From Ilex aquifolium (Eukaryota; Streptophyta; Magnoliopsida; Aquifoliales; Aquifoliaceae), in NCBI GenBank assembly GCA_951799425.1, contig OX637392.1, forward strand, positions 31,952,093 through 32,016,092: a stretch of 64,000 nt of DNA, read 5' to 3'. Each line of letters begins with the position of its first letter. Positions within the stretch are counted from its first letter, which is position 1. Positions 1-64,000 of the stretch are shown one piece after another. Below the pieces are notes generated by a model. It did no database searches and was not told where the DNA came from. It saw only the letters and a program-made list of their open reading frames with translations. The position numbers and the translations under genes are program-made.

Positions 1-1680
1 TGTTTTCAGGCCACAAGAGCCTGAAGTACATCTTTACACACCGGGACCTCAACATGAGGCAACGCAAATGGATGGAATATTTGGAAGACTATGACTTCAC
101 TTTGCATTACCATCCCAGTAAGGCAAATGTGGTGGCTGATGCACTTAGTCGGAAGTCACAAGGAGTTGTGGCTAGTGTAGCTTCCAGGGAGTGGCAGATG
201 CTCGAGACTATGGGACAGTTCGGGCTACACTATATGGGGCAGGCTCAGGGTAACTTGGGAAGTTTGGTGGCTACATCTTCCCTACTGTGCAGAGTGATTG
301 AGTCTTAGTGGCAAGACCCAGAGATAGTGTCCATTAAGGACCGAGTACGGTTGGGTACAAGTGACGAGGGCTGGACCATTCATACGGATGGTAGTCTTCG
401 GTTTAGGGGAAGGATTGTGGTTCCCCAGTCTGCGGAGCTGAGAGAGGAGATCCTTAGGGAGTTCCATTGCTCCCGTTTTTCTTTACACCCCGGTGGCACG
501 AAGATGTATCAAGATCTTCGTCACCAGTATTATTGGAGCGGGGTGAAGAAACACATTGGGGTTTTTGTTAGCCGATGTCTCACGTGTCAGCAGGTGAAGG
601 CTGAACACCATAGACCAGCAGGGTTACTCTAGCCCTTGGAGGTAGCTGAGTGGAAATGAGAGCATGTCACGATGGATTTTGTAACCCACTTGCCACGAAC
701 ATCGCAAGGGCATGACACGATATGGGTGATAGTGGACCGGCTTACGAAGTCGGCACACTTTTTGGCGGTGCGGATGACCTTCACACTAGAGGAATTCTAC
801 AGGTTGTATATACGGGAGATTGTCCGGTTGCATGGGGTGCCTGTATCTATAGTATCGGATCGAGATCTCAGGTTTACGACTTATTTTTGGGAGAGTTTCC
901 AATGAGCCATGGGGACACAGTTGATGATGAGCACTGCTTTTCATCCCCAGACGGACGGTCAGTCGGAGAGGACCATCCAAACGTTAGAGGACATTTACCC
1001 TTAGTGGAGTTCGCCTACAACAACAGTTATCAGGCGAGCATACATATGGCACCCTATGAGGCACTATATGGGAGGCCTTGTCAATCTCCAGTTTGTTGGA
1101 TGGAGGTGGGAGAGAGACCCTCTACGAGTCTGGAATTGGATAGAGACACCTCGGAGAAGGTGGACCTGATACGGAAACGTCTTCTCACGGCTCAGAGCTG
1201 GCAGAAGTGCTACGCCGATAGGCGGCGGCAACCTTTAGAGTTTGAGGTGGGAGATCATGTATTCTTGAAGGTGATGCCTAAGAGAGGAGTGGTCAAGTTC
1301 GGCAAATGGGGAAAGCTGTCACCGAGATATATCGGGCCCTTTGAGGTACTTGAGAGGGTAGGTACAGTTGCTTACCGGTTGGCGTTACCGCCAAATCTAT
1401 CGAGTGTTCACGCGGTATTCTATGTCTCTATGTTCCGGAAGTATTCTTCAGATCCGACACATGTGGTGGATTGGGGTGAGTTGATTGTTGATACGGATGG
1501 TACCTTCGAGGAGGGACCGGTGAGTATCATGGTTAGCCGGGACTAGGTTTTGCGAGGCAAGACCGTGAGGCTAGTGAAAGTGTTGTAGTAGCACCGAGGA
1601 GTGGAGGAGGCGACATGAGAACGCGATGACACTATCCGTACCAATTATCCTTTCTTATTCGAGGATGGAGGTACATTTTT
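1..1680 (+). pseudogene. Tekay pol remnant: RNase H end, integrase, chromodomain
   Basis: Recognisable peptides include ALSRKSQG at the end of RNase H (near 140-160), the integrase zinc-finger cysteines in CLTCQQVK (about 575-600), the integrase core start MDFVTHLPRTSQGHDTIW (about 672-725) with an aspartate in IVSDRD, a GPFEVLERVG motif (about 1333-1365) and a chromodomain-like segment before the polypurine tract (about 1500-1670). Integrase would join element DNA to the chromosome, and the chromodomain steers it towards modified chromatin. It is decayed, with a few breaks. The lineage call rests on domain order and the C-terminal chromodomain. Confidence 0.88.
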
Positions 1681-2170
1681 TTTTATAGTTATAAGTCTGA
1701 TATACTTGTCACATATGCATGTGATTGAATGTGTATGTGTGTGTGAATTTCGGGGACGAAATTCTTTTAAGGGGGGAACAATGTAAAATCCGGGTAAATT
1801 TGAATTTTTTCCGAAAAACGGCAAAACGGTAAATTTTCACTACGGTACGGGTTGCAAACCTGAAATTTTCTAAATCTCGGATGACGAAACGGACCTCACC
1901 GTTGGATTCGTCTCGCGAAATCTAGTTACCCAGGCAAATTTCGTCGGATTCCGAGATAGTCGGATTTTTCACGTTTTTCGAGGCGATGGGTGTCCGGTGA
2001 CCCTCAAAAACGAAATTTTTAAGAAAATTTTGAAATTTGGAAAATAATTTAAATAAATTTCATATAAAATAATTTGAACTTAAACCCGGACGAAATTAAT
2101 CGTTTAGGGGCGAAAACGGACTCGAACAAGTGGGGGACACGTGGCGTAACGTGAGCCAAGTCTTTAAAAC

Positions 2171-2180
2171 TATAAATAGG
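2171..2180 (+). promoter_or_regulatory. TATA box of Tekay LTR
   Basis: TATAAATAGG lies about 390 bp into the LTR. Related LTRs have it at the matching place (24149-24158 on plus; 19376-19385 and 63790-63799 on minus), which supports a real core promoter at the U3/R border. Confidence 0.75.
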
Positions 2181-2685
2181 GGCTAAATATCTGAAAATCA
2201 GACATTTTCTCACCCCATTCTCTGCTGGTCTGAACGTTGGAGCTAAAGGGAGAGCAAGAGAGGAAAAAAATCAAACTTCAAGCTTTCTCCCTACGATTTT
2301 CGAAGTTCCGTCGGTCGGAATCATTCGGACCAAGAGTTAAAGTCGATCACCTCGTCGAGAGCTACACCTACATACCAAAAAGAGTTGATTTCACCGAAGA
2401 TCCAAAGAGAAGATTTTGGGAAGTCAAGACTTTGTGGTTGGTGTTGGTGTTCTTGGAGGTTCTACCACTTCTATTATGCTCCAAGAGGTAGGGTTCCCTC
2501 CTATTTTGGTTTATTTCTATCATAGGGTGTCCAAACGGATTGGTTAGATGTATAGAACTATCTATGACTTGCCTATAGTCATGGAAATAAGGAAATGGAT
2601 ATGAGAATGGTTTAAAACAAATCCCTAGCTTGGAATTGATATGTGGTAATTACTTGTGTAATTCCATGGAATTTGGGACTGAAAT

Positions 2686-2828
2686 GTGGACTGTTTTGGG
2701 GTTGTTTTATGGGCTGTATTGTGGTCTGTATATGGACTGTTTTGGGGCTGTTTTATGGGCTATTATATGGCCTGTTATGTGGGCTGTTTTGGGCTATTAT
2801 GTGGGCTGTTATGGGAGCTGTTATGTGC
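2686..2828 (+). repeat. Degenerate GGGCTGTTWT short tandem repeat
   Basis: About ten variants of a GGGCTGTTTTATG-like unit follow one another within the Tekay LTR. They produce glycine/tryptophan/cysteine-rich chance frames in all three forward frames. Related LTRs in this window lack the expansion, so it is local to this copy. Confidence 0.7.
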
Positions 2829-4179
2829 CTTTGTAATAAAGTGTGTTATTGGCATAATTATGAAATAGCATGCTTGTGATTGTGTTAAGTATGAAATGTT
2901 GATATATGTGTATTAATATATTGACATTGTGATGAATTTTTTTGGAGATTATATGCATATGATATAATTGTCCATGATACATGTTGAAATGTATGGTTAA
3001 ATTGATCCATGACATTCATTACATATGGGACATGGTATGTGGTTAAATTTGCTCATATGGCACTCATTACATATGGAGCATGACGTTGGTAGTGCAATGG
3101 TTCATTACATTGCATATGTATTGAGGCATCACATTCATGGCTTTGTACATGAGTGTGGGTGTGTGGGTGCATGGTTTAATCAAACACCATACTTGGTGGT
3201 TGATGGTGGGCTCGGGAAAGTTGGGTTGAAGATCCGACTGAGTTGCACGGTTGCATGCATGGAAAACTTGTGTCGAGTATAGCAAGAAGGGCTAGACTCT
3301 CCCTCGGGTGCAAAACCCGACTACTTGGTTCACACACTCCCCTGAGGTGAAATTCCAGAAAAGTGTGATGGTGTACGAAACCGGCGATTGTGATACCAAA
3401 ATCCGTTGCCCAACAAAGACACAAGATTTTGTTTATAAAACACCCATTCAATGGGTAACATCCACAATGATTTGGTTTTATAAATACATAAATTTTATTT
3501 CAAACAATCATTAGATTTATTTTCGTCAATTGATGGATTCATTACACATGTGCATTGCATTGTGTTGTGGGAGTCGGTGAGGACTCGGGTTGAAGTTGCG
3601 TGAGTGAGTCTCGTCTCATTTCATGGCATGGCATAAGATTCCTATCAGTGAATGCATATTCTTGATTGGAATGTTTTGAATGATTGATTGTTGCATGTGA
3701 CATTTCATATGCATCTAGGATGAGGAGTAGCCTCTGTAGGAGATACTCTATTGAGCGTTGCTCACCCTATACGGAAAAATATTTCAGGTGCGGGTTATAC
3801 GCCGATGGACGGCACTCACTCGGGCACTTAAGGAGGAAGAAAAGTCGAGATGTGGCTTTATTTTGAGTTCTTGTAAAATCATTGTGAAAATTATGATTTT
3901 GAGCATGTAAATATTTGGAAATAGTCATAGTGGGACTCACATGGACTGTTTTAAATGTAAATTTCATGATGTATGAGTTTGATATGAGTTTGGGTAAGTT
4001 TTCTCAAAACTCCATATTTCTGGACTATTTTTAATATAACCTTGCACGTTTTTATATGAGTATGGATAAATGGACCCGGCGTGGTCAATGTTTACTTATA
4101 AATGGACCCGGTGTGGTCAATGTTGAATATTGGACTTCGAATGGGTCTTGTGATTGTATGATGCACAGGTTGTGTTTTT

Positions 4180-4213
4180 GGGTAGAGCTCCCCGTACAAA
4201 GGAGACTCTGCCC
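4180..4213 (+). other. Conserved LTR hairpin near Tekay 3' end
   Basis: GGGTAGAGCTCC and GGAGACTCTGCCC form an imperfect inverted repeat around CCGTACAAA. The same structure recurs at 26018-26051 and 33337-33370 (plus) and at 58261-58294 (minus) in Tekay LTRs, and at 53846-53879 (minus) in an LTR of a second family. It is likely to be transcribed as part of R/U5. Function unknown. Confidence 0.7.
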
Positions 4214-4341
4214 AAATTTTTGTTCAATTATGGACCCCGGTAAATGGGGCATAAAGGCGCGATATCGAGTTACTCGGTATCCACGGGTATTCCGCGGGTT
4301 GATGGGTAATCAACAGACCCCCGGGATTTTGGGGCGTCACA

Positions 4342-4531
4342 AGTTATGTGTCTAGAGCAACTACTGTCAAATAGCCATTTATTACCCACTTGGGCTTTCA
4401 AGGCAGTGTGCACTATAAAACACAACTCATGACTCGATGATGCAGCCATACTTAATTAGGTGTGTAAGCAAAAATAAAATATGCCTACAAGTGTCTAATG
4501 CAAATTAGGGCAATCACACGCTGATACCAAT
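4342..4531 (-). mobile_element. Leader and primer-binding site of Ty1/copia-like element
   Basis: On the minus strand TGGTATCAGCG (4519-4529) directly follows an LTR end. It resembles the initiator-methionine tRNA primer site (TGGTATCAGAGC) used by many plant LTR elements. The leader is cut off at 4342 by the Tekay element, so the internal region of this copia-like element is missing here. The Ty1/copia assignment is tentative, because no coding domain is visible. Confidence 0.6.
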
Positions 4532-5712
4532 TGTTGTTCTAGGATGGGAAGATATGTGTGAATCTTCCCTCACAATTATACAAGTAGATTGCACGACACT
4601 ACCTAAAAAGGGATGAATATGTTTTTAAACTTTATGCTTGGACAAACACCAAATTAAACCTATTACTACCACAATTACCTTTTCTCACAAGGATTAATTA
4701 ATTATTGGAGAGAACCCCTTTTTAACCAGCATAAACCAAAATACCCATTTAGATTGATATATTGATTTTATAAATTTTTTGATTAACACTCAATCTCACA
4801 TGGTTATCCCAAATCCCAAAGACCCAAACCCAAGCACGCAACTATGGATGATGTAGGTATTCAATCAATCAATCATGCAAACATATAGTGTGTGTGTGTG
4901 TGTGTGTGTTCAAATCACAAGTATATATGAAAAATAATAAATAACACAAGTGATTTGTTGATGCGGAATCCCTACTCGAAAAAAATTGCAGGGAACCACT
5001 CTAGGGTTCACCAAAGCCTAATTCATTACCCCAAAATCAGCTTCAAAATAATCGAGATTTATACCTCAACCAACTCCATGGTTAGACGCTCTTTTCTGTT
5101 AATAAGCGTCTCCGCCAAAGTGCTTCTTTGGCGTTTTGGGTAGCTTCACATGGATCCTACACCCCAATGGATCTTCTAGGCATCGAGCATTCACAAGACA
5201 CACCCACGAATCTCGATATGCACACTTCTAATGTGTTTGGTCTTCAACCAATCAAGGTCTTCTTCTCCAAGTTATGAGGTTGGTTGAGTTTAGGGATCTA
5301 GGGTTGTGGTATGATCTCTAAAGTTTAAGAGGAAAAAATTTAGCTCACAAAAGAGATACCCTAGGTTGGAAAAGCATTTCTCTACTTATTGGTTCAGAAT
5401 AAGAGCAATCTTGGTGAACAAGAAAACGCAAATTTGTGAATGACTGCTCGAGTAGTGGGAGAGCGGTCATAGGATAGTGGTCATTGGAATGAAAAATGAA
5501 TTCCAAACTGACTTAGGAGAGTAGGACTGCTCAAGTGACCCCAGAGGGCGACCCCTATTATCCTTCGTTTAGCCTTTGCCCAATATTTTCTTAAGTCATG
5601 AAGAAACCACTCTAGCGAATGCTAGCGAGCATAGGGAGGTCCATATTGGTTACTTAAGCCTAACACCAAGCAAAAAACATATACTCTTGAACATAAGGGG
5701 TGTTGCCCAAGA
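4532..5712 (-). repeat. Ty1/copia-like LTR, left piece (interrupted)
   Basis: This is the 3' part of an LTR on the minus strand, ending beside the primer site at 4529. It aligns by eye with the plus-strand copies near 21700-22824 and 22825-27079 (for example the stretch around GTGAGATTGAGTGTTAATCA). It carries a CTCGAG-centred near-palindrome (5447-5452). It is broken at 5712 by insertion of a Tekay LTR and resumes at 19779. Confidence 0.72.
4888..4909. repeat. (GT)n microsatellite
   Basis: About eleven GT units inside the copia-like LTR. Confidence 0.9.
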
Positions 5713-5959
5713 GGGATTTTAATGCCCCAAAATCCGGGGGTCCTTTCTTAACCCGTTGATCACCCATTAACCCGCAGAAGTATACCCATGTGTACCGCAT
5801 AACCCGATACCACGTCGTTACACCCCATTCACCGGGATTGTAACCAAAACAATCCATAGTGCAAAACCTAATATGTAAGACAAACAAAGAAACTAAAAGA
5901 AATGAAAACACAAAAGAAAATTTCTAACTACTATATACAAGAAGTGCATAGAGGATAGA

Positions 5960-6796
5960 TCAATCAAGCTTAAGTTCCCAATTAGAGTTAGTGCTTAGTT
6001 TCAGTCTGGGCTTGTTTCTTCCAACAAACTTCTTCTTGCTTAATTTTCTTACATCTCCTGATATTGTAAGCGAAGAATTTAACAAATTAGCATAAAAATC
6101 CACACCAGGATTTCCACTATCATTAATAGAATTAATCAAACAGACTTGTAGAGGGTGAGAATAAGAAGAGATGTTGACTTTCTCCTCTACAATCTCATCA
6201 ATTACATCTACCTCACAAATTTTTCCTTCCTCACCTGGGTGCTTTGTCACATTAAAGATGTTCAATTCAATGGTCATATTTCCAAATGAAAGTTTCATGA
6301 CTCCATTTCTACAATTAATCAATGCATTTGATGTAACTAGGAATGGTCAACTTAGAATGACAGAAATGTATGTAGAAACATTCAGAACTGGCTGAGTATC
6401 TAGAACAATGAAATCCACTGGACAATAGAACTTATCAACTTGAACTAACACATTCTCCACAACTCCTTGTGGGGTTTTCACATATCGATCTGCCAATTGA
6501 AATGTGACATTGGTGGGTTTCAACTCACCTAAACCCAACTGTTTATAGACTGAGTATGGAAGAAAATTAACACTGGCTCCCAGATCAAGCAAGGCTTGCT
6601 CAATCCAAAAAATTTTGATTATGCATGACACTGTAGGACTTCCAGGATCTTTGTACTTAAGAGGGTTCTTGTGCTGGATGATAGCACTAACCTGCTCAGT
6701 TAAGAATGCTCTTTTCTGTACATTGATCTTTCCTTTCACTGTGCAAAGGTCATTAAAAAACCTGGCATAGGATGTGACTTGTTTGATTGCATCCAA
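5960..6796 (-). pseudogene. Athila protease and start of pol, remnant
   Basis: Peptides recognisable as an Athila-type retropepsin region include ALLDLGASVNFLPYSVYKQL, where D-L-G-A-S matches the D[ST]G-like active site seen in plant Ty3/gypsy proteases, and LVQVDKFYCPVDFIVLD. They are followed by FGNMTIELNIFN and HPGEE, typical of the protease/RT linker. The enzyme would cleave the Gag-Pol polyprotein. It is decayed, and the RT that should follow is missing. Confidence 0.78.
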
Positions 6797-6940
6797 TAGG
6801 GGGATGTTAATCTTTACTTATTTGAACAATTCAAAGATTTAAGAATGATTGGCTGGAGTTTTAGGTTTCTTGACTGCTTGAGGAAAAGGTAATGGAATAG
6901 GACAAGAAGGTTCTTTTTCATTTGGTGGTTCTGGTTCTTT

Positions 6941-8300
6941 TTAAGTTACAGGTTCAGGCTCAACTGGTTCATTTACTGGGATTGACTCAGGTTTTGGCTT
7001 AGGAATTAACATGTCTCTAATGGTTTTGTCTATCACTTTACCACTTCTCAGTGTGGTAATTGCTTGGATCTGACTCGGAGATGGTTCGAAAGACACAATA
7101 TTAGTCTGTTTTTGACTCTGTGGGGGTTTTAGTTGAGATGGGAACTTTCCCTTCTCTGACGTACTCAAGGACTGGGTCAATTTGTCTAGGTGACTCTTGA
7201 TGTCTTCAATACTCTATGAAGCTTGAGCTTTAAAATCATTAAATGCATGGGTGTGCTAAGTATTAAAACTCATCTAACTCTGAATGAATTGGTTCATGGT
7301 ATCCTCTAGACTCCTTTTGTGTGGGGGTTGGTATGGTTGATATTACTGTTGAGTTTGGGGCTAATATGACTGTTGAGTTTGGGGCTGACCTAAGAGTGGA
7401 CCTTATAGTTAACTCACAGGTTGTGTGTGTTTTCCACTGAAATTCGGGTGCTTCCGTCACCCTGGGTTATAGGTTTCGGAATAAAGATTGGAATAAGGCT
7501 TGTTAAAGTTGGAAATGACATTGGACTATTCCATTAAGACCTCTTTGAATACAGGAATGGTAGGACAATCCCTCGTGGGATGTCATGAAAATGCACAGAT
7601 TTCACATGACTGCTCAGTGGTAGACACTACAGACACTTCCTTCATTTTTTTTATTTCTAAAGCTTCTAGTTTTCAGGACAAAGTAGTCATTCTGGCCCTT
7701 AGGTCATCATCTTCTTTTAACAAATACTTCCCCCCTTGGGATGTAGATGGCTTGGTATCAATGATGTTTGGAGAGGCCGAGTCCCACATTTGGGAACTCT
7801 CAGAAATGGTATCAAAGAACTCGAATGCCTCTCGGGACTCTTACTCATAAATTTTCCTTGGGCCATCATTTCAACAAACGGACGCAATGCAGATGGGAGG
7901 GCATCATAGAAAAAACCTACGAGAGTCTAACTCCTAAATGCATGATGTGGGCAGGCTTAGAGAAGATCCTTAAATCTCTCCCAACATTGATAAAAAAAAT
8001 TTCCTTCTTTTACAGAAAAATTCATGATTTGACGTCTCAATGCATTAGTGCGATGCATAGGAAAATTTTTTTTGAAAACTTTGGTTTGCAAAACTTGCCA
8101 ACTCGGAATAGACTGGCTTTTAAATAATTTAACCACTATTTATCTTTATCATTCAAAGAGAAAGAAAAAAGTTTCAACCAGGCCATTTCAGAATTATCCT
8201 GAGGGCTCCACAGACTTCTTCAAATTCTTTAACATGTAGATACGAGTTTTCAGACTCCAGACCATGAAACTGTGGTAACAACTATATTGTCCCTGCCTTA
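6941..8300 (-). pseudogene. Athila gag remnant
   Basis: Minus-strand peptides match Athila-type Gag: PQFHGLESENSYLHVKEFEE near 8210-8275, and a proline-rich C-terminal part with ATTLRSGKVIDKTI near 7040-7080. Gag would form the particle shell. Decayed, with several breaks. Confidence 0.65.
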
Positions 8301-8553
8301 ATGTTGAAATTTGGAGCATTTGTGGGAAAAGAAAAACATGACGGAACACTAGTGCGTATAGGATGCAAATACTCTCTTAATGGTCGGACATTTTGAACTA
8401 CCTCCTGTTCTCGTTGATTATTATGAGTCATGCTTAATTCAAATGATGCTTGTGATGAAGATGAAGATGACAGAGATGAAGGATTAGACTAATTTACAGA
8501 CCCTACTGATGACTTAACAGACATAAACAATGAAAATGCAACAGACAATAAAT

Positions 8554-9391
8554 ATACATATAAATACAAACTAAAAAACTTCCCTATTTGATTTGAAATC
8601 ACCGTAACTCCCCGGCAACGGACCAAAAATTTTGACTCACATTCGGCCTGAATAGTGGTATACACCCAAGTATAAGTGGTCAAATTGCAACATAATACTC
8701 GGTTTAAGTCTGAGGTTGAACCCACAGGGAGTTAAATATTGAAAATCAAAATAGAAGCGGTGAAGTTGTTACAGATGCAAAATGTAATAAAAGAGCTTGT
8801 GGTGTGAGCTTAGAACAATTAAAATAAACTTAATTAAAACTGGGGAAATTCGATAATTAAAAAGGTACCCTTTGGTTTAGGGATTCCATATGCATTACAT
8901 TGGTTAAGTACTGGAAATGCCACCTTACAGCAATTAACCCCCATTTTACTGGAAAGTTAACCGGTAGGTATGATACATATAAATACAAACTAAAAAACTT
9001 CCCTATTTGATTTGAAATCACCGTAACTCCCCGGCAACGGACCAAAAATTTTGACTCACATTCAGCCTGAATAGTGGTATACACCCAAGTATAAGTGGTC
9101 AAATTGCAACATAATACTCGGTTTAAGTCTGAGGTTGAACCCACAGGGAGTTAAATATTGAAAATCAAAATAGAAGCGGTGAAGTTGTTACAGATGCAAA
9201 ATGTAATAAAAGAGCTTGTGGTGTGAGCTTAGAACAATTAAAATAAACTTAATTAAAACTATGGAAATTCGATAATTAAAAAGGTACCCTTTGGTTTAGG
9301 GATTCCATATGCATTACATTGGTTAAGTACTGGAAATGCCACCTTACAACAATTAACCCCCATTTTACTAGAAAGTTAACCGGTAGGTATG
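8554..9391. repeat. 419-bp tandem duplication across Athila LTR end and primer site
   Basis: 8554-8972 and 8973-9391 are near-identical direct copies; for example CCCTATTTGATTTGAAATC starts at 8582 and at 9001. Only a few substitutions separate them. Each copy carries the LTR end (TGAATAGTGG on plus) and the primer-binding site in reverse (CTCCCCGGCAACGGACC). The element therefore has two primer sites in a row. Confidence 0.92.
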
Positions 9392-9674
9392 ATGTATATT
9401 AAACTATATCCAACAACTGATTAGGTTAGCTGGCAGGTATATGTTCAATGCAACAATCAAATAATCCGAGTAAACCAAAAGGTAAGCCATTCAGGAGGAA
9501 TACTTGAATTATTCAATCGGCATCTCTGTACCATGCAATAATTAAACAACCCTAGTGAACCAGAAGACAAGTCATTCAAGAGGAATACTTGAGTTATTCA
9601 ACCGCCAGGCTGATGATTCACTAATTACGAGATTCTAGTTTATGTATTGAATCGAAAGCATTGGCTATGCCGAG
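9068..9674 (-). repeat. Athila-like 5' LTR, left piece
   Basis: The LTR's 3' part lies between the duplicated primer site and the younger insertion at 9675. The other piece is 17076-18124, giving about 1.65 kb in all. Few landmarks are visible here apart from repeated GGAATACTTGA words near 9500 and 9580. Confidence 0.65.
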
Positions 9675-11584
9675 TGATGAGAGCAAAATATTGCATATTT
9701 GATGGCCTCATTATATGCATTTTAACTCAACTTTTGCATTTAAGTACTTAGTGTTAGCCAAAGTTGTGAATAATGTTGATATTTTGATGTTGCATGTTTT
9801 GATAGCTTAAATGATGGATTTTAGGACTTTGCAACTATGTTGGATGTGAGGTGAAGTGGTGGACTCATGAAATGAGGATTGAGAGTCTTGGAAGGTAAAG
9901 AAATCAAGAAAAATGAATTTTGGATGAAGACCTTCCGGAAGGTTTATGAATACCTTCCGGAAGGTTTAGCCCACTGGAATTTCGTAATTTTGACACTGTA
10001 CCACTGTTTTTCTAAATTTTGACCATGATCTACTTAGAATTTGAAACAGTGCAAAACATGAAAGTTGTAGATATGGATGTCTTTTTTATTGTGTCAAAAT
10101 TTCAGCTCAATCCAACGGTTGGATCAAAATATATTATTTTTCTACCAAAACTGGTCCAGAGCTGTCACCAGATTCCAGTAGGTTAAACCTTCCGGAAGGT
10201 TGTCATCGTTCTTCCGGAAGGTCTTGCCCAGAATGCGAAAAACAGCCTGCAACTCAACTTTGCGGCTTGGGGGTCCCACCTAATCTTCTCCCACTTGCTC
10301 CCCAACATTATCTTACACAAGCACATGCTTCCCTTACACATTTGGAGGACTTTGGAGGCTTTGCATTGAAGAAGGCATGGGAGGGAAGTGGGCTACCATG
10401 GGGGTGTTGTCCTAGCTTGTCCAAGGCAATCAACTCAGCCCCTCTTTGGTGTAAGACCTGCACACACCTAGGGGGACCCTCCATGGACGAAATTCAAGGC
10501 TCTCACTCTCCATTATACATTCAACATTCAACACACAAGAAAAAGGGTTGGCTACCTAAGCTTAGGATTAGATATAGAAAGCTCCAAGGGGGAAGATGAT
10601 GAATAGTGCTCAAAGTGACGTTTTTGCATTTTTCTTCCACTCTTTCACTTGTAGTTTAATGTAAGAACCTTGTAAGCTTCATTTATTGTCTTTAATCTCA
10701 TTTATTTCAAGTACTTTGCAAGTTTCAATACACCATTTCCATTTCACCATTGTTGCTCAAGTTCTTCATTTTTCAAGCTTAAAATGGGTATTGAATATTT
10801 TTCTCCTTAGTTTAAGATTTCTTGCTTTGAGTTAAGTTTCATGCTTCATGCTTCATGTCTTCATTATATCCATTTACATTATTATGCTTGTCTTTCATTT
10901 TACCATGAGTAGTTAGATTTAAGTTGGTAAATCCAAGGGAAAATTTCTCTTGGGGATTCCATTTTAACTCATTCTCCTCCCTCCCTTAAGAGTCCAATGG
11001 TTCGGTTTGACGGGGTTGAGAGTGGATGAATTGGTGCCTTTGATATTCCGTAGACTTGTCGCGGTTTATTCTTAGATCATCACCAACCTCATCCCTAGCT
11101 TCCCCCGAATCAATTGTTCATTCATGCTCTATCGGAGTTAAGGAGGGATTGGAGTTGAAATGGTAGTCCTATTGGAGTGACTTCCTTTGGATTAGCCAAC
11201 ATTGTTTTCTTGCATTTTCCATACATAAACACAACCACAAAACACAAATACAAGATTTTACACTTTCTTTTCACTTTTGCAAAATCACTTTCACAAAACT
11301 CCCTTTCCTTCCCTGAGGAGACGACCTTGGAATATTTTCCAAGTAAAACACACGACCACAAAAGACTCATTTCGATTGGGGAGCGCTTTTGTTCACACAC
11401 CCGCATTTCATTCCATCTATTTTGTTCATCAAATTTCCATTCACATCCATTTTGTTGTTGTTTCCTAATCTTTTGCATCATCTGGAGGGAGAGTGACACT
11501 CCTCCATCACTATAAGCCACATACACACATTGAGGGTGAGGGTGATGTTACCAGATTAGGAACGACGTAATTTTCAATCAATCA
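9675..11584 (+). repeat. 5' LTR of non-autonomous Athila-type element
   Basis: Bounded by TGATGAGAGC and CAATCAATCA, followed by a primer-binding site. It contains four copies of a CTTCCGGAAG palindrome and the word AAAACATGAAAGTTGTAG (from 10053), which also occurs in an unrelated LTR at 59478. Confidence 0.93.
9931..10220. repeat. TTCCGGAA palindrome cluster in 5' LTR
   Basis: CCTTCCGGAAGG at 9931-9942, 9953-9964 and 10188-10199, and CTTCCGGAAG at 10211-10220. They come as two pairs, each pair followed by GCCCACTGGAA or GCCCAGAATG words. The 3' LTR repeats them at 15417-15706. Confidence 0.95.
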
Positions 11585-11587
11585 TTT

Positions 11588-11605
11588 TGGCGCCGTTGCC
11601 GGGGA
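11588..11605 (+). other. Primer-binding site of non-autonomous element
   Basis: TGGCGCCGTTGCCGGGGA lies three bases after the 5' LTR. This is the primer site found in Athila-type elements. Confidence 0.9.
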
Positions 11606-11715
11606 AGGTTAAGCGTTGAGTTCAAGAGGTGATTTTGGGACGGCATAAGGTAAGTCTTGTGATTTTCATCACGGGCCAAGGTATGTCGTCTAACTTGTAA
11701 ATATTTTATTTTAGT

Positions 11716-12702
11716 TTGTGTTTTGTAATGTTTTCTAATTATTATGGAAATGTATATAATGCCCAAAATTTGCAAAATGTGTGTAAGATTTGTGATGAGT
11801 ATGGGCATATTACTAGTGAGTGCCCAAGAATGGCCTCTTATTTTGAAAACGTTTGCAAGATTTGTGGTGAATATGGACACATCACTAGTGAGTGCCCTAT
11901 AAATGCCCCTTATTTTGGAAACGTTTGCGAAATTTGTGGTGAAAATGGACACCTCACTAGTGAATGCCCAATTAATTATCCGGTTCAACACTTTGAATGC
12001 GAAGGTTCAAATTCAAATTTGGCCTCCGAAATTTTTTACCCTAACCATTATGTTACACCGAGTTGTTCGAGTTATGGTTGGGAGAATGAACCTCATGATT
12101 GGTCATCCGATCTCACACCACCAAATGAATCTCCCCATTGTCCAACATATGAGGACTCAACCGAACAAGTATTGGAAAATACTTTTTATGAGTTTATGCA
12201 ATCCCAAATGGAATGCAGTGCCCAAATGCAATGCATTGCCCAACAACTTAATGCATTGACTAATGCTACAATTGTTATGCATGAAGTACAACACCTTGAG
12301 CATAGTCAATGTATTGAGGATGACCCCCCCAAGGAAATGCATATGGATGTTGAATCTCCCACCACTATAGATTGTGAAACATTTGATGAAGTTATTATCT
12401 TGCATAAGGCTAATGAGCCCAAGGACATTTTGCCATCTATGAGTGGTGTTGAGATTCACATTTCTCAACTTGGGGAGGGCATTGCAATGGAGTTAAGTGT
12501 TGAGACTCTTAAAGAAAAATTGAATACTCCACCTTTTGTATTGCATAAACTTGCCTATATCTTGGTTTGGTGGAGATTTTTGACTCATTTTCCTTTATAT
12601 TGTTGGATAGATGGTTTAAGAAGGGCATTTATACAACAAAAAAATTTTAAAATCAAAAAAATTAATGGGCGTAAGGTCATATCCGAATTGAAGCCGGATT
12701 GA
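11716..12702 (+). CDS. Triple zinc-knuckle protein of the non-autonomous LTR element
   Basis: The only long frame of the element, 328 residues. Near the N-terminus are three tandem CCHC knuckles of the form C-x2-C-x4-H-x4-C: CKICDEYGHITSEC (about residues 23-36), CKICGEYGHITSEC (about 50-63) and CEICGENGHLTSEC (about 76-89), spaced 26-27 residues apart. Such knuckles bind nucleic acid in retroelement Gag, where they help package RNA. I recognise no capsid domain and no enzyme domain. The middle is rich in Q, M, E and H (about 140-230), and the C-terminus is basic. The start is the first ATG after the leader, about 110 bp past the primer site. One possible role is an RNA-binding product that directs the transcript into particles made by a partner element. 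It could also be a relic of a longer gag. The frame is open from end to end, which fits the young LTRs. Confidence 0.7.
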   Translation: MCFVMFSNYYGNVYNAQNLQNVCKICDEYGHITSECPRMASYFENVCKICGEYGHITSECPINAPYFGNVCEICGENGHLTSECPINYPVQHFECEGSNSNLASEIFYPNHYVTPSCSSYGWENEPHDWSSDLTPPNESPHCPTYEDSTEQVLENTFYEFMQSQMECSAQMQCIAQQLNALTNATIVMHEVQHLEHSQCIEDDPPKEMHMDVESPTTIDCETFDEVIILHKANEPKDILPSMSGVEIHISQLGEGIAMELSVETLKEKLNTPPFVLHKLAYILVWWRFLTHFPLYCWIDGLRRAFIQQKNFKIKKINGRKVISELKPD

Positions 12703-12904
12703 CAAGAGCCCTCTTTGTTTGTTTTAATGTACATAGTAAGTAGCCTTCTTTGTTTTTATTTTCGTGTATATATGTGTGATTCAAGTTTTTGATAGGTTAT
12801 ATGTCTTAGAAAGGGTGTTAAAATGTTTTGGAGTTGAGGAGATTTGGTTTGGTTGAGAATTTTTTTTTTAAAGCAATGGAATGGTTTTGCAGCAAAAGGC
12901 AATA
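12703..12904 (+). other. Noncoding start of the element's 3' region
   Basis: AT-rich sequence after the zinc-knuckle frame, with no domain seen. The palindrome array begins at its right edge. Confidence 0.5.
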
Positions 12905-13206
12905 CCTTCCGGAAGGTTTCATCTACCTTCCGGAAGGTTTTATTCCAGTGAGCAACACCTTCCGGAAGGTTTCATTGACCTTCCAGAAGGTTTTGCCTAC
13001 TGGAATTTTTTGCCTCAAGCGATAAGCAAAACCTTCCGGAAGGTTTCATAGACCTTCCGGAAGATTTTTCCTACTGGAGTGAAACCTTCCGGAAGGTTTT
13101 GTCTACTGGAATAAACCTACCTTCTGGAAGGTTTTACCTGTTGACCTCTTTATTCAACTGTTCCTACTCAAACTTTCCGGAAGGTTTCTATCGACCTTCC
13201 GGAAGG
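12905..13206. repeat. Internal array of ten CCTTCCGGAAGG palindromes
   Basis: Ten units (about seven perfect or nearly so at twelve bases, the rest one-base variants such as CCTTCCAGAAGG and CCTTCTGGAAGG). They alternate between a short TTTCAT linker and a longer TTTTGCCTACTGGAA or TTTGTCTACTGGAA linker. The same paired layout occurs in this element's LTRs. Several variants change C or G within the central CCGG, as expected from decay of methylated cytosines. Confidence 0.93.
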
Positions 13207-13339
13207 TTTTGCCCAAAATGCTAAAAAAAGAGGGTTTTATGTTAAAATTTTTGAAAAACCCTTTACATTTCCCCCAAACCTCAAGCTCCCAAGCTTTCTC
13301 CTCTCCTTCTGCTCTATTCAACTCTTCGACATACCTCCT

Positions 13340-13377
13340 CTAAAAAAAAAAAAAATTTAAAAAAAAAAAAAAAAAAA
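13340..13377. repeat. Poly-A tracts
   Basis: Two runs of A (13 and about 18) separated by TTT, within the noncoding interior of the element. Confidence 0.9.
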
Positions 13378-13439
13378 GAGAAAAATGGTGTATCTTATTT
13401 TTCCACTTTCTTTCATTTTTCTCATTGCATGATTCTTTG

Positions 13440-13482
13440 TGCATTGAGGACAATGCATAGTTCAAGTTGGGGGGTGAGGTGC
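13440..13482 (+). other. Second, internal polypurine-tract-like site
   Basis: GCATTGAGGACAATGCA followed by AGTTCAAGTTGGGGGGTGA. The GTTGGGGGGTG core equals the polypurine tract beside the 3' LTR (15150-15160) but lies 1.7 kb upstream of it. GCATTGAGGACAATGC is also a small hairpin. It may be a central polypurine tract or the trace of an ancestral LTR junction. Confidence 0.55.
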
Positions 13483-15150
13483 ACCATTTACATGTTCCGC
13501 CACTTTTTGTATAGAATAAGTTGGAAATGTGAAAATTTTAAAAAAAAATTTGGAACATTTTTGTGAAAAATATTCAATATTGAACTATATTCCTCTATCT
13601 TAGTTGTTATGGGATTTGTGAATTGCTTGATCTTCATTTTGAACTTTGAATACATGAGCACATTATAGAAGTTTATCCTATTGCTAAGAGTATCACATAC
13701 ATGTTTGCTTTTGAACTCAATCATAAGTGCACCATGAACTTGTAATTTTGGCAATTTACGGATTGAGTTCACATTTTAGTGCTTGACATGAATAGTGGAG
13801 ATGAGTAAGAACCCATGTGAGCTTTAGTGTCAATTCTTGTTGGAGGGAACTTACATGTACTCAAGGAACAATTTTTCAAATTTCACATTTGTTCAATAAT
13901 CTCATTATGCTTGTTTTGGTTAGGTGCATTTGTGTAGTTGATTGACTTTGTCTTGAAATGCAATGTGCTCTCCCATGCCTATCTAGAAATGATCTTAGGC
14001 CATCTTTGATTTGCTTTGAGCCTTAGCCTTTTTCTTGTGAAAAATTTATCCCTAGTGCCATGGTTGAGCCTAATTGAATTCGTTTCTATGCCATACATTT
14101 GACCAAGCCAATGAAAATGATAAATATCTACCTTACCTTGGTTGTTCCTAGAGCTAAGTATGAGTAATCATAAAAGAGAAGGAAGTATGGTGTGGAAACT
14201 CAAACAAAAAGGATGAATGATGTTGGAACTCAAAGAGTTCAAACGGAAAAGAATGATAAAATACAAGAGAAGGAGAAAAATGGGTGAAAGAAGAAAAAAA
14301 GAAAAGAAACAAAGAATTGGTGATGGTGTGAGAATCAAAATCCCATGAAAAGGGAAGTGTTTGTCCAAGATTTAAAGTCTCTCACTCGGAACAACCCTCT
14401 TTGTTATCCTATACCCTTCATTTCACCTACCTAGATACCACCCCAAGGCCCCATTATAACCCTTGAAAGTCCTAAATGATCTAGAGAAGCATGGGGAAGG
14501 CACACTTTTAAAGAAAAAGTAAATTTAATTTTGCTATCTAATGCCCTAGCATTATTTTCATGAGATTATGCCAAGGTTGTTTCATTTGTATACATGTGCT
14601 TCATTTTTGGATTATATGTGAGCACTTTGTTTTGAGCACAAGATTCTATCTCACATATACACATGGAGAGCATGCTAGGATAATCATGAGTGATTCATTG
14701 TTGAGAGAACACCCTTGGTGAGTTTTTGCATCGAAGCTTAATTTGGATAGCCATGTGAATGTGAATTACGTTGAGTAAATGCTTAAATTACATGTTCATT
14801 CCACACACACACGAGTTTGAAAATGAATGTGTAGGTGAATACTCTAGAATAGCATTTAAAGCTATAATGTGTTTCATTTGTTTTTAGTTCGGGTGTTTTG
14901 AACAAAGCTATTTTTGAAATCCCATTGCTAGTTAAGATAGGGGAATATGCTTTAAATATTGGATATTAGCAAAAGAAGTTTGTAGGTACCTTCACTGGAA
15001 ACCTTCACGAGACAAAACTCGTCCACTAGGGATCACCTAGGGGTTTAAAGGCTTATTGCATATGCTAAATGCAATTTCGGAATTAGTATAGGTTTATTTT
15101 TTGTTTGCTTGCTTTTACATTTTGTTTGCTAGAGACTAGCAAAGCTTAAG
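13483..15150 (+). other. Noncoding 3' region of the element
   Basis: About 1.7 kb of AT-rich sequence with no frame or domain I can support. It ends in AAGCTTAAG just before the polypurine tract. Confidence 0.6.
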
Positions 15151-15160
15151 TTGGGGGGTG
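15151..15160 (+). other. Polypurine tract
   Basis: TTGGGGGGTG lies directly against the 3' LTR start at 15161 and would prime plus-strand DNA synthesis. Confidence 0.88.
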
Positions 15161-17070
15161 TGATGAGAGCAAAATATTGCATATTTGATGGCCTCATTAT
15201 ATGCATTTTAACTCAACTTTTGCATTTAAGTACTTAGTGTTAGCCAAAGTTGTGAATAATGTTGATATTTTGATGTTGCATGTTTTGATAGCTTAAATGA
15301 TGGATTTTAGGACTTTGCAACTATGTTGGATGTGAGGTGAAGTGGTGGACTCATGAAATGAGGATTGAGAGACTTGGAAGGTAAATAAATCAAGAAAAAT
15401 GCATTTTGGATGAAGACCTTCCGGAAGGTTTATGAATACCTTCCGGAAGGTTTAGCCCACTGGAATTTCGTAATTTTGACACTGTACCACTGTTTTTCTA
15501 AATTTTGACCATGATCTACTTAGAATTTGAAACAGTGCAAAACATGAAAGTTGTAGATATGGATGTCTTTTTTATTGTGTCAAAATTTCAGCTCAATCCA
15601 ACGGTTGGATCAAAATATATTATTTTTCTACCAAAACTGGTCCAGAGCTGTCACCAGATTCCAGTAGGTTAAACCTTCCGGAAGGTTGTCATCGTTCTTC
15701 CGGAAGGTCTTGCCCAGAATGCGAAAAACAGCCTGCAACTCAACTTTGCGGCTTGGGGGTCCCACCTAATCTTCTCCCACTTGCTCCCCAACATTATCTT
15801 ACACAAGCACATGCTTCCCTTACACATTTGGAGGACTTTGGAGGCTTTGCATTGAAGAAGGCATGGGAGGGAAGTGGGCTACCATGGGGGTGTTGTCCTA
15901 GCTTGTCCAAGGCAATCAACTCAGCCCCTCTTTGGTGTAAGACCTGCACACACCTAGGGGGACCCTCCATGGACGAAATTCAAGGCTCTCACTCTCCATT
16001 ATACATTCAACATTCAACACACAAGAAAAAGGGTTGGCTACCTAAGCTTAGGATTAGATATAGAAAGCTCCAAGGGGGAAGATGATGAATAGTGCTCAAA
16101 GTGACGTTTTTGCATTTTTCTTCCACTCTTTCACTTGTAGTTTAATGTAAGAACCTTGTAAGCTTCATTTATTGTCTTTAATCTCATTTATTTCAAGTAC
16201 TTTGCAAGTTTCAATACACCATTTCCATTTCACCATTGTTGCTCAAGTTCTTCATTTTTCAAGCTTAAAATGGGTATTGAATATTTTTCTCCTTAGTTTA
16301 AGATTTCTTGCTTTGAGTTAAGTTTCATGCTTCATGCTTCATGTCTTCATTATATCCATTTACATTATTATGCTTGTCTTTCATTTTACCATGAGTAGTT
16401 AGATTTAAGTTGGTAAATCCAAGGGAAAATTTCTCTTGGGGATTCCATTTTAACTCATTCTCCTCCCTCCCTTAAGAGTCCAATGGTTCGGTTTGACGGG
16501 GTTGAGAGTGGATGAATTGGTGCCTTTGATATTCCGTAGACTTGTCGCGGTTTATTCTTAGATCATCACCAACCTCATCCCTAGCTTCCCCTGAATCAAT
16601 TGTTCATTCATGCTCTATCGGAGTTAAGGAGGGATTGGAGTTGAAATGGTAGTCCTATTGGAGTGACTTCCTTTGGATTAGCCAACATTGTTTTCTTGCA
16701 TTTTCCATACATAAACACAACCACAAAACACAAATACAAGATTTTACACTTTCTTTTCACTTTTGCAAAATCACTTTCACAAAACTCCCTTTCCTTCCCT
16801 GAGGAGACGACCTTGGAATATTTTCCAAGTAAAACACACGACCACAAAAGACTCATTTCGATTGGGGAGCGCTTTTGTTCACACACCCGCATTTCATTCC
16901 ATCTATTTTGTTCATCACATTTCCATTCACATCCATTTTGTTGTTGTTTCCTAATCTTTTGCATCATCTGGAGGGAGAGTGACACTCCCCCATCACTATA
17001 AGCCACATACACACATTGAGGGTGAGGGTGATGTTACGAGATTAGGAACGACGTAATTTTCAATCAATCA
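15161..17070 (+). repeat. 3' LTR of non-autonomous Athila-type element
   Basis: 1910 bp, the same length as the 5' LTR and differing from it at about seven bases by eye. It contains the same four palindromes (15417-15706). It is followed by the target copy CCGAG. Confidence 0.93.
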
Positions 17071-17725
17071 CCGAGACTTAACTCGTCTCTATCCAATCAA
17101 TCAAATTTTGCATAAAGTCCAATCACGTACATCACTGTATCATGCATGAAGTACATAATTAGTAGATAGTATGGTATATAGCATTAGGTACCGCTCGGTG
17201 TTCATAACCATGAGCATATTACAAATGTAACCATCCATCATTATGAGAAGTATATATAACATTAAAGCATAGTTAAAACATCGGCATTTCCATAACTTAA
17301 ATAATATCATACATATGTTCACCCTTCACCGAAGGGTATAAGTGGACTACACACGTCCCATTGCTATAGACGAGCAAGAGGTGCGATATAGTTCCATTAC
17401 AACACAAAATAAAATACAGACAATCCTTTCCCGAGGAATAGTTGAAACACGACCATTCTTAATACCGGTTAGGGCACAAAAGTGGGAGAAGTTCAACCCT
17501 CCAAGCAAAAAGGAATAACAAAAATGTAGAAGAAATAAAAGCTCTCTGGAAGACTGGCTGGAAGGGGTTCGGCAGGGGTTCGCTTCACTGTTTCTGACTT
17601 TCTCTGACTCACTGACTGTATCTAACTCTCTAAACTGACTAACGAAGACTCTGACTCTCCAGACTTCCCTCCACTCTCTTTGGCTGACTCTCTAACGAAA
17701 TGCTAAAAATGAAAGCTATAGGGGG

Positions 17726-17734
17726 CTATTTATA
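17726..17734 (-). promoter_or_regulatory. TATA box of Athila-like LTR
   Basis: TATAAATAG on the minus strand, about 390 bp from the LTR start. Confidence 0.7.
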
Positions 17735-17840
17735 GAGGTTGGGGGAGCTGCTTGAGGCGGTTTACATAGGCTGGCCAATCATGGCCCTTTGTTGTAGCTG
17801 CTGGCCAATGTGAGAGAGGCAGGAGGTTAAGGCAGTTTAC

Positions 17841-17858
17841 CCACCGTCCGGACGGTGG
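17841..17858. promoter_or_regulatory. 18-bp perfect palindrome upstream of LTR TATA box
   Basis: CCACCGTCCGGACGGTGG is its own reverse complement over 18 bases. It lies about 107 bp upstream of the LTR's TATA box. It is a single copy here, unlike the arrays in the other LTRs. Confidence 0.85.
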
Positions 17859-18124
17859 CAATCCACTATTTTTGGTGTGGGATGCTTCCTTGCTGGTTTG
17901 ATGTATTTACATTTTGATCCCCTTGCTAATTTGGCTTGGACACTTTGCTCCTCTTTACTTTGCGGTATTTATGCACAAAACCCTGAAAAATAACACGTTT
18001 AACGCATTAACCATAATTTATGCACTAACCCTAATTTCATGTATCCTGACTGTTTTAACTCATTTAACTAACACAATGAACCTAATAATCTATTTCATTA
18101 ACACACTAATTAGGGTAATCAACA

Positions 18125-19773
18125 TGCAATGCAACCCGAGCCCTCCACCGGAGCCATAACACATGCAATGCCATGTGTATGCATCTGGGCATTCCAAGCC
18201 CCCGCCATTGATGTTACACATCCAATGACCATTTTATAAATCCTAGGTCTTTCTTGGGATGAGTATTTATGGACTTCCACCAACGAATACACAATCGATA
18301 CTACATCTATGGACTTTCACCAACAGTTTTGCATACGCCGACACACTTTATGGACTCAAAACCAACACGAGTGCGTATTCAAAGTTACCGGGTCTTGCAC
18401 TCGAGGAAAAATCTAGTCTTTCTTGCTAACTCCGACCCTTATTTTAAATGCAACCCATGCGACTCAGTCGAACCTAGTTCTAACCTTCCCGAGCCCATGT
18501 ATCAACCCACCAAGGATGATGTTTAATCAAAACCATGCACACACACCTACACTCATGTCAATTTTTCACGAATGCGATGCTACCCGTGCATATGCAAATG
18601 TAATGAACAATTGAATTTCATATCACTATGAAATCAAGTTTTCAATTGCAATTACCATAGCATGTTCACCATATCATGAGCACAATATGAACATATTCCA
18701 TTTCCACAACCATTTTCAATTTCTCAATGTTCATTATATCATAAAATATATAATTACATTCCACAATTTCCCCAAAGCATGTTATATCATTTTCATTCAA
18801 ATAACACACTTAATCATTCGTAGGTATTTTATCAAAAACCTATAAGACACTACATTATGTAAACACGTAGCATGCCAAAATCAACACAATTCCATATGAA
18901 ATTCCAAATCGAGCAATTTCATCAAAAACCAAATCATGCAAGAATTGTTTGAAACATATTCTCATACCCATTTCCATATTCTAACAACCCTAGGTATGTG
19001 TTATACATGAGATTTCATCTCTAACACCCTACCCATTTTATATTTCAACCCTAGGTTGGAAATAAACCTAGTTAGGAAAAGAACCCTACCTCTTAAAGCA
19101 TATATATACGTCGAAGAATTCCAAAAGACCTTAATCTAGCTTCCAATCCGTGACTCCCAAATCCCGTCTTCGATATTATGAAGAAACCCGTGATCTTTGG
19201 TACGTACACGTAGCTCTCGTCACGAAGAACAACCTTTGTTCTTTGCCCAAGGAGATCCGACGGTGGGATTGTCGTAGGTCAGAAGGAGAAGGTGGGAGAA
19301 CCTTGGTTTTTCTCTCTTCTCTCTCTCTTTTCCGAAAAACCAAGCAACACAATGGGTAAAAAATTTGATTTTTCCCCTTTTTATACTCTCCAATGCTTAG
19401 CTCACAATGTGCCACACGTCCCGTCTTTTTTTGATCTGATTTTATCCTTAATCAATTAAATCTCGTTCTGTATTAAGTTCAGTGTTGCTTTATTTGAACT
19501 AACTTAAATTATTTCTCGGGTTCCGCAAATAAAATTTGATCACGTTTATCTTAGTCACGCGACACCCGATCGTCTCGTAAGATGTGAAAAATCCAACTAC
19601 CTTGGACTTCGACAAAAATTGACTGGATAGCTAGATTTCATGAAACGAATCCAACGGTGAGGTCCGTTTCGTCATCTGAATTCTAGAAAATTTTGGATTT
19701 TCAACCCGCACTGTAATGACTAATTAGCATTTTGCTCTTTTTTATAAAATTTTAAATTTTCCCGGGTTTTACA
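18125..19773 (-). repeat. Tekay LTR, right piece
   Basis: The 5' part of the minus-strand Tekay LTR described at 5713-19778. It starts TGTAAAACCCGGG at 19773 and carries the TATA box at 19376-19385. Confidence 0.88.
19376..19385 (-). promoter_or_regulatory. TATA box of split Tekay LTR
   Basis: TATAAAAAGG on the minus strand, about 390 bp from the LTR start, as in other copies. Confidence 0.7.
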
Positions 19774-19778
19774 GGGAT

Positions 19779-20122
19779 ACAATGATAGCTCAATTCTTTG
19801 TTTTCAAAATACACAAAAGGTTTAAAAAAAACTTTTCTTTGAAGAACACCTAGGAGCCATATTCGGATCTAATACCGATTTCATTTTTACACTAATTCTC
19901 CTTAGTCTATTAAACCAAGGGATAATCTCAGGTCTCTAGGTCAATACCTTGTCCTAAGCAAGAAGGTGTATACCTAGTGATTTTGATGTAGCTTTGATGC
20001 ATGATCTCCTCCCTTCAAGTAATACTTTCAAATCTTCATCGTTGTAGCATCAATACCATGAAATAAGTTGAGATTTACAATGAACTCCAAAAAATTAGTC
20101 AATTACAAAACATGATCTAACA
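19779..20122 (-). repeat. Ty1/copia-like LTR, right piece
   Basis: The 5' end of the LTR whose 3' part is 4532-5712. On the minus strand it starts TGTTAGATCATG (20122), matching TGCTAGATCATG of the copy at 22825. With the insertions left out the LTR is about 1.5 kb. Confidence 0.7.
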
Positions 20123-21117
20123 TATATAAATCTCAACCTATTCCATGGTCATGTTGCTACAATGATGAAGATCCAAAAGCATCAATGGAAGGAAGTAGAT
20201 CATGCTTCAAGTGACATCAAACGAATTCTCTGTATGCACCTTACTTGTGTCTCAAGGGTGTAAAATATAATTGGTTTCCCAAGCGTAGAAATGTATCATG
20301 CTTGTAACTCGATCAATTATCGAGGTCGTCTGCTCAAGGAAAATGAGTGGTTCAAAAAGGTAATAAGCAAAGAAAAATAAAAACTCTGAATGTTTGGAAA
20401 ATTGGTTGTAGAATTCACCAACTAAGAAATAACAATCAAATAAAAAGATCGGTTAATCGGTAAAGTTCATCTCCTTGTAAACAGCTATTTTGACCTAATT
20501 TGGTAACTCACTTGAAATCGTACTCAAACTCACTCTAGCGGAAAATATTCAATTAACATCCCAAATGAAAACAACAAATGTGTATTTAAGTTGATTGATC
20601 TAATTTTGAAAGAATTACATTCACTTTGATTGCAGTGATTCTAAGAATTACATGTGCCAGACATAACTGTCGATGGGTAAGCAAGAAGATGTACATATTG
20701 AATGTGTTTTCAACTTTAATCATTCAAACAACCAAATACTTAATATTTCAAAAAATCCTAATTGAGTCAAAATTCCCATTCATGGATGAGACTCCCTCAT
20801 CCAGTCAAACCGAAGTATGACTACTCACTCATAATGAAATTAAAAATTGAAGCAATTGAAGAAAGCATGATTGTAATTGAAAGCAGATAAAACTTGAAAT
20901 TGAAATTGCGCATAAACGAAAATACCTTGAATTAAATTGCAATGAATGTAAATCGTTCACAATAGAGAATTGAAAGTAATCACCTTGAAAGAATTTAAAG
21001 ACTAAATGTAGAAGAACTCTTGAAAAGAGAAAACCCAAGTTCTAACCCTAGGAGAAGAAAGGAAGAACGGTGAATTGAACGATGGAATTCGGTTCCTCCT
21101 CTCTCTGGGTAGGCTTG

Positions 21118-21127
21118 GGTATTTATA
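21118..21127 (-). promoter_or_regulatory. TATA box of Athila-like LTR
   Basis: TATAAATACC on the minus strand. The CTACCGGTAG array begins about 110 bp upstream. Confidence 0.65.
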
Positions 21128-21234
21128 GTAGAACATCCGCTGATTTTCCTCTATTTTAATCCACCAATCACGACCTTTATAAATCTCAGTAGATCAGCTT
21201 TCCAAAATAGTCCTCACAGCAGAAATACACTAAC

Positions 21235-21470
21235 CTACCGGTAGAAAACACAAAATAACCTACTGGTATAACTGTTATCTGTTTCAAATGAACTGGTAGC
21301 TTTTCACAGCTATTGGTAGAATAACCTTCTATTTAAGACCTACCGGTAGAACAGTATCAACCTACCGGTAGCGAGGTCTCTGTTTTACTTCTACCAGTAG
21401 GAATGAACTTTTACTAATAGAATGTAATTCTGATTTCTGTTGAACCAATAGAAAACCTATTGGTAACACT
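21235..21470. repeat. CTACCGGTAG palindrome array
   Basis: Perfect CTACCGGTAG at 21235-21244, 21340-21349 and 21362-21371, with several one- or two-base variants (CTACCAGTAG at 21391-21400, CTACTGGTA, CCTATTGGTA) through about 21470. It lies upstream of the TATA box at 21118-21127. Confidence 0.92.
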
Positions 21471-22824
21471 GGCCTTTTCATCAATTATTCTTGCAATTCC
21501 CTTGGCTTGACTCTTGGATTTCCTAACTCAAACTCCAAGTCCTCCATAGCATTAAAATGTGCGCAAAACCTTGTTTTTACACTAGTTCACCCGCAAACAC
21601 GAATATCCTTCATAAAATACAAAACTAAATTAAAACAAAGGAAATAGGTAACTAACATAGCTAAGATGAATGATATGAGACCTTAAAATGCAATATTATG
21701 AACTTAGAGACTAAATAATCATTGGTTTAATTTATTAGACTTAAGATGATTAATGTTAAAATGGAATCAGTATTGACCCTTGTATGGCTCCTAGGTGATT
21801 TCCAAAGAAGACTTTTTTTCTAAACCTTCTTGTGATTTGAAAATATAGTTTGAGCAATTATCAGACCTCTATTTAGCAGCACCCTTTAGTGTTCAAGAGG
21901 ACTAGTTTTTTGCTTGATTTTAGGCTAAAATCAATAGGGGACCACCCTATGTTTGTTAGCCTTCGCTAGAGTGGTCTCTAAAGACTTAGAGAGGATCACC
22001 CTATGGGTCACTCTTAGGCTGCTTCAACAATTCCTACTCTACCTTTTTAGTTTGATTTCAAATTTCATTCCAGTAACTACCACCCTCTGATTGCTCGAGT
22101 AGTCATTCATGAATTTTTGTTTTCTTGGACCCCAAAACTAACCCTATTCCCAGCCCATAAATATAGGACGCCTTCCCAACCTAGGGTAAGTCTTTTAGAG
22201 AGACTTTTCTCTATGTAGCACCTTGAGAGCTTGAGCCACAACCCTAAATCCCTAAATTCAAAGGCTATCATCTTGTGATTCCTCTCCAATCTCACACCTT
22301 AGAGAAGAATATCTTGGTTGGTTGAAACCAAACCAATCGGCAAGTGTGCATATTGAGGATCTTGGCGGAGAAGATCACTCGAGGCTTAGACGATCCATTG
22401 CGGTGGAGAATTCAAGTGAAATTATCGATAACATCGGTGGGTGTATCTAATGGAGAGGTTTATCGAAGGAAATAAGCTTCTAACCATGATATTTTTTGAG
22501 GTATAAGTCTCGAGTACTTGTAAACTGAATTTAGAATAGTGGATTAGTCTTTGGTGAACCCTACCTAGAGAGATTCCCGATGGTTTAGTCCCAAGAAGGT
22601 TTTTTGCATCAACAAATTGTTTTTGTTCTTTGTTGTTTTTACATATCCACTTGTAATTTGATACACACATGAGCACCATATGTTTGATAAATTGATTGAT
22701 TGGATATCCATAGTTACTTGCTTGGGTTGGGATCACCGTGAGATATTGAGTGTTAATCAAAAAATTTATAAAATCAATGCATCATTCTTCATGGGTTTTA
22801 TGGGTTGTAGTGGTGGAAAAGGGG

Positions 22825-23759
22825 TGCTAGATCATGTATTTGTACTTGGCTAATTTCATGAAGTCAATGTAAATCTTAACCAAATTCCATGGTCATCAAG
22901 CTTCAAAGATCAAATCTGTAAGCGACAAAGGAAACGAAATAGATCAAGCTAAAATGCTACATCAAGACTACTCTGATGCACCTTCAAGTTTAGGACAGAG
23001 GTAATGACCTTAGAGACCTTGAGAGAATTAACCCCAAAAGGATGATATTATGGGGTTCTAGCAGCGACAAATCAGATCCCTTGGTTTAATTTTATACTTA
23101 GGATGATTAAGGTGAACAAAATGAAATTTGGAATATCCAAAAAATGAATCGTAGGTTTTTTTTTGGTTGAAAATGTTTTCTAAACCTTAAATGTGTTTTG
23201 AAAAAATAGTTTGAGTTATTTACTGGACCCTATTTGAGAAACACCATTTAGTGCTCAATAGATCAATTTTTTGATTAATTTCTAGCTTAAAAATCAGTAG
23301 GAATCGCTCTCTGTTTGCAAGCCTTCACTAAAATGATTTCTGAAATACTTAGGGAGAAAAAATTGGAAAAACCAATGGAGACCAATCTACGGCCGCTCTA
23401 CAACCACTCTACCACCACTCGAGCGATTTGGAGATCGCTCGAGCGGTCTGCCACCTGGAAGTCAAGAATGATTTTTTACTCCAACAACCACCGCCCTATG
23501 ACGGCCCTCTCACTACTCAAGCAGTCGACGCGAACCTGTGTTTTCTTGGTCCCTAAGACAAACCTTATTTTGTGTCCTATATATATGGGGCTATGCCTTA
23601 AACCTAGGGTAAGCCACTATGATTTAGAATAGACCAAAAATCCTTCTAGATTTCCTTAAGAACAACCTTAGATCCTTAAGACCAAAGGTCAACCATCTTG
23701 ATTCTTCCATTCAACCTCACATATTGAAGAAGAATATCTTGCTTGGTGTTCACCAAAAC
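22825..23759 (+). repeat. Third copia-like LTR, left piece
   Basis: Starts TGCTAGATCATG. It contains CTCGAG at 23418-23423 and the perfect palindrome CGCTCGAGCG at 23436-23445. A TATA-like TATATATATGG follows at 23579-23588. It is broken at 23759 by a solo Tekay LTR and resumes at 26194. Confidence 0.72.
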
Positions 23760-26193
23760 TTTACAATCAGGGTAAATTTGAATTTTTTTATGAAAAAGGG
23801 CAAAACGGTAATTTGTCACTTCGGTGCGGGTTGAAAACCTATATTTCTATAGAGCTCGGATGAAGAAACGAACCTCACCGTCTGATTCATCTCACAAAAT
23901 TTAGTTACCCAGATAATTTTCGTCGAATTCTGAGATAGTTAAGTTTTTCACGTTTTTCGAGACGAACGGGTGTCGGGTGACCTAAATAACGACTCCAAAA
24001 ATAAAATTCTAAAATTTTATTACAATTTAAATAAATTTCATTTAAAAATATCTTGAACTTAAACCGGGATGAAATTTAATCATTTTGGGGCTAAAACGGA
24101 CTTGAGAATAGGGAACGCGTAGCGCGACATGGACCAAACGTTAAAGGGTATAAATAGGAGTCAAAAAATCTGATTTTTTCAAAAAAATATCTTCTGGGTT
24201 TCTGGGTTTTAACGTTGGAAGAGGAAGAGAGGGAAAGGAAGGAAAAAGTAAAGATTCAAGACTTCTCTCTATGATCTACGAAGTTCCGCCGGTCGGAATC
24301 CTTCGGGCCAAGTATTAAAGTCGATCTACGCGACGAGGGCTACGCAACCATACCAAAAAGGACGGGTTTCACCGAAGATTCAAAAACGGGATTTTGGAGA
24401 AAGTTTGGTTTTGGGCAAGGTTTGGGTTCTTGGAGCTTCATAGCATTGTTTTACGCTTCAAGAGGTAGTGTTTTCATCCTAACTAGATTTATTTCCAACC
24501 TATGATGAATATATGAAATGGGTGGGCTTTTATGTGTATTTTAACACTTGCCTATTGTAGTTGATTTAATGAAAATGGGTAAATTCAATTCTAGTATGAA
24601 TTGGTAATTAGAAATTGTTAGTTTGTGATTTCTTGGAAGTTTTGATAATTGGGTATGTGGAAATCACTTAATCTGATTTTTTTTTAGTTATGTGATAAAT
24701 TTGGGCATTTTATGTGATTACATGATTTGGTTCCTTGAAGGTGTTTGATAAAATGCCTATGTGAAATAAAGTGTGTTAATTGCATGAGATTATGTGATAA
24801 CATGCTTGGGAAAAATTGTTGTTAAATGTAAATGTTGATACATGCTCATGATATATTGACATGATGAGGATTTATGAAAATTATATGCTTTGGATATAAT
24901 TGTCCATGGAATATGTTGAAATTTGGTTGAAATAGTTCATATGGCATTCATTACATATTGGACATGATATTGATATTGCACTGGTTCATTACATTGCATA
25001 TGCATGGAGACATTGCATTTGGTGGGTGTGTGTGCATGTCATTGCATTTGGTGGGGGTGTGTGCATGGTTTGATCAAACACCATTCTTGGTGGATAATAC
25101 TTGGGCTCGGAGAAAGTTGGATCGAAGATTCGACTGAGTCACATAGTTTGCATGAAAAACTTGTGTCGGGTATAGCAAGAATGGTTAGATTCTCCCTCGG
25201 GTGTAAGACCCGATTACTTGATTCATACACTCTCCTGTGGTGAAATTCTGGAAAAGTGTATCAGTGTGCGGAACCGACGGTGCAACACCAAAACTCCGCT
25301 ACCCAACAAAGAGACATGATTTTGTTTTAAAAAATAGTCATTCGATGTGTAACGTCCAACAAAGACACATGATTTTGTTTTATACAAAGACACATGATTT
25401 TGTTTATACAAGGACACATGATTTTGTTGTATATAAAGACACATGGTTTATTTTAAAAAGATCATTGGATGTATAACATCAATGGTGGATTTATACACAT
25501 TGGCATTGCTTGTGTTACAGGAGTCGGTAAGGGCTCGGGTTGAAGTGCATGAGTGAGTCTCATCTCATTTCATGGCATGGCATAGTGAATTTCCAACATT
25601 GAATTGCATATTCTTGATTGGAATATTGTTGCTTGTTGAATGTTGCATGTGGACATTTCATATGCACTTAGGTTGGGGAGTGGCTTCTTTAGGAGATACC
25701 CTATTGAGCGTGGCTCACCCTTTATGGGAAAACATTTCAGGTGTGGTTATACACCGGTGGACAGCTCGTAGTCGGGGCCTCAAGGATGAAGAAAAGCCGA
25801 CTTGTGGCTTTTAATTCACGTTTTGTAAAACTATTGTGAAAAACTATGCTTTTGTAAAACATTCGCTAAGTTAATTTTTTGGGCATGTAATGTATGTAAA
25901 AGAATTGTAATCGAACTCATATGGAATATTTTTAATATAAAATTGCGTATTGTTATATGAGTATGGATAAATGGACCCGGTGTGGTCAATGTTGCATGAT
26001 TGCACATGTTGTGTTTTGGGTAGAGCTTCTCGTACAAAGGAGACTCTGCCCGAATTTTGTTAAATTATGGATCCCGGTAAATGGGGCATAACGGCGTGAT
26101 ACCGAGTTACACGGTATCCACGGATATTTCGAGGGTTGATGGGTGATCAACGGGTTGACAAATGACCCCCGATTTTTGGGGCGTCACAAAAAC
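23755..26193 (+). mobile_element. Solo Tekay LTR with AAAAC target duplication
   Basis: The LTR (23760-26188, 2429 bp) starts TTTACAATCAGGG (a decayed TGTAAAATCCGGG) and ends GGGGCGTCACA. AAAAC is repeated at 23755-23759 and 26189-26193. A single LTR with a perfect target duplication is the usual product of recombination between the two LTRs of one element. TATA box at 24149-24158; conserved hairpin at 26018-26051. Confidence 0.93.
25310..25450. repeat. Short tandem repeat of a GACACATGATTTTGTT unit
   Basis: About five copies of AAAGACACATGATTTTGTTT within the solo LTR. The sister LTRs at 1782 and 30935 have one copy at the matching place, so it expanded locally. Confidence 0.85.
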
Positions 26194-27079
26194 CCACTTG
26201 GAGAAGTGTGCACACCGAGGTCTTGGGTGTGAAGCCTTGAAGATTGCTCGAGACCTAAATAACCATGCAGCGAGGAGTTCAATTGAAGCTAGCCATAATG
26301 TTGAATGAAGGCCTTTAATGGGGAGATCTATGAAGAAAATGAGCATCTAGCCATGTTGATTGGTTAAGATATAAGCTTCAAGTACTTGTAGATTGACTTT
26401 GGGTTTAGTGGATTAGACATTGATGAACTAAGAAGGTTCCCTGCGGTTTTTTCCGGGAAGGGTTTCCACATCAACAAATTGTTTGTGTTCTTTATTGTTT
26501 TAATTTGCTTGTACACTTACAATGTTGCACACACGTGTACCTTGTGTTTGATGAATTGATTGTTTATCTTTCAAGTCATTAGTAGTGATTTTGGTGATTG
26601 TGGCTTTGGTTGGGATCAAAAGGAGATTGTGGATTGGTTGATGTTGATTGCATATCCATTCATCCATTCACACTCTCAATGGGTTGTTCATGTTAAAAGG
26701 GGTTCTCACTTAAATTATCATATCTTTGTTAGAACAGATAATTGTACTAGAAATATGGTAAAATTAGAGATCATCCGAGCTTAATTTTAAATTAATCTAT
26801 TCACGCCCTCTAGGTCTAGCATTCGATTCATCGTGTATAATCGAGTGAAAAGATCCTACAAGTTGAGTGTTGTATTTTCCCCACAAAGGGTTTTCATGTT
26901 AAATTGTCATACCATTGAGAGAAGAGATAATTGTGATAAAATTAGGTTAAATTTGGTGTTTGTTACAGCACAATTTTTTAATAAAATATTCACCCCCTTC
27001 AGGTAGTGTCTTATAATCCGTGTGTTTAATCGTGAGGGTAGATCAACATAATCTCCCCCTAAATAATATTGTTGTAACA
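26194..27079 (+). repeat. Third copia-like LTR, right piece
   Basis: Resumes after the solo LTR and ends near TGTTGTAACA (27079), matching the end of the copy beside the primer site at 4529. No primer site follows; CCA-rich sequence begins at once. An internal part (about 26695-27000) repeats the TTAAAAGGGGTT and GTTTTCATGTTAAATTGTCAT type sequence twice. Confidence 0.65.
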
Positions 27080-27303
27080 ACCACTACCACCACCATCACC
27101 TTACCACCACCAACAGCGTTGCGACCACCATGACCACCCCACCCAACCTCACCTCACGACAGCCATCATTACATCGCCATCTCCCACCACCTATGTGGTA
27201 TAACCAAAACTACTACCACTATCTCCTCTGCCACCACCACCACTTCAGCCACCATGACCACCTCACACCACTACTGCCTTCAACACCACTACCACTACCA
27301 TCG
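27080..27303. repeat. CCA-rich low-complexity tract, part 1
   Basis: Degenerate (CCA/CAC)n. It is broken at 27303 by a solo LTR; related CCA-rich sequence recurs at 29503-29600, 30870-30934 and 33508-34070. Confidence 0.85.
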
Positions 27304-28930
27304 TGTAACGCCCCAAAAATCCCCCTTGGACGGCATTACTATCTAAAACCATTCACAGTATGGGAGCAACTACTAATTTCCATAAGTAAAGAAAATTTCA
27401 TTCATCATCCATAATAACTATACATCATCCAAAAGAATATGTCAAACCATGGCCATTACATTCAAAAGAATATACCCAACTACGGCAATTACATCCCAAA
27501 AATTTCTATTATCTTGCAGCAGAATAAGAAAAATATTAACATGAACATTATCTCAAAAAAAACCTCCTAGTCTAGGACATAAAAGGAACAGTTCTAGACA
27601 TCCCTCTCCGGGTCCACATGCCCATCAAGTTGAGCTTCCCAAGCTACCTGCTCGTCAACTCTGAGCTCCTTCTCTACACCATAATCTGAAAAATATATTG
27701 TTTGTAAGGGGTGAGCACTAAGCTCTGTAGCAACATCTTCCCAATCTCGAACCAGGTTTTAAAACAAATAAAAGATGGCAAGTCTCTTTTGGAAAATAGC
27801 ATATATAGTTTTTGAGAATAAAACCATGATAGTTGTAATGATCTCAAGTGTACGGAGTACAGTGAATCAATGACAAGAATAAACTTACAAGAAATTAAAG
27901 CAATCCATAAATAATTCAGTAACATCATTCTATATTCTCATGTATGTTGGTTCATTCCCATTGTCATGTATATAGGTTGCTTCTCAGGAATCTACACGAT
28001 GATTCTACCTCGTTAACCCACCACAAACCAATCATTCCCCGCAGGGCACATCACAAACATTTTAGGAAGGGCGTATACCGTCTCCCACGGCATTGACGAA
28101 TCCTTCCCAGGAAAGGTATACCATCCCTCAGCCTCGAACTTACGTGAACAATAGTGGTTTCTCTCACAAACAACAATCCACTACAAGTGTTAGGAAACCA
28201 TCTCACCTCCACTGGGATAGACTAACCTCTAACACTCTACGGCAGTTCTCAAAGGCAATTCAAGTCCATCACAACAAACCATACAAGAGATAAAACCAAC
28301 ATTTTCTCAACCACCACAATCTTAATCCATCACAATTTTCATTAATAATTCAAGTATCACAATTGTACAATTCTCAATATATTACAATAATAAAGGAATT
28401 AAAATATGCAAGAGATCATATCAATAAAACCTTCACAATTTCGATATCAATATTTTTGGGTTTTTGCCCAAAAATCATAATTTCTTGGAACAAGAACAAA
28501 TATTAGATGAAAACATGATTTAATCAAGAATGGGACTTTAGAAATCAAGATCAAATGAAAATTGAGAGAAAAACCCATTTTTATTGAAAACTAGGGTTTT
28601 CAAGACAATAAAAAGAGATTTCATGACTATTCCACCATAACTTCCTTCAAAATATGGTAATCTTTGCAAGAGTATCAAGAAATAATGATTTCATATCATA
28701 TATATATGATTGAGAGTCAAAACATACATATATATAAACTTTAGCCTCAATGGACAAGAGTGAGAAGAAACCCCTACCTTCTTATTCCTTAGTGTTCTTG
28801 AAAAACTTGAAGTTTTGATCCTCTTCAATGTGTAAATCCTCCCTTGATCTTGTTTTTTCCCCTTTTTTCCTCCTCTCTAAGTCTTCCTAGGGTTAGAAAT
28901 GTTGAAATGATGCAAAGAGATGCGTCCTTA

Positions 28931-28940
28931 TGTATTTATA
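28931..28940 (-). promoter_or_regulatory. TATA box of family X LTR
   Basis: TATAAATACA on the minus strand; the ACGTTCGAACGT array starts 53 bp upstream. Confidence 0.7.
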
Positions 28941-28992
28941 GGGTGAGAAATGGTCTCCTGTGCGCGATTTCTGAAACCCAGATTCGTAACTC

Positions 28993-29123
28993 ACGTTCGA
29001 ACGTCATTGGCGTTCAAATGTTCGTTGCTGCCAGTACTTTTGTTTTTCCATCAGACAATAGTACTGGAACGCACTTTCGTTCGAACGTTTATTCACGTTC
29101 GAACGTCGATTCACATTCGAACG
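28993..29123. repeat. ACGTTCGAACGT palindrome array
   Basis: Perfect 12-bp ACGTTCGAACGT at 28993-29004 and 29095-29106, CGTTCGAACG at 29078-29087, and a variant at 29115-29123. Between them CCAGTACT (29032-29039) and AGTACTGG (29060-29067) form another inverted repeat. Confidence 0.93.
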
Positions 29124-29502
29124 GAATTCCTGTTTTTGATGAAACTTGCAGTGAAGTTTTAACCTATTTAGAGATTGATATGGAAATTTTTTGTGAAATA
29201 CACTTTTATAGCCCTAGAAGTCTACTATCTACTGTAAAAATTTCAGATCAAAAATACATTAGGATAAAAAGTTATGGTCCAAATACTAGGCAGTGTCCAA
29301 AGTCTTTTCTACCCAAATTTTCTCTAAAGTGTGTTTTCACTCCGGAATACTTCCTAGCTTCCAATACATACCCTATTACCTCAACTAACATTTTTATTTC
29401 TACTCTTATGATATTCATATTTCATGCATACATCATTACATATATTAGCATCTAAAAATATAATCATATTACTATATAAAGATACGAACGTAGGGGTTTA
29501 CA

Positions 29503-29600
29503 CATCGTCGTCGTCACATCATAACTCCAATCCTTCCACGACAACCTCTATCACTACCACCACCATGTCACTACCATCATCATTGTTGCCACCACGAGGT
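29503..29600. repeat. CCA/TCA-rich low-complexity tract, part 2
   Basis: The tract continues past the solo LTR (ACCACCACCATGTCACTACC). Confidence 0.7.
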
Positions 29601-30227
29601 GTTTATATTTTGATGTTGCAAAATTTGGAGGTAATGTAGTTCTGTGTATTGTATTAATTTCCTTATTAGTTGTACTATTTTATCACTATTCTGCTTAGAT
29701 AATGAGGCATAAAAGGATATAAGCTGGTGTGTGTATTTGTATAGTTATGGATCACGAAATGTTTCAAATTGTGCTACTAATGTTATTACTTTCGGATTTT
29801 TAGTATAAGTGTTGTCTTTTTTTTTATTAGGTATAAGTGTTGTTTAAATGTGTATACTTTTCACAACACCATACTAAAACTATTTTCTATTTCTATTTTT
29901 TATTTTTTTCACAACAGAAATAGAAACCAAATAAGTTTTTCGATTATATTTATTACAACACCATTAGTTACTAAACATGTTTTATGATTCTATTTTTATT
30001 TTTTTCAATATAAAAACAAAAAGAAAATAAAAGTTCTCTATTTATATTTTTCCAAGAAAAAAAAAAAGGAAAAAGTGACCACACGCCACAGTCTGGGACT
30101 TTTTAGGCTTTAGGTCCAACCTCTACACTTATAATATTAAAAATCCATAAAAGCAACAATTGAAAGAAATACCCTTAATAAAGGAGGTTATTTAAAAACC
30201 TCAACCATCATCATATTTTTAATTTAC
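29601..30227. other. AT-rich sequence, no gene seen
   Basis: About 630 bp with no supported frame. It contains TTTCTATTTTTATTTTT-type low-complexity stretches like those near 35450-35600. Confidence 0.5.
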
Positions 30228-30859
30228 TATCAATGTACAACGTGCGTCGCACATAAATAAATTTAAATAATAATTTTTTATAGAAAATGTGAATTATATG
30301 CGTAATTAAATTAAATAATAAATTAAGTGTTGAATATTTAATCTGTATTTTAATTATTGCTAAATTTAATTATTAATTTATTCTATAAGTTTTTGAGTAC
30401 ATAATCGATTATTTATTTAGGTATCTCTCCGTCCCCTTTAGGCAGTTGCACATCTAACTATATTATAGAATTATTAATTTTTATTTTGTTAAGTAAATTG
30501 ATTAGATCACATATAATATTATTATATTATTGCACACCAAAAAATAAAATATAACATATATTTGACCATGAAATTTCATCTAGTAATTTCATGTGTATAA
30601 TAATTTAAAATATATAGGATTTTACTTTTTCATACAAATATAGAATATTGTTTATAGTTGTACTACTAATAAATGAGTTCAAAAGAATTTAGAATTTCTT
30701 ATACAAAAAGTCCAAAACAACTTGAAATTCAAATAGGAGTAAAAAAATAAAAATTAGATAAAAGTATAGGTGGATATAATTGACTTTATTATAATAATTA
30801 GAGATAAAATAGGAAATCAAATGTTTTTCGCAGATACTGACATTTATTAGTAGTATAGA
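30228..30859 (-). mobile_element. Short non-autonomous Helitron-like element
   Basis: On the minus strand it starts TCTATACTACTAATAAATG after an A and ends near ...GACGCACGTTGTACATTGATAG, followed by T. The start matches copies at 38038 (plus) and 56424 (plus), and the AAATGTCAG...GAAAAAC stretch is shared. The 3' end resembles CTRR with a short GC-rich imperfect hairpin (GTGCGACGCAC). It is too short to encode Rep/helicase. Confidence 0.6.
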
Positions 30860-30869
30860 TAGATATAAA

Positions 30870-30934
30870 TATAGATTACCACTACCATCATCATCCCACT
30901 GGTGCCACCAATATTTGTCACCCCCCACCACCCA
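30870..30934. repeat. CCA/ATCA-rich tract, part 3
   Basis: Ends in ACCCA, the target copied by the next solo LTR. Confidence 0.7.
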
Positions 30935-33512
30935 TGTCAAACTCGAGTAAATTTGAATTTTTATGAAAAACGGCAAAACAGTAATTAGTCATTACGGTAA
31001 GGGTTGAAAATCAGAATTTTCCTGGAACTCGGATGACAAAACGGACCTCACTATTGGATTCATCTCGCGAAATCTAGTTACCCAATCGATTTTTGTTGAA
31101 TTCCGAGATAGTCAAATTTTTCGCGTTTTACAATGTGATCGAGTGTTGCGTGACCTAAAAACGAGACGTGGAATTAAATTTCAAAAAATAGAAAATAATT
31201 TAAAGCTAGTTCAAATAAAAATATTTTGAACTTAAACCGAGACGAAATTTAATTGTTTCTGGACGAAACCGGACCCGGGAATGGAGGACGTGCGACGCAA
31301 CGAAAGCCAAGCATCTAAGGGGTATAAACAGAGGAGAAAATCAGATTTTCCCCTCATGCCCATCAGATTTTCGAAATTAGAGAGGAAGAGAGGGAAAATG
31401 GAGGATTCTCCCACTTCGCTCTACGATCTACGGCTCTACGTTGGTCGGAATTCTTCGGGCCAAGAACCAAAGTTCATCTACACAAAGAGGGCTACGTACG
31501 TACCAAAAATTGAAGGTTTTGACGAAGAAAAAAAAACGGGATTTTGGAGGAAGCAAGGATTAGAGCTTGTTTCGGGTCTTGGGAGTTTTCTACTGTTGTT
31601 TTACTCTTCAAGAGGTAGGGTTTTTTTCCTAATTAGGTTTATTTTCAACCTAGGGTTCCATATAATATGAATAGCATGACTTCAAATGAATTATCTTGTT
31701 TGATGTACTCCTAGTGTAACTAGATTATGAAAAATGTGTATAAAAATATGTTAAACCAATCTTGCATGAATTGGGTTTGTAGAATTTACTTGTTTGGTAA
31801 ATTCATGAAAAATGTGATAAATTGTGCATGATTGTGTGTTACATGATTTAGTGTCTTGAAGGTGTTTGATAAAATGCCTATGTTGATGTAGCATGTTGGT
31901 TTCATTGAAAATGCTATAACATGTTTGGGTATTGAGAATAGTTAAAATCAATTCTAGCATGGATTGGGTACTTAGAAATTACTTGTTTGTGATTTCTTGA
32001 GATATAAGATGAAATTGGGCATATTATGTGTTACATGATTTTATTGCCTTGAAGGTGTTTGGTTAAATACCTATGTGGATTGAATGTGTTATTAGCATTG
32101 AAAATGTTATAACATGCTTGGGTATTAAGAATAATTAAAATCAATTGTAGCATGAATTGGGTTTGTAGAAATTACTTGTTTGTGATTTCTTGAGATATAT
32201 GATGAAATTGGGCATATTATGTGTTACATGATTTCATTACCTTGAAGGTGTTTGGTTAAATGCCTATGTGGATTGAATGTGTTATTAGCATTGATTTTGT
32301 TATAACATGCTCGGGAGCTGATGTTGGTATATGCACATAATATATTGACATTGAGGTTAATGGTGGTGATTATATGCTTGTGATATAATTTACCATGGAA
32401 AGAAAGGTTGTTGGATATTGAATTGTTCACAATGTGCACATGACATATTGAACATAGTTGAGAATTGCAATTGTACATTTACATTGCATATGCACGGGTA
32501 GCATCACATTCGTGGGCATTTGACATGAGTGTGGGTGTGTGAGCATGTTTTTGAATCAAACACCATTCTTGGTGTTCGAGGCGTGGACTCGGGAAGGTTG
32601 GACCTAGGTCCGGCTGAGTTGCACGGTTGCATGAAAAACTTGTGTTGAGTATAACTAGAAATGATAGATACTCCCCCGAGTGCAAGACCCGGTTAATAGT
32701 TTATACACTTCCGACGGTGCAAGTCCAAAAAAGTGTAACAGTATACGGAATCGGTGGTGAGATTCCAAAATTCGAATACCCAAAAAAGACACATAGTTTA
32801 TTTTAAAATATTCATTGGATGTGTAAAATCAATGACGGTGGCTTGGAATGCCCGGATTCATACGAATGACATTGCATGTGTTGAGGTAGCCGGTAAAGGC
32901 TCGGGTTGTGTTGCATGTGTGAGTCTCATCTCATATCATGGCATGACATTGAGGATTCCATTGTTGAATTGCATATTCTTGAATGGAGTAATTGCTGCTT
33001 GTGAATTGCATGCGAACATTTCATATGCATCTAGGTTGGGGAGTAGCCTCTTTAAGAGATATCCTATTGAGCGTGGTTCACCCTTTATGGGAACAATATT
33101 TCAGGTGCGGGACAATATTTCGGGCTCTCATTGATGAAGAAAAGCCGAAATGTGACTTTTAAACTATATTTTTGTAAAACTAAGATGTCAATTAGTTTTT
33201 GGGCATGTAATGTATGTAAAAGATTGTAATCGAACTCATATGGACTATGTTTAATATAAAATTGTATGTTGTTATATGAGTATGGATAAATGGACCTAGT
33301 TTGATCAATGTTGTATGATTGCATAGGTTGCGTTTTGGGTAGAGCTCCCCGTACAAAGAAGACTCTGCCTGAATTTTGTTAATTTATAGATCCCGATAAA
33401 TGAGGCATAACGGCGTGGTATCGAGTTACAGGGTATCCACGGGAATTTCGCGGGTTGATGGGTGATAACGGGGTAATTACGGGCACCCGGATTTTTGGGG
33501 CGTCACAACCCA
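30930..33512 (+). mobile_element. Solo Tekay LTR with ACCCA target duplication
   Basis: The LTR (30935-33507, 2573 bp) starts TGTCAAACTCGAGTAAATTT and ends GGGGCGTCACA. ACCCA is repeated at 30930-30934 and 33508-33512. A TATA-like TATAAACAG is at 31323, about 390 bp in. The conserved hairpin is at 33337-33370. It inserted into the CCA-rich tract. Confidence 0.93.
31740..32330. repeat. Three tandem units of about 193 bp inside the solo LTR
   Basis: GTGTTACATGATTT recurs at 31836, 32028 and 32221, with the surrounding sequence (CTTGAAGGTGTTTGRTAAA, ATAACATGCTTGGG) repeated each time. The other Tekay LTRs have a single unit. Confidence 0.85.
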
Positions 33513-34070
33513 CCACGGCCACTAGCAACCATCACAACGACTGTCACCACCACCACCCACTACTGCTGCCACCACCATCCTCGCCCATTGCAACCCACCA
33601 CCACCCTCGCCACTGCCGTCACCACCATTACCCGCTGCTAACCATAATCACCCAAAACCACCACCCACCACCATCGCCGCCGCTACCACCACCACCACCC
33701 ACAACCACCATTACCTACAACCACCTACCGCAGCTACCACCCACCCCGTTTGCCACTGCCCACCACCACCACTACGACCCTCCACCGCCACCACCTACAA
33801 CTACCACATGCACCATCGCCACCGCCGCCACCACCATTGTTGTTGCCATCACCACCACCATTACTCGCCGCCAACCACCACCATTACCCGTTGCCACCCA
33901 CACCCACACCCGCTTACCGCCCACCACCATCACAGTCGCCCATCACCACCACCATAGTCGCCGCCCCCACCACCACCCACCGTCACCACTGCCGCTATAA
34001 AACCACCATCACCCACTGCCCCCACACCCACCACCATTGTCGCCACCCACTAACACCCAAAACAACAAAA
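33508..34070. repeat. CCA-rich low-complexity tract, part 4
   Basis: About 560 bp of degenerate (CCA/CAC)n. It yields long His/Pro/Thr-rich frames in more than one reading frame, which is why I do not call a gene. Confidence 0.88.
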
Positions 34071-34559
34071 AACTTGTAAACTCAAATTAAAAAAAAAAAC
34101 ATAAACAATTAACTTTAATATAATGAAGCTCCTAGTTCAATGTCTAAAATTTTAACAAACAATGAACTACAAAAAATATTGATATTGAGAAATATTTATC
34201 AAAAAAATAGCAAACTCAAAAATATTGAATAAACATAAATAGTGAACTCCAAAACCAATGAATTTTAATAGAATAAAACATCAGAAAATTAATTGGTAAA
34301 AAAATCCATCATGCCGTTTTTATAAGAAAACATAAAATAATGCACCCTCATCTACCTTGGAATCATAGGATCAAATTTCATGTCTGCAACCAAAGGATCA
34401 CGATCACAAAATAATTCTGTACTAGAACACAAATAATCCAAAACGAAAATAGGAAATCTTAACTCATACAATGCCTAAGCAAAGACAGCACAAGAACAAA
34501 AATGCAATTTCATGTAAAAAAAGAGTAATCAAAAAAAGAAATACATGACAAATTCTTAC
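34071..34559. other. AT-rich sequence, no gene seen
   Basis: About 490 bp downstream (minus sense) of the phosphatase exon. It would be intron or later exons if the gene continued, but I see no phosphatase peptides here. Confidence 0.5.
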
Positions 34560-34948
34560 TGCACTTAGAATGATTGTGGACATTATCAACCGCTTGCCGA
34601 TTACTCAAGTATTCCCATAAACTATCGGAAGCATATATAAGGAAAGAATCATTTGGTTGGAGAGTATGAGAAGTAATAGATGGAGTGGCACTCAAGATAG
34701 GCATGTTCATTGGTTCAGCAAGTTTGAAGTTCGCATTGATGGGTTCCCGGTTATACTGCTTATGTTTCATATAAGAGTAATGCTACCCACATTGTGCAAA
34801 TCAAGGAAATAAGTGAACTAATATTCACAGTAATTGGTCAGCCGCCTTCCACGTCAACTGCCATGTCATTTGGTCACTTTTTTTTGTCCCTAATTTTGGT
34901 CAGTATAGCATTACTCTTCATATAAACAACACCTATAGATCTAAAAAC
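34560..34948 (-). pseudogene. Protein phosphatase 2C exon (clade D type), decayed
   Basis: A minus-strand exon bounded by an acceptor (TTTGATGCAG before 34948) and a donor (GTAAGAA after 34560). With the MITE left out it reads VFRSIGVVYMK, then [25 protein letters not shown] and [19 protein letters not shown]. These match the RSIGD-xYLK, NREP, SAxPSI and ASDGLWExLSN motifs of plant PP2C Ser/Thr phosphatases, close to the clade D (PP2C.D) type as I recall it. Two conserved positions are changed: the metal-binding aspartate of SIGD is V, and the glycine of ASDG is S. A 146-bp MITE sits inside the exon, and no other exons are recognisable nearby. It is therefore a non-functional fragment, either a dying host gene or a piece captured by a Helitron. 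Confidence 0.82.
34768..34923. mobile_element. 146-bp MITE with CATAT target duplication
   Basis: The element (34773-34918) has terminal inverted repeats AAGAGTAATGCTA / TAGCATTACTCTT and is flanked by CATAT (34768-34772 and 34919-34923). It has no coding capacity. It lies inside the PP2C exon. The superfamily is not clear from these ends. Confidence 0.85.
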
Positions 34949-35631
34949 CTGCATCAAATACAATCATGATGTTGACGAAAAAAGTCAAAAGAAATATGGA
35001 CAAACTACACTAACACCACCGTGCCTCTCTCTCTCTCCCTCCCTCCCTCCTTCCTTCCTCAATACCCAAAAATCAAATCTTCAATCCCCATCAACACCAT
35101 AAAACCCTAGATATACATATACAAAATTTATATTCACGTCTTAAATTTTGTTCTATTATAATCAAATTCAATATGGGGCATCTGAATGTATCTTAGTTCA
35201 AATGAAATGCGTGACAGTGGTGCCTCATGCATTTAGTATCAGATTCTCATTCATTTGCCCGAGAGCTTACACAAGGTAATTGTTACTGAATTCATTCATT
35301 AAGAGACGGGTTTTACTTGAGTATTTGGATGGTTGTGGTGGGAGAGAAGAAGAATCAGCAGCTGTTGTGTTTCTAGAACAGGAAATAATTTCAGACAAAA
35401 TCAACGTGAGTGAGTAAAAGGGTATGTTGGTCATTAAAAAAAAGATTAAGGAAGCGTTTGGTAACATTTTTGTTTTTTCATTTTTAAAAAAATAAAAAAT
35501 AGAAACAGTTTTTTTTTTTTTTGTGGTAAAAATTGAAAATATAAAATTTATTTGGTAGTCACTTATGTTTAACAAATTATGAAAACAAAAATAAAAAATA
35601 TGTTTGATAACCATTTTCATGTTTGATCTAA
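34949..35631. other. Host-like sequence, no gene supported
   Basis: Would hold the intron and upstream exons of the phosphatase if present; none recognised. A CT/CCTC microsatellite is at 35025-35060. A TTTTTATTTTT-rich stretch is at 35455-35600. Confidence 0.45.
35025..35060. repeat. CT/CCCT microsatellite
   Basis: Pure pyrimidine run of CT then CCCT and CCTT units. Confidence 0.9.
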
Positions 35632-35665
35632 CTAGTTAATGCACACGTGCATTGCACGTGAACCA
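35632..35665 (-). mobile_element. Helitron-like 3' terminus with CACGTGCA hairpin
   Basis: On the minus strand the sequence runs GTTCACGTGCAATGCACGTGTGCATTAACTAG then T. CACGTGCA and TGCACGTG form an 8-bp stem about a dozen bases before a CTAG end, the layout of Helitron 3' ends. I could not find the matching 5' end. Confidence 0.55.
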
Positions 35666-38037
35666 TTTTGAGCATGAAATAACATATATCAAAATTGTAG
35701 ACCATTTTCTCCAATTTTTAAAATTAGTAAAAATTTGATGTTTCTTCCATGATTGAAGTTCGACATGTGCCAAATAGGAAATCCTACAAAAAATATTTGT
35801 GGTCAATTTTAGAATATGGTATGCCTCCTATAAATTATATGAAAGGAAAAAACAGGAGAAATGCAACTCTTCCTGTTTTCTAACTCTCAAACTTAGCGAT
35901 ATTTCATCTTTATAAAGACTTCTATTAACCGAAAAGAATAGAGACTGCTTAGAAATTTTAAAATGCATTACAAAAATATTTAGAACCAAGTTACTTTTTT
36001 TTTTTTTTTTTGAGAGAATAACAAAAAAGTCTTGAGAGTTGTAAAACTTGAAGCTAGAAAGATAACATTCATTTTTCTTGAGAGTACAATCTATCTTCAA
36101 CATCAAGACAAATTAATGGCATAATGCAAACCATGTACAAGTCCATTCATTTTTCACTAAGCTTTGAAACAACATGCAAAAAAAAATTCATAAACCCCCC
36201 TTTTGTTGAAGTCTCCATATTGGAAAGATTTGACAAGTAGCGAGAAATTTTTTGACTCAATATATCACAGCTTTTACTTCTGATAGCCAGTTTATATGTG
36301 AACGACCATGCTAGACATCATTATTTGTTATTACCAAGAACTATAAGAAAACATCCATTGTAATAAGCTAACATATAAGTCATCCGAGACTGTTATCATA
36401 CAAGCCAGGACACAAAATTTCTGAACATTAACTCTTAGAAAGAAGTGTTGCCATGGAATACCAATATATGCTTACCCTTTGATGGTGCTTAGCTCAAGCT
36501 GGCTTTCCATGTTACAATTTTCCTTCTAAAAGGCTAACAATGCAATTAAGATGCAACAAAAAAGATTTAATCATTTTCTCGTCCTCTACCGTTTCTTTTT
36601 CTTACTGGGGGTCCAACATGTAAAGGAGAAAATATGTCAAATACTGCTTGAGAGGATTGGTCTATTACTGCTTCAACTTTCCGCACATTCTTCACTTTCA
36701 AATAATGCAAAAAAAATTGAATAACTAAAGCATGTAAATAAATTTTAAAGAACAAAATAATATGTTATCAATTTCAAGTTAGGTCATGATATCACTAATA
36801 TATGTAGTCTCTCATATCATTAGATTGACATATTGGGGTCTTCTGAGGTTTTTTTTTCTTTTCATCTTAGCAATTTGAGCACATGTGTTCACTGCTTGTA
36901 ATTGACATGGAATCCATATGGGACCGATGATACCATACAACATGTTCAAATCTTTTTTAACAAGACCATGGCATGAAGTGAAGAGGCCCAAGGCCCCAAG
37001 CATTAGATAATACACTAAAAAAAAAATTTTTTTTTTTTTTTGGTGGTTGGTTTAGCAAAATCATCACAGTAACAAACTTTATTTAGGAAGTAAACTTCAT
37101 GACCAAGTGGTTTTTAAGTTCTCAAATGAATGGGATGAGTTTTATGATTTCTATTATTACTTTTACTTAACTTATTAATATCATGATCAGATGATAAAAA
37201 GTATTTTACTCGTGTAAAATAGAAAGATTTAATAGAAGTAACATCTATTTCAAAATCAACTACATAGTGTTTGCAAACATTCCTTCGGGATTTGTTTAGG
37301 GGGTGGTTTTTTTTTTTTTTTTGGGAGAGGGGCGCATTTGACAAGGAAGTTACTTGCTAGCTAGAACCAAATTAATTACTGTAACTGGAACCACTTGCAG
37401 CTCAATTACGTTCATAGTTCACTTTTTAGCAGAATTAAAAACCAACAATATGTCAAAAAATGCGATAAGCAAGGACAATTAATTTAGAGATACTAACAAA
37501 TTACCCATTAATCCTTGTACTCTACCCAGTCTTTAAAAAAGAAAAAATTTAAAAATTGTTTGTAGGTTTAAACATTACTATTTCTGAAACAGTCACTAAG
37601 GCTAAACCCAATAGAAGATTGTTAAAGTAATCAACATGAGCACCAATTTTATTGCAGAAGAACAATCAGGGATACAAAAATTGCCAACATCGGAAAACCC
37701 TGACTGTTAGTATCAAGTTGTATGCCATAATAAATAGAAAGAAACAAAGTAATTCGGAAAAAACACAAACGCAAATACATACACACATATAGAGATTGGT
37801 GGATAATTCAAGTTGCCCATCTCCAAGTAGCCAGCTATTGCAATATACCAACCCCACGTAAGCTCTCATTGTGACAAACCTACACTTTTGTAGTTCATTC
37901 GGTTTAGCCTCTACATTATGTCCACTATGAAATTGTAGAGTCAAATTTCAGACTAAGAATTGAACATGAACAACAACTATACATATAGTATTAATCAATC
38001 ATAAGCAAACAGTACAATAAAATGGAAATAATATACA
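35666..38037. other. AT-rich host-like sequence, no gene supported
   Basis: About 2.4 kb. Short minus-strand frames (36567-36755, 36812-37015) match no family I recognise. Poly-A/T runs lie at 36000, 37020 and 37310. A few stretches look like decayed coding sequence but I cannot assign them. Confidence 0.4.
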
Positions 38038-38707
38038 TCTATATTTATACTACTTATAAATGTCAGAATTTGTGAAAAACTTTTGATTTCCTAATTTATC
38101 CTTAATTATTATTATAAATTCGATTATACCATACATATCCTTAATAACATTATCATTTTCCCTTCCATGTCCTATTAGCCAACAAATTTTATTTAAACAA
38201 AAACTATTCTTATCATATAGCATTGGATCTCTAACTATTCACTTATTCTTATAGCATTAGATCTTTAATTACAATTGTAACTATGAGAACTTCAATCACA
38301 ATATAATACATGTACATAAATAGCATGATTCAAAATTTTATTAACATATAGTTATCAGATTGGATTCTACAGTCAAATATATGTCATATTTAATTTTTGG
38401 TATATCATAATATTAATATAAATAGTAGTAAATCTATAATATAATTATATGTGCAAATACTCAACAAATGACAATTTTTAAGATCCGCTATAAACTGCAA
38501 AGGAAATTTCTAGAAAGATACCTAAAAAAAAACAGATTAGCTACTCCAAGAAAGATAGAATAGATCAATAATTAAATTTATTAATAATTCAAATAAAAAT
38601 TAATTCTTCGACAAATAATTTATAATTTAATTTAATTACAAATATATTTTTTTTATAAAAATATTATTTAAATATATTCTCATGCAACGCACGTCATGCA
38701 TTATTAG
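38038..38707 (+). mobile_element. Short non-autonomous Helitron-like element
   Basis: Starts TCTATATTTATACTACTT after an A and ends ...GCAACGCACGTCATGCATTATTAG before a T. The first 60 bp and last 50 bp match the minus-strand copy at 30228-30859, which defines one family of about 0.65 kb. Confidence 0.62.
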
Positions 38708-39204
38708 TCATGTAAAATATATGCTTAAGATTATCATGACCGCTAATTTGTATAAAAAATTAACTAATTTACTGGAAATACAATATATAGTTCTCAAGAT
38801 CGTCTTTGAATTCAGAAGTAGCCTCTTTGGCTTCCTAAAGATGTGATCCTCATCACGGGCGACGAAGAGCAAAATTTGTTTTTGAACCACAAAATATCTC
38901 ATAGACTCCAACGATGAAGTTGGTTTTATAGTAGTTAACAAAAAAAAAAATTTTTTGAACCACAAAAGGACTCTTAGATTCCAAGGATAACATTGGTTTT
39001 ATTGCATTAATGAGTATAAAAATAGGAAATCAAAAGTTTTTCAGGTTAAGTAACCAAATTTTTAAGTTAGTGCACATGTGCAACGCAAACCATTTTAAGT
39101 CAGTTTGGTAACCAAGAGCTAATAAAAGGTTTCCCCAACTAATTATAAATAAAGTATATGCAGAAGGAAAAATACAATTGTTCGGCATAAAGAAAGCTAA
39201 CATT
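38708..39204. other. Host-like sequence with Helitron-like fragments
   Basis: Contains CAAGGATAACATTGGTTTTAT-like and ATTCCAACGATGAAGTTGG-like near-repeats (38890-39005). A piece of the Helitron-like 5' region lies on minus near 39010-39040, and a 3'-end-like TAGTGCACATGTGCAACGCA near 39065-39090. Confidence 0.45.
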
Positions 39205-39209
39205 ACTTC

Positions 39210-39903
39210 TGATGGCGTCAAACTGTGCGTATGAGCTATGGGATTGGATTGTGTGGTATGTACGATCTGCGTAGGGCTGGGTATGATATCTGAACTACAA
39301 GGCTCGTGAATTGGTGGATGAACGCTCTAATCAATCGATGTATAGTGTGTGAAATGCAGTAAAAGTATAGTGGTTCACCGGCTAATGAGCTCGGCTAATC
39401 CACTCTCTAATGGAGGCTCTTGTTCCCTTCTCTTTATTGATGAATTGAACGTCCTACAGTAGAATACTCGGGGTCCCCTTTAATGGAGGTTGTCCCTCCC
39501 TTATTATCGCCTCATGCTTACCTCTAATTCGGAATTATATCCTACATTGAAGGGATTGCTCCCTATCTTCATCTCTAATTCCGGAGTTACCCAAACTCCT
39601 TATGGCTGGTTTCAAACGGAGAGATCCTTGCCTTCTTCCACGGGATTTTTCTTAGTTTTAGGAGGGGATCATGGTTGAATACGGGTTTCATGCCTTGGAT
39701 TGGTTCTACTTCCTTTGTAAGGGTATCCGTTGTCATCTTGCTGGCCCCTTGGCATCTCTCATCTCGAATCTTTAGCAGGGAGTGTCAATGCTGGCTGGGC
39801 GAGCTCAGCCCATGGCTAGGGGGGGAGCTCAGCTTATTTTACCTGAGCTCCCGAGCTGAGCTCACTAACTGAGCACGTGTCAGTTTTATTCTTGGCATCA
39901 TCA
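39210..39903 (-). repeat. Tat element 3' LTR
   Basis: 694 bp. On minus it begins TGATGATGCC and ends GACGCCATCA. The polypurine tract abuts it at 39904. Confidence 0.95.
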
Positions 39904-39915
39904 GTTGCCCCCCAG
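39904..39915 (-). other. Polypurine tract of Tat element
   Basis: CTGGGGGGCAAC on minus, directly before the 3' LTR. Confidence 0.88.
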
Positions 39916-39983
39916 CCTTTGTCTTAGGTTAGCTAAGGCAGGGGCTGACCTACACAGACTGAGTTAGGCCCGCATGTGGCTAG

Positions 39984-40077
39984 CACGTGGCTTGAGGATT
40001 TTTGACGGTTTGCAGCAATCATGTCTTTCCTCGATTCCCGCGCATGTCTCAGCCCACGTCCCTCAGGCTTTAAATAC
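39984..40077 (+). promoter_or_regulatory. Putative promoter of the first antisense gene
   Basis: CACGTG (G-box core) at 39984-39989 and TTTAAATAC at 40069-40077 lie just inside the element, pointing away from the 3' LTR and about 480 bp ahead of the likely ATG at 40553. Sequence-only inference. Confidence 0.4.
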
Positions 40078-40552
40078 TCAAAACGGCTATCTGAACCGTT
40101 TCTTCACACTATTCATCTTCCTCGCTGCCCTTTGTCCCTGTTCTCTCTGTGATTTCGGACTTTCTTGCTCAAAACTTTCTATTCCCTTGTCTAAAATCGA
40201 ATTTCCAGCCCTCGTTTCGAAGATTCGCATCGTCTCCTTCCCCCGATTTTGCTCCAAGTTCCTGCTTGCCGCTGTTCCTGAGTTAGGTACGTTCTTCGCC
40301 CCTTTCACCTCCTCCTCTGCTCTGGATCCCTCGGATTCGAGGTGGTTGCTACATTTTTGGGCCTTTCGGTTCTTTTACTTTTGGAATCGTGACCATTGCC
40401 TAGCCCCACTTCCTCATTTCGTAGATTGGAGCTCTATAGTCCACATTCTTGCCGTCGGGAGTTACTGTGCTGACCCAAGGGTCATTAGGGAGAGTTTGAT
40501 CAGTGTTCCCCCTCTTTATCGCTCCTTTAATCTTCCTTTTTCTCTTCCCACT

Positions 40553-43112
40553 ATGTCGGCTTCTTCTGGAGCCACTCGCTCCTCTGTTTCGCTACTAGGG
40601 GGTCGATCTGAAGACACCGATTTGGGGGATATTGGCGATGAAATTGACAACTTTCCCTGTGTGGGAGAGGCCGAGGTCGGCACCGAGGAACCCCCCTCCT
40701 CCTCTTCTCCTATGCCCCCCAGACCTGATAAAGGCAAAGTTAAGGTGAGTGGAGTCGGGGTCGAAGAAAAAGTTTCGTACTTGGGGTCTGCCTTCAGGCA
40801 TTCCGAGTCTGTGGGCTACAGTAAAGAAGCCCCTGAGCTAATGAAAATCTATAAGGTTCGGTATGGTTTTCCTCCTGGGGTCGAGCCCTGGTGCCCAGAT
40901 AAATTCGTCTACTATGTAGAACAAGTACGCAATAGGGTCTGCTTCTTTCTTGCCGCCTTTGATAACGGTCTTCGCTTTCCTTTACACCCCTTCATCAAGG
41001 CTGTTCTGCAACATTTTCATGTGTGTCCTTCCCAGATTTCCCCCAACTTCTATGGTGTCATGGTTGGTTTTCTAGTCATCTTCAGGAAGCATAAACTTGG
41101 GGTTCCTAGCGTTCCTCTATTTCTAGAGTTCTTTAACGTTAAGCCGACCTCTGAAGGCTTCTTGTATGCCTCTAAGCGTGCCAACGTTAGGCAGCTTATT
41201 TCTAACATTCCATCCTCTCATAAGCACTGGAAGGAGCATTTCTTTTTTGTCGGGGGCACCAACTGGGAGTATAATCCTGCTGATAAGACAGACACTCTCG
41301 GTATCCCCACGGCTTGGGCTGAACCAGACAACTTGCGTGAGTCTTTTCTTGAGTCGACTGAGCTCTGGTCTGGAATTCATAGGCCTCTTGTCTTTTTCTT
41401 ACTTGCACACTTTCTTCTTTTCAGGTGACCGTTTTGAGCTCAGCCCTGAAGATAAGAAGGTGCTAGCGAAGTTGGCGAAGATCAAGCCGGAGAAGTACGC
41501 CGACCTGATTGAGTCAAGATATTTGGTGCAGCTAGGTCTGAGCCTTCCTGTGGTGACTTTAGCGATTCCATTATCTGTTTTAGGGGCTGACGAAGGTAAT
41601 TTCATCGTCACTTGTTTTCCTCTCTTCATCATCTTTCCTTCTCTTCTTCTTTTTTTTTTTTTTTTTTTTTTTTTACATTTCCCTACTTTTTCCAGACCTC
41701 CCAGGTCCTTCTACCATGAAGGCTACTCCAGAAGAGCTTCAGGCCAAAATTGCAGAGCTGATGGAGGGTGGCAGGCCTGGTAAGCGCAAGGCTCGGGTAG
41801 GCTCTAGGAGTGGTCCAAACACTCGAGCTAAAATCCCCAGATTGGAAGTGCCTCCTCCCCCCTCTGCTACTACAGAATTGGTTCCTACCAAGACACCGCC
41901 CTCCTCATCCGGCACCCCTCAACATGCAGTCATCTCTCCTCCTCCAGTGGCCCCTCCTGGGTCGGGGCCTGCTCAAAAGGGAGATCAGGCTTCCCCTTCC
42001 TCCTCTGAGGTTAAGGAAGCTTTGGGAGTGATCCCTGACCTCCAACCCGGAAAGTTCTCATACACTGCTTCTGGGAAGACTGAGAAAAAATCTGAAGGAG
42101 ATGAGGATTCCTTTTTTGACAACATGGATCTTGCCGCAGGGGCTCTCTCTTCTATTTTCTCTGAGTCTGATGTTCTGAAGGCTGCTTCTATGCCTCTTGA
42201 GGAGTCTATTTCTTCAGCTCTCCAGGGGGCAGCTGTTGTAAGCGCTACCACTTCTCCTCCTTCACTTATTTTTGTTTTGTGGACTCATGCGTTCTTTCGC
42301 TTTTTCAGGCTGTCCTTCATGTGAATGGTCTACTGCATCGGGTTCGGTCCCAAGAGAGCTCTTTTCAGGTCTTGAAGAAGTATAAGACCAAGGTTTCTGA
42401 ATTGTCTCTTGAGAACGAAGATCTCAGAGCTCGGGTGGAGAGCCTCAAAGAGCAGATGGAGACCCTCAATGAGCAGACGGTGAAGCAAGCCTCCGACCTC
42501 AAACACACACTGACAGTCAAGGTCAGAGTTGAGGAGGGGGAGAAGAAAGCTCGAGATGAGCTGAAGTTGGTTAAGGAAGACCTGCAGCTTAAGGTCGAGG
42601 CGTGGTCCAAGGCTAACCAGGAGGCCTTTGATGCCAAGAAAGAGCTCATCCAGGCCAATCAAGATTATCTTGCTCTCAGTGAAGCTAACGGCAAACTCTG
42701 TGAGGAGCTCGAGGAGCAGAAAGGTTTGGTTCAACAGAAGGGCAAAGAGGTCGCTGAGCTGAGAGATGAGGCCACCACCTTGTGGGCTACTGGATGGCTT
42801 GCCTTTAGGCGCAAGGCTATCAAAGCTTTTCCAGATCTTGACTTCAATTTCTCTATTCCCACCGAAGAAGAAACGGAAGAGTCTAGCTCTGACAATGAGG
42901 AGGGTGCCTTGGTTCCTTCAGCTGCAGCCTTGAGTCAAGACATACCTGCCCCTGGGACCTCTGGAGCTCTTATCGTACCTTCTGAGCCTCCGACGGTGAT
43001 TCCTGAGCTCCTAGCTGCAGATCCTGTTGTTCCTGTTTCCCTTGCTTCTGTTGCTGAGGGCTCATCTGCCGAGCTGCGAGATCCTTCATTTACTCCTCAT
43101 CCAGAAACTTAG
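40553..43112 (+). CDS. Antisense accessory gene 1 of the Tat element (PF04195-like, coiled coil)
   Basis: A plus-strand gene lying opposite to gag-pol. Its first frame, from ATG at 40553 (MSASSGATRSSVSLLGG), has an acidic, serine-rich start. It then has the segment known from Pfam 'putative gypsy type transposon' (PF04195) proteins: YGFPPGVEPWCPDKFVYYVE, FPLHPFIKAVLQHFHVCPSQ, then YGVMVGFLVIFRK. Later frames (41716-42324, 42279-43112) carry a basic/proline-rich part, a long coiled coil (about 42380-42770) and an acidic tail. Frames are separated by pyrimidine-rich, intron-like gaps ending in TTTTCAG or TTTTCCAG, so a spliced transcript is likely. The function of the family is unknown. Being part of a mobile element, I give it only as frames and landmarks. 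Confidence 0.7.
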
Positions 43113-44255
43113 CTCTTTTTACTTGTAATTTAAAAAAAAAAAAAATTTGTAAGGAATTCTTTGAGATGTAACTTTGACTTTGGCTAGGACCTTGTGCTCC
43201 ATTGCCGTTTTACCATATTCATATATACCTCGGACTTTCGTTCGCACACTTACTTGTTTTGCTTTGTTTTGACTTTATGCTTTATACACATATTCTCCTT
43301 CCCCCTTTGCTTTGAGGGGTGCTGTGTACTTCTTGAAGCAAAATTACTAGATTTGAAGAGTACAGGAGACTTGGTGCTATGCTCAACGGCTTCTCCTGAG
43401 CTTTTGAGCTCGGTAGTTTGTCTCTTAGGGATCCAGTCCCTATTCTTCTTTATTCTGAGCCGCTCAGCTTGGTATTCTGAACTGGTGTGCTCCTTTTGAG
43501 CTACATAGCTGGAGTTTGTGAGCCTACGAGCTCTCGCCGAGCTATTCAGCTCGTCTTTTGAGCCTAAAAGATCTGACTGAGGTTTTTGGCTCTTTTTTGT
43601 GAACTTTAAAGGTTCTTTTATGGCTCTCTTGTCTGAAATAGATAATAAATTTCAATGCTCCATATTTCTGAGAATAAGAGATTTTCTCCTACGTTTCACA
43701 TTTCTCTTCCCCCCACCTTGCTTTGAGGAGTGCTTTAGGCCTTCTTTAAGCAAGGCTATGAATTTTTATACGCTGTTAAGTTTCTTTGAGGTATCGAGGA
43801 ATCCAGCAGGAACTCTTCCTCTCCAACGTGTGTAGGGCCCTTAGAATTGCAGGCCCTCGAGACTTGTTACACAAGTGCTCTTGTTTTTAACTGGGCTGAG
43901 CTCAAATATGGAGGACATGTTGCTTGGTTGGGTCAGAATTCTTGTAGGTTGTTTTGAGTGCAAATAGGGAGTGATCTTGTACTAATTTCTTTTCCCGCGT
44001 TTTTCTCCCAACCGTTTTCCATAACCGCAACCACTTTCCATAACCGCATCCACTTTCCATAACCGCAACAACCTTTATTAATTAGGAAATTAAACAGGCA
44101 ACTGCTTCCCCCTTTCTTGACTCTTGATTTCCTGAAAAGCTCCCAACTTTTCCTAAGCTTCTTACCATCTGTTAGATTCCCCTTTCCTTTTCTTGTATGA
44201 AATATTCTCGTCTTTCTTCTTGATTTCTTGCGTCTTTCCCTTACCAGCACTTCCG
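43113..44255. other. Spacer between the antisense genes
   Basis: About 1.1 kb with many AGCTC words and no supported frame. CCATAACCGCAACCACTTT occurs in three near-tandem 19-bp copies at about 44018-44075, upstream of the second gene. Adjacent CTTTGAGG...TTGAAGC words (43300-43350, 43720-43760) form a diverged direct repeat. Confidence 0.5.
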
Positions 44256-45329
44256 ATGGCTGTTTCTGCTTCTTCTCTGTTCCAGGAACGCACCTCCTTT
44301 GGAATCGAATGGAAGTCGCACTGTCGCTATCTGCCTCCTTCAATACTTGGATCTACTGATTTGGTGGATATCAAGAAACGGTTTTTTCCTGATCTTGACT
44401 TGCCTTTGCGAGTCCCTACCCCTGACAAGCCCTGCAACTACCTCCCTCGAGGGGAAGTCTGCTTCTTTGAAGGTGCTCTGGACATGGGACTTCGCCTTCC
44501 CATTCATCCGGCCGTTGGGCGAGTTCTTGCCTACTATGGCCTGTGTCCTTCTCGCCTTTCTCCACGAGGATGGGCTGTTATGGTAAGCTTTTTCTTGTTC
44601 TGCCGCCTGCACGCCCTTGGCAGGTTCCCCTTCGTCTCTGAGTTTCTATACTTCTTCGAGATTGAAGAAGATGATGCCCCCTGCTTCAGTTTCTTCCGTT
44701 GGAGGAATTTCAGTTTACGTCATTTGGTTCTAGATCTTCCCTCCAATCCTGAAGGGTGGTCTAAGCGTTTTTTCTTCGCCTCTGGAGAGTCCTGGAGGTC
44801 TCCTGAGGATTGCTGCCGTAAAGCTAGGATCCCTCGGTCCTGGAAGAGCTTCTCTCGCATTGGTAAGCTCAAGCCGAGCTCTTTTGAACACTTCCTTTGG
44901 AAGGTATGCTCTTACCATGTTTTGCGTTTCGCAGGTCCACCTGATCTGGACGTGCCAGGGATGGTGAATATCAACGAGCTGCTGCTTGCTGAGTCTAAAA
45001 CTTACTCCGAGCTGATGACGAGCGCAAACCTCTATCTGCTTGGGGCTGAGGCTACTGAATTTGAGTTTTCTTCCGTCCCCTATTCTTCCTGGACCTCTTT
45101 CTCTGATTCTGATGAGGAAGGGGATTCTGACGAGGACGGGGATGCTAGAGCTAGCTTAAAGAGGCGTAGGAGGGATGGCTCCTTTTCCCCTGACTCTTTA
45201 TCCACTATCTTCCTCACCCCAGTAGGTCAAAAGCTTCTTGACTCACTCCATAAGGCCAAGCAAGAGAGGGATGAGCTGAAGGAGGAGAATGCTCGCCTGA
45301 AGGAGGAAGTGGCCGAGCTGAAGTCTTAG
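44256..45329 (+). CDS. Antisense accessory gene 2 of the Tat element (PF04195-like)
   Basis: A second plus-strand gene with the same domain as gene 1 but clearly diverged: PRGEVCFFEGALDMGLRLPI, then HPAVGRVLAYYGLCPSRLSP and GWAVMVSFFLFCRLHALG. Compare FPLHPFIKAVLQHFHVCPSQ in gene 1. It starts at ATG 44256 (MAVSASSLFQERTSFG). It ends with an acidic/basic stretch and a short leucine-heptad coiled coil (ERDELKEENARLKEEVAELK). Intron-like signals (GTAAGCTC near 44860, TTTCGCAG near 44932) lie inside, so the real product may be spliced. Role unknown; two antisense copies suggest duplication within the element. Confidence 0.72.
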   Translation: MAVSASSLFQERTSFGIEWKSHCRYLPPSILGSTDLVDIKKRFFPDLDLPLRVPTPDKPCNYLPRGEVCFFEGALDMGLRLPIHPAVGRVLAYYGLCPSRLSPRGWAVMVSFFLFCRLHALGRFPFVSEFLYFFEIEEDDAPCFSFFRWRNFSLRHLVLDLPSNPEGWSKRFFFASGESWRSPEDCCRKARIPRSWKSFSRIGKLKPSSFEHFLWKVCSYHVLRFAGPPDLDVPGMVNINELLLAESKTYSELMTSANLYLLGAEATEFEFSSVPYSSWTSFSDSDEEGDSDEDGDARASLKRRRRDGSFSPDSLSTIFLTPVGQKLLDSLHKAKQERDELKEENARLKEEVAELKS

Positions 45330-45790
45330 TTTAAGAAGAACTAAGATTTTTGTTTCCTCGTATCTTTCTTTCTTTTCTTGAATGATGCCAAACTATAATC
45401 TTTCCCCATATTTTTCTGAATATTTGTACTTTGGATACTCTTGATTATCAGATCTTTCGTTTTTTTTTTTTTTTACATGCGCAATTCTTTATGAGTTGAG
45501 GGGTGCGTCTCGAATTCTTGCTCTTGTGTTTAATTCCATAGGTCGGACTACGAATGTTGATGGAAAACAGAAGACCATGCTGATACTGACCTTACTTTTC
45601 ATCTGACCTCGTAGGTGTTCTCTGTTGCTCTGGACCTCTCGAGGTCTTTGAGGGTGTAGGCAGTGCACAAGGATCACTAGTAGTGGGGGAAAAACCGTTG
45701 GTGTCTCCAAGAAGAGTTCAGCCTTGAATTTGACTGTTGGTGTCTTCAAGAAGAGACCAGTCTTGAATTTTATGAGCCTTGAAGCTTGTA
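45330..45790. other. Noncoding 3' region of Tat element
   Basis: Between antisense gene 2 and the tandem array. It holds two GGTGTCTYCAAGAAGAG copies (45698 and 45741) and a poly-T run (45461-45472). Confidence 0.5.
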
Positions 45791-46248
45791 TGAGCTGAAG
45801 AGCTCATCTTTTATTTATAAGCTTTGAAGCTTATCATGTATTTATGAGCTGAAGAGCTCATCTTTCATTTATAAGCTTTGAAGCTTATCGTGTATTTATG
45901 AGCTGAAGAGCTCATCTTTTATTCATAAGCTTTGAAGCTTATCGTGTATTTATGAGCTAAAGAGCTCATCTTTTATTCATAAGCTTTGAAGCTTATCGTG
46001 TATTTATGAGCTAAAGAGCTCATCTTTCATTCATAAGCTTTGAAGCTTATCGTGTATTTATGAGCTGAAGAGCTCATCTTTTATTCATAAGCTTTGAAGC
46101 TTATCGTGTATTTATGAGCTAAAGAGCTCATCTTTTATTCATAAGCTTTGAAGCTTATCGTGTATTTATGAGCTAAAGAGCTCATCTTTCATTCATAAGC
46201 TTTGAAGCTTATCGTGTATTTATGAGCTGAAGAGCTCATCTTTACTTT
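45791..46248. repeat. 54-bp tandem array, about eight and a half copies
   Basis: The unit starts TGAGCTGAAGAGCTCATC at 45791 and recurs every 54 bp to 46223. Each unit has two inverted repeats, GAGCT-gaag-AGCTC and TAAGCTT-tg-AAGCTTA, so each can fold as two hairpins. Copies differ at few positions (G/A in GCTGAAG or GCTAAAG, T/C in CTTTTAT or CTTTCAT). It lies just downstream of integrase. Hypervariable tandem repeats in this place are known in Tat elements and can seed satellites. Confidence 0.96.
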
Positions 46249-46318
46249 GGGAGCCATTGAAGGATGAATAAAAGACTTGCTCATTCTTATTTAAAAGTAG
46301 CTCTATTACAGATAACAC

Positions 46319-47677
46319 TTACTGAAAAAACTTCTTAAGGTGCTCAGCATTCCACGAGTGAGGTAGGACTTGTCCCTCCTCTGTCTGCAGTTCGTAATTC
46401 CCGGGTCGGACTACCCTTGACACGATATAGGGCCCTTCCCAGTTGGGCCCCAATTTTCCATGCGTGGGATCCTTTCTTGCAAGCAGAAGCCTCCTAAGTA
46501 CCAAGTCTCCAGCCTTGAAGCTTCGGTGCCTTACCTTCCTGTCGTAATACCTTGCAGTTTTCCTTTGGTAAATGCGGACGCGATGCAGAGCTCTGTCCCT
46601 TTTTTCATCCAAGAGATCGAGGTTTAACAGAAGGGATTCATCATTGTGCTCGGCATCTGCAAATTCCACCCTTGGTGATTGGAGCCCTATGTCCACAGGG
46701 GCTACTGCCTCGGTTCCAAAGGTCAGAGCAAAGGGGGTTTCCTGAGTTGCAGATCTGACGGTGGTCCTGTAGGCCCACAATACCTCAGGGACGTATTCCA
46801 CCCACTTGCCCTTTAGGTTTTCTAGTTTGGTCTTCAAAGCTGACTTTATTGTTCTGATTGTGACCTCTGCCTGCCCATTGGACTGAGGATGAGCAGGAGC
46901 TGAGAAGTAGTTCTTGATCCCGAGCTCTGCACAAAAGCTTTTAAATTTTGAGTTATCAAACTGCTTTCCGTTGTCAGATACGAACGCTCTGGGAACTCCA
47001 AACCTGCAAACTATTGACTTCCAAACGAAGTTCTGAACTTTTTGCTCTGTGATGGTTGCTAAAGGTTCGACCTCTGCCCATTTGGTGAAGTAGTCTACTC
47101 CTATGATGGCAAACTTGCACTGCCCCACACCGGTGGGAAGGGGTCCCAGAATGTCCAAACCCCACTGCTGGAAAGGCCATGGGCTTACCACCGAGCTTAG
47201 GGGCTCGGGAGGACAGTGGGACACATTGGCATGCTCCTGACAAGTCTTGCATTTTCTTACTAAGTCGGTGGCATTTTTGAGCATGGTGGGTCAATAATAC
47301 CCTTGCCTCAGCACTTTTCCTGCCAAGGCCCGAGCTCCTATGTGATTGCCACATATTCCTTCATGTACCTCTCTGAGTATGTAGTTGGCATCCTCATCTC
47401 CTACGCACTTAAGGAGAGGCGTTGAGAATCCACGTTTGTACAGACTTCCTTGTAGCAGTGAAAATCTGGCAGACCTGGTCTTCAGCTTGGATGCCTCCTT
47501 AGCATCACTTGGCAAAGCCCCATTCTGCAGGTACCCTATGATGGGGTCCATCCAGCTCGGCTGAGCCTCGACTGATAGCATGTCCTCTTCTTCGACACTC
47601 ACTGAAGGCTCCGGGAGGTGTTCCACTGGTATTAGTCTATCCAAGTCTTCTTGCGAGGCAGTGGCTAATCTTGCCAA
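46319..47677 (-). pseudogene. Tat integrase region
   Basis: Minus strand. Zinc-finger cysteines in CKTCQEHANV, core start WGLDILGPLPTGVGQCKFAI, second aspartate in AFVSDNGKQF, glutamate region in HPQSNGQAEVTIRTIKSALK, and a C-terminal LGPNWEGPYIVSRVV motif. Together these make a Ty3/gypsy integrase that would insert element DNA. The region is nearly open, with a small number of breaks. Confidence 0.9.
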
Positions 47678-47686
47678 CGCATCTGC

Positions 47687-48781
47687 TCATGAATTTTCTG
47701 CTCTGGGCACATGTCTAACCTTAACTTGCACAAATTTTTTTATTATTTCTCGTACCTTTTTGAGGTAAAGGACCATCTTTTCGCCTCTTGCTTCGTAGGC
47801 CTCTTCTATCTGTTTCACCACCAGTTGAGAATCGCTGCAGATCTCCAGCTGCTCTGCTTCCATAGAATAAGCAAGATTAAGCCCAGCAATGACGGCTTCA
47901 TATTCTGCCTCATTATTTGAAGCTTTGAACCCAAATCTGAGGGCGTATTCGACGTCTATTCCTTCTGGGGAGGTCAGGATCATTCCTGCACCGCTTCCCT
48001 GCGCATTAGCAGCCCCATCCACTGAGAGTCTCCATATGGGGAGGTCCGGTATTAAATCTGTGGTCTCCACAGGCGCTGCCGCTGTGAACTCTGCAATAAA
48101 ATCCGCCAAAATTTGCCCTTTGATGGCAGTTCTTGGTTTGTACCTTATGTCAAACTCACTGAGCTCTATGGCCCATTTAACCAACCTCCCCGAGGACTCT
48201 GGCTTATGTAGTACTTGCCTCATTGGCTGGTCTGTTGGAACCTCGATAGTATGAGCCTGGAAATAGGGCCTGAGTCTTCTGGCTGTTGTCACCAACGCTA
48301 AGACGAGCTTCTCCATCTTTGGGTATCTCTCCTCTGCCCCTCTCAGAGCTCTGCTACAATAGTAGACTGGTTGCTGAGCTCTGTCTCGCTCCCTGACCAG
48401 CTCTGCGCTTGTCGAAAACTCTGAAACCGCCAGGTATAGAATAAGGACCTCCCCTTCTAAAGGGCTCACCAGTACGGGAGGAGAGCTCATATAATCTTTC
48501 AGGGCTTTAAATGCTTCTTCACACTTGGCATCCCACTGGAACGCCTTTTTTAATATCTGAAAGAACGGCTGGAATTTATCACTTGATCTAGACACGAAAC
48601 GGCTCAAGGCAGCTATCCTGCCTGTCAAGCGTTGCACCTCCCTTGTATTGGATGGTGACTGCATCTCCATCATTGCCCTAACCTTCTCTGGGTTAGCTTC
48701 AATTCCTCTGCTGCTAACTATAAAACCCAGGAATTTTCCTACCGAGACCCCAAACGCGCATTTCGCAGGGTTGAGCTTCAT
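47687..48781 (-). pseudogene. Tat RNase H and second, archaeal-like RNase H region
   Basis: The first RNase H contains YYCSRALRGAEERYPKMEKL. A second follows a linker: LSVDGAANAQGSGAG, NNEAEYEAVIAGLNLA and SDSQLVVKQI supply the D-E-D catalytic set of the extra RNase H that marks the Tat clade. Both would remove RNA from RNA/DNA hybrids during copying. Confidence 0.9.
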
Positions 48782-48799
48782 TCTGTACTCCTTTAGGAT

Positions 48800-50557
48800 T
48801 CAGAACGAATCTGCTAAGTGCTCGATGTGGAGCTCTGCTTTTAGTGACTTTACTAGCATATCATCTATGTAAACTTCCATGGATGCTCCTATCTGTTTTT
48901 GGAACATCCTATTTACCAGCCGCTGGTAAGTGGCTCCAGCATTCTTCAACCCGAAGGGCATGACCTGGTAACAGTATGTTCCTTGTTCTGTTACGAAGGA
49001 GGTCTTCTCCTGATCGCCTGGATCCATCCTGATCTGGTTGTATCCTGAGAAGGCATCCATGAAGCTAAGGAGCTCATGCCCGGCTGTGGCGTCCACTATT
49101 AAGTCAATACAAGGTAAAGGAAAGCTATCCTTGGGGCATGCTCGGTTGAGATCAGTAAAGTCAATGCACAATCGCCATTTGCCATTAGTTTTCTTGACGA
49201 GAACCACATTCGTCAACCAAGTAGGGTAGTCAACTTCCCTGATGGCCTTGGCATGGAGGAGCTTGCTGACCTCCTCATTAATCGTCTTTTGCCTTTCTGG
49301 GGCAAAACTTCTCCTCTTTTGTTTGACGGGTTTGCAAGCTGGATTTACACTCAGCTTATGGGTGATAACCGAAGGGTCAATTCTCTCCATGTCTTCCTGC
49401 TTCCACGCAAACACTCCCATATTCTCCTTTAGGAACTGGATAAGGAGACCTTTGAGCTCTGCGTTTAGTCTGGAACCCACATAAACGAGGTGCTCTGGCT
49501 TCTCATCAAGCTGAACTGGTTCCAGCTCTTCCGATGGCATTGGTCTTGTCTCCATTTCGTCTCTCATGTCGAGCTCATCCAGTTGGATGTTCTCAACCTC
49601 CTTCCTTTTCACAGAAGCCATGTAGCATTCCCTTGCCACCCGCTGGTCTCCTCGGACTACTCCGATTCCATTGTCCGTAGGAAATTTCACGACTAAATGG
49701 TAGGCAGATGGGATTGCCTTCATAGAATTAAGGGATGGCCTCCCAAGCAAGATGTTGTATGCAGAGGGTGCATTGACCACTAGGAACTTTACGGTGGTAG
49801 TGGCTTGGCAAGGTGGGTCCCCTAGGGTGAGCACGAGCTGGATTGAGCCTAGGGGAAGCACCCTTTCCCCGGAGAATCCCAGCAAGTGAGTGCTTACTGG
49901 CTCGAGTCTCTCCCTTCCTATATCCATCTTATCAAACGCAGGTGCGAAAATGATATCTGCCGAGCTCCCATTATCGATTAGAACACGATGAATAGTTCTA
50001 TTAGCCACCACTGCTCGCACCACCAATGGGTCATCATACGGGTACTGGCATCCCTCCAAATCAGCGTCCGAAAAAGTGATAGCTGTATCTATGCGTGGTG
50101 CTTTGGATACAGCGTACACTTCGAGAGCTTCTTCGGCTCTGATCCGGCGGAGGTGCGCTTTCCTGGCCGAGCTAGATTCTCCGCCTCCTGCGAACCCTCC
50201 TGATATTACTCTGATCTCCCCTAGAGGCTGCTGGTGCGGTGCCGGTGCCTGCTGTCGGGGTGGTGGAGGGGGAAGAGCTCGGTTCTGGTTGTCATTGGCT
50301 ACAAAACGACGTAACTGACCTCGTTGGATCAAAAACTCGATCTCCTTCTTTAGTTGAATGCAGTCATCAGTGTGGTGACCATGGTCTCTATGGTAATCGC
50401 AGTACTTGGTGGGGTCTCTTTTGGCTGGATCTGCCTTCATTCGAGGTGGCCATCTTAAGAACTTCTCGTTTTGGACCTCGTACAGAACTTGCGACACAGC
50501 GGCGGTGAGTGGGGTGAATCGCTGGGGTCCATATCTGGGCTGTAGTTCAGGCTGCAT
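48800..50557 (-). pseudogene. Tat Gag end, protease and reverse transcriptase region
   Basis: A zinc-knuckle-like CDYHRDHGHHTDDC lies near the start. Next is a retropepsin site in VLIDNGSSADIIF. The RT follows, with NGKWRLCIDFTDLNRACPKD, VMPFGLKNAGATYQRLVNRM and the catalytic YIDDMLVKS. The frame is long (about 585 residues) and overlaps the gag frame. Confidence 0.92.
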
Positions 50558-51795
50558 GGGGCCCAGGCGGTCTCTGACATTTCCTCTTCTCTTTGGCGAG
50601 TGGTCCCTATCTTTTCTGGGGGACCTCTCTCGCCCTTTTTCCTTCCTGGGACTCCTGTCTCTTCTCTTCTCTTCTCTTCTTTTTCCTTCTCCTTTCGTGA
50701 GGATGTTCCTCCTACTTTAGAAAGGAGTGCCTCTTCGCCATTTATATACTTTTCTGCCTTGGCTAACACCTCAACCATGCTTGCCTGAGGGTTCTTTGAT
50801 ATAGAAAACATCAAGTCCTTTGACTGCACTCCCAGTCCTGCAATGAAAGCAGTTATGGCGAATTTTTCATCTGGGACGTCTACCTTCAATGTCTCTGAGT
50901 TAAACCTTTGGACATAAGACCTCAGGTTCTCTTGGGGACCCTGCTTCACGTTCAGCAGATGGTAGCTTGATTTTCTGTATATCCGGGCTCCTATAAAGTG
51001 AGATACGAAAGCAATGGAGAGCTCTTTAAAGGATGAGATCGAGGCAGGTGGGAGCCTGTGAAACCAGGCTAAGGCTGAGCCTTTCAATGTGATGGCAAAA
51101 GCTCTGCAGCGTACGGGATCCTGGTATCCATGTAGCTCCATCTGGTTCTTGTAAGTGTTGAGATGATCTACGAGATCTTTAGACCCATCAAAGACCTCTA
51201 TTTGAGGCATCCTGAACTTCGGTGGGAGAGGGAAGTGTAGCACCCCCGTGGTGAATGGGGACTCGGTTTGCTGAACCAAGACATCCATTGTAACCGGAGC
51301 TTTACTCCTTACAGCCTCCTTCATGTAGCTGAGCTCTTGTTGGATGTCGTTGAAGCGTTGCTCCCAGCGCTGCTCTTTCCTGTCCGGCGGATAAGGGAAA
51401 GAATCATCCCTATCGCCCCCGTCGTTCTGACTTTGCATCTCGTCGTTATGGCCATTCCTAGGGGGCACATAAGGAGCATGCCCCCTGGTCTGGCTGCTTT
51501 CTCCTCCTTCGTCGACCTCTCTGAGGGGGTCCCAGTGTCGCCGTTCCCTGTAAGGGGGGTTATTCTGGCCTTCTTGGGCCGGTCGTGCCTCCTGTGGGCG
51601 TTGTACGAGCTTTGATAGCTCTGCATTTTCCTTTAGTAATCGTTGGTTGACGAGGCGAAGGGCCTCCAACTCGTTATTAATGGGGGAATTCGTCTCCTGG
51701 ATGTTCCCTGGTTGTCTGTCGTTGGTGGCTTCCTGTTGATCTTGCATTCGTGGTAGGTTTGTTTGACTTCTGCTCATATTTCGAGTTGTTACCAT
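50455..51795 (-). CDS. Tat gag region
   Basis: A 446-residue minus-strand frame starting about 60 bp inside the 5' LTR (MVTTRNMSRSQTNLPRMQDQ). Its middle is the Retrotrans_gag domain: VDHLNTYKNQMELHG, then FAITLKGSALAWFHRLPPAS, then LLNVKQGPQENLRSYVQRFN. The N-terminal part is charged and coiled-coil-like, the C-terminal part basic. Gag forms the particle. It overlaps the downstream protease/RT frame by about 100 bp. Confidence 0.88.
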   Translation of the reverse strand: MVTTRNMSRSQTNLPRMQDQQEATNDRQPGNIQETNSPINNELEALRLVNQRLLKENAELSKLVQRPQEARPAQEGQNNPPYRERRHWDPLREVDEGGESSQTRGHAPYVPPRNGHNDEMQSQNDGGDRDDSFPYPPDRKEQRWEQRFNDIQQELSYMKEAVRSKAPVTMDVLVQQTESPFTTGVLHFPLPPKFRMPQIEVFDGSKDLVDHLNTYKNQMELHGYQDPVRCRAFAITLKGSALAWFHRLPPASISSFKELSIAFVSHFIGARIYRKSSYHLLNVKQGPQENLRSYVQRFNSETLKVDVPDEKFAITAFIAGLGVQSKDLMFSISKNPQASMVEVLAKAEKYINGEEALLSKVGGTSSRKEKEKEEKRREETGVPGRKKGERGPPEKIGTTRQREEEMSETAWAPCSLNYSPDMDPSDSPHSPPLCRKFCTRSKTRSS

Positions 51796-51840
51796 CAGTC
51801 ACTGAGGAATCAGTTTATTTGTAACAGGAACAGTCGTTCC

Positions 51841-51857
51841 CACAGACGGCGCCCAAC
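51841..51857 (-). other. Primer-binding site of Tat element
   Basis: TTGGGCGCCGTCTGTG on minus, directly after the 5' LTR. I do not assign the tRNA. Confidence 0.8.
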
Positions 51858-52551
51858 TGATGGCGTCAAACTGTGCGTATGAGCTATGGGATTGGATTGT
51901 GTGGTATGTACGATCTGCGTAGGGCTGGGTATGATATCTGAACTACAAGGCTCGTGAATTGGTGGATGAACGCTCTAATCAATCGATGTGTAGTGTGTGA
52001 AATGCAGTAAAAGTATAGTGGTTCACCGGCTAATGAGCTCGGCTAATCCACTCTCTAATGGAGGCTCTTGCTCCCTTCTCTTTATTGATGAATTGAACGT
52101 CCTACAGTAGAATACTCGGGGTCCCCTTTAATGGAGGTTGTCCCTCCCTTATTATCGCCTCATGCTTACCTCTAATTCGGAATTATATCCTACATTGAAG
52201 GGATTGCTCCCTATCTTCATCTCTAATTCCGGAGTTACCCAAACTCCTTATGGCTGGTTTCAAACGGAGAGATCCTTGCCTTCTTCCACGGGATTTTTCT
52301 TAGTTTTAGGAGGGGATCATGGTTGAATACGGGTTTCATGCCTTGGATTGGTTCTACTTCCTTTGTAAGGGTATCCGTTGTCATCTTGCTGGCCCCTTGG
52401 CATCTCTCATCTCGAATCTTTAGCAGGGAGTGTCAATGCTGGCTGGGCGAGCTCAGACCATGGCTAGGGGGGGAGCTCAGCTTATTTTACCTGAGCTCCC
52501 GAGCTGAGCTCACTAACTGAGCACGTGTCAGTTTTATTCTTGGCATCATCA
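51858..52551 (-). repeat. Tat element 5' LTR
   Basis: 694 bp, three differences from the 3' LTR by eye, followed by target copy ACTTC (52552-52556). Confidence 0.95.
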
Positions 52552-52556
52552 ACTTC

Positions 52557-53726
52557 AACTCATCCTCATGCCTCACAATCTCTTATTCGTTTCCTAACAC
52601 TCGTTTTTTTACTTCTACATGATGCTATTTTTAGGGAAATAACACGAGGTTTGTAATTAGAACTTGATTCACTACATTAGTTAAAAAAATAAACAAGATT
52701 AAGATACTTGGTTTCAGCCAATAATTTTAAAGAGAAAGCCAAAGAAATTATATGAATTGGATAATTGTGATGGAAATTTGAAAATTCGCCAAGCATTTGA
52801 CAAATTATACAACCATAATCGAATTGTTCCTGATTAATACGCAAAAAAATTTGGCAGACCAGACAAGGTATCAAATGATAGCTACATAGACATGAAGTCA
52901 AACCAACAAGAAAGACTATAAGCCACATGTGTACACATGGATGATCTTGTAGTTATTATGCAACAGGAAAACTCAAGACCCAGCAAGTTGAATTGAGAGT
53001 TGGCCTATCATGCTTTTATAGTTATTTCATTATGATTCATGCAACATGACGGAGTTACAGTTACAATTATAGCATTTTATCCAGTATAAAAGCACATCAA
53101 CCCACCTCTCCTAGGAGAGAATCTGCCATTAGAGGAGGTGATCAAGGATTTTCAGTATGTATAGCAGCACAAACAAAGTAGCTAAGAGGGTTTGCTCTGC
53201 CAAACTAATCTGCAATTTTTTTTCTACATGAATAACTCGAACCAAGTTTATGATAGAAGAAGCCAACCTCGTAGTGTAGAATCTATATTTTTTAATTTGA
53301 GAATGATGGATTGAATATTGAGGTTCACAATCAGGGGTAGCAAAAAGAAGGCCCTTTCTATGGATCTTCTCTCCGGACAACCCTTGCCAGATTCCTGTGA
53401 AGATTTGAACACAAATAAAGGTAAGCTAATTGAATGAAACTACAAAGATGTCAACTAAAAAAGTGAAGAAAATATATAACTCAACGGAGTTCGAAAATCC
53501 AGTTTTATTAGCATTCTTCTCAAAATTCGAAAAAACTCCAAATATGAAATGGTATCTAATTCAAGAATGGCATAAAAATAACAAAATCAAGTAAAACTAT
53601 TTCATATTGAAGCTAATAAAAGAATTAAAATAGAGAACCTTGGAAATTAGCTCAAATTCATCAAAAACATTGCTTCTAGTTTATGCATTAGCGAATAGGA
53701 TGAACGACATGCTCCTGTGACAAGAC
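52557..53726. other. Host-like flank, no gene supported
   Basis: About 1.2 kb, AT-rich, continuing the sequence left of 39205. A minus-strand frame (53129-53380) begins after an acceptor-like TCTTCACAG near 53390. I cannot match its product to any family. Confidence 0.4.
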
Positions 53727-56225
53727 CTTATTGTAACGCCCCAAATACCACCCTGGACGGCAATACATTCTACAACCATTTATAATGTGAGAGCACAAAT
53801 AAAAAATTCATAAATAACCGGGGGTCCTTAATTTTCACGAAATTTGGGCAGAGCCTCCTTTGTTCTGGGAGCTCTACCCAAAACACAACATGTGCATTTA
53901 TAATACATCGACCACACCGGGTCCATTTATCCCTCAAATCTCTACAACGTTGCCCCAAAAGATTTTCCATTCACCACATGTAATATTCACAATAACATTC
54001 TCCAAAATAATAAGACAAGTCATGGCCACAATATCAAAAGAATATGTCCAACAATGGCCTTTACATTTCCAAATGAATTGAACTAAGATAACGCAGCGGA
54101 ATACAAAATACTAGACTTTACATGACTTCCAAAATAATTTATCAAGTCTAGTACAAAAATAAATGACATCTCTATATGTCCCACTCGGGATCCACGTATC
54201 CCTCTAAGGAAGCTTCTCCTTGGCCCGGCTCATGAGCATCGAGCTCCTCCTCTAGAGTAAAATCTGAACATATTCAACAGTAGGGGGTGAGCACGAAGCT
54301 CTGTAGAAAAATCCTCCCAATCCCAAACAAGGTTTAGAAAAGTATATAAAACGGTCGGTCTCATTTTACAAATAACATATATAGCATTTCAAGTAAAACA
54401 TGACATTTTAAGTAGATCTCCAGTTTAAGCTATAATCATGATCTAGTGAAAAGTTAATGTAAATTGCATAACATTATACCATTTATGAAGGGCGTCTTCC
54501 GATGCATTGTCCCATACCAATGCACCGGCCAAGACAATCCAACCATCATTCTCTATATATATATTTTGGTTCATCCCCGTACCATGTATGTTGATTGCTT
54601 CTCATGAATCTACCCAACGATTATACCTAGTCCACCTATGTACATCATAATCACAAGCACTATAGGAAAGGGCGTCTACCATCCCAATGGCAGTGACGAG
54701 TCCCTTCCTAGGAAAAGTATACAATCCCTTGTTCGAACTCCAGTGAACGATAGTGGTCGCATTACCAAATGACAAACCACTACAAGTGTTAGGAAACCAT
54801 CCCACCCCTCACTGGGATAGACTAACCTCTAACACTCTACGGCATCTCTCGATGGCAATCCAAGTCCCTCACAACAACCATACAATGAGGAAACCAAAAT
54901 ATTCTCCATTCATAAACAATTTCCAATATATACAAAAACCACAATTCCTCATTTATAATTCAAGAGTCACAAGTGTACCATTCTCAATATACTACAATAC
55001 TAAGGAATTTAAAATATGCAAGAGATCATATCAATAAACCTTCACAACCTTGATATCAAAATTCTAGGGTTTTTCCAAACCAAACATAATTTCTTGGAAT
55101 AATAACAAGGATTAGATTAAAACATGATTTAGTCAACAATAGGCATTTAGAAATCATGAATTCATGTATTTTTCATAACCCAAACATGTATTTAACAAAA
55201 CTAAGATTTTGGGAACTCAAGAACAATGTCTCTTGAACCCAATCATGCATTTTGTTCAAAATCTATGTTTCAATAACAAAGAATCCAAGAACTCATATCT
55301 ATTTATCATATACTCTCAAGAATATTGAAAACATACATATATAATACCATAATCCTCAATGAAAGAGTTTGAGAAGAATCCCCTACCTTGAAATCAAACC
55401 AAAGTCCAAACAAAAGCCCAAACTTTAGAGAATCTCTTTGCCCCTTTTCTTCTTCCCTTTCTCTTCCCCTAGGGTTCTAACAAGTTGGAGGTGAGAGTGG
55501 AGTGAAAGGATGGGAGCAAATGGACTGAAAAATGGTGTTTTAAACATAGCAGCCCCGATTTTTACTGTTCACTGGGCTGCAATTTGAGTTTTTCTCCAAA
55601 ATTACGATTTTGCCACTAAGAACCTCCAATTTGATCCATATGACTACCCTAAGGTTTTTCGACGTTCCGGATTCATTTCTAATGTTATTTTAACCTAAAA
55701 ACATTTATTTTTATGATTTATTTTAAAACTAAAATAAATTTACACTCGAATATTAAAATTACAACCCAAGTGCAGATTTTTGGTCAACTTCGGAGAATAA
55801 ACTGATTTGACTCAGGTATTTCTAGTATGTGTGACCTATATGGTTGGAAAGATATACGAGTTAGGGTTCTAACAAAAATAACGGTGCGCAATTTGGACTT
55901 TCCAACAAAGAGTTATGATCAAATTGGTGAAAGGTAGTCGGCCGGACTGTTTCGACATTGTTTCGTTATCTGGGCATAACTCTCTCATCCGAGCTCCGAT
56001 TGAGATGATTCAAGATGATATGGAACGCTACGAAAGATCTCTACAACTTTCATGTTTTGAGTTTTGAGAGATATTTACTGCATCAAGGTCGAAATCGCAC
56101 TTGAAGTTGCAGCCAGTGCACTGTTCACGTGCACTGTTCACAGCCTATTTCATCCATTTTTACAACAATTATTTACTATATATCTATATGCATATATAAA
56201 ATAAAATGCGGGGTGTTACACTTAT
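53727..56225 (-). mobile_element. Solo LTR, family X, with CTTAT target duplication
   Basis: The LTR (53732-56220, 2489 bp) reads TGTAACGCCCC...GGGGTGTTACA on plus, and CTTAT is repeated at 53727-53731 and 56221-56225. It belongs with 27304-29502: the regions around TGAGCAC(G/T)AAGCTCTGTAG and CACTACAAGTGTTAGGAAACC match. Its first 200 bp on plus also match the Tekay LTR end, with the conserved hairpin at 53846-53879, so the LTR looks like a mosaic. CAGTGCACTG at 56114-56123. Confidence 0.92.
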
Positions 56226-58122
56226 TTTGTAAATCATATCATTGAGGAAGCAGTAGAAATAAATTCTTTAATACAAATTAATCAAAACATGACACCTAAA
56301 ACTAATAAGCTTATGATAATCGCCATAACAACAAAAATAAGCACAAAGTTAAATAAGTTGCTCTAATTAATAGGTGCTAAATGGTAAAAGCATGGACAAC
56401 GAAATTTAGAGGCTTCAATCTTATCTATACTACTTTAAAATGTCAACAAAAGTGAAAAACTTTTCATTGACTATCATACCCTTGATAAAACAACTAATGC
56501 CAACACTATCTTTTGTAAGTTATTATAAAATTATTAATATGATTTTTTATGGTGAAAGTTATACAAACTTTTGAACTTCTATTTACATATTTTTAATAAA
56601 TGCTTCATCTCTTGAATTGGCCACTTAGAAGCAAGAATGTTAATCATATCTTTTGATTCTATTTGAGCTTACAACATAAAGAAAGCACATCATAATGTGA
56701 CTTTGCACGTTACTCATTGCATTAAACTATTGTTTTTTTAGTCTTTCATCAGAATTAATTAGATGTACAACTGTAGTTCTCTCCACCATCCACCGTGCAT
56801 GAAATTGTCTCACACATGAACACGACGGCTCAACTCCTACGCTTCTTCTTTCATGATTACTTGATTGAGGTAAGTTTTTCTATTTTTCTAGATTTCAACC
56901 TTTATTCCACTTGGATTTTGTCATTCTTAGTGCTCAATGTTTCTTTGATTCAATCATATGCTTTGTCCTTTCTTTGGCTTTCTTAGTTTTAATGTATTGG
57001 GTTTGTTGTCATTTTTTAACTCGTAAGCATTAGGTATTCTTGCTTGTTCTGGTTTCTCAAAACTTATTTTGTTGGTTTCAAAGTTTCAAAGGGCCTTGAT
57101 CATATGTCTGCATTTTCATTTTTCTAATTTTGGTATTTTATGAGTATATTGATTTCTTGTTCAAGGCGTTGCAACTAACCATTTTTGGACATGTATTTTC
57201 TGGTATTGATATGGGTAATGGATTATTGCCTATGTTATTCATTTGGTGATTATAGGTCTTTCAGTTGGATTCTGTCAAAAGGATACATATACAGGTTTTT
57301 TTTTCTCTGCTCCTTGTTTTATGGATTAACTTTGTCCTCTTGATTTCTAGCTTTTTTCAGTGCTCTGGCATTTGAAGTAGGATTTAGGTGCTAAGAGGCT
57401 TGGATTTCTTTGACATAGATTATATGGCAGGTATCTTGTTGTGTTGGATATTGTGAACCATACATCTTCGAATTGTTGGGTTTGTTGCATATCATCATAT
57501 TATTTTTTCTCTATTGGTTAATTAATTCTATAATGTATATTTCATTTTCAAAATTATTACGCTTCGATTCTTTAAAACCACTCAACCGAGCCGTAAGACA
57601 TTGAAAGACTATAAGTTCGTTGATATCTATGTTAAATGTAGGTAGGCACATTAGAATTGTCTAAAATATTTCAAAAAAAATATACTCTCTAAAATAGAGT
57701 ATTATTAGAGATACTCTTACTCCAAGCTTAAGAGTCTTGCGGCTATTCATCTTGCGTGAATACCAAATCTACCGCTACAATGATTACTTCGATACATCAA
57801 AGCATAAAATGGTCCTAATTCTACTACAAGACTACTACTGTCAAGTACCAATTCTACTTCTAATAGAATTGTTCTAACAGGTTCCAGAATCCATGAGGGT
57901 ATATAAATATTCTAAAGACTTATGGAATTATTCAATCAACTAATGATAATAATAAAATAAGTAAGTAAACAATGTGGGATGGTTTGTTGATACTTCAAGA
58001 CTATACTTATAATCACTCCCAGTAAAAAACTCCATGCATGCACACACATTCCAATTGGTGCCCCATGCACACCTAAAAGATGCAATTTTGACGCATGTAC
58101 ACTACTAACACACAACCAATGC
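56226..58122. other. Host-like sequence with a Helitron-like 5' end
   Basis: TCTATACTACTTTAAAATGTC follows an A at 56423/56424 and matches the start of the Helitron-like family; I could not place its 3' end. The rest is T-rich with intron-like character, and no exon is recognisable. Confidence 0.45.
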
Positions 58123-59098
58123 TGTGACGCCCCAAAAATTCAGGTGTCCATAATTACCCCGTTGATCACCCATCAACTCGTAGAATACCTATGGATATTG
58201 TGTAACTCGATACTATGCCGTTATGCCCCATTTACCGGGATCCATAACTTAACAAAATTCGGGCAGAGTCTCCTTTGTACGGGGAGCTCTACCCAAAACG
58301 CAACATGTGCAATCATACAACATTGACCACACTGGGTCCATTTATCCATACTCATATAACAACATGTAATTTTACATTAAACATAGTCCATATGAGTTCA
58401 ATTACAATCCTTTATATACATTACATGTCCCAAAACTAATTGACATCTTGCATAGTTTAAAAGTCACATTTCGTCTTTTCTTCATTAATGAGGGTCCGAA
58501 TGAGAGCCGTCCACCGGCGCATGTCCCGCACCTGAAATATTGTCCCCATAAAGGGTGAGCCACGCTCAATAGGGTATCTCCTAAAGAGGCTACTCCCCAA
58601 CCTAGATGCATATGAAATGTTCACATGCAATTCACAAGCGACAATCACTTCATTCAAGAATATGCAATTCAACAAAGAAATCCTCAATGTTACGTCATGA
58701 TATGAGATGAGACTCACACATGCAACTCAACTGAGCCTTTACCAGCTCCCTCAACACATGCAATGTCATGCGTATGAATCCGGGCATTCCAAGCCCCCGC
58801 CATTGATGTTACACATCCAATGACCTTTTTAAAATAAATCATGTGCCTTTGTTGCGTATTCGGATTTTGGAATCTCATCACCGGTTCCGTATACCGTTAC
58901 ACTTTTTTGGACTTACACCGTCGAAAATGTATAAACCAGTAACCGAGTCTTGCACCAGAGGGAGTATCTAGCCCTTCTTGCTATACCCAACACAAATTTT
59001 TCATGCAACCGTGCAACTCAGCCGAACCTAACCTTCCTGAGTCCACACCTCAACCACTAAGAATGGTGTTTGATTCAAAAATATGCACACACACTCAC
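58123..59098 (-). repeat. Tekay LTR, 3' part, interrupted
   Basis: Starts TGTGACGCCCCAAAAATTC on plus (the LTR's 3' end) and follows the Tekay LTR for about 975 bp, with the hairpin at 58261-58294. It is broken at 59098 by a family X LTR; the rest would lie beyond the window. Confidence 0.85.
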
Positions 59099-59396
59099 TG
59101 TAACACCCCGCATTTTACTTTATATATGTATATAGATATATAGTAAATAATTTTTGTAAAATGTGGATATGTGTAGTGATATGTGTTTGAATTTGGTAGA
59201 TTGAAAAAGTAGAGATTTAAAATGTTAGTGGAAATAATAGTTGAAATTTGGTTTTTAATAAGTGAAAATATGAAATTTTAGGTCATAGAACTTGATTAAA
59301 TAGGTTTGGTGTAGAAATATGTGTTGGAGATTTTTGGGATGGATTTGGTTGGCTTAGGAATGGATTGGAAATGGAAAAAGGGATGAAACAGGCTGT

Positions 59397-59810
59397 GAAC
59401 AGTGCACGTGAACAGTGCACTGGCTGCAACTTCAAGCGCGATTTCGACCTTGATGCAGTCAATATCTCTCAAAACTCAAAACATGAAAGTTGTAGATCTC
59501 TTTCTTAGCATTCCATAGCATCTTGAATCATCTCAATCGGAGCTCGGATGAGATATTTATGCCCAAATAACAAAATGATGTCAAAACAGCCCAATTAGCT
59601 TAAACAGTGCACGTGAACAGTGCACTGGCTGCAACTTCAAGCCCGATTTAGACCTTGATACAGTCAATATCTCTCAAAACTCAAAACATGAAAGTTGTAG
59701 AAATATTTCTTAGCGTTCCATAGCATCTTGAATCATCTCAATCGGAGCTCGGATGAGAGAGTTATGCCCAAATAACGAAGCAATGTCAAAACAGCCAATG
59801 AACAGTGAAA
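59397..59810. repeat. 206-bp tandem duplication in family X LTR
   Basis: AACAGTGCACGTGAACAGTG through ATGCCCAAATAAC occurs twice, starting near 59398 and 59604. The copy at 53732-56220 has it once (inverse, about 55970-56140). Confidence 0.9.
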
Positions 59811-60019
59811 TTCGGGGCAGCTGTGTTTAAAACCCCATTTACATTACATTTCACTCTCAACCCACATCTCTTAGAGCCCTAGGAGAAGATAAAGGGAAAA
59901 ATGGAGAAAGAGAGTCTCTAAAGCTTGGGCTTTGGTTTGAAATTCTTGATTTCAAGGTAGGGGTTTTCTTCCATTCTTGTTCATTGATGTTAGGGTTAAT
60001 TTATATGTATGTTTTGACT

Positions 60020-61450
60020 CTTAATCATATGTATTTGCTATGGGTTACTTGTTTCTTAATATTCTTGCAACATTTATCATGTTTTGAGTAAAGTATTGGT
60101 GGAAGAACCATAAAAACCCTAGTTTTTTAGGAATGGGGATTTCTCTCTCAATATTCACTAAATCTTGGTGTTGAAAACTCTAGAGCTTTGTGTTGAGTAA
60201 TATAATGATATTGATAATGATCTCTTGCATGTTTCTCTTTAAATTGCCCTATTTGAAGATATCACTTGTGAGAATTGGAGATTTTTCTTGGAAATTGCTT
60301 GTAAATAGGAGACTTGTGGAATTGTTGGGTATTTGAGAGAATATTTGGTATTGTATTCTTGTATGGTTGTTTGGACAAACATGAGTGAGAGGTTCATTGT
60401 AAGGATGCTCATTCCTTCTCAAGAGGTTCCTTGTAAGGATGCTTGAGAAACCAAGTCTTGAGGGTGAGAGGTTCGTTGTACGGATGCTCATGCCAAAAGA
60501 GGACAGTATGTGATTTTCTCAAGAGGTTCCTTGTAAGGATGCTTAAGAAACCAAGCCTTGAGGGTGAGAGGTTCCTTGTAAGGATGCTCATGCCGGGGAG
60601 GACAATCTTATATCATGTGTGGGAAATGGATGTTTATTGAAACTTGGTTGTTATTGTTCATTTCTATTACTATTGCTACTTAAACTTGAAATCCGTTGTA
60701 AAATGCCCATGTTTTACTTCAAATATTATATATGCTATTGATTTCCTCTCTTAGTCTTTTTGCAAAGATTACATGCTTGAACAAAGTTAGGGTTGAATAC
60801 CCATGAAATCTCTTTTCTTGTCTTAAAAACCCTAGTATTTGAAAATGATGGATTTTCTTCTTAATGTGTTCTTTGTTATTGATTTCTAAACCATAGTGAT
60901 TTGTGTTGAGTAGTAAAATGACGTGGTTACGATCTCTTGTATTTTCCTAATTGTTTATTGAAATTGCCTCATAATGGATTTGTGGATCTTTGGAAAAATT
61001 ACTTGTAAATTGGGGATTTATGGAATCGTTGGTTATGTGTGATGATTGTTGGTATGATATGTTCTTGTATGGTTGTTGGAATGAACATGGGTGAGAGGTT
61101 CCTTGTAAGGATGCTCATTCATTCTCAAGAGGTTCCCGGTAAGGATGCTTGGAAAACAATACCGTGATGAGTGAGAGGTCCCTTGTAAGGATGCTCCTTC
61201 CTTCTCAGGAGGTTCCTTGTAAGGATGCTTGAGAAACAAAGATAACATGGAAGGGGTGGAGGTTACTGTTAAGTATGCTACCTGCCAAAGAGAACCTTGA
61301 GGAGGTGGAGGTTACCGTTAAGTATGCCGCTGCCCAAAAGACTTGTTGGAAATTGTTTATGGTGAAACCGATTATTATTTTTACGTTGTGCTCGTTTATT
61401 CATTTAATTACTGTTTTTACATAAACCTGAGATCTGTTTGAAATGTCACT
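60020..61450. repeat. About 706-bp tandem duplication with GGTTCCTTGTAAGGATGCT sub-repeats
   Basis: GTTCTTGTATGGTTGT...GTGAGAGGTT occurs near 60385 and 61091. In each half the short unit AGAGGTTCCTTGTAAGGATG repeats several times (60385-60596 and 61091-61345). Related LTRs lack this expansion. Confidence 0.82.
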
Positions 61451-62078
61451 GTTTTATTTCAAATTGTATATCTATGTTATGTTGAAAAAAGGAGACCGCC
61501 CGTTTTCTATACTTTTCTAAACCTTGTTCGAGTTTGGGAGGATTTTCCTATAGAGATTCGTGCTCACCCCCTACATATAAACCTTTTCAGATTTTACCCT
61601 TGAGGAGGCGGCGGGAGTCGAGGAACCCGTGCATTGGGAGGCCCCACCCGAGGGGAATCTAGATCCCGAGGTGGGCATGTAGAGCTATAAGTTTCTTTTG
61701 TACTAGACTAGAGAAATTATTTTGAGATCATGTAAAGTCTAGTATTTTGTTATTCCGCTGCGTTATCATAGTTTAATTCTTTGGAAATGCAAATGTGACG
61801 CCCCATTTTCCGGGGGTCCTATATTAACCGTTGATCATCCATCAACCAGCGGAAGTACCCGTGAATGTCGCTTAACCCAACACCACGTCGTTAGCATCCC
61901 CTTAGCTAGGATCATAACTCACAAATGTAAACTGGATTCAATTATTCATTTGGTTCAACCAAGATCCAACATACCAGGATTTATACTCAATTATAGTCCA
62001 TTTACATCATTGGAGGGAAGGAAAGCATAAACCGAAAATAGGGCAAAGTAGTTTAAAAATCTGAAAATTCTTGAGAGT

Positions 62079-62218
62079 GTACCGGTACTGTGTACCGGTA
62101 CTGTGTACCGGTACAATATCATACCGGTACTGCGTACCGGTACGGTTTGTCTACTGGAAAGTGCGTACCGGTACGGTTTGTCTACTGGAAAGTGCGTACC
62201 GGTACACAGTACTGGTAC
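62079..62218. repeat. GTACCGGTAC palindrome array
   Basis: Six perfect GTACCGGTAC (62079, 62092, 62105, 62134, 62165, 62196) and two variants (62121, 62209) in 140 bp. Two of the gaps contain TTTGTCTACTGGAA (62146-62159 and 62177-62190). Confidence 0.96.
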
Positions 62219-63789
62219 TTTCTACCCAGTTTTGCCTTTTTCGACCATTTTTCATTTTCAATCCATTCCAAACCTCCCAAAATCATCCAACACATGTTTG
62301 ATAAGATTTCTCATATAAAACATAATTTATACAAGTTCCATTACAATTAATTTCATACATTTATACATCAAAATGGAATTTTCACAAACGCTTTACAAAA
62401 TAAACCATAAAAGCCACAAGTTGGCTTTCTTCAACTTTGGGGCTCGAATTGGGAGCCGTCCACCGGTGTACATCCCGCACCTGAAATGTTTTTCCCACGA
62501 AGGGTGAGCCAACGCCCAGTAGAGTAGATCCTACAAAGGCTACTCCCCCCCTAGATGCTCATGCTCATGCAACATTCATTCCTTATAAGGATATGCATTC
62601 TAAGTTGGAATGCAACAATACCATGACATGAAATGAGATAACACTCACTCATGCACTTCAACCCGAGTCCTCACCGACTCCCACTACACGATGCAATGCC
62701 AAAGTGTTTCATTCCATCATTTATGTTCACATCAAATGACATTTTCAAAACTAGGGTCTTTCTTGGGATTGGATATTCATGGACTTACACCAAGGGTCAT
62801 CCATACCCGCACACTTTATTGACTCTTACACCAATGGAGTGCATCTCCCAAATCACCGGGCCTTGCACCTGAGAGGTCGCCATGCCTCTTTTTGCTAACC
62901 CCAACCCAATTTATCATGCAACCAAGCGGCTTAGTTCGGTCTTCGACCCAACTTTTCCCAAGCCATACCGTCAATCACCAATTGTGGTGTTGACATCAAC
63001 CATGCACACACTCATGTGATGAGATGCTTCCGTGCATATGCAATGCCATGTCCCATTACATACAACATAATGCTCAATATGCCAAGAACAACACATGAAC
63101 AATTTCAACATGCACATTCAATTACAAATCATATCATAAGCATATGATTCCACAAGTTAAACTTAAGCATGTTATTTCAATTCAATCAAAACAACAATTT
63201 CCAAATACTCAAGGCATTTCACCAAACACCTTCAAGGCATAATTTATATAACACATAGCATTCCTTTAATTTCACTAAGTTACATAGTAAATCACATGTA
63301 ACTTCCATATACCAAAATCAAGCTAGCAATTAGCTTAAACCATTTCCATGCTCACTTTTCCATTTCTATAAACATAAACATACATATGAAAGTCTATCCA
63401 TATGCATAAACATCTCAAACCCTTAAATTATCAACATCTAAGGAAAGATTAATCCAAGGTAGGAAGAACCCTACCTCTTGAAGCTTGAAATGAAGACTAG
63501 GCTTCAAGAACACACCAAGAACACCCCCAAAAACTCAAGACTTTGATTTCTCCAAAACTTTGTCTTTTGATCTTCGGTGAAACTCTTCGTTCTTGGTACC
63601 CACGCGTAGACCTAGTCACGTAGAGCAACTTTAATTCTTGGCTCGAGCGATTCCGAGTGACGGAACTCCGAGAAACCAAGGGAAAAGCTTGAAGAAAATT
63701 AGTTTTCTCTCTTTTTCTCTTCTCTCTCTTTCTTGGCCGGCCAAACAAGAACAAGTGGGCTAAAAATCCCATTTTCTAAGATATTTACC

Positions 63790-63799
63790 CTTATTTATA
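63790..63799 (-). promoter_or_regulatory. TATA box of rightmost Tekay LTR
   Basis: TATAAATAAG on minus, at the place expected from the other copies. Confidence 0.65.
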
Positions 63800-64000
63800 A
63801 TTTTAAATACTTGGCCCATGTCGCGTCACGTGTCCTTCGCTTAATCGGATCCGATTTCGTCCCGAAACGCTTTATTTGATCCCGGTTTAAGTTCAAATTA
63901 ATTTTATTTGAACTTTAACTTAATTTTAAGGAAATTTTATAAAATTTATTTATGGGGACGTTCGTGAGGTCATTCGCCACGCAGTCGCCTCAAACGACGT

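Follow-up and report, generated by a model that had tools for sequence, protein, structure and literature searches.

An array layout of the kind found here is already known from another group of plant retrotransposons, the Sireviruses. According to the available part of that study (PMC2829016), Sireviruses carry palindromic repeats, termed RM boxes, of one kind per element, which are located upstream of the LTR TATA box and have extra internal copies. RM boxes are reported to be Sirevirus-specific among Ty1/copia elements, occur in at least eight copies and show a CGG-CCG signature in 12 of 13 cases, Tnd-1 being the exception in Table 3. The same portion of the text describes box I of Tnt1 as symmetric. 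For monocot LTRs, CpG-rich low-complexity regions just upstream of the TATA box are cited in the accessible part of a study on Del/Tekay elements (PMC4029996). A first-pass annotation of the 64-kb stretch of DNA analysed here (the window) had noted arrays of short palindromes and concluded that no named system fits. The RM boxes, as presented in the text available (PMC2829016), resemble these arrays closely.

The window contained 125 perfect palindromes of at least 10 bp, compared with 76.7 ± 8.9 (maximum, 103) in 500 local dinucleotide shuffles. Palindromes with a central CG numbered 34 versus 7.1 ± 2.6 (maximum, 16), and those with a central GC 23 versus 12.2, a count that was reached in 1 of the 500 shuffles. 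AT- and TA-centred palindromes showed no clear excess, with 33 and 35 versus 31 and 26 and as many in 195 and 37 of the 500 shuffles, respectively. Defining a cluster as at least three copies of one perfect palindromic 10-mer within 400 bp, we found six clusters, two of which represent the LTR pair of one element. In 300 shuffles the mean was 0.023, and CG-centred clusters did not occur. The clustering is far above chance. All six clusters are CG-centred and together involve four palindromes, namely CTTCCGGAAG (array A in both LTRs, and array B), CTACCGGTAG (array C), CGTTCGAACG (array D), and GTACCGGTAC (array X5). The perfect sites of CTTCCGGAAG extend over 9932-10220, 12906-13205, and 15418-15706, and those of the latter three over 21235-21371, 28994-29105, and 62079-62205, respectively. 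The CG dinucleotide is depleted across the window (observed/expected, 0.57); the corresponding values for the arrays are 0.62 (A), 0.61 (B), 0.43 (C), 2.01 (D), and 1.27 (X5).

The observation of palindrome arrays is therefore real in large part (Table 1). Every palindrome listed in the first-pass annotation was detected at the place given or within 1-2 bases of it, but the segments 21372-21470, 29107-29123, and 62206-62218 hold decayed sites only. Three sequences that had been counted among the array palindromes do not form arrays. CTCGAG occurs at background level (18 sites versus about 16 expected from uniform bases), CAGTGCACTG is GC-centred and present once per duplicated 205-bp unit and once in the sister copy, and CCACCGTCCGGACGGTGG, the palindrome at 17841, is a single copy. 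Nor do all arrays reside within LTRs, as the array at 12905-13206 sits between them, in the internal region.

Table 1. Palindrome-bearing loci of the window and associated LTRs
Feature	Position	Strand	Description
5' LTR, young Athila-like element	9675-11584	+	Paired with the 3' LTR at 15161-17070
Array A	9930-10220		Two pairs of CTTCCGGAAG sites, four in all, with 22 bp between paired centres
Array B, internal to the Athila-like element	12904-13207		Ten CTTCCGGAAG sites
3' LTR, same Athila-like element	15161-17070		
Array A copy, 3' LTR	15416-15706		Duplicate of 9930-10220
Lone 18-bp palindrome	17841-17858	-	TATAAATA 107 bp downstream, minus strand
Array C	21235-21400	-	Three perfect CTACCGGTAG and three variant sites
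Weak two-site locus F	23418-23445	+	CTCGAGCG and CGCTCGAGCG
Array D	28993-29123	-	Three perfect and two decayed CGTTCGAACG sites
E56, U3 segment, sister of E59	55944-56164	-	One CAGTGCACTG
E59	59398-59796	+	Two copies of a 205-bp unit, each with one CAGTGCACTG
X5, LTR related to family X	61794-64000	-	3' end at 61794; extends beyond the window
Array X5	62079-62218	-	Eight GTACCGGTAC sites, six perfect

Arrays A and B belong to the same element, which we take to be of the Athila type. Its LTRs show 7 differences over 1911 aligned bases, and its target-site duplication (CCGAG) and PBS (tggcgccgttgccgggga) were both read by eye. Array A is located 256-546 bp into its LTR and has two ACTGGAA companions, 14.5 bp from a dyad. 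Array B, in which two CTTCCGGAAG sites are CpG-decayed and one is another variant, has four ACTGGA[AG] companions, likewise at 14.5 bp. The sites in A and B have centre spacings of 21-22 and 32 bp; the spacings are 22-50 bp in C, 17, 18, and 67 bp in D, and 13, 16, and 31 bp in X5. In family X, the X1 LTR is preceded by an integrase frame with a Tf2-1-like SH3 and by a broken frame that we take to resemble a chromodomain. The host element of X5 is chromovirus-like and that of A is Athila-like; hence, neither is a Sirevirus (Ty1/copia). Sister LTRs without palindromes had been named as evidence against the idea of selected arrays, and they were encountered in part: X1-X4, relatives of the 62-kb LTR, have no array at the aligned place, and the sole palindromic 10-mers in the stretches aligned to array X5 are GTGTGCACAC at 26206 and TCATTAATGA at 58482.

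Alignment of the 14 sites of A and B on their dyads revealed 93-100% conservation at the seven positions on either side. From there out to position 20, the flanks are 36-79% conserved, except for position +9 (14 of 14); as the units were oriented by their right-flank match, conservation of the right flank is biased upward. The palindrome cores are thus kept while most flanks diverge. Perfect copies account for 11 of 14 sites within 2 mismatches in A/B, 3 of 6 in C, 3 of 5 in D, and 6 of 8 in X5. By raw count over these 33 sites, 10 of the 13 departures from the perfect sequence are CpG transitions, a pattern that would fit an origin of most imperfect sites from deamination of methylated CpG after silencing. 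The differences between the palindromes are symmetric: A/B and C differ at ±3, and C and X5 differ at ±5, both of the latter having TACCGGTA as their core.

Comparison of related LTRs showed that similarity is interrupted at the arrays. The LTRs of D and E are similar close to their start and along 1.2 kb downstream (70.5%), and those of X1 and X5 match in four pieces, in neither case in the array segment. Being similar elsewhere but unlike in this segment, the LTRs make the array look like a swappable U3 cassette. Short stretches are common to otherwise different loci. A and E have a 21-nt stretch in common, and E and X5 a purine-rich one before the array; none of 5000 shuffles equalled either match. 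E59 has CAAAACATGAAAGTTGTAGAT in common with the LTR of array A. The 127-bp segment before array X5 is 71.7% identical to the segment before the E59 unit.

The motif ACTGGA[AG] occurs 24 times in the window, and for 11 of its copies the nearest dyad of array A, B, C, D, or X5 is no more than 40 bp away. Ten of these are at +14.5 (8 of 9 once the second LTR copy is dropped). The +14.5 companion adjoins CTTCCGGAAG in A and B and GTACCGGTAC in X5, and thus different palindromes in two elements. In X5 it takes the form of two CTACTGGAA copies at 14.5 bp, and all six copies of CTACTGGAA in the window reside inside arrays. At this distance the motif is absent from C, E, and the 17841 locus, and the companion in D is at -19.5. 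We then compared the flanks in register, aligned on the dyad and with the cores kept in place, against 2000 flank shuffles. The B-X5 match exceeded all 2000 shuffles and the A-X5 match all but 11, while the other seven of the nine pairs were not clearly above shuffles (B-C, 57 of 2000 as good; others, at least 315). Without register, the B-X5 match, one of 27 pairs tested, was weak and was equalled in 38 of 5000 shuffles, so that it is the in-register test that supports the likeness of B and X5. Because the companions include tandem copies, and the unit may be common to A/B and X5 by descent, the 14.5-bp spacing is not independent proof of function.

Some of the arrays lie beside promoter signals. 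A scan for TATA[AT]A[AGT][AGT] within 450 bp of the arrays revealed TATAAATA downstream on the minus strand of D (53 bp), the 17841 palindrome, and C (108 bp), with 16 such boxes in the entire 64 kb. At several other loci, the side on which a TATA-like box would be expected has none. Array A in both LTRs and X5 showed no box on either side within the scanned 450 bp, and for B, E59, and E56 a box was present only opposite the inferred promoter side. By eye only, TATA-like sequences were discerned about 92 bp from X5 (GTATAAATCC) and near E59 (TTTAAAAC). Locus F, which is below the cluster criterion, has TATATATA 133 bp downstream. The position of array X5, 285-425 bp from the LTR 3' end, is unlike that of A and D and counts against a role as promoter module.

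Several site identities were considered and rejected. Heat-shock sites follow the pattern TTCnnGAA, which TTCCGGAA fits; the cores of C, D, and X5 differ from it, and a third 5-bp unit was not discernible by eye. The LOB-domain site TCCGGA fits A/B and the 17841 palindrome only, and a literature search for it yielded nothing. GTAC, the core recognized by SPL proteins, fits X5 only. The spacings in A/B suggest whole helical turns, but those in X5, D, and C do not follow this phasing. Searching viral_contigs with three patterns for related plant sequence returned 6, 26, and 1 loci; the 16 of these 33 that were read in context were judged by eye to be non-plant, and none of them extended the plant sequence.

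Judging from the sequence, we consider it somewhat probable that the arrays serve as enhancers that bind homodimeric factors together with a partner. They would act as upstream modules of LTR promoters, each CG-centred palindrome being a putative binding site of a homodimeric protein. In the two elements with the fixed spacing, ACTGGA[AG] may be read by another protein or by a further component of one complex. The array module could multiply by local duplication and, as suggested by LTRs that are alike on both sides but unlike in the array, be exchanged between LTR families. Upon a change in recognition, both arms and all copies in an array would change together, yielding a family-specific palindrome. 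Double-stranded sites would accord with the isolated palindrome at 17841 and with the variation in spacing. More tentatively, and with less confidence, we propose that separate plant LTR lineages share an exchangeable cassette, composed of a family-specific CG-centred palindrome and, at a fixed distance, the constant ACTGGA[AG], in which the palindrome may shift symmetrically with the recognizing dimer, so that specificity would turn over between element lineages in the manner of an arms race. Of the earlier interpretation, a dimeric factor or RNA hairpins, the clustering beyond chance, the kept cores, and the difference in palindrome between loci were retained, with a dimeric factor as the simplest reading; that every listed palindrome forms an array and that all of them lie in LTRs was not supported.

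Hairpins in RNA or single-stranded DNA, for instance as small-RNA sources or structural signals, have been proposed for maize Sirevirus palindromes and would be an unlikely alternative here. RNA folds of pieces of A, B, D, and X5 were much more stable than those of 200 shuffles each (z = -4.7 to -11.4), and in one piece of B two companions pair together around a palindrome pair. In maize Sireviruses, the palindrome clusters also attract an excess of mapped small RNAs, according to the part of PMC10760457 available, which cites Bousios et al. (2016). However, good folding is built into any array of a single palindrome, and a hairpin requires two complementary arms, not spacer-less arms that are each self-complementary. 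Moreover, the fold of array C was modest (z = -2.4; 4 of 200 shuffles as good) and that of the 17841 palindrome unremarkable (z = -0.9; 38 of 200).

It seems rather improbable that, in the manner of VANC in VANDAL transposons, an element-encoded protein binds the family-specific array of its own element and thereby relieves silencing. In the Athila-like element, array B is preceded by a stop-free frame of 333 aa that includes tandem CCHC knuckles. Pfam analysis of 20 of the 101 stop-free segments of at least 85 aa yielded, however, nothing but retroelement domains, Transposase_28, part of a PP2C domain, and zinc knuckles, a common feature of Gag. The TACCGGTA core common to C and X5 likewise argues against this reading. 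In the accessible text of PMC12844716, sunflower Tekay elements are credited with an additional protein similar to dsRNA-binding proteins. On the other hand, the VANC21 motifs are one-directional, the term "palindrom" is absent from the available part of the VANC paper (PMC5735166), and the four VANC21 motif forms have one occurrence in total in the window.

Very doubtful, in our view, is neutral growth, the unselected multiplication, through tandem duplication and slippage, of a palindrome that had arisen by chance. Some units are indeed plain tandem copies (31 bp in X5, 18 bp in D), and 4 of the 42 ten-mers repeated at least three times in 400 bp with diverged flanks are palindromic. The others comprise further registers of these arrays as well as microsatellites and other repeats. 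The conserved A/B cores amid diverged flanks speak against it, as does the central CG of six out of six clusters, with four palindromes, despite the CG depletion. Finally, it is extremely improbable that the arrays are landing sites for other elements: plant LTR retrotransposons prefer palindromic insertion sites, but in the available text of PMC6911290 this preference is termed slight and spans a few bp at the target site, and no insertion was noticed within any of the arrays.

If the enhancer-array reading is general, palindromic promoter boxes, reported as Sirevirus-specific among copia elements, would be a wider plant retrotransposon device with a definable grammar of palindrome, spacing, and companion. 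They would provide a handle on how element transcription continues while regulatory DNA turns over.

Among other known systems, the small-RNA hotspots of maize Sirevirus LTRs (PMC10760457, as far as available) are similar in having strongly folding palindrome clusters in the regulatory LTR part. The U3 subfamilies of Tnt1/Retrolyc1 also combine unlike U3 regions within one family, indicating modular turnover, but palindrome arrays, and the term itself, are absent from the accessible portion of PMC1838419. VANDAL transposons have arrays of short family-specific motifs, which, unlike the palindromic motifs here, are directional and recognized by a known element protein (PMC5735166, available part). 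The CpG islands of Del/Tekay LTRs resemble the arrays as a variable CpG-rich LTR stretch, but no island was found in the eudicot Del group of that study and "palindrom" does not occur in the text at hand (PMC4029996). For MAIN/MAIL1, the DOWN motif of the MORC1 promoter reads CATGCAGTTT in the portion of PMC9899485 available; it has 0 copies in the window.

The closest match is provided by the RM boxes, as far as the accessible text of PMC2829016 describes them. As in the arrays, the motifs are palindromic with dyad symmetry, of one type per element, highly identical among copies, and CG-containing in their cores. They are clustered from 200-400 bp into the LTR, as in A and, by its start at ~29504 inferred by eye, in D. 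They lie shortly upstream of the TATA box, as in C, D, and the 17841 locus, and have extra internal copies, as in B. Copy numbers here are 14 for A and B together and 8 for X5, and 6 for C and 5 for D within 2 mismatches. RM boxes are further characterized by a position in the upper half of the LTR and by a predicted CpG island, where the CpG ratios of the arrays range from 0.43 in C to 2.01 in D. Unlike the RM boxes, compared by eye with Table 3, the arrays have spacer-less CCGG or TCGA cores that do not show the CGG-CCG signature, the hosts are Athila-like (A) and chromovirus-like (X5) rather than Sireviruses, and the ACTGGA[AG] companion is not mentioned in the text available. The arrays thus resemble RM boxes yet depart from them in two defining features, the core signature and the Sirevirus host. 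For the companion and for gypsy palindrome arrays, no description was found in the literature searched, which covers few subscription journals. New here are the LTRs that are alike elsewhere but differ in the array segment, the cores conserved amid diverged flanks with CpG-transition departures, and the fixed-distance ACTGGA[AG] partner beside two different palindromes.

We counted perfect palindromes of at least 10 bp over the window and over 500 dinucleotide shuffles of its 500-bp blocks. The window held 125, against 76.7 ± 8.9 in the shuffles (n = 500). CG-centred palindromes made up the bulk of the excess (34 vs 7.1) and GC-centred ones a smaller part (23 vs 12.2); AT- and TA-centred palindromes showed no clear excess over the 500 shuffles. 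With a cluster defined as at least three copies of one palindromic 10-mer within 400 bp, six clusters were found, every one CG-centred, against a shuffled mean of 0.023 and no CG-centred cluster (n = 300). The clustering beyond chance expected by the first-pass annotation was confirmed, in one window with few independent families. The six clusters, built from four palindromes, are array A (once in each LTR of the Athila-like element) and arrays B, C, D and X5 (Table). Other sequences listed as array palindromes did not behave as such: CTCGAG occurred at background level, CAGTGCACTG once per 205-bp unit of E59 and once in its sister E56 (56114), and the palindrome at 17841 as a single copy. Nor do all arrays lie in LTRs, as had been claimed.

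Table. Arrays, single loci and elements of the window
Feature	Position	Strand	Remarks
Tandem duplicate	8554-9393		419-bp unit (98%); decayed reverse PBS-like sequence and TACTGGAA
Athila-like element, young	9675-17070		LTRs show 7 differences over 1911 aligned bases; CCGAG target-site duplication (by eye)
Array A	9930-10220, 15416-15706		256-546 bp into its LTR
Stop-free 333-aa frame	11701-12699		Athila-like element, ahead of array B; CCHC zinc knuckles in tandem 72-bp repeat
Array B	12904-13207		internal to Athila-like element, outside any LTR
17841	17841	-	lone 18-bp palindrome
2-kb stretch	19796-21848		contains array C; flanked by 66-bp inverted repeats (77%)
Array C	21235-21400	-	
F	23418-23445		two-site locus
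Array D	28993-29123	-	in LTR
Protein phosphatase 2C gene piece	34513-34782		
Tat-like element, near-complete	39209-52551		99.6% match between LTRs across 695 bp; minus-strand frames, with stops between them, carry gag, RT and integrase domains
Transposase_28 frames	39968-41425, 44157-45326	+	in Tat-like element, opposite to its gag-pol
54-bp tandem repeat	45789-46243		between the halves of the Tat-like element
E56	55944-56164		sister of E59
E59	59398-59796		duplicated 205-bp unit
X5 LTR	61794-64000	-	end adjoins E59 LTR (61789-61794), appearing inserted into it (by eye)
X5 array	62079-62218		285-425 bp from LTR 3' end

The sequence of the window resembles plant repeat DNA, with numerous older LTR fragments; the labels Tat, Athila and chromovirus for its elements are provisional. 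The 2-kb stretch around array C may be a DNA transposon instead of an LTR.

Since shuffling leaves tandem duplication of array units uncontrolled, the 14 sites of A and B were stacked on their dyads (palindrome centres). Seven positions on each side were 93-100% conserved, and those beyond, out to 20, 36-79%, except +9 (14/14); unit orientation was set by right-flank similarity, which favours the right flank.

The window contains 24 copies of a companion motif, ACTGGA[AG], 11 of them within 40 bp of A-D or X5 dyads. Ten of these 11 lie at exactly 14.5 bp and face away from the dyad: two in A, repeated in the second LTR, four in B (both orientations) and two in X5 (tandem copies). The sole exception, in D, lies at -19.5, and a second D site has ACTGGC at the same distance in mirror orientation. 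No companion at 14.5 bp was found at C, E (E59 and E56) or 17841; F has a similar CACCTGGAA one base nearer the dyad (by eye). All six window copies of CTACTGGAA lie inside arrays. B and X5 have core palindromes that differ from each other on both sides of the dyad, at ±3 and ±5. Their flanks, in register with the dyad, share TTTGTCTACTGGAA, and none of 2000 flank shuffles was as good; without register the match was weak (38/5000). A-X5 flanks in register were equalled by 11 of 2000 shuffles, and the remaining seven pairs were not clearly above shuffles (closest B-C, 57/2000). The B/X5 likeness may reflect either descent from one ancestral unit whose palindrome later changed symmetrically, or shared function.

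When array regions were compared with palindromes masked (27 pairs, 200 shuffles), three pairs passed, A-E, B-X5 and E-X5; A-E and E-X5 were upheld at 5000 shuffles, none being as good. A and E share CAAAACATGAAAGTTGTAGAT (10052-10072 and 59477-59497) among their array sites, in LTRs of otherwise unlike elements, and the 127 bp ahead of the X5 array are 71.7% identical to the segment before the E59 unit. Between the D and E LTRs, sequence is shared close to the start (D with E59, 70% over 107 bp), along 1.2 kb further downstream (D with E56, 70.5%) and in additional short pieces; the array-holding segment shows no match. X1 and X5 share four pieces, the array location not among them. Sister copies devoid of palindromes had been named as evidence against selected arrays; this holds in part, as X1-X4, relatives of the X5 LTR, carry no array at the position of the X5 array.

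Of the 16 copies of TATAAATA in the window, three follow array loci on the minus strand, at a downstream distance of 107 bp for 17841, 108 bp for C and 53 bp for D; simple arithmetic predicts about 0.4 within 150 bp of ten loci. A looser scan over 450 bp gave no box for A (both LTRs) or X5, and for B, E59 and E56 only boxes opposite the inferred promoter side, which counts against promoter placement.

Array sites are probably bound as double strands by a homodimer, which would suit the self-complementary, spacer-less sites, the spacing variation from array to array and the lone palindrome. We know of no host factor that fits all four array cores. Hairpin function remains a rival, since RNA folding of array pieces is strong (eight pieces, z from -0.9 to -11.4), but such folding is expected from repeating any palindrome. 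The sites carry marks of decay: by raw count, 10 of 13 core departures in 33 sites are CpG transitions, which points to past methylation. None of the seven differences between the A LTRs falls inside a palindrome, a number too small to say much.

Repeated GTACCGGTAC in two viral-collection contigs (L026, 4222-4406; L031, 3475-3506) was deemed by eye unrelated to the plant arrays. Nearly the same layout as in the window is described for the RM boxes, palindromic LTR repeats of Sireviruses (Bousios et al., 2010; PMC2829016). Its authors were unable to assign the boxes to any one binding factor, and other copia elements lacked them; the elements compared, according to the abstract, were Ty1/copia. 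Maize Sirevirus palindromes have been linked to small RNAs, as relayed in PMC10760457. The window arrays resemble RM boxes, but they lack the defining CGG-CCG order and their host, where known, is not a Sirevirus. Since these two defining features differ, the arrays are a variant of RM boxes rather than members.
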